The position numbers and the translations under genes were made by a program. Shown here piece by piece: positions 1-64,000 of a stretch of DNA of 64,000 bases. Origin of the DNA: Lophium mytilinum (taxonomy: Eukaryota > Ascomycota > Dothideomycetes > Mytilinidiales > Mytilinidiaceae); assembly GCA_010093605.1 (NCBI GenBank), contig MU004197.1:124001-188000 (forward strand), written 5' to 3'. Numbering within the stretch: position 1 is the first letter of the stretch; the number at the start of each line of letters is the position of its first letter. The notes under the pieces were generated by a model, which worked only from the letters and a program-made list of their open reading frames with translations, was not told where the DNA came from and made no database searches.

Positions 1-2458
1 GCCACCATTAGCGGCATCACCGTTGTCCTCAGGCTCTGTCAACTCCCCTGCGTCATCAACTGCGCCTTCAGCCACGCCCATATTGCTCGTCTCGTGAACT
101 GGAGACACAGGTTGCGCAGCATTGAGAGTACTCTGGCTGGGTGGGGTGGTTTGCGCAACACTGTTGCTACCATCAGCGGCATTGTCGTTGTGGTCAGACT
201 CGTCTCCCTGGGGCTGTTCATCGCGAGAAACAGCATGATCGGGATGCTCATCCTCTGCATTGGAGTCCAGGCCTTGATGTAGCCGGTCGTCTTCAGGGGG
301 AAATCCGGAAGAACCGGAATTAGAATTGACCTCGACCGTGTCTTCCTTCTCCGCGGAAGCCCCATGTGACTGTTCCGGGTCGCCAATGTTCTGCTGCGCT
401 GCTCCAAGGTCACCACTATGGCTTGCCTCCATATGGGGGCGCTCGAAGGCGGCCAATGCTTCAGCAACCTGCTGGGAAACCTGCTGGGAAACCTGCTGGG
501 AAATCTGTTGAGCCACGGTAGCACTCAAGAAGGTCTGGAACTCGTGACTGCATAAGCGCTCATCGACAGCAGCCTTGATATCGCGAGCGCGGTTCGCATC
601 AGCTTGCTCAAGAAACGCATCAAGTTGGGCTACTGCAGCATTGGTCTTGGCAAACTCCTCTCCTACCATCTTCCAAGCAGCGTCGAGTTTTTGCTTCTGT
701 TCCAGGTCTTGGGACACGATATCGTCTATCCGCTTGTTTAGTGACAGAGCTGATAGCGACGCTTTCTTGATGTCGGCGCGAAGGGCCGAGATGCACGTCG
801 ACCCACTTGAGACGCTTGTTTCGTTCAACTTGGAGACATTCTCGTTGAGTGACTTTGTGGTATTTTGGAGCTCTTGCATGCCTTTGCGCAGAATGCCAAT
901 CTTGCTGGTGTGGTCGTTAGATTTCTCTTGGAGCGTGTCGACTTCTTCTCGTCCGAACGATGGCCTCGCGATTTGCTTCTTCAGATCTGAGACGTCTTTT
1001 CGGAGTGATGTGAACTTCTTTGACCCTTCCTTGATGCACTTGCGCTCCAAGTCACGGACTTCCCAAGAGATACTGTCCATGCGCGTAGTCATCTTGTTCG
1101 CAGCTTCGGTGGCAGCCTGATCAACTTCCTTGGCAGTCTCATCACCCTTCTTAACCATGTCTTTCGCTTCCGCGACATCAGCTTTAGCCTCCGAAGCATC
1201 CTTTGCCGTCTTCCTGACCAAGGTCTCCAGAGTCTTAAAGGAATTGTGTTCATGCAGGTGATTCTTGTGAATGAAACCCGCGCTGACCTCGCCCAGGTCT
1301 TTCCGGATGGAGCGTTGATGGTCCTCCAAAGAACCGAAGCGGTCGTCTAAGCTAGTAAAGCCACCTATGCCCAGATGGTGTCGGTGTGTTGGGTTTGCGG
1401 CAACGGCGACTTCATCAGCGATTCTTTTGTAGTTCCACTCCTCGTTGCCGTGTAAGAGCTCTTCCACCTCACTTGTCCGTTGTTCCACCTCAGTGATCCG
1501 GTCTTCCACCTCTTCCAGAGTATGTTGTCTTGCCGGGAAAAACTTGGTATGGGGGTCGGCATCGTGCGCGTGCATATGGCGGGATCGGGAAGGTATGTAA
1601 CTGAGGATGCGTCCCAACTCAGCTCTCTTGGCGCGGCGTTCTTGACGGGCCTTCTCACGTTCCAAACGGACCTCTTCGTCTTTGGGGTCGATTTTGCTAT
1701 AGTGTTGTTAGCAATTGCATGCTTCTGTGACGCTTATGAAGTACAGTGACAGGCCGCAAGTCTAGGCACACCAGTACGCCACTGCTTGGGGTACACCCAG
1801 AGGATCTCGAAGACTCAAGGGCAATGTCAAGCTTCAAGCAGTGCAGATTAGACTGCCTCTTGACCAATTGCCTGCTCAGCAGCCAGGGCACTCCTCACGG
1901 TGACGTTGAGTGGTCAAGCTGGAGCCGAGCTGCAATGAGTCCGTGTGCCCAGACTTGTAGCCCAAGACCGTACCACATATCGAAGGGAGTTCCATGGTGA
2001 GTAAATGAATCGGCGGGACTCACCGGGGAGCATAGAGAATCCGTGCGGCGGCTTCGGTACCTGGTCCTCCCTGCGCAATCCGGGCTTCAATCTTTTGAAG
2101 ACAGTCCTCATACTTTTTCTTGTTTGCAACAAGATCCGCCTCAGCGTCTGCAGCTTTCTTCTGTTGTCTGGCTAGTCTCGACTGCAGAACGCGAACATGC
2201 CGTGCCGAGGATTCTTCCGCCCTTTTGACAACGGCGGCAGAGTGAGCAAGCATGGCTTGGAATTCGGGCCTACGCCAGTGTTAGCAAAACGTGTGCGGTG
2301 TACACCTTTGGGTCGATGGACACTTCAAAGAGCTTTGGGGAAGGGGGAGAAAAGGGTCTGTAGACTTACCACATAGCTGAATGAGGTCTTTCCGTGAGGG
2401 GAGAGACGTTTGCAGGTCCGGGACCAGCTTGCCGCTGTCCTGGGAGAGCAGATGCCAT
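1..2458 (-). CDS. P1: coiled-coil/disordered giant-family protein, 3' end outside the window
   Basis: Not a recognised family. My model has exons 2458..2370, 2269..2024 and 1696..1 (open at the window edge), giving 677 residues so far. ATG 2458 is the first in-frame start (MASALPGQ...). Intron 1 has a GTAAGT donor, a GCTAAC branch and a TAG acceptor. Intron 2 has GTGAGT and TTGCTAAC...TATAG, but is unusually long at 327 bp. Phases join cleanly (TG|G and CG|C). Exon 2 (residues about 30-110) is a charged helix rich in Ala, Lys and Glu. Exon 3 continues as a long heptad-like coiled coil (about 115-430), then becomes acidic and Ser/Asp/Gln-rich with a short QQVS repeat. No membrane segment is visible. 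Exon 1 ends in S-A-M plus two bases, as in P5, so P1 and P5 look like a soluble sub-lineage. The C-terminal module, if present, lies outside. Confident it is a gene; intron 2 less so. Confidence 0.75.
1785..1960 (+). repeat. Dispersed 163-bp-type repeat inside P1 intron 2
   Basis: Carries the family landmarks in order: TTAGACTGCCTCTTGAC, then a C-rich CACTCCTCACGGTGACGTTGAG core, then an AAGC(A/T)GTG-like tail. The copies at 25.1-25.6 kb look most similar. It accounts for much of the unusual length of this intron. Confidence 0.6.
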
Positions 2459-2985
2459 CTTGCGGGGTGAGCTGACCAAGCTCGGTGAAGTCCAGCAGTT
2501 TCAATAGTCAACAAGGGCACGAAGTAGGAGTGTGCAACACTACAGACGTGATATAGGTTGGTGAGAGATGGATGATTGTGTCGTGCTGGAGAGTGGTGGA
2601 GTCGAAAGAGTCTGTGGGCGGCGACGCAGAGAAGTAAGTGGACGAGACTTGTCGCCAAGAAACGGAGTGGCCAATGAGCGAGAAGCGAGAAGTGAGAAGC
2701 GAGAAGCGTAGTGGCACTTGTTGGAGATGGTGCATGGATTCGAGGCTACGTCATTAAGAACTGCGTTGAGAGGGCGGATATATATATTACGAACTCTGCT
2801 TGTACAGATTCAAAAGCACTGTAACAAGGACAATTTCAATGACGCGATAGCATAATAAGTCTTCGGACACTGGTGGAATTGATTTGTTAAGGCATGGCCA
2901 GAGATCTTGCTCCCTCGACACCGCTGTGAGGGGTATTCTGACCACTTGGTAGCTAGTCAGCCAAGAGGCAATCTAATCTTCACCC
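2459..2985. promoter_or_regulatory. P1 upstream region with GCCAAGA box and a minus-oriented repeat copy
   Basis: The minus-strand 5' flank of P1. A GTCGCCAAGA box lies at 2651-2660, about 195 bp before the ATG; the same box occurs upstream of P2, P3, P5 and P9. The plus strand is GGAG/GGTGG-rich here, so the sense strand is pyrimidine-rich, as at the other family promoters. Bases 2890-2985 hold one dispersed-repeat copy in minus orientation. Confidence 0.45.
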
Positions 2986-3052
2986 TAGGGAACTCATTAT
3001 GGCCCTCGAACTCTCGAGATTGACATGACTTCCCCTCTCTCGACTACGTAGT

Positions 3053-4130
3053 GAGTATCAGGCTACTTTTTGACGGAGGAAGTGCTTGCTAGCTCGGGTC
3101 TCCCTAACAGCGGCAACAATTAGGCAAAGATAGAGCGAAAGAATCGCGATTTCCAGGCGTCTATCTGATGTTATAGTAATATGCATGCAGGAGAGACTGT
3201 AACGGCTACGGAGTTGATATTAGACTGTCTTTTTACGGAGGAAGCACCAGCAAACGGAGGTATCCCTTACAGTGGCGTTGAACAAGCAAGACTGGATACA
3301 AAGCAATACGATATGCATATCTCTATACTAAAATAATAGCAATATACGTGTAGAAGAGGATGCAACTGCTACAGAGTGAATATTAGGCTGTCTTTTGGCG
3401 AGAGAGATCCCCTAAGCTGGGGTCTCCCTTACAGTGGCGTAGACTAAGCAAGAATAGGGATAGAGATCTAAGTGTTTAGATTTCATTCTAATACGCTGTA
3501 TGTAGAATAGGATATAAAGCCCAAGGCGGTGATTATCAGGATACATTTTAACGAAGAATACACCTATGAGCTGGGGTACTCCTCACAGTGGTGTTGATCG
3601 GTCAGGAATGGAATGAAAGCAGTGATATATCCAGTGATCGAGGTCCTGTACCAGTACGGTGTATGCGGAATAGAACGTAAAGGCTAAGGCCGTGAATATC
3701 AAGCTACCTTTCGACGAAGGAAAGATCTACTAGCTGGGGTATTCCTCACAGTGGTGTTGATTGGTTAGGAATGGAGCGAAAGCAATGAATTTTGCAGGTG
3801 TTGAAATTATGTTCCAGCACGGTGCATGCGGGGTAGGATGTAAAATCTAAGGCTCTGGATATTAGGCTACCTTTTGGCAAAGAAAATGTGTGTTTGTTGG
3901 GGCATGCCTTACACTGGTATTGATCAGTTAGTAATGGAGCGAAAGCAGTGATATATTCCAGGTATTGATATTACACTCCAGTGCTGTGCATGCGGAATAG
4001 GATGTAAGAGCTAAGGCAGTGAGTATTAGACTACCTATTGACGAAGGATATACGTCGTTGCGGGGGCAAACCTTACACTGGCATCAATCGAGCAGAATGA
4101 AGCCAGAATAGTGCTATATCTAGGTTCACT
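3053..4130 (+). repeat. Tandem array of seven repeat units of about 163 bp
   Basis: Units begin with GA(G/A)TAT(T/C)A(G/A)(G/A)CTAC near 3053, 3216, 3378, 3531, 3694, 3857 and 4021, so spacings are 163, 162, 153, 163, 163 and 164. Each unit then has TTTTGACGAAGGA, a CTGGGGT(A/C)... stretch, CCTTACAGTGGCGTTGA, and GGAGCGAAAGCAGTGATAT. Most adjacent units also share GCATGCGGAATAGGATGTAA. No open frame spans the array. It has no resemblance to rRNA, tRNA or a transposon end that I can name. Confidence 0.85.
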
Positions 4131-4280
4131 TCACAGTAACGTACCTGCAGGGTCTTTCGTAGGGCCAGGGTCACGAAAGGCGGTATTGTTCTCACGTTCT
4201 TCACGTAGTAGTTTATCAAGAAAAGCTTTCAGATCCATCATTACCAGTCCAGCTAACCCAAACTACTTGCAGCGGGCCCG

Positions 4281-4422
4281 GCACGCAACCCCCGTCTATT
4301 AGGACGGAGGTCTGCCAGCCCTCGCCCCAAACACCTGTATAGTGCGTTGTCTTAACGCGCAGCTGTCAGGCTGCGCATAGTGACTAACACTATACAGGGT
4401 TGAGACGAAGGCTGGTGTGCTT
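4281..4422. other. Class A conserved hairpin element, 3' flank of P2
   Basis: Lies about 85-225 bp past the P2 stop codon. It contains three nested or adjacent stems: CCAGCC (4315-4320) with GGCTGG (4410-4415); a perfect 11-bp stem CCTGTATAGTG (4334-4344) with CACTATACAGG (4388-4398); and a perfect 7-bp stem GCGCAGC (4357-4363) with GCTGCGC (4370-4376). Related copies follow P7 and P9, with paired changes in the stems. A purine-rich AAAAG tract (4432-4471) separates it from the gene. Confidence 0.65.
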
Positions 4423-4503
4423 GACCATGTATGAAAAGAAAAGAAAAGAAAGAAAAAGAAAAGAAAAAGAAACCACTTGCAGAACCTCATTTTCACCCGC
4501 TCA

Positions 4504-7500
4504 TCAGCCGCCCGCCGCCTCGGACCAGTCGCTCACATCGCTCGCCGCGTCGCTCAGCTCGCTCGAATCGCTATCGCTGTCCTCCTCACGAGCCATGAGA
4601 TGGGACTCGTCGCGCTCCTCGACCTCTCGCTGCTCCTCCCTCAGAGCCCTCATCTGAGCATCCCGCTCGCGACGTCGGTCGTGCACAGTCTCAGTCTGAG
4701 AAGAGCTGGCGTCAGGACTTGCTAGGTCCAAGCTGGTAGACGTCTCCGTATCGTTCTCGACGTTCGCAAGGAACGCGCGAGCTGCATTCGCCGCAGCGTC
4801 AGCCGCTTCCTCGGCGTTGTACAGCATACGTATCGCAGAGGGGGTCTTTAGATCTTTCACCGCTTCGTCGAAGACGGTTGGCCATATCTCCTGGGCGTCG
4901 GCCGACAGCTGCTCGTGGGACTCGTTCATCTTCCGCTCCAGCTCAGCCAGCTCCCGCGCCTGTATCTGCTCGGCAAGCTGTTGATCCGCCTGCTCTTGCG
5001 CTGCTTTCTGAGACGCTTCGTTCGCTGCGTGCTTTGTTTGATACGCTTCCTGGTTCTTCCTCGCCTCCTCGCGCTTCTTCAGCAGTATGGTCTTCCGCTT
5101 CTCCCACGGGTGGTTGAGCTCCTTGGCGAGGGGCTGTTGGTACGTGTCCTCCGTCCGCGACTCAACCGGTTGCTTCAGCCAGTGCTTGAAGACAACCCCT
5201 TCTCTCAGAACGCTGAACCTGATCAGCTCATCATGGGTGAACGTCTGGCCATCTCGTCGATTATGCCGCTCAAGCACCCCATAGATCTGCTTCAGCGCGT
5301 CCTCCCGCATCTGCTCCGCGTCGCACGCGAGGTCCTCGTAGTCCCCATCGTCTAGCACCAATCCGGGGATGCAGTTGTAGGCCGTGGCACTCAGGCCACG
5401 CTCTTTCAGAAAGTCCCCCACGGCATCGCGCCACAGGACCTCGTTGCCGCAATCCGTGAAAATTACGCGCTCGATGGTGTGGAGGTAGTCGCCACTGTCT
5501 GCGGAGCGAGAGTAGAACGTCTGCTCCCTCACCGTCGTGAGATCGATGAGGGTGGAGTCGGAGAGGAGGGGGAGTCCGTCTTGGGTGATGTTCTGGTTGT
5601 CGCGGTCGTAGTGGACGATCAGACGGTAGAGGACGTTCTGGCGCTCGAAGATCTGGCCGAGATCGTCCCCATCCCGCATATCCGGTGGAGGTGGCGGGCG
5701 GGTTGGCTGGTTGGCGGGGTCGGTGAAGACCCTAGGGATGAGGCGGGGGTGTAGGACTAGGTAGGTGGATCGGGGTCCCGATATAGACGGCGGAGACGGC
5801 GACGTGTGGGGAGCCTGGATATTGGCAGTTGGCGCCACTCCAACAGTCGCAGCTGGTTGGAAAACAGGCGGGGATTGTGCTGCCATCTGAGGAGCATCGA
5901 CCTGCTCACCCTCATCTGAAGCCTCGGTGACCTCTTCAGCTTCGCCCATAGGCGAATCAGCCCGAGGAACGATAGGCTCTGGAGCAGGGGTAGCAGCCAC
6001 TGGCGTCAATCCGGCAACGCCAACGCGCGGGAAAAGGGCCTCCAGACTCGGGTCAATAGCCGAATTATCGACCGTTCCCTGGTCTCTATCGGGCGTAGGT
6101 GGCTCCCTGCCTTCAGCCATGTTCGAATCTGCGCTGAAGTCAAAGCTATACAGAGGGGCTCTCAATGCCTCTTGAGGTGCGACAAATGGTTGCAACGCAG
6201 GATCAGATCTAGAAGCCTGTGCCGTATCCACCGGATCAGGGCCCCGAGGAGCATCTGCAGCTTCGCCCATCTCGATATTGGCTCCGTAAATGCCGTCTGG
6301 GCGCGCGTTCCACGGATCAATCCGGTCCCCCCTGGGCTCGCTATCCTGCTGGAAAGCGGGAGCAGACGGAGGTGCCATATGAAAGCCGAAATTGGCAGTG
6401 GGAGGATTGAACCCGAAAATTGGGCTGGGTTGCTGTACCGGTTGCTGAGGCACAAAAGGCACTGGAGCTTGCCTAGCCACTACAGGAGAGGGGGATGGAA
6501 CCGTGAAGCTAAAGCTGTCCGCGTTGAACATGTTTGGCTGAAAGCCATTGGAATGGAAAGCATTCGGCGACACCTGTGGATGGAAGGAGGAGAACACAGA
6601 AGCTGGAGTGGTGGACCCGGGCGGTGGGAGTTGCATAGACGGAGAGAAGACCTGCGAGAAGCTCAGGGCGCTGGGGGGACTCGCCGCATGCTGCAGGGGC
6701 GCAAAATTGGCGGGAGCCTGGCTGCGATCTGGAAGCTGAGGCTGGTTGAACACAGGGGGCTGGAAGCTATTCAAGGTATCGGCAGCTGCGCCTAGATCAG
6801 AGCTTGGAAATGGTGCTGCAGTAGCGGGCAGGAGAGTAGGCGCAGGGCCTCCAGACGGCGGTAGGACAACACCAGTAGTGTCAGAGACCAAGGCAGATTC
6901 CGCATGTTCCTGACCAGCGTGATCGATAGCTTCTTCAAATCCAGCGCCTACCAACAGCAGCGTGGCTGAGGGTCCGTCAGCCGAGGGGGGTCCTCCTGAC
7001 GGTGCGATGGTACCGGCAGCGGAGCTAGGCACGAAAGCCAGATCTGGAAGCTCCTGGGCAACAGCCTTGACACCATCGCTTGTATCAGGAGTTGCGGGGA
7101 GTGAAGTGGACGGCGCTGCGTTAGTAGATGGAGGACTTCCTGACGGCGCGATGACCTTGGCAAGAAAGCCAAACACAGAGAACTGATCTGACTGCTCCTG
7201 AACAGCCTGAGAGATAGGCTCGCTTGAATCACCATCTGGTGATGGAGTGGCGGCGGAGGTTGGGATGGAAAATGGAGGTCCTTCAGAAGGTGCAATGACA
7301 GCGTCAGCAGAGTCTGACACGATGGTGAGATCTGAATCCTCTAGGCTATTGACTTTGGCGGCATCGCCAGAATCAGACTCCGGGGACTGAGATTGAGTAG
7401 AGTCCAAAAGAGGAGAGTGAAGGCCGTCGGACGGTGCGATCATAGTGGCAGCGGAACCCGACGCAATGGTGCGATCTGTCTGCTCTTGGCTTCTGGTCTC

Positions 7501-9259
7501 AACTGCACCATTTGAATCAGACTCCGCCGACTGAGATGTGACAGAGTTCGGAGGATGAAATCGAGGACCGTCAGACGGTGTCGTGACTACGATAACAGGC
7601 GCGGAAACCGACACGAGATTTGAACGGTCCTCCATAACCTCCTTGAAGACCGGCTTGGAAACACGACTACTGATTCGGAGCTTGCCGTTGAAGTCCTTCA
7701 CCAAAGCTTTAACGTCGAATCTCGCGCGGCCAGTCTGAAGCGCCATATCCGATGTAGCTTCTCGTAGCATAGACACCGGAGTGGAAGTAGCCACGACCTT
7801 TCCAGAGCGCTGTCCAGTGATGGCTGCTCCGGCACCGCTATCAGGTTCATCAGCCGAGTCATCCGATTCGTCTGAATCGTCGCTGTCAGAACCATTGAAC
7901 TTGAATTCCTTAGGATCGAAGTGGAATTGTGTGCGCTCTCCTTTGTCTGAGATGCGATCCTCTGATTGTGCATCTGAACCGATCCCTTCGTCATCTGTGT
8001 CCCGCCTGGAGCCACTATACCTCTTAAGGTCATTCACAGTGGTTTCCAGATCGAGAACCCGTTGGCTCAACTTTATGTCTTCCCTATTGCGGGCGTCTAG
8101 ATCGATACGCAACATCTTTACAGTACTCTTAGTACTGAACATCTTCTTGTTATCCTCATCCATATGTATTAGAACTGGATGCTTCAACGAGAAATCCATC
8201 TTCTTGAGATAGCCGCTCTTGACACCTTTTAGTTCTGCCAGGAGTTTGGCGTTTTCTTTCGTCAAGTTTTTGACTTCTCCCTCGAGCTCCGCTACGGCAT
8301 TTTCTGCGGCGCCTTGCTTGACACCTTGATCGAAGCTCCGCGTGGTCAAGTTCTTAATCTTCGCTTCCAGCGTTGCAACTTCCGCCTCATGCTGAAGATG
8401 AATAGGCTTGAAAAGTTCTTCGAAGATTTCTTTGATACGATCATCTGTCACGTGGTTTGTAGCTTGGTTGGTGTCTACTGAAGTATCCACCTCGAGCTTG
8501 ATGTAAGATGAAGAATTGGGACCGGTGCGAGCAGAATCATCTTGGAGAGAGTCCAGGGTTCGTACTGGTGGAAGAGGAGGGACAGATTGAGAAGGAGAGG
8601 CTAAGTGAAGGGGATAGACCAAGTGAGGCGAAGATGCCGGGTGAGGAGGATGGGCTAAGAGGTGAGGAGCTTGGACTACATTGGGATCTGCGAGGTGTGC
8701 ATCGCGGTGAAATCGTGCGCGCAAGCCTTTCCAAATGCGGTGCGCACTGAGAGCTAGCAAAACCCCGAGGATGAGGGTGAGAAAGAGCCATAGAAGCTGG
8801 TGAATTATCGAACGCTCTGCCGATGCAGGCGAGAATGTCCGATTTGAGCTCGATGTAAACGTAGAGTTGTCTTGCATAGGAGCTTAGAAAAGAGTGGGTC
8901 AGCGACGTCCTCATCTATACGAAAGTGAAAAGACTTACGCGTATCAGAAGCGGCCTTTACAGAATCCCACGCCTGTTGCTCTGAGATAGTGAGGTAAATC
9001 GGAGGCGGGTTGTACCGGATAGAAGCTTGGAAAAGAGAAGGTCAGCGACGTCCCCATCCATGCGAGAGTGAATAGACTTACGAGTATCAGGTGCAGACTT
9101 GACAGGGTCCGACACCTCGTGCTCCGAGATAGTGAGGTATATCGGGCGCGGATTGTACCAGATAGTAGCTTTACCAGCGTGAACGAGTATCCGCAGGAGG
9201 ACGTCGATGACATTGTAGCCTGTCTGGATGAGGGCATGGGCGGCCATGTTCGTGGCCAT
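4504..9259 (-). CDS. P2: single-pass membrane, FG/PQ-rich giant-family protein with two C-terminal modules
   Basis: Unrecognised. My model has exons 9259..9082, 9025..8939 and 8882..4504, giving 1547 residues. Both introns are 56 bp, GTAAGT...AAG, and nearly identical because exon 2 plus its intron is a tandem copy of the end of exon 1 (YNPRPIYLTISE then YNPPPIYLTISE). The N-terminus resembles P8 (GKA-x-W-x-YNP-x-P). A membrane helix lies near 114-137 (QLLWLFLTLILGVLLALSA), followed by a coiled coil (about 180-370) and an acidic stretch. Next come about six degenerate 46-48-residue repeats containing IAPS-x-GPP, then a Phe/Pro/Gln/Asn-rich tract with FGF and SF motifs. Two helical modules follow (about 5400-5660 and 5120-5330), then an Ala/Glu/Gln-rich helix and an acidic DSDSSELSD tail. 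The splice model keeps frame throughout. Confidence 0.8.
8883..9081 (-). repeat. Tandem exon-intron duplication inside P2 (143-bp unit)
   Basis: Exon 2 (87 bp) is about 80 percent identical to the last 87 bp of exon 1. The following introns, 9081..9026 and 8938..8883, are both 56 bp and differ at few positions. The period is 143 bp. The acceptor AG of both introns matches the place where exon 1 reads AAAG-CTACTATCTGG, so the acceptor may have arisen from exonic sequence at the duplication joint. Confidence 0.8.
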
Positions 9260-9537
9260 TCAGATTCGCCGATGACAACGTGCAGTGCGGTGGATATGCA
9301 GCGCGGACCAGGCGCGATGAGGTACTCAAATCAATGTCTGCTAGACGATGCGCTACAGGATGAGCTGAGGCAACAATAGTGAGACAAAATATGAGTTGAG
9401 GTTGGTGGAGGAGAAGATATTGGTGGAGGAGAGAGGGTTGGTGGAGGACAGAAGGTTGGTGGAGGAAAGAAGGTTGGCGGGGTGCGGCAGAAGAGTTTTA
9501 GAGGTGGTCGCTGGCGGCCAAGGGAGCCGGGCCTGGG

Positions 9538-9572
9538 GCGACGCCAAGACCTCGCTGTTGATAGTGAATGTA
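9538..9572 (-). promoter_or_regulatory. P2 upstream GCCAAGA/GTGAAT box
   Basis: ACGCCAAGACC starts at 9541 and TAGTGAATG follows near 9561. It lies about 280 bp upstream of the P2 ATG and next to a GGTGGAGGA-rich run (9398-9480), which is pyrimidine-rich on the sense strand. The same pair occurs upstream of P5 with similar spacing. A GCGCGGACCAGGCGC motif at 9301-9313 is shared with P7. Confidence 0.45.
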
Positions 9573-9859
9573 ACCTGGCCAAAAAGACATGTTGCGAGAT
9601 ACACGTCATCGGCCATACGGGAGACACGGAGTCACGTGTCAAGATGCTTATGCGGCAGTGAAAATGATACCGCTATATTTATCTGTCTTGTTAAGATCCC
9701 TCTAGAGCCACTGGTGTCGCTGCTTGTTGGGGTGCAAGATTTGGCTTTAGCTGGAGATACAGCAACAGCGGGAAGATGAGGAAGACGAAACAAGGCTGGG
9801 TAGGAAGATGGCAAGGGGCTGAGCGACGGCGACATGGTACATTAGTTATAGAGGAAATG

Positions 9860-10410
9860 GACCAAAGAATGCTAGCCCCTTCGTCAATGATGGTCGCTCC
9901 GGAGCCGCTATCTAGAATTCCATGATCGTCCTCATCGTCTTAGGCATCCTCGGTCCTCGTATAGTCCTCTTCAGGCTTGTCTTGCTTGCCTGCCTAGGCT
10001 CCTGGCCAGCTCCCTTACCTCACCCACAACTCTGTTGTTCTCTCTGATGTACCGGCGCTCTTGACTCTCCGGTTCTTCGTCGTAGCTACGAGACCGAAGC
10101 GCGTGGTTTTGCGCAAGCTCTTCCCTGTGACCAGTGAGATACTTGAAGATTCGCACTATTATCCCAGTGTAACACATTTGCTCCAACTTGATCTCCCCAT
10201 TGATCTCCCCGTTTGCTGCGCTTTGTTCGAAAAGATCCTTTCGAGGAACCATCCGTCAATGTCTTTGCGGGACTCATTTTTGAAATTTGCAAGCGTGCCA
10301 ATACAATATAGTTGGCGCTTGAGACGAGAAAAGGGAAGTTCTCCAGCCATGCCTCACACCCCCAGACATGAGTGAAATTCGGGCAAAGGCAAAGATAGGC
10401 AAGAGACACA
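9860..10410 (-). pseudogene. Degenerate fragment of a giant-family member
   Basis: On the minus strand one frame (10252-9971) reads a charged helix ending REL-ARSLGRQARQA, with RSYDEEPESQERRYIRENN before it. Past its stop, a shifted frame gives an acidic DDEDDHG stretch and then DSGSGATIIDEG. That last piece matches the P2 acidic segment DSGAGAAITG. No single frame spans the region, and there is no module, membrane helix or clean start. It is best read as a broken paralogue piece left upstream of P2. An alternative is a short unrelated hypothetical gene at 10252-9971. Confidence 0.4.
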
Positions 10411-11122
10411 AACGTAGGGATAGGGTGGTAGTAATGAGAGGCCTAACATAAATATCTATACCTTTCCTAGCATTGGATCAACTCTACATGTTGGTTTGTG
10501 TCCACCTTTATCGATAAGAACCAGCCAATAAGGTCTAGCCGCTTAATTTAACGATTGGCCAAGAATTGCTTACGTAACAACCCAACACACTAACGTGCGA
10601 AGGAATACGGCAGGACACTAGGATCTTTTACGAATGCACGTTTTTCTCCGACCATTATTCCATCCCTGCTAGGTGCTACATTTTCTGAACTCGAAGCAGT
10701 AGATATCTGGAACTGTTTTGCCTAACTAAGGGCGTGCTGGCTGTGGCACCCCTAACAGCGGTGTCAATTATGCAAGAGTAGAGCCCGGGCAGTGAGATGT
10801 CTGTGGGCCCCAATATAAGGTATAGTACTATACTGGATCCGCACCATTAGTGAAGGGTAATTACGCAGCAGCATCGATAGCAGTCGAACAGCGCTAGTCA
10901 AGTCACATACTCAGCATTGCACCGTGGTGTTTTTATTTGTTTTTGTATTTTCTCATCCTCTAGAATACTGGGGCCTCCCAGACACCGCTCAACCCCGTCC
11001 ATCAGGACAGACACCCCATGACCATATGCAGTATGCCCATCGCAAAACACCAATATCTGCTTGCAAATTCAAACGCACCCAACTCGCACTCCAAATCGCA
11101 CCTGAGACTCAGCCACCGAAAC
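10411..11122. other. Gap between the P2-side fragment and the P3 3' flank
   Basis: No gene is supported. One dispersed-repeat copy lies at about 10728-10800 (plus orientation: GTGGCACCCCTAACAGCGG then GCAGTGAGATG). A T-rich tract occupies 10926-10955. A partial class A start (CAACCCCGTCCATCAGGACAG) lies near 10989-11009. Confidence 0.4.
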
Positions 11123-11400
11123 CCAAAACTATAAGACAAACCCGAACACCGGCTAGCCAGAGCACCGGGGAATACAAGAAATCTTCTTCTGCAAGAGGTG
11201 TCCGCAGTACTGCGTTCAAAACCTCTCATAGTATCGGAACTCCAAGTTTCCCCATTTTTGATTTTGTGGTGTAGTGTCCGGAATGCCACAACCCCTTCCT
11301 CTCCGAGTGATGTCCGCAACATTGCGTTCAAAATCGCTTGAAGAGTCAGGAGTCTGCCGGACGGTTGGCATATGTTGGGTGTAGGTGTTGGGGATTATTA
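11123..11400. other. Class B conserved hairpin element, 3' flank of P3
   Basis: Contains the class B opener (ACAAACCCGAACACC, then CTAGCCAGAG) near 11136-11162. Two CGCA-x4-TGCG hairpins follow at 11203-11214 and 11315-11326, each followed by TTCAAAA. A TTTTTTG-rich block follows at 11411-11510; it is A-rich in the mRNA sense of P3 and may be 3' UTR. Confidence 0.55.
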
Positions 11401-11587
11401 GTCTTCTAGGCTCTTTTTTGTTTTGTTTTTTTGTTGTTTTTTACTTTTTGTCAGTTGTTTTTGTTTTTTTTTGTTTTTTGTTCTGTTTTTGTTGTTTGTT
11501 TCGTTTTTGGTGGTGTGTGTTGGGCTGCGCAATCGCATAATTCTCTCCATCGCCCTCGGAGCACTACATTCGGCCCCGCTTCTTCGT

Positions 11588-14500
11588 CTACTGAAGCTCC
11601 TGGAGCATTGCTTGCTCAGCTCCGTCTTCCCCTCCCCAGCCATCGTCGTCATCATCATCGTCTGGAACCGCGAAGGTGCTGTTGTCAGGCGCTGTGTCGT
11701 TCTCTGGCGCTGCGGCGAGGGCGGGCGGCTCTAGAGGAACATCCCTTTCCTCTGGTTCTTGTGGCCGCCCCTGCCTGGCGTTCGCCGCCTGACGATCACG
11801 TTCCGCAACGCGTTGAGCCAGAGTCTCGTGGTCAGAGGGCTCGGTGTCGCCCATAAGCTCAGCCTGCCTAGTCGCCTCTTCCTCCTTCTCCGACGCAACC
11901 AATTCAGCTTGCCACTTCTGAAACTGCCGCCCCGCTTCGTCTGCCGCATCCTGCGCGTCTTTGGCCTTCATTAAAGCCGTCGTACGGGCAGCACTGTTCC
12001 TAGCGTCACGAATCGCCTGCTCCGCGACCTTCTTGAGCTCGATTTGGCGCCGCTGCTCCTCCTCCGCTTCTTGCGCCATCTTTGCACGGTACGCTTTATC
12101 TGCGGCGAGGTCGCGTGCGAACTCCGGCTCTTTGAGCTTGTACTTGGCCTGGAACGCTGCGTTCCTAGCGCGCATCTCGGCCTCGGATCGTCGGGCTTCT
12201 TCCTCCATTGCGGCTTCATCTGCTTTCTGTTGGTCCGCGATATCCTTCTTGGCCTTGCGCATCTGCGCCGCGCCGATCGCTATCCGCCCCTCATCGCCCT
12301 CCTGTTGGATCTTCTCACCGTACCGCTGGTCGTTCCGTCGGTCCTCGTAATGGCCAGCTGCCCAGAAGCGAATCGCGCGCTCCTCAGCGTCGACGGCTAG
12401 ATATACCATATCTTCGTCGGTGAACAGCGGCGCGTCTTTGAATAAGCGCGCGCGGTTCTGGCGTTGGAAGACGTGTTCGTATAGAAAGTATAGCCCTTTC
12501 AGGCGGACGTCGTTTAGCCAGTGGGAATACCGTTCCTCCTTCCAGTCTTCAGGGTGATACCGCTCTCGCTGGAGGAACACTGGCTGAAGGCGGTCCAACG
12601 CAGAGCGCGTGCTGAATGGCAACGGTAATGGAGCAATCTGCGTCTCGCGATGCGGTGCCTCTACATTGCTTGACCGTGGCGTCTGCGTGGAAGCTTGTGG
12701 CATAACACTAGGTGGAGGGAACGTGGAGGCTACAACCGTTAGTATTTTACGTTTTCCATCTGTGTTGTTTGAACGTGACATACCATTAGAAGCTTCTGGA
12801 CGAGCATCAGGCGTGGGGGGCGCCTGTGCAAACTGCTGACGTCCGGGTTGGTTTTCCATAGCCTGGGACGTGCTATGAGGGGAAGATGGACTCTGGAGAG
12901 TAGGTTCCATGTTTACTTCCATATTAATGGGCAGAGGCGCAAATCCTGGAAGATCCTTCACAGAGAGTCTCCAATCCGCAAGACACCTAAGCCAGAGTGC
13001 CGAGTTACCAACCTTGACGCTACCCATTCGACGAGACAGCTTCTCGACCTCCTCATGGTATTTATCATAGCTTCCAGCTCCCCGTGCGTTCGCAATCTTG
13101 AACTCCATTGCGCGTGCAAGGGTTACCCGCTCTTCGTATGAAAAGTTGCCGTTGTTGGCAACACCAGCCTCAGATAATGTCTGGAAGATGTGGCCCAAGA
13201 CGCCTTGACGTATATCCAGATATTTACGGAGGGTCGGGTCTGCAGGGAACAGCTCCATAACCGAGTAATTCTGCGAGGAAAGTTGAGGCGCTTGAGGTGG
13301 CGTTGCGTCAGGAACGCTACCTCCGGATGCGTTGTCATCGACGCCCATCTGCTCATCGCCATCATTATCTTGAGTTTCCTCCTTCATTTTGACGTTGCCA
13401 GTTTCGAGGTCATCCCGGGACTGCGGATTTGGCTTGACAACACCTGCGCCTTGGAAATGGTCCTGAACCGTTAGGGCGCCCCCGGAGTGAGCGACCCCGT
13501 TGACTTCAACTTCCTTAGACTCGTGTCCCATTCCGTCCTTCATTTTGACGTTGCCAGTTTCGAGGTCGTCCTTGAACTGCGGGTTTGGCTTCACAGCAGC
13601 TGCGACTTGGAAGTGGACCTGACCCGTTGCGGCGCCCCCGGAGTGTGAGATCCCGTTCTCTTCAACATCCTTGGACACGTCGCCCATATCATGATCGAAC
13701 TTGTCTGTTGTGTTCTCGCCGTTTGCGGTCGCCGGGCCTGCTTGAGGTTGTGTACCCTGATTTGCGTTTACCTGCAGAGCACTAGACACAAACGGCCCTT
13801 GTTGGTTTACGAAAGGTGTAGCTCCTGAGTTGGATGGAGCTTGGTTTGCTGGGACTTGAGTTGCTGGGGCTTGCGCAGCTTGAAAGTCCATAGCATGCTG
13901 GGTGATGATGGGTTTGAAGCTAGGGTCAAAGGTAGAGCGAGGAACAGCAAGTCCGAAAGAACTCGGCGGAGCCGCTGGCCCACCCACTGGAGTCGTTGGG
14001 GCAGCCTTGGCCAAAGTAGACTTCGTAGCGTGCTGGGCGATGTTGGGGTTGAAGCTCGGGATGAAGCTCGGGGTGTAGCTCAATCGAGGGCGCGCAAGTT
14101 TATATTCGTTCACCGGAGTCGCCAACACACTCGCTGGAGTCGCCGAAGTAGTCTTGGGTGTTGTAGGCTCAAAGACCATGGCTTCTTGATTGATAGATGG
14201 GTCGCGAGGAAGTTTGAATTCAAAGCGCGCAGGACGGAGAACTATGTCGCAAGACCGAGTCGCCTGCCCACCGACGGGAGTTGTTGGCGCAGCCTTGGCC
14301 AATGTAGGCCGAGGTTTCAGTGCTTGCTTAGAAAGGGTTGATTTGACTCTAGCCATGTTCACCGAAAGCGGACGAGCAGAAACCGAGCCCCTCGAGCGAG
14401 TCGCTAGCTCGCTCACTGGAGTGATTCGAGCGTCCTTGGGCAATGTAGGCTGAGAGTCGATAGCTTGCCCAATGGTGTTTGATTCGGAACTAGTACGGAA

Positions 14501-17500
14501 TACGAAGCGAGGAGGATCAAGAACGAACTTGCTCGACGAAGTGGTTGGGGTAAAGTCCAGAGACTGCATGGGTACCGGACGGGTGCTGCTCTGCTCTCCA
14601 GCGATGTGAGGAGGGGTTGACGACGTGGAATCGGTGCCAGGAGTCCCAGATGGAAGCGAGCGATCTGAAGCCTCTGTATTTGAGCTCGGTCCCGTGGTCT
14701 CATTCGAAGTGCCCCATTTTGAGGGCTCTGTAGATCGTGCAGTATTGTCCCCGCCTTTGTCGTTGCCGTGAGAGCTTCCAGACGCCTCAGCACCCCCTTG
14801 ACCACCGTCAGCAGGGTCATCGTCATCCGCATCATCGCCATCTTTCTTATGGATACTTAGATCCTTGTCGTCAGCTAGTTCATTCCGCTTTTTGGCAGCC
14901 TGCTCATCCTTCTTTCGCTCATCAGGATCCCTGAAATCGTCATCGTCGATACCGCTAACAAAATCCTTCTTTTTAAGCGTGAAGAGTGTCCCTTCACAAA
15001 CAGGGAGAGGAATTTCGCTAGCGATAGCAATCCACTTTTCATCGGCCTCAGTAGTAAACACGAACTCAGGCGAGAGCTCTTGAAGGATAGCGAGTGACTG
15101 GCGCATGAAGTTTCCCTCATTACTCCAAAAAAGAGTCACCTTTGGCCCGAGAGCAAGCATAAGCAAGTCCTCAGCACTCGTAGGCTTCGCTAAGTGATAG
15201 CGTGTTCGGAGCAAATCTTCCGTTTGCCTCATATTAATAGCTCTCCGCCTAACCTTTTTAATCTTACGGGGCGGAGTATTGGATCCGGCAGTGGACTGAA
15301 GCTCATTCACGGTGTTCTCGCCTTCGGGTTCCTTGTTGTCATCTTTGTTGGGATTGAGCTGGCGAGCGGTGTCGTTGGACACGGTAGTTTGAAACCCAGA
15401 AGAGTTGGTAGCAGACTCCGAAGATGGTCCAGCCAGACCGGTCGATCTCGAGTGATCAGCGTGCTGAGCCGGTAGAGAAGTATCGACACCTGCACCAGTA
15501 GTAATGGCGCTGGGGGATGTCGCATTTAGAACGTTGTTCGTGTCCTCCTCAGTGGTATTCGTGAGGGTCTCTTGTCCTTTCGATGGTGCGCCCGCTCCAT
15601 CTGAACCGTGCGTCTTGACCTCAACCTGTGTGGAGATCTCATTCTTTGTCGAGACCCCATCTTGTGTCGAGATCTCACCCTGTGTCAGAACCTCACCGCT
15701 TGTCAAGACCTCACTGTGTGTTGAGACCTCACCGTTCAATATAGAGCTAGACGGTGATTTCGCTGGTGACTCTGACGACAACGTATCGGTGGCTAGGCTG
15801 TTCGGGTCATGGCTGATAGTGAGGCTGCTGGGAGGAAGCTCCCCATGTTTATCCTCGCCCTTAACACGTTCCACTATATCGGTGACATTGGTGTTGAGCG
15901 CAGATGCTAGGTTGTTTGCGGAGTTTGGTGAGCCATGGGTGAGAAGAGAGCTCATAACAGAGCTTGGCGAACCTGACTCTTCCGAGTTTCCAGTCTGGCG
16001 CACAGGAGAGCTGGGAGTGTTATCCACGGGATTCTGCGCAACAGCCTGGTTTGATTTAATGGCTATCGCACTACCTTTTCCGGGATTGCTTGGATCGTCA
16101 TCGCCATCTGAGTCGTCCTCTTGACCATCACTTTGATCCTCGGAGTCTTTCTTCCTTTCATCCTGGTCTGCACCTGCACCATGGCGGTTGGGAGAGTCAT
16201 CACCCTGACCTGCACCTGCACCATGGCCCTCGTCCTCGGGGGTACCATCATCATCACCCTGGCCTGCACCTGCGCCTTGGTCGTCGTCCTCAGGAGTGTC
16301 GTCATCCTTATCTTTGCGCGTGTCCGAGTCGGGTTCCTGAGTCTCATTCTTTTCTTCGAACGGGGAATAGACGTTAGTCAGTTGCTTCTTGATGTCTTGC
16401 ACATCTTCGCTCAGCGCGAGAACAAGTCCCTTCTCAGCCTTGGAGTCGACGTCGCCACGCATGATCTGGAGATCGTTGCTGAGCGCCGTGACAGCATCCT
16501 TCCCAGCTTTCGAATAAAGGATTTCGCTCATCCCCTCTACTAAAGTGATAACTTTATCGGTATCGGTCTTTGAAGCGAAGTGGCCATCAAAATTCTTGAC
16601 CTCTTGTTCCAGGATAGTGAAATCTTGCTTTTCAGCCTTGTCGTCGACGGCCTTAGCAAGGGCTTGGCTATCCTCCCGGAGAGTGGTGAGGTCTTGCGCA
16701 TGAGCCTTCTGTGAAACATCCGCAGTGAGAGTCTGAACAGTCTGTTCCAAGGCAGTCAAGCGTTTCTTGATGGCCTTCTTTGCAACATCAGCCTGCAAGG
16801 TCTGAACTGAGTTTTGCAGTCCAGTAACGTCATCAGCATCCGACTTCGTGAGAAGTTGAGCATTCGTATTCTGGACCTCTTGTTGCAGATCCGTGACGTC
16901 CTGCTTTTCAGCTTTCCGGGCAAGTTCCTTTGTGACCTTGCGACGAAGAACACCAACACGCCTAATGCTCTTGTCATCTTGCTCCTTCGTCATCATCCGC
17001 AGTGCTTGCTGGGTGTTCTTTGTCGCTCGGACAGCTTCCCTGCGAGAGCGCCTAGTCTGCTTTTGGTGCAAACGTAAAGCAAACCGTTGTTGACGAAAAG
17101 CATGATTCCGCTTCTCCACGGCGACTTTGGAGTCTTCGAGAAGAGTGATTTTGGCTTCAAGCGCAGCGACTACATTCTTGTCTGCCTTCGTTGCGATAGA
17201 AGCGTGCATCTTAGTGTCTTTGTCCTCGGACTCTTTCATAGACGCAAGTGTGGCTCGCAGCATATCCTGGCAGTCCGGATCGGCGAGGCACTCTTTGAAC
17301 AGGCTCTGACGCTCTGAGGTGGTGATCGAAGATTCGGCGTCGGTATGAATTCCCTTGGATAGTTTTTCATCGACGGACTTTTTGTATGCTTCGAAGTCAT
17401 TGTTCAAAGTAGTCAGGAGTGCAGATAGGCCTTCGACTGCTGTGCGCAATTGAGAGAAGTGCGCATGGTCCGACAGCTTTTCGGTCTCGAGGAACTTTGC

Positions 17501-18882
17501 GTCCATGCTGTCGATACCTTTTTTGAGCTGCTTGATAGTATCATGCTCCGCCAATTGGTCGCCTGAAAGAAGACTTTTGAGATCTATGCGGATCTTCTTG
17601 ACTTGCTTGTCAATGCCCTGAGCGGTAGGTATTAGGTTCCCGGCCTCGTCGCGCAGGCCGCAGATAATGTCTCGGAGCTTATTGACTTTCGTCACAAGGT
17701 TCTGGAAAGTCTGATGTTGGAATACAGCATCGGACGTTGGTCGCCTATTGATCTTTCTCGTAAGGGTTTCGATCTTGGGATCCAGATCAGTGGTCTTTGC
17801 GCGACTACTAATGTCTTTCAGGATGTGTCCGAACTTGAGATCCAGATCCTTGGTGAATCCTAACATGAACTGATTCCACATGATAGTCACATCCTCGGGC
17901 TTTGCTCGACCATCAATGTCTTGCTGGATTTCCTCCATCTTGGCACTGAAATCTTCGACCTTCAGACGGCCATCGATCGCTTTCTGGAACTCCTCAAGTG
18001 TAGAAGCCAGGTCTTCGGCATCCGCACAGCTACCAATTGCTTCCATGAGTTCAGCAATCTTGGTATCCCATTCGTCCTTGGAGACAAGATCATCGAGGTC
18101 CTGGATCGAACCCTGAGCAGCTTGTACGGGCTGGATGTTCGCAACGGGCGGAAGCTGAACGTTGACAGTGGCAGGCATCTGAGGATTCTGGGCAGGGATA
18201 GGCTGAGGATTGGGAGGTGGTTGCGCATTCGCGACGTGGCCTGCTAGACCAGCCCCAGCGCGCTTGGACTTTCTCGCGAGGTAGAGTAGGCATACAAGCA
18301 CCGCAATGACTGCGCCAAGGCCGATGGCGGTCGGACTGTCCGCGCAAAGACGTAAGAGATCGTCTTTGAGGAATTGAAAGCGTTCCTTCAGCATGGGGAT
18401 ATTGAGGCGCACGAAGAGCGCAAGGCGGTCCGCAAAGGTGGAGACAGGGGCCTGATTCAGCGGGAATTCTGGTGGGTTGGGATCGTGGCCAATCGTTGCC
18501 ATCATCGACGGATCGATCCAAGGGGCATGAAGACCGTTGGCTTTCCAAACTACACCCAAGATTGTTAGCCATAGATCATAACATACAAGAGGAAACACAG
18601 CATACCTTCTTCCAGAGCCGAAGCAAACTTTTCCGCTGGGCAATCAGTTAGAAATGGTGAATAGAGCAGATTTGAGCCGTTCTTGAGAATCAGATCCGCT
18701 TCCGCCATCGCAATTTTGAAGATCTCCTCTGGTACAATCGGAGGAGGTGGGTCGATGGTCGGATGGAATTCGCCCAGGAGCCACTTCATGAACTCCCGCG
18801 CTTTCTGTGGCGAATGGAAGATGGTTTCCAGGAACCATTGAAGGTCGCGCCACCCGTCGCGGAAAATATGGTCGAAGTCCAT
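11588..18882 (-). CDS. P3: 2412-residue membrane/coiled-coil giant-family protein with two modules
   Basis: Unrecognised. My model has exons 18882..18606 and 18549..11588, with a 56-bp intron (GTATGC, GGCTAAC, GTGTAG) and a G|TT junction. The first 110 residues match P4: W-R-D, a PPPP run, A-x-x-x-x-K-N-(G/S)-SNL-x-YSP, then V-W-K-x-N...P-W-x-DP. A membrane helix lies near 167-184 (IGLGAVIAVLVCLLYLA), followed by a basic stop-transfer segment. Residues about 215-800 form a long coiled coil with a recurring pattern around KAEKQD(V/F)T. The middle is acidic, Ser/Thr/Pro-rich and full of short repeats: a 17-residue GAGAGQGDD type, an 8-residue STQ/SGE type at 15,610-15,740, and a 52-residue pair at 13,382-13,690. 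Two modules lie near 13,215-12,960 and 12,530-12,260. The end is Ala/Glu/Arg-rich helix and poly-Asp. It is the longest member here. Confidence 0.85.
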
Positions 18883-19961
18883 ATTTGTGAAGAGCGCACA
18901 GCGTGCAGATGCAGTATTGTTAGCAGTAAGGGGAGGGTACCTGTCAGGAACAATGTTGGGAGTGGTTGGTGTGGGTGTGGTTGCTGGTTGCTGGTTGGTG
19001 GGGTGTGTAGGTTGGAGGACGGAGGATGGAGGAGAGAGGGTTTGGAAAAGGCGGACGGGGGTTTTGGGCCTGTTGACGCCAAGAAAACGCAGGCGACGTT
19101 AGTGAATCGAAAGAGTCCGCTGAAGGTAATGTTATTCACTAAACAGGAGATAAGCACGGTTTCACGGTACATCATGTCTAGAGAGTATTGTATAGTTATG
19201 ATGACTGCCTTCCCGGTACGAGGAAAGGCCTGCTGTTGATCTGAGGGCCTCTAATTGTGTGATTTGCCCGTATGCTGCCGGCGCTTGGAGTACCCCCTGA
19301 GGCTGGGCCCGTTCAAACACAATGCCAGGGCCTTGAAGCCGTAAATTGGAGGGGTTCTGTGTACTTCGCTCCCGGGGACATATGAATCGTATGCTCTCTA
19401 TCTCGCCAAGTTTGTGTCGATGGTTTGCAAGTCTCCTGACGACGTTTGAGGTGGCTCCGGCCCTTCTGCCGGCTGATGGTCTGATACCGGATACAAGCGC
19501 AATTATCAGCATGATCAACTTGTCATTTGGCTTTCCGATATTTTGAATAGTGCAGACAGTCTTCAAGAGTCTATGAGTGCGTGCAAAGGCTGAGGTAATC
19601 AAGGCAGGATTAGAGGGCTCAGAATAGGATACCACTTTTCGAGAGATAAACCTGAAACTTCAGATCGCACTCTGTATATCACATCATATACAGCATCATC
19701 CATTAAAGGCTTTCAATATCGCCGCAATGAAGGGAGCATCGTTTTGCATTTCGTGTAGTACGCTGAAGCCACAGAGCCACTGCTAACATTGTTGCAAGAC
19801 CCTAGCATATCCTCACCATATCACATAGTCACTTCATTAGGTTCATCATTATATTAAGTTTCTTTGGTTTTTCTCCCTAACAGTACATCGGCACCATTTT
19901 CATCTCCACCGTGTCATCAACCCACGCAGCCTAGCGGCTTCCATCATTAAAATGCCCATAT
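18883..19961. promoter_or_regulatory. P3 upstream region and unassigned gap
   Basis: GACGCCAAGAAAACGC begins at 19075 with GTTAGTGAATCG following, about 195 bp before the P3 ATG. A GGTTGG/GGAGGA-rich run lies between box and gene. Beyond it, 19162-19635 has an open minus-strand frame starting at GTG, with no recognisable domain and no conserved neighbour features. I do not call it a gene. The rest shows nothing I can assign. Confidence 0.4.
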
Positions 19962-20260
19962 CAAAACCCACAAGATTGAACACAAAACCCGACACTATCC
20001 AGAGATTGTCCAAACCCACAAAGCACCTGTCTCCTCAGGAGTGTCCGCAAGACTGCGTTCCAAACTCCCCAAAGAGGTCAGGCTCCAAGGTATCCTCTCC
20101 TTTGATGGCGCGGTGCAGTGTCCGAGACAATAAAGCGTCTTTCTCTCCAAGGCGTGTCCGCAAGACTGCGATCAAAACCCCTCGAAGCTCCCGAAACCTA
20201 ATCATGACTCGTACACATGTCCCGACACCATCCAGCCAGAGTGTCCGGAACTTCAGACCC
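19962..20260. other. Class B conserved hairpin element, 3' flank of P4
   Basis: Two identical 12-mers CGCAAGACTGCG form hairpins at 20046-20057 and 20159-20170, each preceded by GTGTC and followed by (T/A)TC-(C/A)AAA. ACCCGACACTATCCAGAG and ATCCAGCCAGAGTGTCCGGA match the class B opener. It lies directly behind the P4 stop codon. Confidence 0.55.
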
Positions 20261-20280
20261 CTCTCTCGGGCCGTCTCTTC

Positions 20281-21814
20281 TTAGCGTTGGTCCTTTAAAG
20301 AGAGCTCGATAGCCAATTTTACCTGCTCTTCGTCGAAGTCGGGGTCCTCTACCTTATAGTCATGACCTCTCGGCGGTGGAATATTACGGACGCGAGTAGG
20401 ACGACGTGTGCTGGTAGTCGATGCAGGAGGCGTTGTTGAGGCAAATACAGATCGGCCGGAATCGATCTCCAGTTTATCCATGCGCTCCATAGTCTCGTTG
20501 ACTAAGCTCGATAACGACAAGTACTGCTCACTGTCGAGAGTACGTAGCATCTTGATAACGATATCGGGCAGGAATTCCTCTGTCAACTCTCGGACGCAAT
20601 CTCGTTGCTCGCGCTTCACCCAGTCCATAGCTTTCTTAGTCATAGTCCTGTGGGTTCTATTGCGCGTGGCGACAGACATAACAAATCGTGACAAGTCCCG
20701 GTGGTGGCGACGCTCCGACTTGATCTGCGTAAGTTTGACCTGCACCGATTGCTTACGCAGGGTGTCGAACCGCTCGAGACCTTGCTTGACGAGTTTGTCT
20801 TGCTTGTCTTGTGATCTCTTTAAAGCCTGGACTATCCCACGGAGCTCGGCAGCCTCTTTCTCAGCAGCCTTCTTGGCCTGTCTCTCGCCTTCGAGATGTT
20901 GTTTCATTTCCGAGAGGGCTCGGTCGTAGCGTTCATTCAACGTAGTCAACTGGGACTCGAATGCGGAGAACCTTCGATTGAGCGCAGAATCTTCCGCCTC
21001 GTCGGCCTTGCTGGTAGTTATAGCGTTCCCAGCGTGCTTGCTATCATGGTTTGTTGTGACGTCGTAATGCCCCTCAGTCGGACCGTACTGCTCACTGGTG
21101 CCCGAAGAAGCATTGACACTGACACTGCCATTCTTTTCGTCCAAATATTTGTCGTCTTGGTCATGGTCACGGGTTGCGGCCTCATCGAAGGTGCTCTCCT
21201 CTTGCGCTCCAAATTTATGACTCGAGAGCCAGATAGAGAACAAGGGGGAGAACCAGAAATAGAATCGGGCAATGAGCCTGATGAAGCCGACACAGGCGAA
21301 GAGGAAGGGGAAGACTCCCGCTGGGTTATCGTTGCAGTACGCTCGAGTAGAGTTCCATGTGATCAGTCTCGGCGCACACGTCGGCAGGGCGTGGTAGGGG
21401 AGCAATGCTTCATGGTGCAAGACGAGGTGGGTTGTTGTCGGATCGTTCCACGGGGCGAACATCTCATTGACCTTCCAGACTGCAGGAAAAAATGTCAGCA
21501 AAAGACATCGCGCAATGGGAATATCTACACTTACCATTCTCGAGTTCGTCGAGGTACTTGATGTCCGGTGAAATATTTAGGTAGGGGGAGTATGGCAGAT
21601 TGGATGAGTTTTTGGCTATAACGTCGGCAGTGCTGAACGTAATTTTCCAAGGCGCGGGCGGCGGGGGTTCGATAGTCTTCGGATGCGGGAGGATGCCTTG
21701 CAGGTACATGATGAACCTGCGGAAGCTCTCGGACGGATGCAATGCAAGGTTTAGGCCATAGCGCATGTCGCGCCACGTATCCCGCCACGCATCCCGAAAG
21801 ATGCTGGGGGCCAT
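20281..21814 (-). CDS. P4: short membrane/coiled-coil member ending in a ubiquitin-interacting-type motif
   Basis: My model has exons 21814..21535 and 21479..20281, with a 55-bp intron (GTAAGT...CTGCAG), giving 492 residues. The first 110 residues are a clear paralogue of P3: RDAWRD, PPPP, KNSSNLPYSPYL, VWKVN...PWNDP. A hydrophobic region near 148-177 (FPFLFACVGFIRLIARFYFW) is probably one membrane pass or hairpin. An acidic linker is followed by a coiled coil (about 260-350) and a basic segment rich in R and H that resembles the P3 coiled coil. The C-terminal helical module is absent. The last residues read DEEQVKLAIELSLKDQ. This fits the ubiquitin-interacting motif pattern of acidic run, hydrophobic, Ala, Ser and acidic; in known UIMs the Ala and Ser contact ubiquitin. 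Ubiquitin binding is inference. Confidence 0.85.
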
Positions 21815-22679
21815 CGCTCTGAGTAGACGCGCAGAGCTTGAGCGCTGTTAGTAGTGTATTGGGGACAGCTGTCGTGATACTGTAAGGGTAGGAGTGTGTC
21901 GCAGTGATGCGGCAGGTGGATGGTTGGGAGTGGAGAAGAGACACAGGTGTGCCGACTTACGATGTGGAAGGGCCAGAGGAAGAGTTTGCTCGGCAGCAGT
22001 GGAGGTGAATGACCACAACCGCTAGCAGGCCCAATTGATGGCGAGTGCGCAGAACAGTGCCAGAGATTTGCAGTGGAGGCAGAGCGGAACACCCTGGGGA
22101 GTGCGTCTGGACGGACGCGATCACCTTGACGAGTGTACCAGTCGGGATAGAGAGCGGAGACAAGCTACACGGGACGAGGATGCGGGTGATGATCTGGTGG
22201 GATCAAAGGAGGATGTGGAGGAAGAAAAGCCTGGAGACTGCGGGAGGAAGACCTCGAGGGAGACTGCGAGCTTAGTGAGAATGACGATGGTGGGCTGGCT
22301 TGCTCTTCGATACACAGAATTTAGTGAATAAGATTACTCTAGCGGCTGAATTTAATGTGCCTCAGCAGGCGTAGTTTGCAACCACGATACGGGTACGCTT
22401 TTAACGGTACGCCATCTATTAGGGTCAATTGAAAGGATACTTTCATTGATATTACGAAACGATATATCCTCATTACACAATGCAGATGCTATAATGCTAT
22501 TAAGGTGGATCATACGCGGACAGACTGCAACAAACAAAGCGGAACCAGTATATGACACGTATTTCTTTAAGCCGCAGGATCTAATGTGTCACAATCATAA
22601 AAGCCGAGGAAACAATGTCTCTCTCTTTCGAAGAGCAAACGATGTCGAGCGGGATGCCACGAGGAGATCTAGCTAGGTA
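21815..22679. other. P4 upstream region, no further gene seen
   Basis: The first 300 bp upstream of P4 form the presumed promoter, but I find no GCCAAGA box. Short frames at 22352-22676 on both strands carry no recognisable domain. I see no shared repeat or hairpin element. Confidence 0.3.
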
Positions 22680-23925
22680 AGCGGTCATAGTTGCGTAAGG
22701 AACCTTGGAAAGCTCTGAGATAGGGGCATCAGTGCCATTACGAGCTCGACTTATATGGCCTATGGTCGTTGAAGTATACTCCTAAAGCACTATAAGACCA
22801 TGTATTGGAGGAGTGCAGTCATCGTCTAGGCGGGTTCACGCTGCCTTCCGTGGATATTCTCAGATCTCTAGGTCTTCTACCCGAGATTCTCCTTATACGT
22901 AGCTTACTCCTTATGATGTCCCAGTGCCCAGTTTTGCTATGTAACGAAGATGCGGGTCGCAATTAAGTCTCTACAAAGACGTTCGACGTCCTTGTACCTT
23001 CTAGTATAACATTCCTCGCCATCGCAAATATCCTATTACAAAGGTTAGCAAGCTAGTACTACGGAGCGGCTGAGAGGGGCCTTGCGTACAATTATTTGGT
23101 TTGGCATAATATAATACGCCGCGTACATAGCCTACTTGCCTCCTTCGCAAGTCCATCCAAAAGTCAAATTTTTGCTACGAGGCCTTCAACAGTAGACAGT
23201 CTTACTGCTGCGCTATATAGATAGTTCGCCGAGTAGAGAAGCAATGCATACAAAAGGTATTCCAGCTAGATTAGCGCGTCTCTATTCGCCCGATGAGGCT
23301 TACATTCAAAAGCTATAATACTAGACTGATAATATAATGTCTTAGAGTCTAGCGTCTTAACTTCAATATTATATTCAGAAAATGCCACAACTAAATCCAC
23401 TTATAGTATAGGTTTTTGTACACGCTTTATTACTACTAAAGCTGCTACAGCCTTTTAAGTAGTTTAGCTCTATCTATGTATAAGTTAGATTTATTTTAAA
23501 AATAGTATATTCGGCCACGTACACTAAATACATCTCTAGTATTTCCCTAGGGTAGTAAACCAGCCCTGCTATTCACAGCACCTTGCGGTGCACCTGCACC
23601 TAAGCATTTTAATTAGCCGCCTCTTTCTCCCTTACTATCGTTTGCTAAACAATTTCTATTATAGTAATTTAGTAATTATTTCCTATTCTTATCACAAGGC
23701 TAAAGATTAGGGTCTAACGCATCTCGATACAGTATAGATCCAGTAAACTATATATTAAGCTATAAAATATATCTATTAGCTATAAGCTATTAGCATCTTA
23801 TTACCGGAGCACTTGCATTTAAGTCTTTCTCCGGCTGCCTATAGTATTTACGTCTTTTAGACAGACTGGCAAGTGAATTTAGTACAGTAGATGGCAGGTC
23901 CCGGCTTTAGTATAGTCCCCTTAGG
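22680..23925. other. AT-rich degenerate tract without open frames
   Basis: Markedly richer in A, T and TA steps than its surroundings, and no frame of 60 codons exists here. This is what a fungal repeat decayed by repeat-induced point mutation usually looks like. No family can be named from what remains. It borders the hAT-type element, which seems to have landed in it or at its edge. Confidence 0.5.
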
Positions 23926-23933
23926 TTTATTAG

Positions 23934-24627
23934 GGGCACGAGTATTTCCACACCCTCCTATCGTATATTAACACCCCCCAACTTTGGTAGATGCACACCC
24001 CTATCATCTAATCTTTCAATTAGCTAGAACGGCTCGGACTTTTATTCGGAGCTCCAGTGGCCGGCCGCCTGGCTCAAAGGAGGGCATTACAGAACAGCAG
24101 CAGCACCACGGAAGGCAGTATAGCGGCCTGAGAGCGCCCATCCTGAGCCTCAGCCTCAGCCTCAGCTTGCTCCTCAGCCTTAGGCGGCGCCAGCGCGGCT
24201 TCCTTATAAGGAGCTCCAACGTCAGATAGCATTATGCGAGGAGGATAGCTAGTGGGGTGCAGCGGCGATGTAGGGGGGGCCAGGTTTAATGCAGAGAGGC
24301 CGTAATAAGGTGAGGATTTAACTGTTTTAGCATGCTTATAGGCACGTAGGCACGTAGGTAGCAATATAACGGCCTATATACACTGTAGGAAACGGGAAGT
24401 ATGTATAGTAAAACGGGTATGCTGCATAGCCTGGCCATAACTACAGCCTCATGTACGGCCTCATGTACGGCCTCAATAGGCTGCTGGAAACGGTAAGAAT
24501 GCGCGATGAAATGGCCGTGATCCGAGCCCTCCGGACCAATCAGAAGATCAGACGGGAGGAGGGTGTGCATCTACCAATATCGGGGGGTGTTAGTATACGA
24601 TAGGAGGGTGTGGAAATACTCGTGCCC
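23934..24627. mobile_element. Non-autonomous hAT-type DNA transposon (694 bp)
   Basis: The ends are inverted copies: 23934-24000 matches the reverse complement of 24561-24627 at 63 of 67 positions, beginning GGGCACGAGTATTTCCACAC. The element is flanked by a perfect 8-bp direct repeat TTTATTAG (23926-23933 and 24628-24635). An 8-bp target duplication is the hAT superfamily hallmark. The interior has no transposase, only small repeats such as CAGCCT units near 24151 and a doubled CCTCATGTACGG near 24450. The exact target duplication suggests a fairly recent insertion. Mobilisation would need a transposase from elsewhere. Confidence 0.85.
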
Positions 24628-24635
24628 TTTATTAG

Positions 24636-25079
24636 AGCTGGAGATGAACGTATTAGAAAATGCTTAATCTTCGTCTCGTCTTTGTTTTTGGTCTCTTTCT
24701 TAGGCCTTACCAGCTCGCCTATCTTCTTGTTGCTAGAGATGAGCAGTCCCTTAACTCTTTCTACTGGTTGCTGTCCCTCTCCAACTGGCAGCGTCCCTTT
24801 TCTGAACATTTCTCGTGTAACAATGGTCATGGTGACTAGCGCTGGGGACTCGGGAGAGGTCGACGCCGGATGTGTGTAGGTGATGTGAGGTGTTTAGAGT
24901 AGGGAGGAGCACGCATATATAATAACAGTGGTATACTATTGCCTGATTATAATTAGAACAAGCATTCCCCTCCAACTCTAGTCAGTCGCCCTGAGATGGT
25001 TGCGCACCCGCGACACGTATACCTAGCACCGCGTCACTATCGCTCTATGTGAAACGTTTCTGGAGCTTATCGAGAACCA
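24636..25079. other. Unassigned gap beside the hAT-type element
   Basis: A minus-strand frame of about 65 codons (24830-24636) runs up to the hAT target site and has Lys-rich KKETKNKDETKIK. No domain is recognisable. A TATATATGCG-like stretch lies upstream on that strand near 24915. It could be the edge of a decayed mobile element, but no ends or diagnostic motif support a family. Confidence 0.25.
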
Positions 25080-25600
25080 AAGGGGGAGTCGAGTTGCAAG
25101 GAATGTAAGTTAGACTGTCGCTTGGCCAAAAGGCTCCCGAGGAATCAGGGTATCCTCTACAGTCGTACGATTAGGTAGGATTCAAGCTAAGCAGTATGAT
25201 TCGGAGAGCCCAGAATTTTGAGGACCTAAGGCGGAGTCTAGTTCCAAGCAGGTAAAACTCAAGGCAAATAGATTTGAATCCGGTTGCCTAGACTTTTAAT
25301 AACATAATGCCAAGTTGAGTTCCAAGTCGTTTATTCTAGACTGCCTTTTGACTAAACGGCTACCACGTAGTCAGGCCACCCGTGACAGTATTGTGGAGTG
25401 AGCAAAATACAAGCCAAGCAGTGTCGAGTTCGCGTGCCCAGACTTTCGAGAACCCGAGGCGTAATCACTTTTCAAGCAGTGTACATCAGACTACCTCTTA
25501 ACTAGCTGGGTACCAAATAGCCAGGCCACCCTTTACAGTAGTGTCGAGTGAGCAAGACTGGAGCTAAGCAGTGATGAATTCGTATGCCTAGGCTTATATC
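25080..25600 (+). repeat. Three degenerate copies of the dispersed repeat
   Basis: TTAGACTGTCGCTTGGCC (25110), CTAGACTGCCTTTTGAC (25336) and ATCAGACTACCTCTTAAC (25485) each start a unit. Each is followed by a (G/C)CCACCC-type stretch, a (T/G)ACAGTA(T/G)TGT core and a GCTAAGCAGT- or GCCAAGCAGT-type tail. Spacings are about 226 and 150 bp, so the array is less regular than the one at 3-4 kb. Confidence 0.65.
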
Positions 25601-25835
25601 GTGGTATGGGTGAAGCATATTGTATCAATAGAAGCATCACATGAGCTCACTCGCTCACTCAAATCATGCAATTATGAAGTTTCTGTAGTTTTCATCTAAT
25701 CAAATCTTTTCACAAAAGGCCCGGAGACCCATTTATCTACCCCCAGAGCCTCAATGCTCTGACTTCACGCAAGAATGCAAGTGCATAAGGCCGTTCAATC
25801 CTCTACCGAACACATATCCCAGCCCCTGAAAACCT

Positions 25836-26062
25836 GGAGGTTAAAGACACAACCCCATGTCATCTAGCCAGAGCGTCCGGAACTACAGGACGCCTACATC
25901 TTCAAGGGGGGAGCGCAAGCCTGCGTTCAAACCACCCTTGAAGAGTCAAGACGCCCTGTTTCCTCTTCTTTGAACGTGTGGCGCATCTGCGCCTCAAACG
26001 ACTCAAAGAGGAGGAGGAGTTTGCCGGACTGTTGGCAGGCCTTGGCTATAAATATTGGTGTT
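25836..26062. other. Class B conserved hairpin element, 3' flank of P5
   Basis: Opener CATCTAGCCAGAGCGTCCGG at 25861-25880. Hairpin CGCAAGCCTGCG at 25914-25925 is followed by TTCAAACC, and a second perfect hairpin GGCGCATCTGCGCC lies at 25980-25993. A T/G-rich tract (26086-26185) lies between it and the P5 stop, as behind P3 and P8. Confidence 0.6.
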
Positions 26063-26241
26063 CGTTGACTTTCCAGATTCCTTTTTACTATTTTTTGTGT
26101 CGTTTTTGCTGTTTTTTTTGTTTTTGTTGTTTTGCTGGGTTTTTCGGTTGTTTCTGGGTTTGTTTTTGTCGTTTCGAGGCCTTCATCCCCCCTTCCTTCG
26201 GCTTACAGCACCGAACACTCGTAGGCAAACCATCCTCGCTC

Positions 26242-29200
26242 TCAAAGCCCCGTCTCCTCGTCTGGAGTCTCACGCGACCTACCCCCGATCTTACGCTTGC
26301 GCGTCTGCTCCACAACCACATAGTTGGAGTCGAGAAAGCTTGGGTCGACTGCCTCCTCCCTCCGCCTCTCCACCTGGAAGGACGCAAATTCCGCAGACTT
26401 ATCCGCTAGCTCACGCGACTCAACCCCGATCTTGCGCTTGCGTGTCCCCTCGACGACCACGCAGTTGAAATCGAGAAAGTGTTGGTCGACTTCCTCGCCC
26501 CTCCGCCTCTCCCCCTGCAAGGACGCGAACTCGTGAAACTCCTTCACTAAGTCACGTTTCTTTAACACGAATTTGGTATGCCACTCCCACGGGACAGTGA
26601 ACTCTTGGGTTGACATCACCTGGTCGTAAAACCCGGTATCGTAGATACGTCTGAAAAGGTACTCGTGTTTGAAGAAGCGCCACACGATCTCCTCACGGTC
26701 CAAAACGTACAGACTCAGCTCGTCTTCGGTGAGAAGAGGGGCCCCTTCGTGCGGATATTGTTGGTTTTGCGCTTGTAGATGCATGTACAACCTGGCAATC
26801 CAGTATTTGCGCATCTCGTCCTGTCGACTCTTCTTGTCGTCTAGGCATTCGCCGACTTGAAGGTGGTCTACGTTGAGGCCAACAGGGCGAAGTTTGGCAA
26901 GCTCCTCAGAGTCTTTGCGCTCCTGCTCCTTGGCCTTCTCAGCCTCTGCGGCAAGGCGAGCTTCCTGTTGCTCGCGTACCTCGGCGTTCAAGCGCTGTTG
27001 CTGCTCCCCCTGTATGTAGGCCTGTCCACGGAGCAACTGAGAGATGATCTCCCGATTATAGTCGTTCTCTGTCTCTTTCTCCGAGCGTTGGTAGCTACCA
27101 ATGACTTTCACAGCTTCTCCCTCATGAAACTTCGCACATTTAACCAATTTGTCCTCTGAGAACATTGGGCTGCCGTCAAACACCTGCGCCGAATTTGTCT
27201 GGGAGAACGCTCGGTAAATTTCAAGTAAACCCTGCGCGCGAAGAGGCAACTGGTCGCAGTGGAGCCGCCAGATACGCTCATATGAGGGAAAAAGGCGGTA
27301 TACGCCTTCTTCTCCGATACGATTTGGTCGAAGCTGAGCTGGGATAGGGATATCGTTGCCGCTTTCCTGAGCATCCCCAGTTGCCTCCATTTCGATGTTC
27401 TTATCACTATTGGGTTCTTGGAGACTTGTCGCGGCTGGGGTGGCAATGGGTTCGGTCTTGCGCCGAGGCACTTCTTCCTCCATATCCACATCTACCCCGG
27501 AATTTCCACCGGGGTATGCTTGGCGAGTAGCTTTGCGAGTAGGTGGTGCGTAATCCGGAAGCCTCTCAGTCCACTTTACCACGTTGCCGAGCGTGAATTT
27601 CCAAATCGCGGGGTTCGACTCGGCTTTCTTCAACTGCGTAAGCTGTCCTTTGGTTTTGCGATAATAGACCTCGAGGATCTCGCCACCGGCAACACAGTTG
27701 ATTTCAGTAGCGCGAGCCAAAGCAACCACCTGCTCTGCGGAAAGATCTGCTCTATTGGCAGTAGCAGTCCTTGAGAAAGCTTTGAAGATCTTATCGAGTT
27801 CTTGGCGCCGGTCGTGAACAAAGTGCTTGTTCAGATCAAGGTTCGCAAGGACAAGCTGCGGATGGGCGGGGACCCAGGGAGTTGTCGGAGCTGCGAGGGG
27901 TTCAGCGAGTCGAGGAAGTACACACTGAGGGATTTTACGTGGGGTCTGTGCCGGTTGAGGTGGTAGAATCTGAGCAATTGCAGGCTCCTGTGAGATTGAT
28001 GTCCCTACGACGGCTTGCGATTGACTCAAGCTGGACCCTCCATCTGTATCTGCTTCTCCCATATCTTCATCGTCACGCTCCTCGGCGTCGTCCATGCTAG
28101 CCTCGACGTACTGGTCGTTTGTTTCACGAGCGGACGAATCATGGAGACGATTCGAGCCTGATTCAGAAGCCGACGTTGGTGGCGCACGCACAAAAAGTGC
28201 CTGCCATTGCGTCTCGTTCGCAAAGGAAACCTGAGAAGTTGTAGAAGAAGTGCTCGAACCTCGAGTGAGCGTTGCACTTGAAGATCCCCCACTAGTCGCT
28301 AAAGATGGATCATCTGTAGGAACATCATCTATTTCCATCTCTGAACTTGACGTATCCGCAGCACCGTTCGATGGCTGAGGCTGCGTGGAAGGTAGATTAA
28401 GTAACGCAGCGTCAAATGGCGGCAATGAAGCCTGAAGAGGCGGAGACGTGAAAGAAGTTGTAGATGGCCCTGTGGGGTCTGCAGTAGCAGATGCCTGCCC
28501 TGGTTGTGTTGGGGGACCCGCGTTGGGCAAGCGGTTGTTGCTCATGGTCACCTCTTCACCATCTTCCTCAGAGTCTGAAACGTGGTCCAATTCCATTCCC
28601 TCATTCTCAGCGTCGTCCATTGACGCTGATTTCTGGGCAGTCAAGATCAGACCTTTTTGAGTGGGGTTCGCGACATTCTCTGAGCTGTTTCGGGCAGTTC
28701 CAGATCCCGTGGCCTCTAGTTCATTAGGGGGTCGAGAGTCAGCCGAATTGGAAGCTGGCGCAGGAGCACCGAACAGCGTGGCAGACCCTGAAGGAGTAAC
28801 AGTGCCATTGGTATTAGATGCGTTTGACAACGTCCCGCTGGAAGCTTCAAAATTTGCCGCGGCATTTGAAGCACTTGCTGAGACTTTGCGTGTGGCCGGG
28901 TCCTCCTGAGCATGCGTTCGTGAAGCATCAGCGACAGGTGAATCGTGACTGCTGATACTGGATGTAAGGGTCGACCCGCCATGATCGCAGGGCTCATCCT
29001 TATTGGCAGTAGAAGTGGACTGTTGGGGCTCAGATATCGGCCCGGCTTCACATTGCGTATTGGCTAAGCCTTGATTGACTCGAGCGCGTTCTGCACCACC
29101 ATCTCTACCATCAGAATCGTCGTCAGAGTCGTCAGATTCCCCGTCATGCGGCTTCTCGTCATTCTTCTTGCAAGAACTCTTTGAGTCCTTGCGACGGGCA

Positions 29201-30881
29201 GCCTGATCCGGATCGTCCTCCTCATGGTCTTGGCCGTCCTCTGGGCTCTCTGTGGTCTCCTCGCCCGATATAAGCGCACCCTCATCGCTTGTAGTTTCGT
29301 CCTGAGCAGCACGTCTCGCGAAGAAAGTATCTGGCTCAAGATTCTCCCCATCGCTGAACAGGTCGTCAGACTCGCTCTCATTCTTGCACTCATTCTTGCT
29401 CTCATTATCGATAGAAGCATAGTCTAGACCCGGCGTGAAGACTTGGCCAAGAGACTGCTTCTCTTCGAGTTTGTCATGGATGAGTTCAGCAGTCTCGGTC
29501 GACTCTGCGTTCTGCTCCGAGTGGGACTTCGAGAGGTGGGCTTGTGTTGCAAAGGTCGGGGGAGGTGTCTCCTGCTGAGAGTCCAACACTGAATCGTCAG
29601 CGACGGTTTCAGACGGCTGAGATGAGTTGGCTTCTGTTACAGCATCGTCGACACTATCCAGAGCATTACTACCGCGGCTAGAAGTACTATCGTCGTGAGC
29701 GAAAGCAGGCTCGTCGCGGCTGGAAGATGCATCGCGGGGGTCGGACGTAGGGGCATCAGACTGGAAGGCTGGGACAAGAACGACCGTAGGGGCATCGGAA
29801 AGCTGGGGTTGGGACTCGAGCGCTGTAGTGTCGTCGAGACTTTTTGAAGTATTGATCTCGTCCTCCGGATCGACCCCCTCAACTGCGCGCATTTCGTTGT
29901 GGTCTTCTTTGGCAGGTAAATCAATGATCTCGGAGTGGTTTCCTTGATCGGCTTCATCGTTTTCGGATGTATCGCCAGCGAGGGGAACATTGGCATCTGG
30001 CCGGAAGACTTCGACGGGAGAGAAAATTTGGATATCTCGGTTTTCAAGATCGGGAGATGTTGGAGCGTACTCAGACTGGTATCCATGATCGGACTCCGTT
30101 TGCGATTGTTGTGCTTGACGAAAGGTCTCATCCTGTTCAGCAGAGCCGTAATTCTCGGTCTGCTGCGTAGACTCGGTCCCGCAGCACTTGGTGCAATGCT
30201 GAACACTGCTCGATGCCATCTCCAGAGTTCCAATGCGATCTATGATGGATTCGAGCTTAGATTTTTCGACCAAAACCGTCTGAGGATTCACTTGGGATGA
30301 AGCCCGGGACTCCTCCAGCATCGATTCAAAGAGAGCGCGACAGTCATCTCTCGTGAACGGTCGCGACTCCTTTGCGCTTGCTTTGAGACGTTTGATCTGT
30401 CTTTCGAGACGATTTATCGCAGCGTTGGTTTTCGAGCACCACATCTGCAAGGTGCGAATGGACTTATCGTCTTCAGCGAACCGGTTGAGAACGTCGACGT
30501 GGAAAAGGTGAATTTCGTCTACAAGCCACGCGAAATCTGAGTTTTCCCGCATGGATATGTTAAGCTTGCCCTCCTTGAGCTCGCGCGCGATTTGCCTCAG
30601 CTCTTGGTAGCCCCTCGAACATCTCGAGACTTTTCTGTCATCCAATTCGTCGATTCGGAGACGCAGATTCTTTGGCATCACATCGGTGGACTTTGCGGTC
30701 GTCAATGTGCTATATTGAAGTTAGATTTGTGTGAAGAATGGTGTGTATGTCGCAAACAACAGACTACACGCTATGACGGGGAAGACAAAGCACTGAGATC
30801 TTACGGCATAGCACTGTCAGTATCATGGGCGGTAGAGCCAGGCTCATCTGCAGCCGTCGCACCAGGCCCAGCGGAGTTCAT
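26242..30881 (-). CDS. P5: soluble giant-family protein with three modules
   Basis: Unrecognised. My model has exons 30881..30805 and 30709..26242, with a 95-bp intron (GTAAGA, ATCTAAC, ATATAG), giving 1514 residues. Exon 1 ends GCTATG-CC, the same layout as P1. No membrane helix is apparent. Residues about 40-190 form charged helix with a CTKCC pair at its end. Residues about 200-970 are acidic, Ser/Thr/Asp-rich and low complexity. Three modules follow near 27,830-27,560, 27,250-26,990 and 26,820-26,550; the first reads DRRQELDKIF and the second ends a long helix. The C-terminus is a tandem repeat of about 47 residues, each with E-F-A-S-(L/F)-Q, E-R-R-R and T-R-K-R-K-I-G. The basic cluster could serve as a nuclear import signal (inference). 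Divergent to P6, with 641 bp between the two starts. Confidence 0.85.
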
Positions 30882-31522
30882 GACGTGTGATGCCAGCGTT
30901 TGCTGTGCTGGCACACGCAGATTGGAGATGTTTGTGTAACTGCAAATGGAAACCGGTGGTGTGTGTGGAGGTGTGGTGGGTGGGGGAGTGATCAAGGGAG
31001 GTTGGTGGAGAAGAGAAAGTCTGTGGAGGGCGGGAGAAAGACTTTGAGCTTGTGGGCGCGTGGTGCGGCTGCCAAGACTTTGCAGTTGGTAGTGAATGGA
31101 TTGATGCCCGGAGTGTAAGCGCTTATCGATAAGAGGCTTTCCTCCGGCATGAGTGATTTATTAATGGACGAGCCTAATTATCACCCCCCTTTTTGCTACG
31201 TATCACCCCCTATCTTGCTACATAGACCTTCAGAGAGCTTCCTGCCGACTTGATGCCGCTGCTAGAGGTGCCCCAGTTGGCAGCTGGCCGGCCGGCCAAA
31301 CAGTAGTCTGAATCGCATTGTGTAGACGTAAGCGACATGTATCACGTGACTCGTCACATGCTCTCACAACTTTGGTGAAAGTGCGGCACGTCACCCGCTA
31401 CAAAAGCCCGCTTATCTCCTACGCAGTGTCTTTCATTTTCGTTCAACCACTGCTTACGGACCCACTCCCCGAACACACACCAAGCAGACTCTGTCCTTGC
31501 ATCTATCTTCAACGCTCACACG
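30882..31522. promoter_or_regulatory. Shared bidirectional promoter of P5 and P6
   Basis: The P5 side carries CTGCCAAGACTTTG (31069) with TAGTGAATGG following, about 195 bp before the P5 ATG, beside a GGAGG/GGTGG-rich run (30955-31040). The middle holds two near-identical adjacent copies of a 22-24-bp word (TATCACCCCC...TTGCTACRTA) at 31179-31200 and 31201-31224. The P6 leader near 31440-31522 is C/A-rich and free of ATG close to the start. No other gene fits here. Confidence 0.45.
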
Positions 31523-32866
31523 ATGCCACCAAAAAGCATTGGCAAAGCTGATAGTGCTGAAACTGATCTTGAAGTTAACGATGCTTTAGCAATTGGCGTG
31601 ACCTCCATCTCCCTGAAGACTGACCCTGCGTCTGAGGCGAGAGAAGTGCGCCGACGAGCTGCCCAGCTCTTTAGTAGCCGTATTCCTGCAGCTCAGGATG
31701 CTGCGTCCGTCCCCCATCTAAAAGGAACCTCCCCATCTGCACTCCCCGCCTTTGGTACGGCGACCCCAACTCCAGCGCCCCGAGCTCTAGCGTACCCTAA
31801 CCTGGTTCCTACCAAGCTTGACGGCGTTGATCACTTGACTCGCCGCCAGGAACAGCTTGAAGCCATCTATGCCGCGCTGGAGAAGGCTAATATTCGGTTC
31901 AAGAGCAACTCACCTAAGGAATATCTGATCGAGATTGCTCGGGCCAGGGAAGATATCTACACGCAGAAGCGCCCATTCCATGCACCACCAACCGCCTACA
32001 CCGAAGAGAAGTACCTTGATCTCATGGAGTACGAGATCGCAAAGAAGATCCATGGCGCGAACAAGAAGTCCTGGAACAATCTAATTGCGAAGCACTCAAA
32101 GAACCAAAATGCCGTCCCTACCTATGCGCCGCCAACGGCCGCGCAAGTCCCTCTTCCTATGCAGCTCATTCCCAGTGCTGTTCAGAGCAAGATTCCGCTT
32201 TCATTGCGCCAGAAGCATCTTGATGCGCTGTTCGAAGCCTACCAGAATGCTAACAACAAGCATCTTCGCTTTGGCCATCCGATCCTCCTCGAATCAGCAG
32301 ACCTGATCAACCTCTCCCGACAAGCTGAAGCAGCCCGTGCTATAGTTCCTACAGAGACAGACTACAGGATTGGCCTGGAGAACGACGTGAAGACGATCCG
32401 CGACTTCAAGACCCGCGACTGGTGGCGCGCCGTCGCCAAATTCCTCCGCCCGTTCCAAGTTGCCGCCCAAGCCCCCGTCCGGCCAGAGCTCCTCCCACGC
32501 GATGTTAAAGGTATCGATATGAGCACCACCCGCCAGAATCGCCTCAACGCCCTATACAACACCCTTGGTCATGTGAATGAGCGTCATATCCGACAAGGCA
32601 AACGTCTTCTCGGGGATGCAGCAGTCGTCACGATAGCCTCGATCCTAGAAAAACGATCGGTTCGTACACACAGCCGTGTTCGCACAGAGGACGAATACTT
32701 GGAAGAGATGCAGATGGCTATCGAGTCATATTGGCATTCTACTAAGTCTACCTTGTTTTCGCTCATTCGGGAATTTGAACCGACGCGGAAGGAGCTACGG
32801 AAGAGGCAGGACGAGGAGGCCGAGAAGGAGGCCGGGATAGTGTCCGAAGAAACTACGATGAACTAA
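31523..32866 (+). CDS. P6: compact protein made of three tandem helical modules
   Basis: Single exon, 447 residues; ATG 31523 has an A at -3 (ACACGATG). Residues 1-100 are a Ser/Ala/Pro-rich leader. Three modules lie at about 105-191, 225-308 and 333-420. Each begins with RRQEQLEAIY, RQKHLDALF or RQNRLNALY, has a conserved Asn in the first helix, a T-E-x-x-Y in the middle (YTEEKY, TETDY, RTEDEY), and in the first two ends with Trp (SWNNLIAKH, WWRAVAKFL); the third has TLFSLIREF there. The tail is Lys/Glu-rich. There is no membrane segment, no coiled coil and no long disordered middle, so this protein defines the module that ends nearly all the other family members. Function unknown; a helical binding domain is the likeliest reading. 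Confidence 0.9.
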   Translation: MPPKSIGKADSAETDLEVNDALAIGVTSISLKTDPASEAREVRRRAAQLFSSRIPAAQDAASVPHLKGTSPSALPAFGTATPTPAPRALAYPNLVPTKLDGVDHLTRRQEQLEAIYAALEKANIRFKSNSPKEYLIEIARAREDIYTQKRPFHAPPTAYTEEKYLDLMEYEIAKKIHGANKKSWNNLIAKHSKNQNAVPTYAPPTAAQVPLPMQLIPSAVQSKIPLSLRQKHLDALFEAYQNANNKHLRFGHPILLESADLINLSRQAEAARAIVPTETDYRIGLENDVKTIRDFKTRDWWRAVAKFLRPFQVAAQAPVRPELLPRDVKGIDMSTTRQNRLNALYNTLGHVNERHIRQGKRLLGDAAVVTIASILEKRSVRTHSRVRTEDEYLEEMQMAIESYWHSTKSTLFSLIREFEPTRKELRKRQDEEAEKEAGIVSEETTMN

Positions 32867-34385
32867 TAGGGTCGATTCAGCGACGATAGTGACGGGGAGA
32901 ATGGGAGCGGAGTGAGAAGGGGAACGAGGCCTATGATGCGCGGGGAGGAGTGGCAGTTGGCGACGTAAAGTACATGCTACGCTAACTCATGAGGAAAATA
33001 CTGCGCCTTGATTCGAGTAATATGGCGCAATCCTCATCTCTAAGCATTTGTACGGACAGCCTTACAGACGAAAAGGCTGAGTCTACCGCTGCCGCTGCGA
33101 CGGGAAATTCTGCCAGGACTCAAGAGTTGATGTCCTCGTAGCTTGTAGTGTAGACATAGACGATTAGATGAGAAACCACCATAGTAACGAGTGGTTGGAA
33201 CCAAAAATCTGATAATGCATTGAACCCAATGCTACGCCTGTGTTTCTTCAAAGTGACTGTAGCCTTGTCCCTGTATAACTCCTCCTTTTCCTTTCCGACA
33301 TATTGGCGCACAACGTGAATTTCACCTCTTGAGGTAGCCGTTCGGGTGGGGAGGCCTAGTAATGCACAGTCCAAATACAGCTAGACCTAGGGATTCATAT
33401 CCCTACGCAACCAAAGATGAAATATGCATTGTCGAGGTTCAAGTAAGGTTCTCTGCTGTTTCTCCTACCCGTATCCTTCCCGGTGTTTCTATTACTGCTT
33501 CAATAGCTAGATGGAAGTGCTCCGCTAGCATATCCAATCCCTGAAGGTCGCGTCCTTCCGGACGGGGCATGCAACTGGGACGCAAGTCACGGCGTGTGCA
33601 CTTCCTGTATATGCAAAGTGTATTGATTCTACCTAAAACAAAGGAAAGTTCTTCAGCTCATGCAGGACGCTTTTCTTGCCATATGTGATTGCTCTCACAC
33701 ATTTGAAGTGCATCGTAGATGTTATCGTAGCGTTCTCTTACCTGAAGCACTTCTTACAGTCGCATCGACCGGGCAAGACTGCTGTTCAATCGGAGTAACA
33801 TGGGTGATCTCAGCCTCAAGCAGCTAATTCCGCGCCCCACCAAGTAGTCACAGTAATAGAAAGCATAATCATAGATCCTAAAGGTCCAAAGGTCCTATAA
33901 TACAAGCCGCACCAAGACCGCCGTCATACTGTATACAGAAGTCCCAAAGCGCCAAGTCCTTATATCGAACAGCTAACTTGTCTAGCAGCACACGCTAGGG
34001 CCGCACCGCCCTCCTTCTCTGGCCCACTTCATTATAGCTAGACGCGCCTTCCTCCCCCACGATTGGCTGTGAGACTGCTTTTAGAACGTCATGAAAAGTT
34101 AGGTTTTCGAGTTTCCTCGTTTTTGAGGCAGTGTCTCAGCGGTACGCCAGATCATTGACAAGCACTTGCTGTAAGGGGAAATAGGGCGAAGAGAAAAAGG
34201 AACGAGAAGGAAAAGAAACTGCCCAAATACAGTAAATTAATAAAACGTACAGAAATAGAAAGAAACAATCATGTACACCAAACTCACTTCATCAGCCATG
34301 CACGCAGTAAATCATCATGAATAGTTTTTTCGACCTAGCATTGCTACTCCGACTAGATCAGCCCAATACCATCTTCGCGAACCTA
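32867..34385. other. Gap between the convergent ends of P6 and P7
   Basis: No gene is supported. Short frames at 33120-33374 (minus) and 33362-33544 (plus) lack recognisable domains and conserved context. I see no family repeat, tRNA or transposon end here. Confidence 0.3.
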
Positions 34386-34520
34386 GCACGCGACCCCATC
34401 TATCAGGAAAAAGGTCTCCAGCCCCCGCCCAATACCCGTATGATGCATTGTCTCGCGCACAGCTATTAGGCTGGCGCATGACTAGCACCATACATTGAAA
34501 CGAGGGCTGGTGTGTGCTGG
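34386..34520. other. Class A conserved hairpin element, 3' flank of P7
   Basis: CCAGCCC (34418-34424) pairs perfectly with GGGCTGG (34504-34510). An inner GTATGATGC pairs with GCACCATAC at eight of nine positions. A third stem is GCGC-CAGC with GCTG-GCGC around a TATTAG loop, with one bulged A. Compared with the copy behind P2, an A-T pair has become G-C in the inner stem, which argues for selection on structure. Confidence 0.6.
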
Positions 34521-34659
34521 CCGCATCCTACGGGTATCTATTCCAACGCCGTATGAACCACCCATGTAACAAGAAGGAAAGACAAAGGAAATCCCACTTG
34601 CAAAACCCCATTTTGACTCAGCCACTCGCTGCCGTCCCGTTCATCCCCCGCATCGCACG

Positions 34660-37600
34660 CTACACCCACTTCCTCAGCATCTTCTTCCACTGCTTCTCCG
34701 TCAACTCTTCAATGATTCCCAGTGCTTCGCCGCTGGCATCCGTATACTCAGACTCCCGATCACCTGGCTCCAAATCCGAATCCGAATTCAGGACATCCGT
34801 CACCACCTCCAGCTCGCGTTGAAGCGCGATAGCCTGCAGTATATCTAAGCTAACACCCGTGCCGTGGGTGTTGTTGGCCGAGTTGAGGAAGTCAAGGAGC
34901 TCGTCCAGCGCGTCCACACGGTTTATATGCCAGCCGCCGATCTCGTCGTGGTCTTCTGTCACCACAGGCTTAAACTCATCCGGCTCGGGCTCAGACTCGG
35001 GCTCAGATTCGGGCTCAGCAGCAGGCTCAGGAGCGGGCTCTGGCGCGGCATCAATCTCTCTTCGGCGCTTGGAAGGGTTGTCGTTGTTGTAGTGGTCACG
35101 GTCCCAATCTTCGTTGCTCCCCCCTGCGGCACCCTCGCCAGCGTCTCTGTCTCTTGGAAGAACAAGCTCATCGGGGTCAGTTGTAGTATCGGGGTCAGGA
35201 ACGTAGGCTTGGAAGTTGGCGTCCACATCCGGCGGTGGAAGGGTATGGTTGCCCCAGTTCATGGTCCCCGCAAGGGGCACCTCTTCCCACTCCGTCTCAC
35301 CTGACCTATCGGACCCGTCTTCATCTGGCGTTGCGAGCGCAAGGAGCTCCTCATCGAAGTCGTGGGAAGCAAAAGCTTGTTCATATTCTTCGGGAGCGAG
35401 AGGCTGTTTATCTTCGTACTTATCCTCGTCCGAATCTGAGGTCTGGCAGTCGCCGAAGTCAATCTCATCGTTCTCGTCATACTCGAACTCCGGCGGGCGC
35501 GGCGCGCGATATGCCGTTGGAGAGTTGCTCCGCGACTGACGGGGCGAGAAAGTGGGTTCTGAGCCCGAGTCGGAACTCCTCGGCGATGGGGGTGGTGAGT
35601 AGTCGCCTGCGGAGGCGGTGTCGTTGGCAAGGCCGTTAGACGGGAGGTTGGCGAAGCCGTACCCTGGGTAGCCTCTAGCTGGAAGCGCTGTTGAACTTTC
35701 GCCATTGTTGGTATCACCTAGTTGTCCGTCGTAGTTTGGGCCGCCGTACATAGAGGCCAAAGACCTTGGATGTGTCAGGTTCTGGTCGAAGGTCTGAGGC
35801 TGGGCTCCTAGGGTCGTAAGGGGAGGAGGGGAAAGCGTCATGTCGGTATCCTCTGGAGCTTCTAAAGGCCCCGACTGCCCGGTAGTAGTACCAGGAGGGT
35901 CGTAGACGCCATTCTGAAGATCGGTACTAAAGCCTGGGCTATTCATAGCATCGAGCGCCGCGGTGAAGCTCATGTCGATATCAAACTGGGGTGCGAACGT
36001 TGTAGTCATATCCAGTTCAGCGTCGTTGACAGCCCCATCCGCAGCCTCATCCCTCATAGTGGTGTCAACTTCGCCTTCGCCGGGAGTCTGTCCAGTCGGG
36101 GTGACACCTTGCATGCCTTCCCCAAAGGTATAGCTTGTCGAACTGCTACCTGTAGGGGGACCCTGAGCCTCCTCCGCAGATGTTGAAGGACCGCTATTTG
36201 ATAGAGTCACGGGAGTGCTCGTGGGACGACATGTAGTCTGAGTGGTTGACAATTGTCCCTGATTACGAGCTCGTCTGAGAGGGGCAATCTTTCTACGAGG
36301 AGCTGTCTCTATGACAGGAACAGTCTCTTTAGGTCCGTCCTCATCGCGTTTGTCTCCGTCGTTAGAGTCCGACAACCTATCATCTTGACCCCTAGATTCA
36401 TCGTCTTGACCAGTCGCGGACGTGGGAAAAGTTGTGTTACTCTCTCTGGCAGAAGTCATCCGAGGCCCTCCGTTCTGGCCTACCACGAAGTCTTTAGTGG
36501 CCCGCTGGCCTCCGTTAGCGGTTGTGGTGGTGTCAGTGTGAGGAGCAGCGGCTGCGGAGGGAGACACGGAAAGGGTAGGAGGAGCCATTGATACTGGCAC
36601 ATTTGCTCCTGTTCTGGAAATCGCGTCGACCATATCGTTAGGCTGAACACTGGAAGCTGGTGTATGAACGGGGCGAGAAGCCGCCGATGATGTAGAACTT
36701 CCGGATATTGGAGCTTTAGTCCTCTTAACTCCTCGGGCTCGAGCAATCTTGCGTCCCTTCAGCTCCTCGGAAGTTGCCTTGAGACTCTCATATGTTGCTG
36801 TATCATCCTCATCAGGATCAAGTTTATTCACGTTTCTTTGATCAAGACGGGTACCACCTCGCTTCGTAGCGCCGCTGCTTTGCTGGCTCATCATGCCAGA
36901 AAGATCAACAGGACCGGCATTGGAAGGAGTCGGACGTGCCTGGGCCAAGGCGGGAGCCTCAGTAGTTATGGTTGGAGGGGAGGCGCTTGTGCTCGTTGGG
37001 GTGGCATTAGAGACATGAACAACTTCATCTCCTTCAACCTTCTTTGCAGTTGTCGGAGTTTGTGAGACTTGTGACGATGACGCTGCCACAGCTTGAGACG
37101 ACGATGGCTCAGCATTTAGTTCCGTGCTAGTTTCGGTCGCTATTGGTGGATAGATGAATTTGAACAGCGTCGGAGCCCCCTCTGGCTTAGCTGTAGTCTC
37201 TGCCGCGGCTTCTGGCTTCTTCACCAACCCGGAGATATCGAACGTAGCCAGGTTGAGAGGCGGCGCAGATTGCGTGGTGGCGCGAACGCGCGGAGTAGCC
37301 GTTGTCTCGGAAGCGAGAGGAGCTGCGGTCGAGAAGAGCTTCACGGGAGCTGTCGTGGCGGGTAGTCCGGGACGGGTTGCCTGAGGCGTAACCGTAATCC
37401 GCGATGTAGTTGTAGATGCCGCTGATGTTGACTTGGCCGGTTCATCAGTGACAGTCGGTGTAGTTGGAGCTAGGACCTCAACATTGTTGGCAGTCGAGTT
37501 TGTAGGACCGTCCCGCAGTACGGTCACTACAGAGGAAGTAGACGTCGCTCGAGAGCGGGTATTGGGGCCCGTCTCAACGGCGTTAGAAGCGGCTGTAGAA

Positions 37601-40600
37601 GTCAACGGCCCAGCTGCATCATCTTCCGCAGTCGTGAGAATAGCTGGGGTCGGTCTTGCAACACCAGCTCCAGGTTGACTAATGAACCTAGACAGATCGA
37701 TATGACCTCTGTCGTCGTTGGAAGTAGTGACAGACACGGATTGTAGTCGAGACAACACCGAATCAACAGTCTCATCAGATTCCGAACTAACGACCCCCGC
37801 GCCGCCTTGACCAGCCTCATCTTCGTCGTCGTCCTCGCTGTCTGATTCTGACTCGTCTTCCTCACGACTGGATTCTCGCCATTGATTGTCGCCAGAAGTC
37901 GATCTAGGCGGCTTGAAGTCTTGATTTGCGGCGGTCCCGTTGTCAGTTTGAGGGCGATCATGACCTGCTGAGGTCCTACTGTCAGCGTTATCGTCTGACG
38001 CCTGTTGATCATCGTCAACAGCGGTATCAGATGCGCGATCTTGAACAGTGTCTTGGGTGGCAGAATCTGGTCTATTCGGCGAAGATCCTGGAAGCGCAGA
38101 GGTATCCAGCGTCGCTCCTGTAGCATGAGGCGGAGAACCAGATGAGATAGGTGTGACTGTCTCCAAAGGCACTACCACAGTTTCAGAAGCGATACATTCC
38201 TCACGCTTATTAGCACGAGCGTTTTCCTCCATAGCTTGATGCACCTCCTCGCACTCATAGCAGACCGGCTGGCCGTCGAAAATCTTGGTGGATTGCGTAG
38301 CCTTAAACCTCCCGCCATGAAGGAAACAGGTGACTACCCGACCGTTTAGCCATGAGGATGAGGGACTCCCAGTTTTAGTGAGGGTATATATGGTTGGACG
38401 GTATACTGGTGGAGATGGAGGTGGAGGTGGAGGGGGTGTGCGAGGACGAGGACCCTCCTGCTCAAGGACCAGTTCCTCGGACGCCCTGCCCTTCCCCTTC
38501 CCCTTGTATCTTGGCCTAGAGTCATAATCTGGTTCATCTGTAACCCCTTCCGAACTATCTTTCTCATTGTCCTGAGTGTCCCGGGACTCAGAAGGAGCGT
38601 AGTTTGCAGCATCTGCTTCAGCTGCAAATGTATCAGTTTGAACAGTTTGATCTTGTGCATATGAGGTATTCTGGTCTTGATCAGGGAGATTATCAGGACT
38701 AGAGGGAGGCGCGCATTCCTTATCCTGAGGTGGAAGCTTGTATGAACCAGGAGGTGGCGTACAATCCCGATCCATCTTTGGCGGAGTCGATGTGGAGGGG
38801 GGCAAAACTGAACTAGGCGATGAAGAAGAAGTAGTAGGAGTAGTCGGCACCGCTTGGGCAACGTTGAACCTAGCCAACGCTTGAGCGATCTGTTTTTTGA
38901 TATCTTTTTCCATAGCTTCTTGCAAAGCCGCAAAGCGCTCTTCAATTTCCCGGTCTTTCTGAGCCTGTTCGGTCCTAAGTCTTGCCAGTTCTTCAGCATG
39001 GTCTTTTACTTGCTGGTCACGGTCCGCCTCGAGCGCAGCGACTATTTTCGTCAACGCCATGATCCGACGTGCTTGGGCCTTTATATTGCCATCTAAGCCA
39101 AGGGCAGTCGACAGTGATGAAGCTCGATCTTGTGCAGCTTGCTTCTTGTGCGCTTCGTAGTTTTCCTCGAGGAGACTGAGGGACTTATCGAGGGAGTCGA
39201 CCTCGGTTTTGCTAGCCCTCTTGTTGAGTGCGACCTGCACTCTGTCGCGCAGCTTGTTCAGTTGTGCTTTCCAATCGTCCACACTTGCTGACGATACATC
39301 CCGTGATGTCGAAGGCCCAGCTTCGGCGGATTGATGACTAGTCTTCCGCATCGTCTCGAACTCTTGCTGTAGTGTGGCTATCGCGGCTTCCAGATCGTGA
39401 AGTTTCCGGGAGTACTCTTCTGGTGAGGCGGAGCGGGAGTGAACCTTCAAGAAGCGCGCTTTCGATCGATCTGACACACTGACTGATCTCCGGCCTCCGA
39501 ACGTAGTGCGCGCGAATCTGTTCTGTCGCGTTGTTTCTTCATCCAGGCCAGCCGTGTCGAAGTCGTGCTGTGTCGCACGTCTCGCGGGACGCTGCGCAAC
39601 AAAGCTGTCAATGAGGTCCCAGAGACGCTCTTGGTATTGCTGACTGTCGAGCAACATGGCAAGAAGCGCGAAAATAATCCTCAATGGGTCAGGCGTTGGC
39701 TTGGTGGGGCGCCAAAGGACGACTGCGTTATGAATGGAGGGGGTGGCCACGGGTGTATGCGCTGGGGGAGCAGGCGAGCCAGGAGGGCCTGGTGGACCTG
39801 GAGGACCTCGCGGGCCGGGGGGTCCTTGTGGGCCAGGAGGTGACGGTGGCGCTGGAGGTGGAGGAGGTAGCCCAGGTGGCCCTGGTGGGCTAGGTGGAGG
39901 AGGTGGAGGAGGCGGAGGAGGCGGAGGAGGCGGATGACCACCATTGTTGTTGTTTGGAGGGGGTGCTAGGGCATTCGGTGGAAGAGCTTGCCTACGGCGC
40001 ACGAGTAACCAGCGGATGAGATTGCGACAGAATTTCAAGATCAAGTATAAGCCATAGAAGGCCAAGGACCAGACAACCACGCTGAACAGTAGTTGTAGTG
40101 GTGTGAGGTTGTATTCCACATCTGGCATGAAGCGGCGAGCGGTATAGCGAGGTTTCGTCGCATTGATGCGTAAGGTGGCTAGAAGGAGTCGTATTAGCAG
40201 GAGAATACCTTGAACAAGTTATAGAACTTACGGATATCGAAGAACTTTGAATTTTCGAAACCGCCAACCAAATGTTCACCAGTGGAGACAGGGACGTCTT
40301 CAAACTCGAAGGGATTGGCTTCCACTGTCGCTGTCTCTATGATCTTCGTGGTGACGCTTGTCAAGGGAGGAGGAGTTGCAGTTGAGATGAAGGCTCGCTT
40401 TGTCGTGATCGGGAACGCCCTAACGCATGTCGTGTCGCCCTTTGAGCAGGGAAGATTGACCGTAGGTTTATATTTGCGGGTCTCCCAAGGACGGCCGGTG
40501 TTGATCCAGAGACGCAGAGCCTTCTCTACAGTCATGTATACATATACCGTTGCTCTGACCTCCTTGTCCCAAATGATGTACATGGCGCGATCAAACGCCA

Positions 40601-40640
40601 TGAGCCAGCTCAGGGGGGTATACGCTCCGAGAGCAGACAT
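34660..40640 (-). CDS. P7: membrane protein with proline/collagen-like tract, Cys/His cluster and one module
   Basis: Unrecognised. My model has exons 40640..40232 and 40178..34660, with a 53-bp intron (GTAAGT, GCTAATAC, TCTAG) and a C|CC junction, giving 1975 residues. ATG 40640 sits in CCACCATG. Residues 1-136 include an aromatic, moderately hydrophobic start. A membrane helix lies near 164-186 (LLFSVVVWSLAFYGLYLIL), then a basic segment, 14 consecutive prolines and about seven G-x-y triplets (GPQGPPGPRGPPGPPGPPG). A coiled coil follows (about 330-500). Near 752-780 there is a C-x2-H-x18-C-x2-C pattern (CFLH ... CYEC) that could bind zinc. Residues about 800-1880 are Ser/Thr/Pro-rich and acidic, with Glu/Pro repeats near the end. 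One module closes the protein (34,945-34,660), ending EKQWKKMLRKWV. Confidence 0.85.
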
Positions 40641-41399
40641 GGTGGAGACTTGAACGAACAGGCTCGTCGTCGGGATTGTGTACAGAATGCGCGGACCAGG
40701 CGCAGAGAGAGGTCTCCAATAGATACCAAGAATGTGCACATAGGCCGCAGTGGAATTTGCGGTGTGGTGTGGTGGGGATTGTAGGGTGGTATCGAAGGAG
40801 GTGGGTGGTGGAGAAAGTAAGTCTGGGAAGTGCGAGGGCCTTGTTATGGATTAGCAGCCGGGCACAGGCACATCGAAACGACGCTAAGAGCTAAGCAGTG
40901 AATATAAACCTACTGCAGGGTCTCGAAAATGACGTCAAAGACGAAAGGGGCGTCATGTAAACAAAAGCACGGAAGCTCGGGGAGCGCGCTAAAGATCTAA
41001 TCAATTCACTGAGATGTTCAGGCACAATACTGAGCCATCAAATTAGGGCCCCGGATATACCACCGCTCCAAATACGATCTTGATCACTCGATACTACTGT
41101 GAGGAGGACCCTGTGTAGTCCGTTTGAGCTACGTCAAAAGGTAGGCTATTCAGCGCTCATGCACATACGAAGACTGGCCACATGCTCCCCCGCCCAATCT
41201 TGATAGTGGGTAGCTACAGCTGAGGTTTTCTCTCCGTGAATTGGTCCCTAAGACTAGACCTCTAGATAACCTTTTCAACGTCCTTAGACATTATACAACA
41301 CTATGATATATTTTGTCTACTTCCTACAGCCTCCTGAAGGACCTCCATAGACGCTGAAATTTTCGAATTACATATCAAAGCCAGCGCACTGTAAATTAG
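40641..41399. other. P7 upstream region
   Basis: GCGCGGACCAGGCGC at 40689-40703 matches the P2 upstream motif. A GGTGTGGTGGGG / GGTGGGTGGTGGAG run lies at 40764-40812, pyrimidine-rich on the sense strand. GACGCTAAGAGCTAA (40872-40886) recurs upstream of P8 as GGCGCTAAGAGCTAG, so P7 and P8 share this in place of the GCCAAGA box. Nothing coding is seen. Confidence 0.4.
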
Positions 41400-41960
41400 A
41401 GTACTATTTACTTGACTAAAAGTATGTTACTTGGGGTCCCCTGGACAGTGGTATGATGAGAGCAGAAGTGAAGTTAAAGCAATGGCATACCGGACCGTCT
41501 GAGCTTTTGACCTAGTACTGAGTGCTATGGGACATGTGTGGGCATTCCGCGCATACGCTTGGGGTATCTTGATAGGCTTTCGAAACTCTGAGTATGACAG
41601 CGATGCATCGTGAACATGGCTGCCGTTTGACTAACCAAAGACTTGCCGCTTGGGGTACTCCTTACATTGGCGTTAAGTGATCAATATTAATTTTAAAGTA
41701 GTGGAACATCAGTCTTCCTAATACTTCAACCTATTACCAGAGTATCTCTTGATATATTAAATCCCTTATACTGTATATATAAAATAGAGTAAAGTATTTC
41801 TAGACACCCCACGCATCTACTGGGGGTATCCCGATAGAGTTCTTGATCTCTATAAACGATGCATAGCTTGATGTACTGGATTTCTAGCTGCCATTTGACT
41901 AACTATAGACACGCTTACCGGGGTCCTCCTTACAGCGGCGCAACACGAGCACATAGTAGA
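41400..41960 (+). repeat. Three degenerate copies of the dispersed repeat
   Basis: TTTACTTGACTAAAAG (41408), CCGTTTGACTAACCAAAG (41627) and CCATTTGACTAACTATAG (41891) each open a unit. Each is followed by a ...GGGGT(A/C)(C/T)(C/T)CC(T/G)... stretch and a (T)ACA(G/T)(T/C)GG(C/T) core. Spacings are about 219 and 264 bp. A GCATCTACTGGGGGTATC-type segment occurs between copies. Confidence 0.6.
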
Positions 41961-42169
41961 TTTTATGTCACCGATTTTGGTATCACTCCAATGGTCACAG
42001 ATGTCAAAGTACCATCAGTGTTTAGTTATTTTTATATTTTTTTGTAGTTTCAATCTTTTCTCCTGATGCGCATCACCCCAAGCACCCAATCCCCATATAA
42101 CAAAAGAAACAAGGCCGTAAAATCCACCACACACACAGAGAGAAACCTGCCCGCCGACGCCCCTACACA

Positions 42170-42380
42170 GGAAAACTGATAGACAAACCCCAACACCATC
42201 TAGCCAGAGTGTCCAGACTACACGGTGCCTTCTTCTCCAGGGGGGATCGCAAGCCTGTGATCACACCTCCGTAAAGCGTCAGAGCACCAAGTTTCCTCCC
42301 CCTTGGACGGGTGAGGCAGATGCCTGTCAAACCGACCCAAGCAAGATTCTGCTGGACGAATGACGAGAACTGGCTAGACG
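42170..42380. other. Class B conserved hairpin element, 3' flank of P8
   Basis: Opener GACAAACCCCAACACC then ATCTAGCCAGAGTGTCC at 42182-42214. The main hairpin here is GATCGCA-AGCC-TGTGATC (42245-42262). The same four-base loop sits on a different stem than in the P5 copy (CGCA/TGCG). A second GGCA-GA-TGCC hairpin lies near 42313. A T-rich tract (42388-42452) follows towards the gene. Confidence 0.6.
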
Positions 42381-42507
42381 TGCTGGGGTTTGTTAGTTTT
42401 CTTTTTCTTCTTTTCTTTCTAATTTTCAGTTTTCTTCTTTTTTTTGGTTTGTTTGAAGGTTGCATCTTCGGGCTCCGCACTCCCCTATCCTCACTACCCT
42501 CGTCCCA

Positions 42508-45500
42508 TTACTCGCAGTTCTTAATGGTGTTTGCCCACTCTGTTTCATTGCCCGTCTCGATCCCAGTCACTTCCAGTTTCAATTGCCACTCATACGACTC
42601 TAGAGGAGTCGTGTTCCCCGTGGACGCCTCGTCGAGTGCTTCAATGGCCACGTCCTCCTCCCGAACCATAGCGAGCATCTGGAGCGCCCGCATGGTCTTG
42701 CGCGTGCGGTACCTCTTGTTCGTCTCCAGCAACACCTTCAAGATCTTCTTTAGACCATCGACGCGCAGTTGTTTATGGTTGCCGTAGAACTCGTCGGCGG
42801 AGCGGGGCACAAAGGGAACCTGTGGGCGGTCGTCGCGCTTGCGGAGCTTCGGGGCTCGTGTGGGACGTGTTGCTAACTGCTCTTGCGTCGCGGGGGTGGG
42901 GGTATTGTCCATAGAAGCAGACTGGCCAGGTGCTGGAATAGCTGAGGAAGAATCACCGACTGGAGACGATGTGATTTTTGGCACCGGTAGAATTGGTGTT
43001 AATGGCTCATATGTGCCCAACGAAGAGTCGGGGTCGAAGTGAGGAAGCGTATCCCACATATCGCTCTCTGGCACAGTCGTCGCATTGGATGCCGGATATG
43101 TAAGCTGAGGCGCTGCACTAGAGTCAGATGGCCAGGTGAAAGTGGACGAGAACGGTGTTGGATCCGCGCTGCCAGACCAGGAGCCTCCTCCATCAATTGG
43201 CGGTGGTGGCGCATAGAGGTCCCAGTTGTTGTCGCTAGGATTCACTGGATCGAACCCGGTTGGCTTGGAAGATTGATCAAGGGGCGTGTTCGGCACTGAC
43301 GCGTGGGAGTCAAAGTCGTTGGAACTGCCGGAACGATGGCTCTTATCAACCGCACCGTTGCCAAACGGGGACATGTAAGCAGACCAAACGCTTCTTGGAT
43401 TCGCGTTGCCCAACGCGGAACTTCCTCCTGCAAAGAGGCTCCGCTCCCACTCGTCGTCGTCGGGATCCACGGGATCGAACCCGGTTGGCTCGGAAGGTTG
43501 ATCAATGGGCGTGTTCGGCACTGACGCGTGGGAGTCAAAGTCGTTGGAACTGCCGGAAGAATTGCTCGTAGCAGGGGATCTGTTCATGTAGGGGCTGTTT
43601 TGCACCTCCTCTGCCGATAGAGGTTGCATAAGGCGCGCATCTAGCGCTGGTGGATCTGGCGCTGGCGGCCCTGACGCTGGCGGATGTGGCGCTGCTGGAC
43701 CTGACAACCCTTCCAATGGATTGGCGAAGGGTTTCTCCACATCAACCATTTCGTCAGTGTCATCGTGGCTATTCGATGGTTCACTCATCCGAGGCTCTTG
43801 ACGCCATGGTTCCTGACGCCATGGTTGTGGTCCCAAAACCGGTGCCGAACCCACCTGACCGGGAGGTTGGGTATAGCCATTGTCTGGCGCCTGCGTGTGG
43901 ATAATATCTTCATGGAGATTGACGAAGGGCACGCTCACGTCAACCATCTCATCGTACAGCTCGAATGCTAGTGCCTGTTCTTCTCGATGGACGAGGACGC
44001 GGAGACGAGAGGTCCATGCCGAGCGGATATCTTGACCGTTGACATATAGAAACAAGATGTTGGCGTTAAACTCCTTACTCTTTCGGACCCTGAAGCCATA
44101 AAGATCTGGGCCTAGCACCCTCAGAGGCCTCTTCCGATCGCGACCCCGTTGGAGCCAATGTAGGGTACCAGAAGTAGTAGAAGGATCAACTAGTTCTCCT
44201 GCTCCGGGTATGAAAGTTGGCACAGATGCGAAGATGGGCGTGGGTGCGCTGAAGATTGGACCGATCGGCTGAAGCTGCTGACGACCTGCTGGGTTTACTG
44301 GGGCTTCCTCGGGGACCGCAGAACGCTTTTCAGCGGGGAATGAAATGGTGAACAGATTCCAGCCTGGAGGACGATTCTGCTCGAGAGAGGTTGATTTCGC
44401 AGGGTCAGGGACGAGGCTCGGCAAAGAAGGCTCTAGATCACACGACACATGCTCGGTCTTTGGAGACGGCGTAGCACCGTGAGAGGGACTGTGAGGGGCC
44501 TCCGGCGCATCATCTGGTGGGTCTTGACCATCCACCAGATTCAGCTCGTCTGGAATAGACGTGGTACCCGTAGAATCAATGTTGGTCGGAGGGGGCGACA
44601 GAGGAGCCACAGGAGTGGAAAACGTCTGGGTTGGAAGCACGACATCTGAAGCTACTTCCGATACATGTGATTCGACACCCTGATTCTCGGCCTGAAGCTC
44701 ATGCTCTTGCTTAGCATGATAGTGGTCCGGGACCTCTCCGCTGGAAGTATCAGGACGGAAAGCTGCAGCGATTTGTGATGCGATTTCGGACTCCGGCGCG
44801 CTGTCATCGTCGCTATAAGGTGTGGACGCGCTATCTTCCTGCTGGACGGTCTGATCCTGCTCCTCGGCGTCGCTAGTTTGCTGAGCTTCGTCATGCGCTG
44901 AGGAGGATGTCTGGTCGTCACGGTTGGGCGGCAAAGCTGTACCAAGCTCTGTCTGATTCTCAGGCTCACGGCGGTCTTGTTCGCCGCTTGCTTCGATAAC
45001 GACGTCACCCTGCTGGAGAGTTTGATCCTGCTCGTCTTCCTCGCTATCATGCTGGATCTGTGCACCGTCCGAGGGCGTTTGGGCTTGGTGATCGAGCGCC
45101 AAGGCCGTGTCAAGATCCGTCCGATTCTCAGGCTCACCACTGTTCTGTTCCCTGCTTGCTGCGATATCGACGCGGATTGTAAACTGGGTAACGCTTTCAC
45201 TTGGACATTTTACCACAGCCTGCCAAGCTTTGCGCCTATCCTCCTCCGTCCAACGCGAGCTCAAATCGGAGATAGGCCCATCGTCTTGTTCATCTTCCGA
45301 CGAAGGCTCCCATCTCGGTAAGTTTGATGGAGCTTTGGCCTTCAGGAGACCCGACTTGGGCGGACCTTCCATTCTCGGAACGTACATGCTTACAGATGCA
45401 CGCTCTTCATCGGAGAAGCGCGGTAAAGGTCCGGGAGAACTTGGACGGCGGATCAAGGTCCTTGGTACCTTGACTACTTTGCCGTGATCCATTTGAGGGA

Positions 45501-46863
45501 AGGAAGCATGATAGTCATACCACTTTTTATACGCCTTGAAGGATGGGGTTTGAAATACTGAGTCCGAAGTGATACGGGTGACAATGCCGTCGAATTTGTG
45601 CGTCTCGTTCCAGCATACATCGCTTGCTCCACCATCTTCTTCCTTTGCTTGCTTGTCGTCAGTGAGGTTTCGAACCTCATCTTGCGTGGCTCGACGCAAT
45701 GCGGACTTGTCGAAACTCAGGACTTCAAGCGCATGTATCATACGTGAACGCCAAGCGGATTCGTCGGCATCGAGATTCTGAAGATAGTGCTGTGTGCCTG
45801 GTCGCGATATCGGGGGATCTGGTATGGGAAGAGACACAGCAACCGGAGGGAGATAGACACCCGTGGGGAGATGGAGAGTAGAGCTACTGGCATAGGGAAC
45901 AGGAACCACCTGGCCACCAATTGACGTGAAAGCAAAGAGAGGGCCAGAAACCGGAGGGAGTTTCAAGCCGGTGAGCGCTGGAACTATAGTCTGAACAGGC
46001 AGCGTGTCGATCATGGGTCGGCGGAGATGGCGCAGCAAGGGCGCGATCCGGTTGTTCCAGAGAGCGCAGAGACGGCGCAGCGAGGATGCTATGATGGACT
46101 TGTACATCGCGCCGAGACGGCGCATCAAGGGCGCGATGATGTTCCTGTATAGCGCGCGGAGACCGTAGAGTACACCGAGGAGAAGGGGGATGTTGAAAAC
46201 ATATGGCGCCCACCGGTGGAATGCAATATTGTCTAGAACATTTCCAGGACCGGAATCATCGTCTCCATCGGTTGGGCCAGATGGATCATCGTCTTCCTCG
46301 GTTGGGCCAAGTGGGTCATCGGAGGTCAGAAACGTGACTAGTGGACTTGGTATTAGCAGCGATACACCACGGGAAGAGTAGCATGCATTCTTACAGTTGC
46401 TGAAAGTGGAACCATCCGCAATACCAGATTCATTTTTTGTCTCGGGCTTCGTGTAGTGAATATAGACCACTCGTTTGGGGACGTAATCAGAAAGCGCGCT
46501 GCTGCCAGACCAGTAATCTGCGCTAGAATCTCTGGAGTCGAAGTCTGGAAGGGTCAGGCGGAAGTCTGTGAGAGTGAGGCGGAAGTCTGTGTGGGTGAGG
46601 CGGAAGTCTGTGAGGGTCAGGCGGGTCGGGGCCGGATTGTAGTGCCAGACTGCCTTTCCGGTATTAACAGCTATCTGGAGGCCTGTGTCGAATGTACTGC
46701 GAACCACCTGCGAGAGCAGGAGGATGAACATATCGAACATTCCGACACCAGTAGTGAAATGCCTATAGTTTGATTAGCTTGTCTTTCCAGGTATTCAGTT
46801 GTGAGGAAGGGGGATATAGGGCGCTGAAACAATTCAATGACAGTGACGGGTTTCAACTTACAT
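42508..46863 (-). CDS. P8: membrane giant-family protein with one module and a start codon split by an intron
   Basis: Unrecognised. Preferred model: 46863..46862 (AT), 46762..46395 and 46337..42508, giving 1399 residues. The 99-bp first intron (GTAAGT...CTAATC...TATAG) leaves AT|G, so the ATG exists only after splicing; ATG 46740 is the downstream alternative. The second intron is 57 bp (GTAAGA, GCTAATACC, CTAG), divisible by three, and reads through if retained. Residues 1-45 resemble P2 (GKAVWHYNPAP), followed by four copies of RLTLTDF-like heptads. After an acidic DDD linker a membrane helix lies near 167-184 (VFNIPLLLGVLYGL), then three basic 15-16-residue repeats (IIAPLMRRL type). The disordered middle contains a 75-residue duplication (43,249-43,560). 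One module ends the protein, with TEWANTIKNCE. Confidence 0.75.
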
Positions 46864-48063
46864 TGTGAGCGGATGTGTTCGAGCAGATTGCTGGCAAGCA
46901 GCGAAAGCAGTGTGCCTGGACCAGAGGCAGCGCGCGAAGTCCAACGACAGTGAAGGAGCCGCAAAAGTGAGGTTGTGGAACACCAAGGCAGGGCGTGGTG
47001 TGGGGTATGAGGTGGTGTGTGGAGTGTCGATGGGAGGTGGTGAGGAGGAAGGTCCGTCAAGAGCGAGGGCAACGGATTGAAATCAGCAGCGTAGGCGCTA
47101 GGCGGCGCTAAGAGCTAGAGGGCACTTTCACTAGTGAAGTGAAATGACGTAATTGTGCGAATTTGATGCGACGGGGTTTGTGTGTCAACATCGGGTATTC
47201 ACTAGTTGTGGGCCTCGCTTTGTACCGGGTCCGGGCAAATTGGTGTTGCAGAGGGAGATTTGGCGAAGAAGGGAGAAGATGCTCAAGGTCTAGCTATATA
47301 TGCATGTAGTGTCGCAGGGGTTGAAAATTAGCTATATTCATAGACTTAGAAGTCATTCAGTCCTCTTTCTACAGTACTGAGTTATATGGTTGGACAGTCC
47401 TTGCAAGTCCTAGGGTGCTCCAAAAAGCATGGAAACTTCGAAATGCCATGTGACGGCCATCCTAGTGGGAATTAGACCACCTTTTGACCAACGGAGGAAT
47501 TGCTCCTTGGGGCACACCTTACAGTAGTGTCGGGAGAGCAAGGGTGAAGCCAAAACCATGGCATATCCATGTTGCCCACATCCAAAGCTCAGTACTGTAT
47601 GCTTATCCAATGCCTTGTTTATAGATCTGGTTTAGCGCGTGTCGCTGTTGACATCTCAATACTCAGACCAAAATATATTCAGGGGGACTAGCAGGTGCTG
47701 TCGCGGCTCTCAAAAGGACTGTTTGATCAGTACGATCTATGCTTGGTTGAAATTAGTACCCATATATCACAATTCTATTCCACGTATCCAATATAGCGCA
47801 GGTAGAATGTAGCATCGCAGCCTTCAAAACACCATGGACGTAGGAGTCTTTCAAACACATATCACCAGTGTCAAATCGAAGAGTCAAAGTTTGTAAATAT
47901 GCTTCATCGGATTCCAAACAGCTATTAAACCATTCAACTGTGATTACCAACAAAAGCTCCCTACTCGCAATACACTCGCACCGTTGACTACAATAGAACA
48001 CACAAAGAAATGAAAAAGATCTAGCATTTACTCCCAACTAGACCGACCTATCTGAGCAGGTCT
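46864..48063. other. P8 upstream region with one dispersed-repeat copy
   Basis: GTGTGCCTGGACCAGAGG at 46911-46928 is the shared GGACCAG motif. GGTGTGGGG / GGTGGTGTG-rich sequence lies at 46996-47045, and GGCGCTAAGAGCTAG (47102-47116) matches the P7 upstream word. One repeat copy lies at about 47463-47575 (TTAGACCACCTTTTGACC ... CACACCTTACAGTAGTGTC). A 94-codon minus-strand frame at 48037-47753 has no recognisable domain, so no gene is called. Confidence 0.35.
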
Positions 48064-48210
48064 AGCACGCGACCCCGTCTATCAGGACAGAAGTCTCCCA
48101 GCCTCCGCCCCCGCCCCAAATACCTGTATAGTTCCTTTGTCGAGCACGCAGCTATTAGGCTAACGTGTGACTAGCACCATACAGGGTTGAGACGAGGGCT
48201 TGTGTGAACT
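48064..48210. other. Class A conserved hairpin element, 3' flank of P9
   Basis: The inner stem is CCTGTAT (48123-48129) with ATACAGG (48179-48185). The central hairpin has CACG opposite CGTG around an AGC-TATTAG-GCT core, replacing GCGC/GCGC of the P2 copy by paired changes. The outer arm (CAGCCTCCG with CGAGGGCTTG) is weaker. The block is oriented as behind P2 and P7. Confidence 0.6.
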
Positions 48211-48325
48211 GATGCGTCCCACGGGTGGCCAGAATCGACAGCAATGCAATCGCATTGTAAACAAAGATAGAACACACAAAGGAACAAAGAGAATAGAATC
48301 GACCTCATCCACCAGTCACGTCCTC

Positions 48326-51300
48326 TCAACAGAACTCCTCAGCATCCCCGTACTTATCCGCGAAGTAGTCCTCTGGGTCCTCGTCGTCAGCCGTCGCTTG
48401 CTGAGCAGGCTGGGGCGCCGGAGCAATCGCAGGGGGTGCCGGTGGCTGCGCAGAACCTGTGGAGCTCTGCCCCTTCAGAGGTCGCACGCGGCGCTTCGCA
48501 AGCTGCTCGGTAGAGGCGCGCTTGGGCGTGTCTGTGTCGGCGGAGGCCTGGCCGTCGGAAGATTTGTGTTTGAGCTCGTGATCGTCGTCCTCGTCGTGTG
48601 TAGAGCTTTGATCTTCGCTTGGAGGGCTCTGGTCAGGGCGCGCCTTTGCTTCGGTGCTCTCTTTCTGCGCCTTGCGGTCCTTCAACATCTGCGCCTGAGC
48701 CCCAGAGTCCTCTTCCATGGTCGCCTTCGAGTCCTCATGCAAGGCTTTGTCCAGGGCCTCGGCCTCTTCTCGCTGCTCAAGGATCATTTTGACGTCGAAG
48801 TGGCTGGCTAGATATGCTTGGAACTCCGAGTAAATGGTGAGATAGTAGTTTCGGGAGCCTATCTCGATGCCGCCGTACTCCTGAAGCATCGCCTTTTTGT
48901 ACTCATCTTTTCGATCGGACTCAGGAGATTTGAGCGTTTGCCGAGCGAGGGGTTCTTCTCGAGACCGCGCCCACTCAATGAGTCTGGATTTGCTGAAATT
49001 TGTAGTATACGTCTCGTTTCCCTTCTTTAAGGCGCAGAAGAGTGCGGTAAGGCGGCGTATTCGCTCTTCTCCAAATTTGATGCCCTCGATGTGGTTAGGG
49101 GGTACCTGTAAATTGACTATAGGATCTGCGGGAGGAGGAGCGAGGGCTGTGGATGACGGCGCTGCTATGTTCCGGTTGTTGGGATCAGCGGCTTCTTTGA
49201 GTGCATCTTGATCTTCGACGGTGATAGCCTTGTTTCTCAGAAACTCGAGAAGAACGTCGCTGTCCATGGAAGGCGTATTTTGGAAAAGGTGGGAGATCTG
49301 TTCCTGGATCTTACCGTTGTACCTAGATCTTGAGATCGGCATAGGTACAGAGCTATCGTTCAGCCATCGCGCAGAGAATTCCCGCTCCATTGTTCGCGCA
49401 ATGATTGACAGAAAGTTTTGCGAGTAGCCGGTATGAAGCCGGTCGTTAGCCTCGTCGAGGATCTCGAATATGTCCTCCAGCCGGGATTGGCGCACAGGCA
49501 AGTATTCTGCCACTACGCCAGGGATGTGGAAAGGTTCCAGTTGAGGAATCGTGTCTTCGGAATCTGCATCGACGGCCTCTGCTTCCTCGAGTTCTTCCTC
49601 TTCGAGAATTGGAGCTAGTCCAAATGCATTTGGACGTGTTGGGGACACCGCCCTAGCTTTACCCTTATCTACCCTGCGTTCCATACGTGCCCGATCTGTG
49701 ACACCAGCTGACATCGAAGGCCGTTGGGTTGATTTTTCCTGCAGAGGCTCAGATGACGCACTGGAGGCATAAGAGCTAGCGGCCTGGAATGCGGGCAGGA
49801 TCGTGTCGGATGATGCTGAAGGCACAACCACGTTCGGAAAGGCTGGCTGAGTTTCCATGCCGGCCGGAATTTCAGAAGTAGGTTGAGTCTGATTTTGTGG
49901 TTGACTAGACATGGGTGCATCCTCTTCTTGCGTGGAGGCATCGTCCATGTTCGCAGCTTCCATGCCGGCTGGCATTCCAGACGTCGGCGGAGGAGGATGC
50001 TCATATTGACTAGACCTGGGGGAATCCTCATCTTTCGCGGAGGCATCGGCCATGTTCACAGCTTCCATGCTGGCCGGGGTTTCGGGAATAGATTGAGGCT
50101 GAACTGGAGGTTGACCAAACACGGGCGCATCCTCATCTTTCGTGAGAGCATCCGTCATATCCTGATTCTCCTGCGTCCTGTCCCCGCGGGGTAGCTCCTG
50201 AGCAACTGAAGGCCCAGCACGGTGAGCGTCAGCCTCGTTCTGCTGAGCTGGAAGACCTAGTTTTCCGAAAGGCCACTGATAGTTGGATAGGGCTGGTGCC
50301 TCAGCTCGCGTAGGGGATGAATCGAATATTGCATTCGCTCCCGGAGTCTGTAGCGGTGGAAGTGCTGGTCCTTGCGGACCTGCTGGTGAGGGCTCAGCCA
50401 CACCATCCGACTCTGCCATTTGCAGATCCTCGTTGGGGGGTTGAACCGCGTCCATTTCGGTATCTCCCTCAAATTGAAACCCATCCATATAATTGTCACT
50501 ATGTTTGGGTGGATTCGATGGCTCCTGCATGCCACTAATTTGTTCACCCGCTGGACGCGATTCAGAGCTCAGCAACGACGTGGTCGCGCCGTCAGCCTGA
50601 GTATTGGTATCTGCGTTCGCAGCATTTCCCTCGAGCCCAAACATCGAAGAGCTGTCGCCTTCATCTTGATCGGGCTGAGAGTTTGACAGAGCTGCCCCGG
50701 CATCGTCGTCCGCATATACCATCCTCGCGTTGTCCATATCTTCGGCAGGAGTCTTCAGATCTGGAGCTTGGGTATATGTGTTTTGCGGAGTGCCAAAAGC
50801 AGTAGGGGCACCACCGACACCCGCAGCGGAAGCGACATTCGAAGGCAAAGGGATACCGATATAGGGTGCAGGGATAGAAGCTTGCGCTAGCCCTAAACTC
50901 GGAAGTGCCGGGGGTGCCGTAGAGCTGTTTAGATGTTGGGCAATGTGCTTAGACATATCCGGGGTTTGAATAGGGGAGATGGTTGGAATTGATGGGACTG
51001 AACTTGGTGCATAGGTTTGCACGATTTGATCGGTAGTAGCACTGGCTGGGGGACTCTCTGGAGCTTTAGGTGGAGCCATAACGGTCGGAGCAGCTTCCTC
51101 GATTTTGGGCTGTGGGTCCTCAGCCTCGTCTGACGGCACATATTCCCGCTCAAATATTCTGTGTACTGCCGGGTATTGAAAGTCGTCGCTAACTCCAATG
51201 CTCATCGTAGAGAAGTCAATGATTGGGCCGATGCTCTGAGAGCTCTGCTCAGCGTCTAAAGCAGCTGTACTCTCATCAGACTCCTCGACACCGGTCACAT

Positions 51301-53217
51301 GTGACGAAGAGGTGGGGACTGCATTCGAGACCGGCGAAAGCGACGCAGTGGAAGTTGGCACGTTCGGCACATCGGCCAAGGCATGCGTATCAACTGCTGG
51401 GGGAGCTGCACTAACAGGCGGAGGATTTGATGGAGGCAGTCCCATGCACTTCAATAGAGCAGCAAGCCGAGTCTCGATCTCCCAACCGATGTCGGTGCTG
51501 ACGATCTCCGCAACGCCGTCATCGTCTTCAGTCTCAGTGTCGGAATGCTCCGATTCGGTGTCCTCGTCCAACGACACAGGCTCGCGCCATTGAATCAGGT
51601 CGGATGTTGATCTAGCGGAGTTGACATTGTCGATCTGGCTCTCCGAGGCGTGCTTTTGTATAACTTGGCATGGCTCTGCTAGAGTAAACCCGACAGCGGC
51701 ATCTTGTTGGAAAAGTGCATCCTGTTTCGTGGTGAAGTTGACGTCTGGGGGTTTGATGTTCGAATGGTAGCTAGATTCCGAGACGACAACAGAAGCATCC
51801 TGAATCACGGCGTTTGCGACTGGCTTTTGGGCGGTTGGTTGTGTTTTTGGGGTTCTCTTCTGTGTACGGCGAAGACGACGAAATTTCGATCGCCCAGGCG
51901 TTTCGATATCAGCCTGAATAACCTTTTCGGGTATGGAATGGGCCTTAGTGGGCTCTGCGGCAGGAGTCTGAGCCTGGGGACTTTTAATTTTGGAGTTCTG
52001 ATCCAAAACTGAAGCTCCTTCGACATGACGACGCTCAAGGGAAATCTTCTTGCTCTTGATCGCGTCCTTGGCATCGGAGCTTTCTTTGCCGGAACCGTGA
52101 TGTTGCGCTGGCAATTCTTCCCGCTTCGTGAATTCCTGGGGTTTACGTCGCGAAATTCGCATGTTGCGTCCTCGTGACAGCGCGCCCTCTGGAGGATTTT
52201 CTTCGGGGGCGGGAGGGACCTTTGGCTTAGGCGCGTAGTATTGGAACCAAAACGCGTCAGATTCCGCAACCTCATCCGCCTTCCTTTGGGCCCATTCGGC
52301 CTGGAAACGCGCCTTACGCTCCGCGCGTCTGAGGCTCTGCTTCTTCAAGTGGACCAACATTGCGTCTAGATCGTTTATTAGGCGGAGCCGACGGACTTCT
52401 TTTACGGCGGGGAAGAGAACAAAAATGTAGTGGTCTCTGAACTCTCGCCACACCGTAGTCGGGTCGCGAAACATTCCGAAGGCTTTCTTTGCGTGGGTCA
52501 GTAAATCTAACGCGTCTTGATCGAGCCCAAGGTTGAGGATGTCGTCTTGGGTTGCCCGTCCAGATCTGGGCACCCATATAGAGACTTCGGGCGAGGAATC
52601 TTGGTGCGCGGCGTGAACTAGACGCGAGCAGGTCGGAAGGCTGTGGTGTGATTTAGGTTTCATCTTGCGAGAGAGCTTTGCTTTGAAGCAGCGAAGCGCA
52701 TCAACCGTGCGACGAGAAACCTTTCCGGGCCACTGGTAAAGAAATCGGAACCGCTGAGAGGCGACCGGGACGAATCCAAAGAATGCAGTTGTTGTGCAGC
52801 GGAGTATCGCGTCGCAGTAGCGAAACGTATCCGCTATAGCGTGAGCCACCGCCCCCAGCCATCGAAGAAGTTGTCGGCAGAGTTGGAAGGCGCAAGCAAG
52901 AAGTCCAAGGATCGCAAGAGTCGTGGCGGAAAGGCGTGCTTTGCTCGCGAAAAGGGCATCGGACATGCGGCGGGACATCGCACTGCGCCAGCGAGCAAGG
53001 ACATGGGCATGGGCATATGTTGCGGTGACGAGGATGATGATAGCGAGAATGGCAAAGGGGTATCCGAAGCCTGGGATGAAGCCGCTGAATGAGGCAGGGC
53101 TGGGTGGAGAGGCGTCTAGAGATCACATTAGTAGAGCGCAAGAGGTGAGGGGACAGGCTAATAAGACGCGGGATAGAGCTTACCATTCCGTAAGGGCTCG
53201 AAGTCATCTCCGAGCAT
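48326..53217 (-). CDS. P9: two-helix membrane giant-family protein with two modules
   Basis: Unrecognised. My model has exons 53217..53184 and 53115..48326, with a 68-bp intron (GTAAGC, CTACTAATG, TCTAG) and a G|AC junction, giving 1607 residues starting MLGDDFEPLRN. An upstream 5' UTR intron (53339-53250, GTAAGG...TATAG) is likely. Two hydrophobic helices lie near 28-44 (FAILAIIILVTATY) and 74-90 (LAILGLLACAFQLC), so both ends may face the same side. Residues 150-300 are basic and helical. The middle is Ser/Pro/Glu-rich and includes three copies of a repeat of about 35 residues with MEA-(V/A)-NM-(A/D)-DAS at 49,870-50,170. Modules lie near 49,500-49,230 (RQSRLEDIFEILDEAN) and 49,080-48,800. 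The tail is Glu/Gln/Ala-rich and ends in a Pro/Ala and acidic segment. Confidence 0.8.
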
Positions 53218-53538
53218 CAAACTCAGGTAGTCGCCTCGAGTTTGATCGTCTATAGTGCTTTGGGGAGATGCCGCGATAGAGGAAGGTGCTGCTACCGTGT
53301 CAGAAGGTGGCGCGCAAATGGTCTGCGGGGGAGCCTTACCTCAGAAGTGAGAGAGCGTAGCAGGGTGCCCGGACCAAGGGCAGATATTCAGTGAACCAAC
53401 CAAGGATGCAAGCGCAAGAGCCAGAAGGCTGGTGCGATGCAAGATGGGGCTGGGAGGTGAGGATCAATGGAGGATGGTAGTGGAGAGAAGGGGATCCGGT
53501 CAAGTGCAACAAACAAGTGTAATCTCCGTCGGATGGTT

Positions 53539-53565
53539 GTCGCCAAGACCTAGACGGGCCACGGT
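53539..53565 (-). promoter_or_regulatory. P9 upstream GCCAAGA/GTGAAT box
   Basis: GTCGCCAAGACC at 53539-53550 is followed by GGTGAATGC near 53562. It lies about 320 bp upstream of the P9 ATG, but only about 200 bp before the probable 5' UTR intron donor. A GGACCAAGG motif (53370-53378) lies between box and gene. Confidence 0.4.
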
Positions 53566-53640
53566 GAATGCAGTGACGGTGGGCGGAAGGGGTGTTGGAG
53601 CTTTCACTCACGTCAATAGACGAGAGAGCCAGGCTTGTTA

Positions 53641-54235
53641 GAGAGGAGCCTGAACAACGTGGGGCTGCGAGAGTTTTGGCATCTGTCTAGACACTCAGGG
53701 CTCAAGAGGAAGCTCCGATTCCTCGGAGCTGAATGGAAGGTGTTGAAGCGTAGGCGGGTAGGCGGGGAGTGAGAAAAGGTTGTACACCTAGGAATCAGGC
53801 CGCGTACAACTAGTGCTTCCTCTGTTTCGGCAAGTGGCAACTAGAAGAGAATTGATGAAGAGCGTTCACGGCATGATTGAGCAAGGATGCAGTGGCCAAA
53901 TCAAGGATTGAACGCATTCGTACAGAAGATGGTCAAGGCCTAGGGTAAACGTAACCCTAGGCAGAACACGATGGTCCCTAAAGACGATTATTTGGTTACC
54001 GGATGTGATATATAGAACAGAGAAGAACGTCGGAGATAGAAGTCAAGAAATAAAGAATATCCACGTTAAATCGAGAGGTTTGGAGAAAGCGAGAGCGTTG
54101 ATCAATATAACTGTCTTTGCACATAGGTACTATCGGTTCAACATCTTGCAAACATTCTTCTTGTTGACCTACCTAGAGAGCGAATCCATCGGTCGCCTTA
54201 TCTGAGTGCTCACTTACCTATTTCCTCCCACAGCT
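53641..54235. other. Gap upstream of P9
   Basis: I see no supported gene, shared repeat or transposon end. A 66-codon plus-strand frame at 54005-54205 has no recognisable domain. Confidence 0.3.
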
Positions 54236-54632
54236 ATACGACATCTTCAGCTCGGCCCTGCTCCACGAGCGGAGCCGCGCAGCGCGTCACTCCAGCTTGG
54301 ATAAAAATCGCGGTGTAAGACCTCCCCGGCGGAGCCCGTTTCTTTACCGCCAGATGCTCGACTGTTCTGGCAGCTTCGACGCAAAGGACAACAACACGGT
54401 TCTGGTGGCACTCGGGTGGCCCTTTAAAGCACGGCGACGCGGTCGGAGCGGACATGTGCTGCTAAAGCTAATCGAGATCAGCCGGAGCCACCGCGAAGGG
54501 AGGCAGTGTACGGCCTCTTGTAGGTGGGGTTTGATGTCCGATGGGATCCTCGTAGAAATGGCTTGTGAGAACTATACGTACTCCGAGGCATGGCAGCAGA
54601 TGTTATGGGAACACCAATCTAATGCATATTGA
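54236..54632 (+). pseudogene. Possible relic of a HET-domain-like protein
   Basis: A GC-rich open frame without a convincing start reads ...QMLDCSGSFDAKDN, then NTVLVALGWP. In fungal HET (heterokaryon incompatibility) proteins a similar stretch appears as L-x-x-x-x...D-A-x-D-P-R-D-x-V-(Y/F)-A-L-L-G-L. Only this short motif matches. The hallmark P-R-D is not intact and the N-terminal HET half is absent. The frame ends at 54632 and overlaps the proposed last exon of the RhoGEF on the other strand. The resemblance may be chance. Confidence 0.2.
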
Positions 54633-57310
54633 GCTGAAGAGAAGAATATCAAGAGCTAGACTGCGGTATTAGTATATGTAGGAATGTAGAGTAAAAAAGT
54701 AGCATACCTCTGCTTAGACCGATCTAATGCTTTGGCCTCGTCGATCTTCTCCACCCACGCTTTCCGATCGCGAACGGAGAAAGTGCCGAGCGTATGCATG
54801 TGTGTGTTTGTGTTTACAAAGAATTGGTAGATGACCGAGCCACGAGGTACTTCATCGATAATGGTGGCTTTCATGAATTGGTTGTCGATATCTGGGAGGG
54901 TAGCACAGAGCTCGGTCGTTGTCAGAGGCTGGATTGCTGGTCAGTGAAAGGGAATCAAGGCGTAGGAGCTATACCATACCTCTTCCAGAAGCCAGAACTT
55001 TCCCTCTGTAGCACCACTAGCATTGCCTTCACCCTCTTTTCGAGAACGCACTTTGCCCCAAAAGAGATTGTTGTCAAGTAAGACGGCGTGCACTGGAATC
55101 CACTGGCCTTTGCCTCTAATGCGTAATGCGAGCGGTCCTTGGTGGATGATAGTGCGAGCCGGGTCGGAGATGTTCAGTTGATTGAGGAAGTCTACGTTTA
55201 TGGTTTGGATGCGGCGGTAGAGGTTCTGGAGCTGCTCACGACGCGTAGATTTTTCCTGGATCGCACGACACGATTGCTGAAGGTTTTGTAGAGAACGAAG
55301 CGAATGTCTCAAGCTTTCGATCTCTCCCTGATATGCTTGCCCGGATGGCAAGACACCGTATGAGTTCATAATAGAGTTCAAAGTGTCGATATGAAGTTGC
55401 AATTGTAACGTAGGGATATTCGTGAAATCTTCCCATGTCTTGCCGAGCCAGGCAGGTCGCAGACCAAGGGTATTGACGAATGCTCGAAACTTGGGGTCCG
55501 TGGAAAGGGTGAGGCGGACAGCATGTTGAGCATGGGGAAGACGCTGATGATACGTCCGATATGCGACTTGAGACTTTGATACCCAGGCGGTGATGATTTT
55601 GGAATCGCCCGTGGCGAAAGGACTTTGGCTGATTTGTGAGTTTATGGGCAACCGTAGATAATCTTGGTGCAACGCAACCAATTCCTTGATCATTTGAAAA
55701 GCTTCGAGATGTTTCGCCAGAACTGGCCACTTCGAGAGCACTGGAATAACGAAAATTTGATCAAAGGAGGAAAGACGAGTGATGAGGTTCGACTCGGATT
55801 CGACTATCCCAGCCCAGAAAGTGTGGCGGTCTATCTCTTGCGCTGAAACAACCTTAATGTCATCGGTCTCTGAAGAAAGGGTCTTGAACAGGTCTAAATT
55901 GGATTGACTTTTCTCAGATAAAGGTTTGCGGCGAGGCGCCCAAGAACCAGATGTTGTTCGCGGAGAAGAGTCCACAGATCTCGGCGGTCTGCTGTCTACT
56001 GTGGTCGTGGATTCCATTGCGGTACGACTAGAAGATGAGGATACTGCCGAAGACGAGTCCTCGAAGTTCGAAGAAAGAGAGCTTGATGCTCCTGTGGAAT
56101 TAGTTACTACCGATGACCGAAGGGTAGGCGATTGGGGGGTGGCTCCTGGCCGACGTGGGGGTAGAGGCGGTTTTTCTTCCTCCTCGACGTGGGCGTCTAC
56201 CGTGGTTTGCGTGGATGTTGTGCTGCGCACAGAATCCTCGCGCTTTCTAACATTTCTAGATGGGTCAATCGTCGAGCCTGTCTTGGTGGAAACTATGGGC
56301 GGCATGAACGGTAGGTAGCTTCTCTCGATATCATCTAGAAAGGGGTCTCGTTCAATATCCTCAAAGGCTGGTGCATGGAGGCTTGACGCTGGCCCAGATA
56401 AGTCGAGGTTCTGCAGCTCATCGAGCGTATCTGATAGAGGTTGCGATTGTGGCTCATCTTCGTGGTCATCAAAATTGATTAAATCTCCTTCAATGACTTC
56501 AACTGGCGGTTTCGGCTGTTCATTCCGCGCATCGGCAGCGGCCATTGCTCTTCGATATGCCTTGGAATTGACGACCTGGTCATCAAAGTCGAACTCTGCT
56601 TGGCTGGCAATAGATTGTGCATCGACGCCGGATTTGACGTCGAATATAGACGCGGGAACTTTTATCCGGGGATGCGTAGAGCGCAACGACTTGGACCGAG
56701 TTGCAATTTGTTCCAAGGTGCCGGAGTTCTCTCGCAGAAGGCGTTTGATGTCACCCAGGGATTCCCTGTGATGATTACGATTAGCACACAAACATGTTAT
56801 AGCGCAAGCACGGTATCGCACATCTGGAGGCCTTGAATCAAGAGCGTCATAGCAGTCTGCTGACCGCGAATCTGCATCAGCAGTTCTTTCATCCTATCTT
56901 CCTCCCACACTATTCTAGACCGCTGCTTCCAACCCAGCTCACCTCCTGGCAAACCGGAGCCAGCCAACCGCTGCACCTCCTCGTCCAGACACGAGTACAC
57001 AATCATGCATCCCGTCAAAGCAGTATCGAAGGCAGTTTCAAGCTCGGGTTTTTGTCCTAGAGCGTCGCGAAGGAGGAGGCTTTGCACCTGGGAAAGGGCG
57101 GCGCTGATGACCATGGACTCGGAGTAGATAGACGTGATGGTAACGGACGCACCCAGATATCTTTCGCGGAGATCGTAGAGGCCCTTGGCGCACCGTATAG
57201 TTTCGGAGAGGACATTTATCTGCGTACAGCTTAGTAACGTTACGCAGGAAGAGTTCACGCGCCGTGAGATTGATACATACGACGTTAGCGGCGACACTGA
57301 GAGGATCCAT
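54603..57310 (-). CDS. RhoGEF-like protein: fungal N-terminal domain, DH and PH domains
   Basis: My model has exons 57310..57281, 57219..56822, 56765..54980, 54928..54708 and 54660..54603, giving 830 residues. Introns are 61, 56, 51 and 47 bp and all phases agree; the last exon is least certain. MDPLSVAANV is the start of the fungal N-terminal domain seen on STAND and other proteins, here about 140 helical residues. A disordered Ser/Pro-rich region (about 200-440) contains PPLPPRRPG, a possible SH3 ligand. Residues about 455-690 fit a DH (Rho exchange factor) domain (FWAGIVESESNLITRL, then FVIPVL). Residues about 705-810 fit a PH domain (WIPVHAVLLDNNLFWGK ... RKAWVEKIDEA). Family knowledge predicts GDP-GTP exchange on a Rho/Cdc42-type GTPase at the membrane. 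Not a member of the giant family around it. Confidence 0.8.
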
Positions 57311-58109
57311 TGTTTGGAGTTTCCGCTATGGCGGACTTGGAAGAAAGCACCCGTTGGTTTTGTTCGCGGAAAAGCTCCACGATTATTTAAGAAGACAGTT
57401 CTGTTACCGGGCATAGCATACTGTTTTGTATTTCAAGGGCGTTTTCGTCTCAAGAGGTGAGATTGATGATGTGACGACGCGACGTGCGATCCCTGCTCGG
57501 AGCGTAAGCGCCGTTTCTCCGGCTGCTTTCGATCTCAACGTCATTCCATCCCACCCCACCCATCCCAGCCATCAACTCCACACACCAATGAGACCTGCTG
57601 ATTAGTAGGCGACCTTAGACAGACCAAAACTCTATGCGCACTCGTTTACCACTGCTAGGGGTGCCGCCATGGGGCGACCACAATGTAGGCATCATGTCAA
57701 GCTTTCGAGAGCGTAAGCTAAGCTCCTTCTTGACTAAGAGGTATCCTCGCGATGGAGCTGCCCCTGACAGTGGCATCCGGCTTGCAAAAGCGGCCGGACA
57801 AAGCTCTATTGTCAGAGTCCTTCTTTGTTAGCTAGGCGTGTTGATCGTTCCCTTTGTTCTCTACTCCACTGATCGAATGCTTAAGACAGCCTGCTTTATT
57901 TAGAAGACACAAAGAAACAATGCACTAGAACTATGCCTGAAACAGGCCAGCGGGCTCAAATATCTGTACAACAATCTACAATTGAATAACATTGACTATT
58001 CCAGCAGCATCCCACAATCCTCGGAAAGTAATCATTTTAATCTCCACAGCAGCAGCATCGATACCTCATTAATTGCACAGAACTTCCGCCGTAGAGCCCA
58101 CCGCTCGTC
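57311..58109. promoter_or_regulatory. Intergenic region between divergent RhoGEF and P10
   Basis: Holds one dispersed-repeat copy in plus orientation at about 57690-57800 (TTCTTGACTAAGAGG, then GCTGCCCCTGACAGTGGCATC). The P10 leader is A/C-rich. In the P10 frame a TAG lies five codons before ATG 58110, so that ATG is the first in frame. No GCCAAGA box was seen on either side. Confidence 0.4.
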
Positions 58110-61100
58110 ATGCCACCAGCCCGATCCATCAGGGAATGGTTCCACGACGAGATCATCATCGGCTATCTCAACTTCTATTATCGAATCTATTTCTGCGCTC
58201 TCCATCCACTGACATGCACCGTAGAGACCATTCAGTCGCTTATACATAGTTACTGGGACGGTCTCCAAATCATGCAGAGTGGTTTTCAAGGGCTCCGCAA
58301 TCTGGCCACAGTTGGAGAAAACGAGCATACACCCCCGACGACATTTCTTGAGGATATCTTCGCGGAGGACAGTACTACAGCATATGAATCCGCAGCCCCT
58401 TACTCCGCGTCTACTTTGACCTATATTGACATTTCAACTGACGACATGGGCGTGGAAACCCATTTCTTCAGCGACGAGGACGTTCCAACTTGCACCCCAG
58501 GACTTAGGTGTACCACCGATGTGCTCACTAGCAACGGATTTGCAGGATTTTCGAAATCTGCTGCGTCGCTTTTGAGCGCCACCCCTTTAGCAAACATCGC
58601 TTCTTCTCTCACAACCACCAACAGCAACCCCACTACTCTCCAAACCGCGATAACGACGTCTACCAGCAGCGTCCCTGCCTCCAATCTGACAGGCGGCTTC
58701 TTCGAGCTTGTAAACGACAAGCTAGTTGCGGGATGGACGCTTGGGCACAACTTTGTTTCTGCGATGTTTCGAGGCCTAGTTCTGATTTTCGGCAACTTCT
58801 TCTCCCTGACACACAATTTCCTACGCTCAGCGATTGTAGCTATTGTTACACCTATAAGCAATAAGTTGCTGGAGTGTCGGGCTATCTTTTATGGACTCTT
58901 GTCCTGCATTCGCCGGGGCTGGTTCTCCTGTGAAGGCTTTGTAGAATGCGTGGGAAATTGCATTATTTCAACGTGGCGTAAGATCAAACCATGCGAGGGC
59001 TGGGACGGGTGTAAGTGGTGGATCATGGATCCTCCCTCAAAAGCGCTCTTATTCGCAGCCTTGTTGTTCGTCTCACTTGTTACAATCTTCTATTGGTACT
59101 TAGACAAGTATGAGAGGCGATCCTTGGGGAAATTTGCGCAACCTCCTTTCACTGGCGGTAACCGAAAGGGTGCAGGCAGGAGCGGTAGAGGTGGCGGAGG
59201 CGGCGGCGACGACGGTGGAAATGACAAGAAAGACGGCAAAGACGACGACAATAAACCTGCTCCACACGATCACCCTGCGCCTGAGTCAAGTACCACGTCA
59301 CCTCCTCCAATTCCTGGGTCGACAGTTCCCGCTGGCCAACCTACTGGACCTGCAAATACCAACAAAAGACAAATCAACGGCTCCCAACCCAGCGGACGAC
59401 AAGGCAAAGATATCATAGTAGCTCTTAGAGACATCAACGAACGCTTAAGAAGGGTTGAAAACGCCGGGTCTTCGAAGGCACAAACGGACCTTAAAGCAGT
59501 CAAAGAGCTGGAAGCGAGACTACAACGCATGGTGACCATGTCTAGCAACCCAGCCCAACATGGTGCGGTCAACGTCAATGACGCTGAATATATCAGATCT
59601 CTTGAAGAAAGGGTTCAAGAGCTTGAAAATCCCACTGGTCAGGCCCACTTAGACGAACTTCGGAGCATAGCAGACGCAAAGGACCGCTTTGACCGAAACG
59701 TCGAAGCCAAGCTCGCTGAGATCAAGGCTACAGTCAACGAAGCTAATGAACAGTTCCATCGGCATCGCATGGCTAAAGACCAGCAAAACAAAGAGGAAAG
59801 GGAGAGAGTTGTGGAACTTATCGAAGAGAAGATGAAGGAGGCCAGGGAGGAGTTAGAATCCGAGATCGCCGAGTCAATTGCTAAGTTAGGCAGTGCGCTT
59901 ACATCAACTGTGGCGAGATCAATTGAGGTAACGAACCAGGAGCAGACTCGACCGCTCCGTGAAGAGACCCAAAAAACGGCGGAGAACTTCGTGGCGGCTA
60001 AGAAAGCAAGCGATGAGGCCACCGCTGATATACTGAGAATTAGCAACGGTTTTCAGGACGTACAAAGCCAACTTTTGAGCATGTCTCGGTCTCTTGGGAA
60101 GAACCCCGGTGCAACGACTGTTCCGTCAAACGGTACCATCCAAAGATCAAACTCAAAGGCGGAGCCAAAGGTGGAGCCAAAGGCAGAGCCATCCGGGGCG
60201 GTCCCGAAGAAGGTACTCAAGTATGACGGGCTCTCGCCAAAGCCTGACTACCCCAGAACACCCAAACAGCCCACCGACGCATCCAAGCCAACAATCAAGA
60301 ACTCCGCTGGCAAGAAGAAATCTGAACCAACAACCTGGGCCCCTGTTTCGTCCAGCACAACTTCGCAAGTTAGTATTCCCGTCGCTGCACCGCCTGAAAA
60401 GCCGTTCACGGACCCCATGCCCACCCAAGAACCAGTCACTGAAAATACAAGCAGCTCAGGCACTAATCCGGCAGTATCGACCAAGACCGATGGAGGCGTA
60501 GAGGCGAAGCCCATGCCATCCACACCGATAGACCAAACTGTCAAGGATGATAAGGATGGCATCCAATTGGCAACGCCAACGGGCATTACCGGCGTTTCGC
60601 AGCCTGGATTGAAGCCGAAAGTTGAGTCCGTTGAAAGCGTAAAGTCGAAGCCGGCGCCATCCGCACCGGTCGACCAGACTGTCAAAGATGATAAGGATGG
60701 TATCCAATCCACGAAACCAAATGGCATTACCAGCGTCTCGCAGCCTGAATCGAAGCCGAAAGTTGAGTTCGTTGGAAGCGTAAATTCGAAGACGGCGCCA
60801 TCCCCGACGATCGATCAGACTGTCAAAAAGGGTAAGAATAACACCCAACTTGCAAAGCCGACAGACACGTCCAGAATCTCGCCTCTTGTAGCGGCCCCGA
60901 AAATTAGCACAAGTGCAACTGCTCCAACCGCCGCTGGTAAGGTTCCGAGTAAAAAGGGCAAGCGAGAGCCACCGCCTCCGCCATTCCTAACCGCATTGCC
61001 TCCTTTAAACCCATTCGCCCCACCTCCCGTCACTGCGAGTCGAGTGGGTGGTTTTGATCCGAAAGCTCACGAGGAGGCTTTGGCAAGTGGCAAGATCGAT

Positions 61101-64000
61101 TTCGGAGCCGGTGGCATGGGCAAATTCTTCCCGGTGAAGAAAGAGACAGAACGAGAAAAGCGGCGGACCCCCACAGCACCCGTTGCCACGCCGAGCCTAT
61201 TGCCATTTGTTCCCAGTTCAGATCCTTCAAGCAACACTAACCACCCCCCAGTCTCATCTACCTTTTTGTGGCAGGTGCCCAAGGCTGACCCTCCCCGTAG
61301 CAACGATGGACCTAAGGCCCCGACAGGACGGGAGGATGTGACTATGGGGGAAGCGAAGGCGGAGGTGTTACAACAACCATCAGGGCCACCATCGTTAGGA
61401 AGTTCAGTGTGGGGACCGTTCTCAGGAGCTGGTCCCATGCCGGTCCATATCAACTCTTATCAGCCGCCGGGCCCAGATTCCGTACCCTCATTTCCGCCCA
61501 AAGAACACTTAGCATCGTCAGGAGATCGCATGGAAGAATCTGGCCAAGATTACCAGAACGAGGTAGCACAGCGTGAAGCACTGCTACAAGCGCGAAAAGA
61601 AGCAGACGCACAGCTACTAGCACAGCAAGAAGCGCAAGCACAGCTATTGGCACAAGTACAGCCACAACAATTGGCAGAGGAACAATTACGACTGCAGGCA
61701 CAAAATCAAACGCAATCAATCAACAACCCGCCCTTGAATTTGAGCCAAATATGGCAGGGGCTTCAAACAAAGCAGCTGCCACAAGGTCCAGCGGGAGCTA
61801 GTGTAACGGGACATTACCCTCAAAGGCCTCAACCAGGATCCAATGACGTGGATATGGCAGACGTCGACGGTGTTCAAATACAGGCTGTTGGGCCTCTTGA
61901 GGCGCTGCAGGACGAACCGGGAACTTCAGATACGGTCAATGGTACCATCGACCCTGATTCGAAACTTTCGCCCATGCAGTCGTCATTTGCTTCGCTTCAA
62001 GCCCGACCAGAAGAGCCTCTAAAAGCTCTTTTGATCAACAAGGTACCAGAGCCGGCATACATGAACCACGCGCTTAGTACTTTTCGACACCGTATCACAC
62101 AGATCGTCAAGCACTATAACGACACGTATAGGGACTTCAAGGATTCGGAGGGGCTGGCCGTCAATCTTGACGATATCATCATGCAATTCGTGGATTCCTG
62201 GCTCAAAGCAATTGCCTTGGAGGCCAACGGGCAGGACGAGCCTTTTAGGGTGATTGAGCACCGAGGCGCGCAAGTTCTGCATCATCTCTCGACAGCCACC
62301 AAAAGCGAATGGGCTGTAATGGTTTTTGAATACACGTCGTCAGGCGGTGAAGTTATCTTGCCAGCTTTAGACACCCCTATAATGACACAAGGCGGCGGCG
62401 TAAACACTGGTTCGGACCCTGGCGTGGCGACGGGCATTGGCCCTGTGGGTGGACAAAGAGGATTTGTTGCGACTGACGACGAAGTCAAAATGCATGGCGA
62501 GGGAATGGAGCGTAATGGGATACACTATTCCAACTGGGTCCTCCAGGGAAATGACGCTCTTTTCCAACATGTCAGCAATAGATATTACGACGAACTCGAA
62601 CGGCTTGTATTATCTAAGAATGACCAGCACCGAGAGCTGGTTGATCGCCAGGGTAGGCCGCTCAACTTGGACATGATGGGCTCGTCCTTTATGCTAAAAC
62701 TTCTTGACGACATCGCCCACAGAGCAGTCAAAGGCAACGAGCTCCCCAGTATTAAAGCCGACGCAAACGCAATATGTCGGAGAATTGAGCGGATGGGCGC
62801 TACTGAGTGGCAGGCAACGCTGCAGGACTTTGTTGATAGAACTGGCGCGAGGAAGCTTCCGGATATGCCTGATTCTGTTCAGGCGGAAAAGCAAGCGGAA
62901 GTGCCTCAAACTCCCAAAACATCCTCAAAGAACACTTCCACGCCGAAGGCCAGACCGCCTCCGACTGGCACCTTGTTCAAGCATGAAGCCAAACCAGTTT
63001 ACCGCAGTCATGCCCACAAAAAAAGTGGCAACGCTCTCAAAAAGATCGCCAAGGAAAAGAACAAGCTGTTTCGAGTTCCTGGCTTAGGAGAAACGGGTGC
63101 TCTGAACCTAGATGGCATGGAAGATAGTTTTGTCGATTTCCTCTGTGACACGATTGCAATGCAAGCCAAGGGCAAGAACGTATTCGAAAATCAATTCGAG
63201 GAGGTTGAGGCAAGGGGCTACCAGATGGTAAGGGAATTAAAAGATTCTAGCGCCGAACAGTGGGCCGCGTGGGTGCAAAGATACCACGACCGCCTTCTCG
63301 TCGCTCCAGCATCTTCTGGTTTACGCCCTGTGCAAATTCAAGGATCATTCGCGAAGAATGAGACTGAGGAAAACATGCGAGCAGTGTACTTCCCCCGTCT
63401 CCTTGCCTTGGTGAAATCTAAGAACGAACAATACCAAGGGCAAGTCGATAGCTTCGGCAGACCACGAAGCATTCATGCCAAAGAGTTCAACCGTATGGCA
63501 AAGCTGATTCTCGACCGGATAACGACAAGGGTACAGCAAAATGGATCCGCAGACTATAAGAGCAATGCGGACAACGTCATCCAAGAGTACGAAGAAGACG
63601 AGGGCGGCCACAGCTGGGAAGGCTTGTTACGAGGTCTTCGCGCCCCACAAAATCAGCGTCCAAGCATCATATCACCGGCAACACCCACAGCACTTGCAAC
63701 CCCGTCTACGCCCCTATCTAATTCCAACAATCCATACCCCACTCACTCAGGAAACTGGCAGACGGAGGCCAGCCGCACGCACCAAGCCAACGCAATCGCT
63801 CAAAAGTACAAAGGCTATGTCGACACATCTGCGTCGGGTGACGACGCGCTTGTTGACTTCTGCAAAGTCGTCGAGGGACAGGCCTTCAAGCGCGCTAACG
63901 GCTCCTACGATGGCTACAAATTCGAAGTGAAGAAGGCACTGAACAGCGCTGCTGAAAAGGTGCGCAACATGTGGCAAAAGGAGCGTATTAAACAGACCGA
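58110..64000 (+). CDS. P10: membrane/coiled-coil giant-family protein with at least five modules, 3' end outside the window
   Basis: Unrecognised. A single open frame runs from ATG 58110 to the window end (1963 codons, no stop). Residues 10-35 are hydrophobic and aromatic (GYLNFYYRIYFCALHPL). A second hydrophobic stretch lies near 211-250. A strong membrane helix lies near 309-329 (ALLFAALLFVSLVTIFYWYL), preceded by a Cys-rich segment with about eight Cys (CRAIFYGLLSC, WFSCEGFVECVGNC, KPCEGWDGC) that may be luminal or extracellular. Gly/Asp-rich linker and coiled coil (about 440-660) follow, then three copies of a 47-residue repeat with DQTVK-x-x-K (60,531, 60,672, 60,813), Pro-rich and Gln-rich stretches. 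Five modules follow near 62,005, 62,550, 63,005, 63,360 and 63,780. Each of the first four ends in Trp (SEWAVMV, TEWQATLQDF, EQWAAWVQRY, SWEGLLRGL). Two share N-x-Q-(Y/H)...VD-x-x-GRP. Confidence 0.85.
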   Translation, partial: MPPARSIREWFHDEIIIGYLNFYYRIYFCALHPLTCTVETIQSLIHSYWDGLQIMQSGFQGLRNLATVGENEHTPPTTFLEDIFAEDSTTAYESAAPYSASTLTYIDISTDDMGVETHFFSDEDVPTCTPGLRCTTDVLTSNGFAGFSKSAASLLSATPLANIASSLTTTNSNPTTLQTAITTSTSSVPASNLTGGFFELVNDKLVAGWTLGHNFVSAMFRGLVLIFGNFFSLTHNFLRSAIVAIVTPISNKLLECRAIFYGLLSCIRRGWFSCEGFVECVGNCIISTWRKIKPCEGWDGCKWWIMDPPSKALLFAALLFVSLVTIFYWYLDKYERRSLGKFAQPPFTGGNRKGAGRSGRGGGGGGDDGGNDKKDGKDDDNKPAPHDHPAPESSTTSPPPIPGSTVPAGQPTGPANTNKRQINGSQPSGRQGKDIIVALRDINERLRRVENAGSSKAQTDLKAVKELEARLQRMVTMSSNPAQHGAVNVNDAEYIRSLEERVQELENPTGQAHLDELRSIADAKDRFDRNVEAKLAEIKATVNEANEQFHRHRMAKDQQNKEERERVVELIEEKMKEAREELESEIAESIAKLGSALTSTVARSIEVTNQEQTRPLREETQKTAENFVAAKKASDEATADILRISNGFQDVQSQLLSMSRSLGKNPGATTVPSNGTIQRSNSKAEPKVEPKAEPSGAVPKKVLKYDGLSPKPDYPRTPKQPTDASKPTIKNSAGKKKSEPTTWAPVSSSTTSQVSIPVAAPPEKPFTDPMPTQEPVTENTSSSGTNPAVSTKTDGGVEAKPMPSTPIDQTVKDDKDGIQLATPTGITGVSQPGLKPKVESVESVKSKPAPSAPVDQTVKDDKDGIQSTKPNGITSVSQPESKPKVEFVGSVNSKTAPSPTIDQTVKKGKNNTQLAKPTDTSRISPLVAAPKISTSATAPTAAGKVPSKKGKREPPPPPFLTALPPLNPFAPPPVTASRVGGFDPKAHEEALASGKIDFGAGGMGKFFPVKKETEREKRRTPTAPVATPSLLPFVPSSDPSSNTNHPPVSSTFLWQVPKADPPRSNDGPKAPTGREDVTMGEAKAEVLQQPSGPPSLGSSVWGPFSGAGPMPVHINSYQPPGPDSVPSFPPKEHLASSGDRMEESGQDYQNEVAQREALLQARKEADAQLLAQQEAQAQLLAQVQPQQLAEEQLRLQAQNQTQSINNPPLNLSQIWQGLQTKQLPQGPAGASVTGHYPQRPQPGSNDVDMADVDGVQIQAVGPLEALQDEPGTSDTVNGTIDPDSKLSPMQSSFASLQARPEEPLKALLINKVPEPAYMNHALSTFRHRITQIVKHYNDTYRDFKDSEGLAVNLDDIIMQFVDSWLKAIALEANGQDEPFRVIEHRGAQVLHHLSTATKSEWAVMVFEYTSSGGEVILPALDTPIMTQGGGVNTGSDPGVATGIGPVGGQRGFVATDDEVKMHGEGMERNGIHYSNWVLQGNDALFQHVSNRYYDELERLVLSKNDQHRELVDRQGRPLNLDMMGSSFMLKLLDDIAHRAVKGNELPSIKADANAICRRIERMGATEWQATLQDFVDRTGARKLPDMPDSVQAEKQAEVPQTPKTSSKNTSTPKARPPPTGTLFKHEAKPVYRSHAHKKSGNALKKIAKEKNKLFRVPGLGETGALNLDGMEDSFVDFLCDTIAMQAKGKNVFENQFEEVEARGYQMVRELKDSSAEQWAAWVQRYHDRLLVAPASSGLRPVQIQGSFAKNETEENMRAVYFPRLLALVKSKNEQYQGQVDSFGRPRSIHAKEFNRMAKLILDRITTRVQQNGSADYKSNADNVIQEYEEDEGGHSWEGLLRGLRAPQNQRPSIISPATPTALATPSTPLSNSNNPYPTHSGNWQTEASRTHQANAIAQKYKGYVDTSASGDDALVDFCKVVEGQAFKRANGSYDGYKFEVKKALNSAAEKVRNMWQKERIKQT

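Follow-up and report, generated by a model that had tools for sequence, protein, structure and literature searches.

The 64,000-base window, i.e., the whole stretch of DNA analyzed here, contains ten long frames, eight on the minus strand (G1-G5 and G7-G9) and two on the plus strand (P6 and P10), just as an earlier sequence-only reading had listed them. In-frame gene models are available for nine of the ten, all except G1, and the P10 model is still open where the window stops. Seven genes (G2, G3, G5, P6, G7, G8, and G9) have a C-terminal module in common that is recognized by a module HMM and is very probably of the KIX type, as discussed below.

The module-bearing genes on the minus strand differ in size and in the number of modules, which lie on the same strand as their genes. 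G2 (4504..8877) encodes 1457 residues with a predicted membrane helix (8752..8808, residues 24-42, hydropathy 2.32), an acidic middle, and two modules (5398-5694 and 5056-5385). G3 (11588..18882; 2412 residues) has a predicted membrane helix at residues 166-184, an NLS-like stretch, and two modules (12953-13273 and 12248-12598), and G5 (26242..30881; 1514 residues) has no predicted membrane helix and three modules (27550-27873, 26980-27324, and 26539-26856). G7 (34660..40640; 1975 residues) combines a predicted membrane helix, again at residues 166-184, with a NUP50 motif and one module at its extreme C-terminal end (34663-34953). G8 (42508..46740; 1410 residues) likewise ends in a single module (42511-42780), and G9 (48326..53217; 1607 residues) has two predicted membrane helices (residues 23-41 and 73-91) and two modules (49232-49540 and 48809-49120). 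P6 (31523..32866, plus strand) is a 447-residue protein devoid of a predicted membrane helix, with three modules (31793-32104, 32162-32452, and 32480-32776), two of which were modeled with AlphaFold.

The other three long frames have no proven module. G1 (1..1575, minus strand) is a coiled-coil-type frame truncated by the window edge, with its first ATG at 1575, and G4 (20281..21814, minus strand; 492 residues) has a predicted membrane helix at residues 146-164. A UIM at the C-terminal end of G4 was considered and rejected at 13.3 bits against a cut-off of 21. P10 (58110..64000, plus strand) has a predicted membrane helix at residues 313-331 and helical C-terminal repeats. Contrary to the earlier reading, the array falls short of filling nearly the entire window, because the gene models leave 19,767 of 64,000 bases intergenic and a RhoGEF-like gene lies within the array at 54941-57432 (Pfam RhoGEF, E 2.3e-5, 25.1 bits against a cut-off of 27.6). 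ARAGORN finds no tRNA genes in the 64-kb window, which, together with the very long frames and the candidate GT-AG introns described below, gives it a eukaryotic look, and the source is presumed to be a filamentous ascomycete. Rfam gives no match in the window at gathering scores.

The module is about 95 residues long. Eighteen candidates were chosen by eye before the HMM tests, and each was scored by a model built from the other 17, alongside 200 shuffles per module. All 14 core modules (two each in G2, G3, and G9, three each in G5 and P6, and one each in G7 and G8) score between 13.0 and 35.2 bits, each above all 200 of its shuffles (maximum 8.8), which bears out the earlier claim of recurrent C-terminal helical modules. 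The candidates in P10 behave unevenly: P10a scores 15.1 bits with 0 of 200 shuffles as good, and P10b, P10c, and P10d score 5.1, 3.8, and 6.4 bits with 2, 4, and 0 of 200 shuffles as good, respectively. Run on 415 six-frame segments, an HMM trained on the 14 core modules recovers these same modules and nothing else above 6.7 bits, a score that belongs to P10; it finds no module in G1. Aligned with the core by hhalign, P10 scores 15.8; the best of 30 column shuffles reaches 11.15, and the reversed core reaches 13.4. The module family is therefore firm for seven genes, and P10, with a best core HMM score of 6.7 bits, was not accepted as a proven member.

Three columns, R18, E57, and Y73 (P6c numbering), are invariant in all 14 core modules. 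Column 22 is leucine in 13 modules and isoleucine in one, and column 33 is asparagine in 12. The net charge of the module reaches -14 in G7 and -9 in G2a. The AlphaFold models of P6a and P6c are helical, with mean pLDDT values of 82.7 and 81.7, and include a fourth helix. They place R18 close to the beginning of helix 1 (H14-35), E57 (E53 in P6a) within helix 2, and Y73 (Y74 in P6a) at the beginning of helix 3.

Outside the modules, the proteins have little sequence in common. Whole-protein BLASTP at E values up to 0.01 returns seven rows. Six of them pair C-terminal regions (G2-G5, G2-P6, G3-G5 twice, and G9-P6 twice), and one pairs the N-termini of G3 and G4 (72 bits), in agreement with the earlier remark that the middles barely align. 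No N-terminal block beyond the G3-G4 pair is common to genes in this comparison, and G7 and G8 are linked to the family by HMM only, not by BLASTP. Candidate short introns of 53 to 95 bases, all of the GT-AG type with branch-site motifs, occur near the 5′ end of five of the nine models, namely G3 (18550-18605), G4 (21480-21534), G5 (30710-30804), G7 (40179-40231), and G9 (53116-53183), all on the minus strand; the position of the G4 intron matches that of the G3 intron in the aligned N-termini. Hydrophobic helices above 1.6 on the Kyte-Doolittle scale, called on hydropathy alone, are predicted in six of the nine models (G2, G3, G4, G7, G9, and P10) and in none of G5, P6, and G8. The common architecture proposed earlier thus holds for the C-terminal helical module (seven genes), the membrane helix (six of nine), and the 5′ candidate intron (five of nine), but not for the N-terminal blocks, which only G3 and G4 have in common.

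Past residue 250 and with the modules left out, the net charge is -78 to -108 in G2, G3, G5, G7, G8, and G9, -33 in G1, -2 in P6, +6 in G4, and +7 in P10. NLS-like stretches are present in G3, G5, G7, and P10, although such stretches are short and common. Acidic phi-x-x-phi-phi motifs occur at about twice the shuffle mean in G4, G7, G9, and P10, with no such excess over shuffles in G1, G2, G3, G5, P6, and G8. The tandem in-frame repeats of G3, G5, G9, and P10 give dN/dS values of 0.49 to 0.61 (one copy pair each) and are therefore compatible with coding sequence under weak constraint.

The DNA downstream of the genes contains two families of 3′ elements, all on the minus strand. Family A follows G2 (4231..4419), G7 (34332..34514), and G9 (48017..48206), starting 84 to 145 bases after the stop codon, and family B follows G3 (11110..11505), G4 (19964..20257, in pieces), G5 (25820..26173), and G8 (42172..42461) at a distance of 23 to 82 bases, with a partial copy downstream of G7 (34044..34155). 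The common 3′ elements that had been noticed earlier are accordingly present, and the 14-mers common to two downstream regions number 11 (null maximum 1). The common promoter words have fared less well. Six 14-mers are common to two upstream regions (null mean 0.45, maximum 6), the counts of 7- to 9-mers are at the null or barely above it, and no exact 10-mer occurs in at least four of the 11 upstream regions; what stands of the claim is that pairwise BLASTN aligns short stretches upstream of G2-G5 and of G4-G5.

As judged from sequence, the array of related giant genes is real for eight of the ten long genes, which are linked by the module, the N-terminus, or the 3′ elements, with G4 joined through its N-terminus and its 3′ element rather than through a module. 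Membership of G1 and P10 is unproven, so that of the family of about ten giant paralogues originally proposed eight are supported. The same eight genes are consistent with local duplication and fast divergence, given the module, the N-terminus and intron position of G3 and G4, and the 3′ elements; this support does not extend to G1 and P10.

The three invariant columns of the module correspond to a known signature. An Arg-Glu-Tyr triad is reported to be conserved in KIX domains, including that of Rex3/REXO1 in an alignment with Med15, CBP, and TFIIS (passages of PMC12129344). The Arg-Tyr pair, Arg-600/Tyr-640 in CBP, is described as crucial for the KIX fold (part of PMC3936767), and homology between KIX classes is stated to be hard to detect from sequence (KIXBASE; part of PMC5668377). 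All 14 core modules have the KIX features, that is, (i) an arginine at the base of helix 1, (ii) a glutamate in helix 2, and (iii) a tyrosine at the base of helix 3. KIX likeness was posited ahead of the PDB profile search, in which the module profile was compared with 177,635 PDB sequences. The first match is the Med15 KIX domain 4d7x with an E value of 0.045, which is not significant alone, and the second and last match at E up to 10 is a GGDEF protein (E 0.37). In the alignment with 4d7x, the module consensus has R, N, A, E, and Y at identical positions, and a Saccharomyces sequence has them likewise. Aligned by hhalign with a two-sequence KIX profile, the core scores 17.5 (probability 5%); the best of 100 column shuffles reaches 10.5, and the reversed profile 8.8.

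Fold comparison points in the same direction for one of two models. Foldseek returns 57 matches for P6c, with KIX entries at ranks 1, 2, 3, 6, 15, and 16 among the best 50 (the 6dmx chain being counted as KIX on its length) and TM scores to the target of 0.50 to 0.69; none of the 57 matches has an E value up to 0.001. The P6a model gives 115 matches with KIX at ranks 12 and 33 among the best 50 (TM to target 0.61); HURP and serum albumin head this list, and complex I subunits also rank above KIX. KIX is thus first only in the P6c search and not with a significant E value, all KIX E values being 2.0 or more, and other helical bundles are found in both lists. TFIIS-type entries also occur in both, among the matches listed.

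Curated profiles are less responsive. Pfam was run on whole frames, 96 overlapping pieces, single modules, and the module consensus. Its KIX models (KIX_2, PF16987, and Med15_N, PF09606) match 0 of 12 modules, 0 of 10 modules, and not the module consensus, and the modules are for this reason not filed under PF16987 or PF09606. A two-sequence KIX HMM finds no module in the 415 six-frame segments, its best score of 1.1 bits lying elsewhere, and it hardly tells individual modules apart from shuffled ones; for G9b, which does best among the core modules, 2 of 300 shuffles are as good. A weak match to EloA-BP1 (PF15870) at E 0.2 covers the first 27 residues of P6b. No other Med15 region is matched by Pfam in whole frames or in the 96 pieces. 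Apart from NUP50 and the RhoGEF neighbor, further Pfam matches were read as chance: CRM1_C on G5b (E 0.0073) was set aside, as were Fib_alpha (5.7e-6), DivIC, Snx8_BAR, and Golgin_A5 as chance matches of the coiled-coil kind. Taken together, the triad, the helix positions, and the register with Med15 make it very probable that the module is of the KIX type, even though the single matches are weak. The earlier statement that these genes belong to no recognizable family accordingly fails for the module, which carries the KIX triad in register with Med15 KIX, and for one motif of G7, NUP50.

The NUP50/Nup2-like motif (PF08911) lies at 36685..36846 on the minus strand, internally in G7, from about residue 1242 of 1975. 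The segment cut out with its flanks scores 26.7 bits (E 8.1e-6), above the cut-off of 22.5, and the whole G7 frame scores 19.5 bits, below it. In the piecewise scan of 96 pieces, NUP50 has an E value of 5.3e-5, and the chance-type Fib_alpha match is better. A phmmer search with the segment against PDB sequences yields no Nup2 or Nup50 chain. Nup50 and Nup2 are characterized by a Ran-binding domain and FG repeats. Pfam matches no Ran-binding domain in whole frames or in the 96 pieces, FG is sparse in G7 (three FG and three GF), and the motif is restricted to G7, one of the ten genes.

What is directly supported at this locus comprises (i) the module family, (ii) the KIX triad, (iii) the NUP50 match, and (iv) the 3′ and other DNA elements. 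On this footing, we propose, with a probability of about one half, that the array encodes fast-evolving, mostly membrane-anchored, largely disordered docking proteins of the KIX type that keep transcription factors or the transcription apparatus at a membrane, which would probably be the inner nuclear membrane. One to three C-terminal KIX-type domains would be the sole broadly shared folded part of these very large and predominantly disordered proteins. In most members, a short N-terminal head and one membrane pass (G9 perhaps has two) would serve as the anchor, and the long acidic chain would extend into the other compartment as a flexible tether with the KIX-type domains at its tip. Basic residues follow several of the predicted membrane helices. 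According to the positive-inside rule, the basic flank faces the side of the cytoplasm or nucleoplasm, and therefore the long chain would face one of these compartments. The topology, the location at the nuclear envelope, and the ligands are inferred.

KIX domains such as those of Med15 and CBP bind short amphipathic helices in the disordered regions of transcription factors, and RNA polymerase II is bound by the KIX domains of TFIIS domain II and RECQL5 (literature including passages of PMC12129344). By analogy, the modules of the array would bind such helices in transcription factors, or else RNA polymerase II, and these known ligands make the holding of transcription factors or machinery at a membrane their most likely job. 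The inner nuclear membrane is suggested by the NUP50/Nup2 motif of G7 and by the layout of an NLS and a long linker in G3 and G7. For yeast Heh1 and Heh2, a route of import has been described for membrane proteins that combine an NLS with a long, disordered linker (part of PMC4695851). P6 and G5, which are predicted to be soluble and have three modules each, could compete for these ligands or act as bridges between them. A bolder and decidedly tentative version is that an expanding fungal family tethers KIX to the inner nuclear membrane, with each paralogue keeping its own set of transcription factors, or RNA polymerase II, near the envelope and the soluble P6 and G5 competing for the same ligands, which might amount to a membrane-bound counterpart of Mediator's tail.

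A membrane-anchored scaffold had been suggested from the outset, and this part is retained for the six of nine models with a hydropathy-based helix but not for G5, P6, and G8. The same six helices would equally suit proteins with KIX-type modules in the ER, vacuole, or plasma membrane, acting outside transcription as cytoplasm-facing scaffolds that bind other disordered proteins; except for the NUP50 motif, Pfam also finds no DNA-binding, Mediator, or other nuclear family in the frames. This reading is rather unlikely in view of that motif in G7, the NLS-like stretches of G3, G5, G7, and P10, and the tie of KIX domains to transcription and RNA processing in the literature (including passages of PMC12129344). 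The NUP50 match, together with the finding that Nup2/Nup50 occur both at the nuclear envelope and in association with chromatin (part of PMC9071577), could alternatively mean that the proteins are accessories of the nuclear pore or its basket. The Nup2-like motif of G7 would then bind importin or partners in the basket, and the modules would do no more than join paralogues. The occurrence of the motif in a single gene out of ten, the sparse FG, and the failure of Pfam to match a Ran-binding domain make this improbable.

The modules could also be unrelated small helical bundles whose R/E/Y likeness to KIX arose by chance, the array then being a lineage-specific structural family. Such a view accommodates the failure of every search to give KIX a significant E value and the unmatched Pfam KIX models, yet it has little probability, because the invariant columns coincide with the KIX triad, fall within the correct helices, and keep the register of Med15. 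A polymorphic recognition (allorecognition) system, as envisaged in the sequence-only reading, would fit the fast divergence, the local array, and the tandem in-frame repeats with their dN/dS of 0.49 to 0.61, but no known allorecognition domain is matched by Pfam in whole frames or in the 96 pieces, and this reading of the array is very improbable.

The docking proteins proposed here resemble and depart from several known systems. With the KIX domain of Med15/Gal11 (PF16987; 4d7x and 2k0n), the module would share the nature of a helical docking domain, the placing of Arg, Glu, and Tyr, and the N and A positions. Med15 bears its KIX domain within a Mediator subunit that is not known to have a membrane anchor. 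In the array, by contrast, one to three modules lie C-terminally in giant proteins, most of them with a predicted membrane helix, and the module models show a fourth helix unlike the Med15 KIX domain. The triad, the weak P6b match, and the TFIIS-type Foldseek entries recall the KIX domains of Rex3/REXO1 (EloA-BP1, PF15870), RECQL5, and TFIIS domain II, whereas no nuclease, CHORD, or helicase domain is matched in the array frames. The G7 motif, when cut out, exceeds the curated cut-off for the N-terminal region of Nup50/Nup2 (PF08911), but differs from it in being internal to a protein with a predicted membrane helix and a KIX-type module. Heh1 and Heh2 of the inner nuclear membrane are similar in working only, with a membrane helix, a long disordered linker, and an NLS (part of PMC4695851); no LEM-type domain is matched in the array frames, and a sequence relation is not claimed.

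Several KIX domains in one protein are known from plants, with up to six in one Brassica oleracea protein (part of PMC5668377) and tandem KIX also in rice (part of PMC3936767). The array proteins are similar in this respect, although these comparison proteins are from plants. The word "membrane" is absent from the main text of both the KIX review (PMC3936767) and the KIXBASE paper (PMC5668377), and no membrane-anchored KIX protein was seen in literature titles and abstract openings, which is not proof of absence. No relatives of P6 are found in viral and prokaryote contig collections, which have little bearing on fungi. KIX and tandem-KIX proteins are thus already known, while giant membrane-anchored proteins that end in KIX-type domains and are encoded by a fungal array are apparently new.

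In the literature at hand, including passages of PMC12129344, KIX domains are confined to a few transcription and RNA-processing proteins. Fourteen KIX-type modules in giant, mostly membrane-anchored array proteins would give KIX a new setting, and the array would make membrane tethering of the transcription machinery directly testable. It would also illustrate that a recognizable fold can hide behind divergence, with three invariant residues betraying KIX where Pfam fails.

The DNA between the genes has features of its own. The three copies of family A fold more stably than their shuffles, with z values of -9.6, -5.2, and -3.35 and 0 of 200 shuffles as good in each. A family A covariance model finds its three source copies and one antisense match over the G2 copy, and pairing amounts to 97%, but the three sequences show no covariation beyond column make-up. 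Family B was rejected as a structured RNA, its four copies giving inconsistent z values of -1.0, +1.4, -3.8, and -0.6. RIP was likewise rejected as the source of the AT-rich spacer at 22.5-25.2 kb, where the indices are only mildly raised. A 143-nt element shows no consensus RNA pairs over 20 of its 21 copies and no conserved RNA fold in the three copies folded (z 0.54, -0.09, and 0.87). All 21 copies are intergenic and are distributed over eight of the ten spacers, and the element may be a regulatory or satellite-like repeat.

Copies of a 143-nt intergenic element, 21 in all and some in tandem, are confined within the 64-kb window to the spacers between genes (1827-4126, 10691-10828, 25098-25600, 31238-31325, 33734-33801, 41028-41951, 47453-47595, and 57698-57792). 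The consensus, built from 20 copies, contains the palindrome GGGGTACCCC; conservation of an RNA fold was sought and not found in the copies examined. A separate 143-base tandem repeat (8876-9171; 2.1 copies, 81% matches) lies directly upstream of the minus-strand array gene G2 and abuts its start. The AT-rich spacer at 22501-25200 (GC 0.44-0.48) has a mildly elevated TA/AT ratio of 1.18-1.54, and any RIP-like signature there is weak at most.

The family A 3′ elements, found on the minus strand downstream of G2 (4231-4419), G7 (34332-34514), and G9 (48017-48206), are predicted to fold as RNA into a long hairpin followed by a second one, with the apical loops of both being CCUAAUAG, CCUGAUAG, or CCUGACAG.

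Among the coding features, the C-terminal part of the protein encoded by the plus-strand gene P10 contains four or five helical repeats (62046-63998) with recurring N and W residues, in which the Arg/Glu/Tyr triad of the array's KIX-type modules was not seen by eye. A RhoGEF-like gene (54941-57432, minus strand; Pfam RhoGEF E-value of 2.3e-5, a match falling slightly short of the cut-off) is positioned within the array, and nothing indicates that it belongs to the array's gene family. The minus-strand gene G4 ends in a ubiquitin-interacting-motif-like stretch (20284-20334) that scores 13.3 bits, below the Pfam cut-off of 21.
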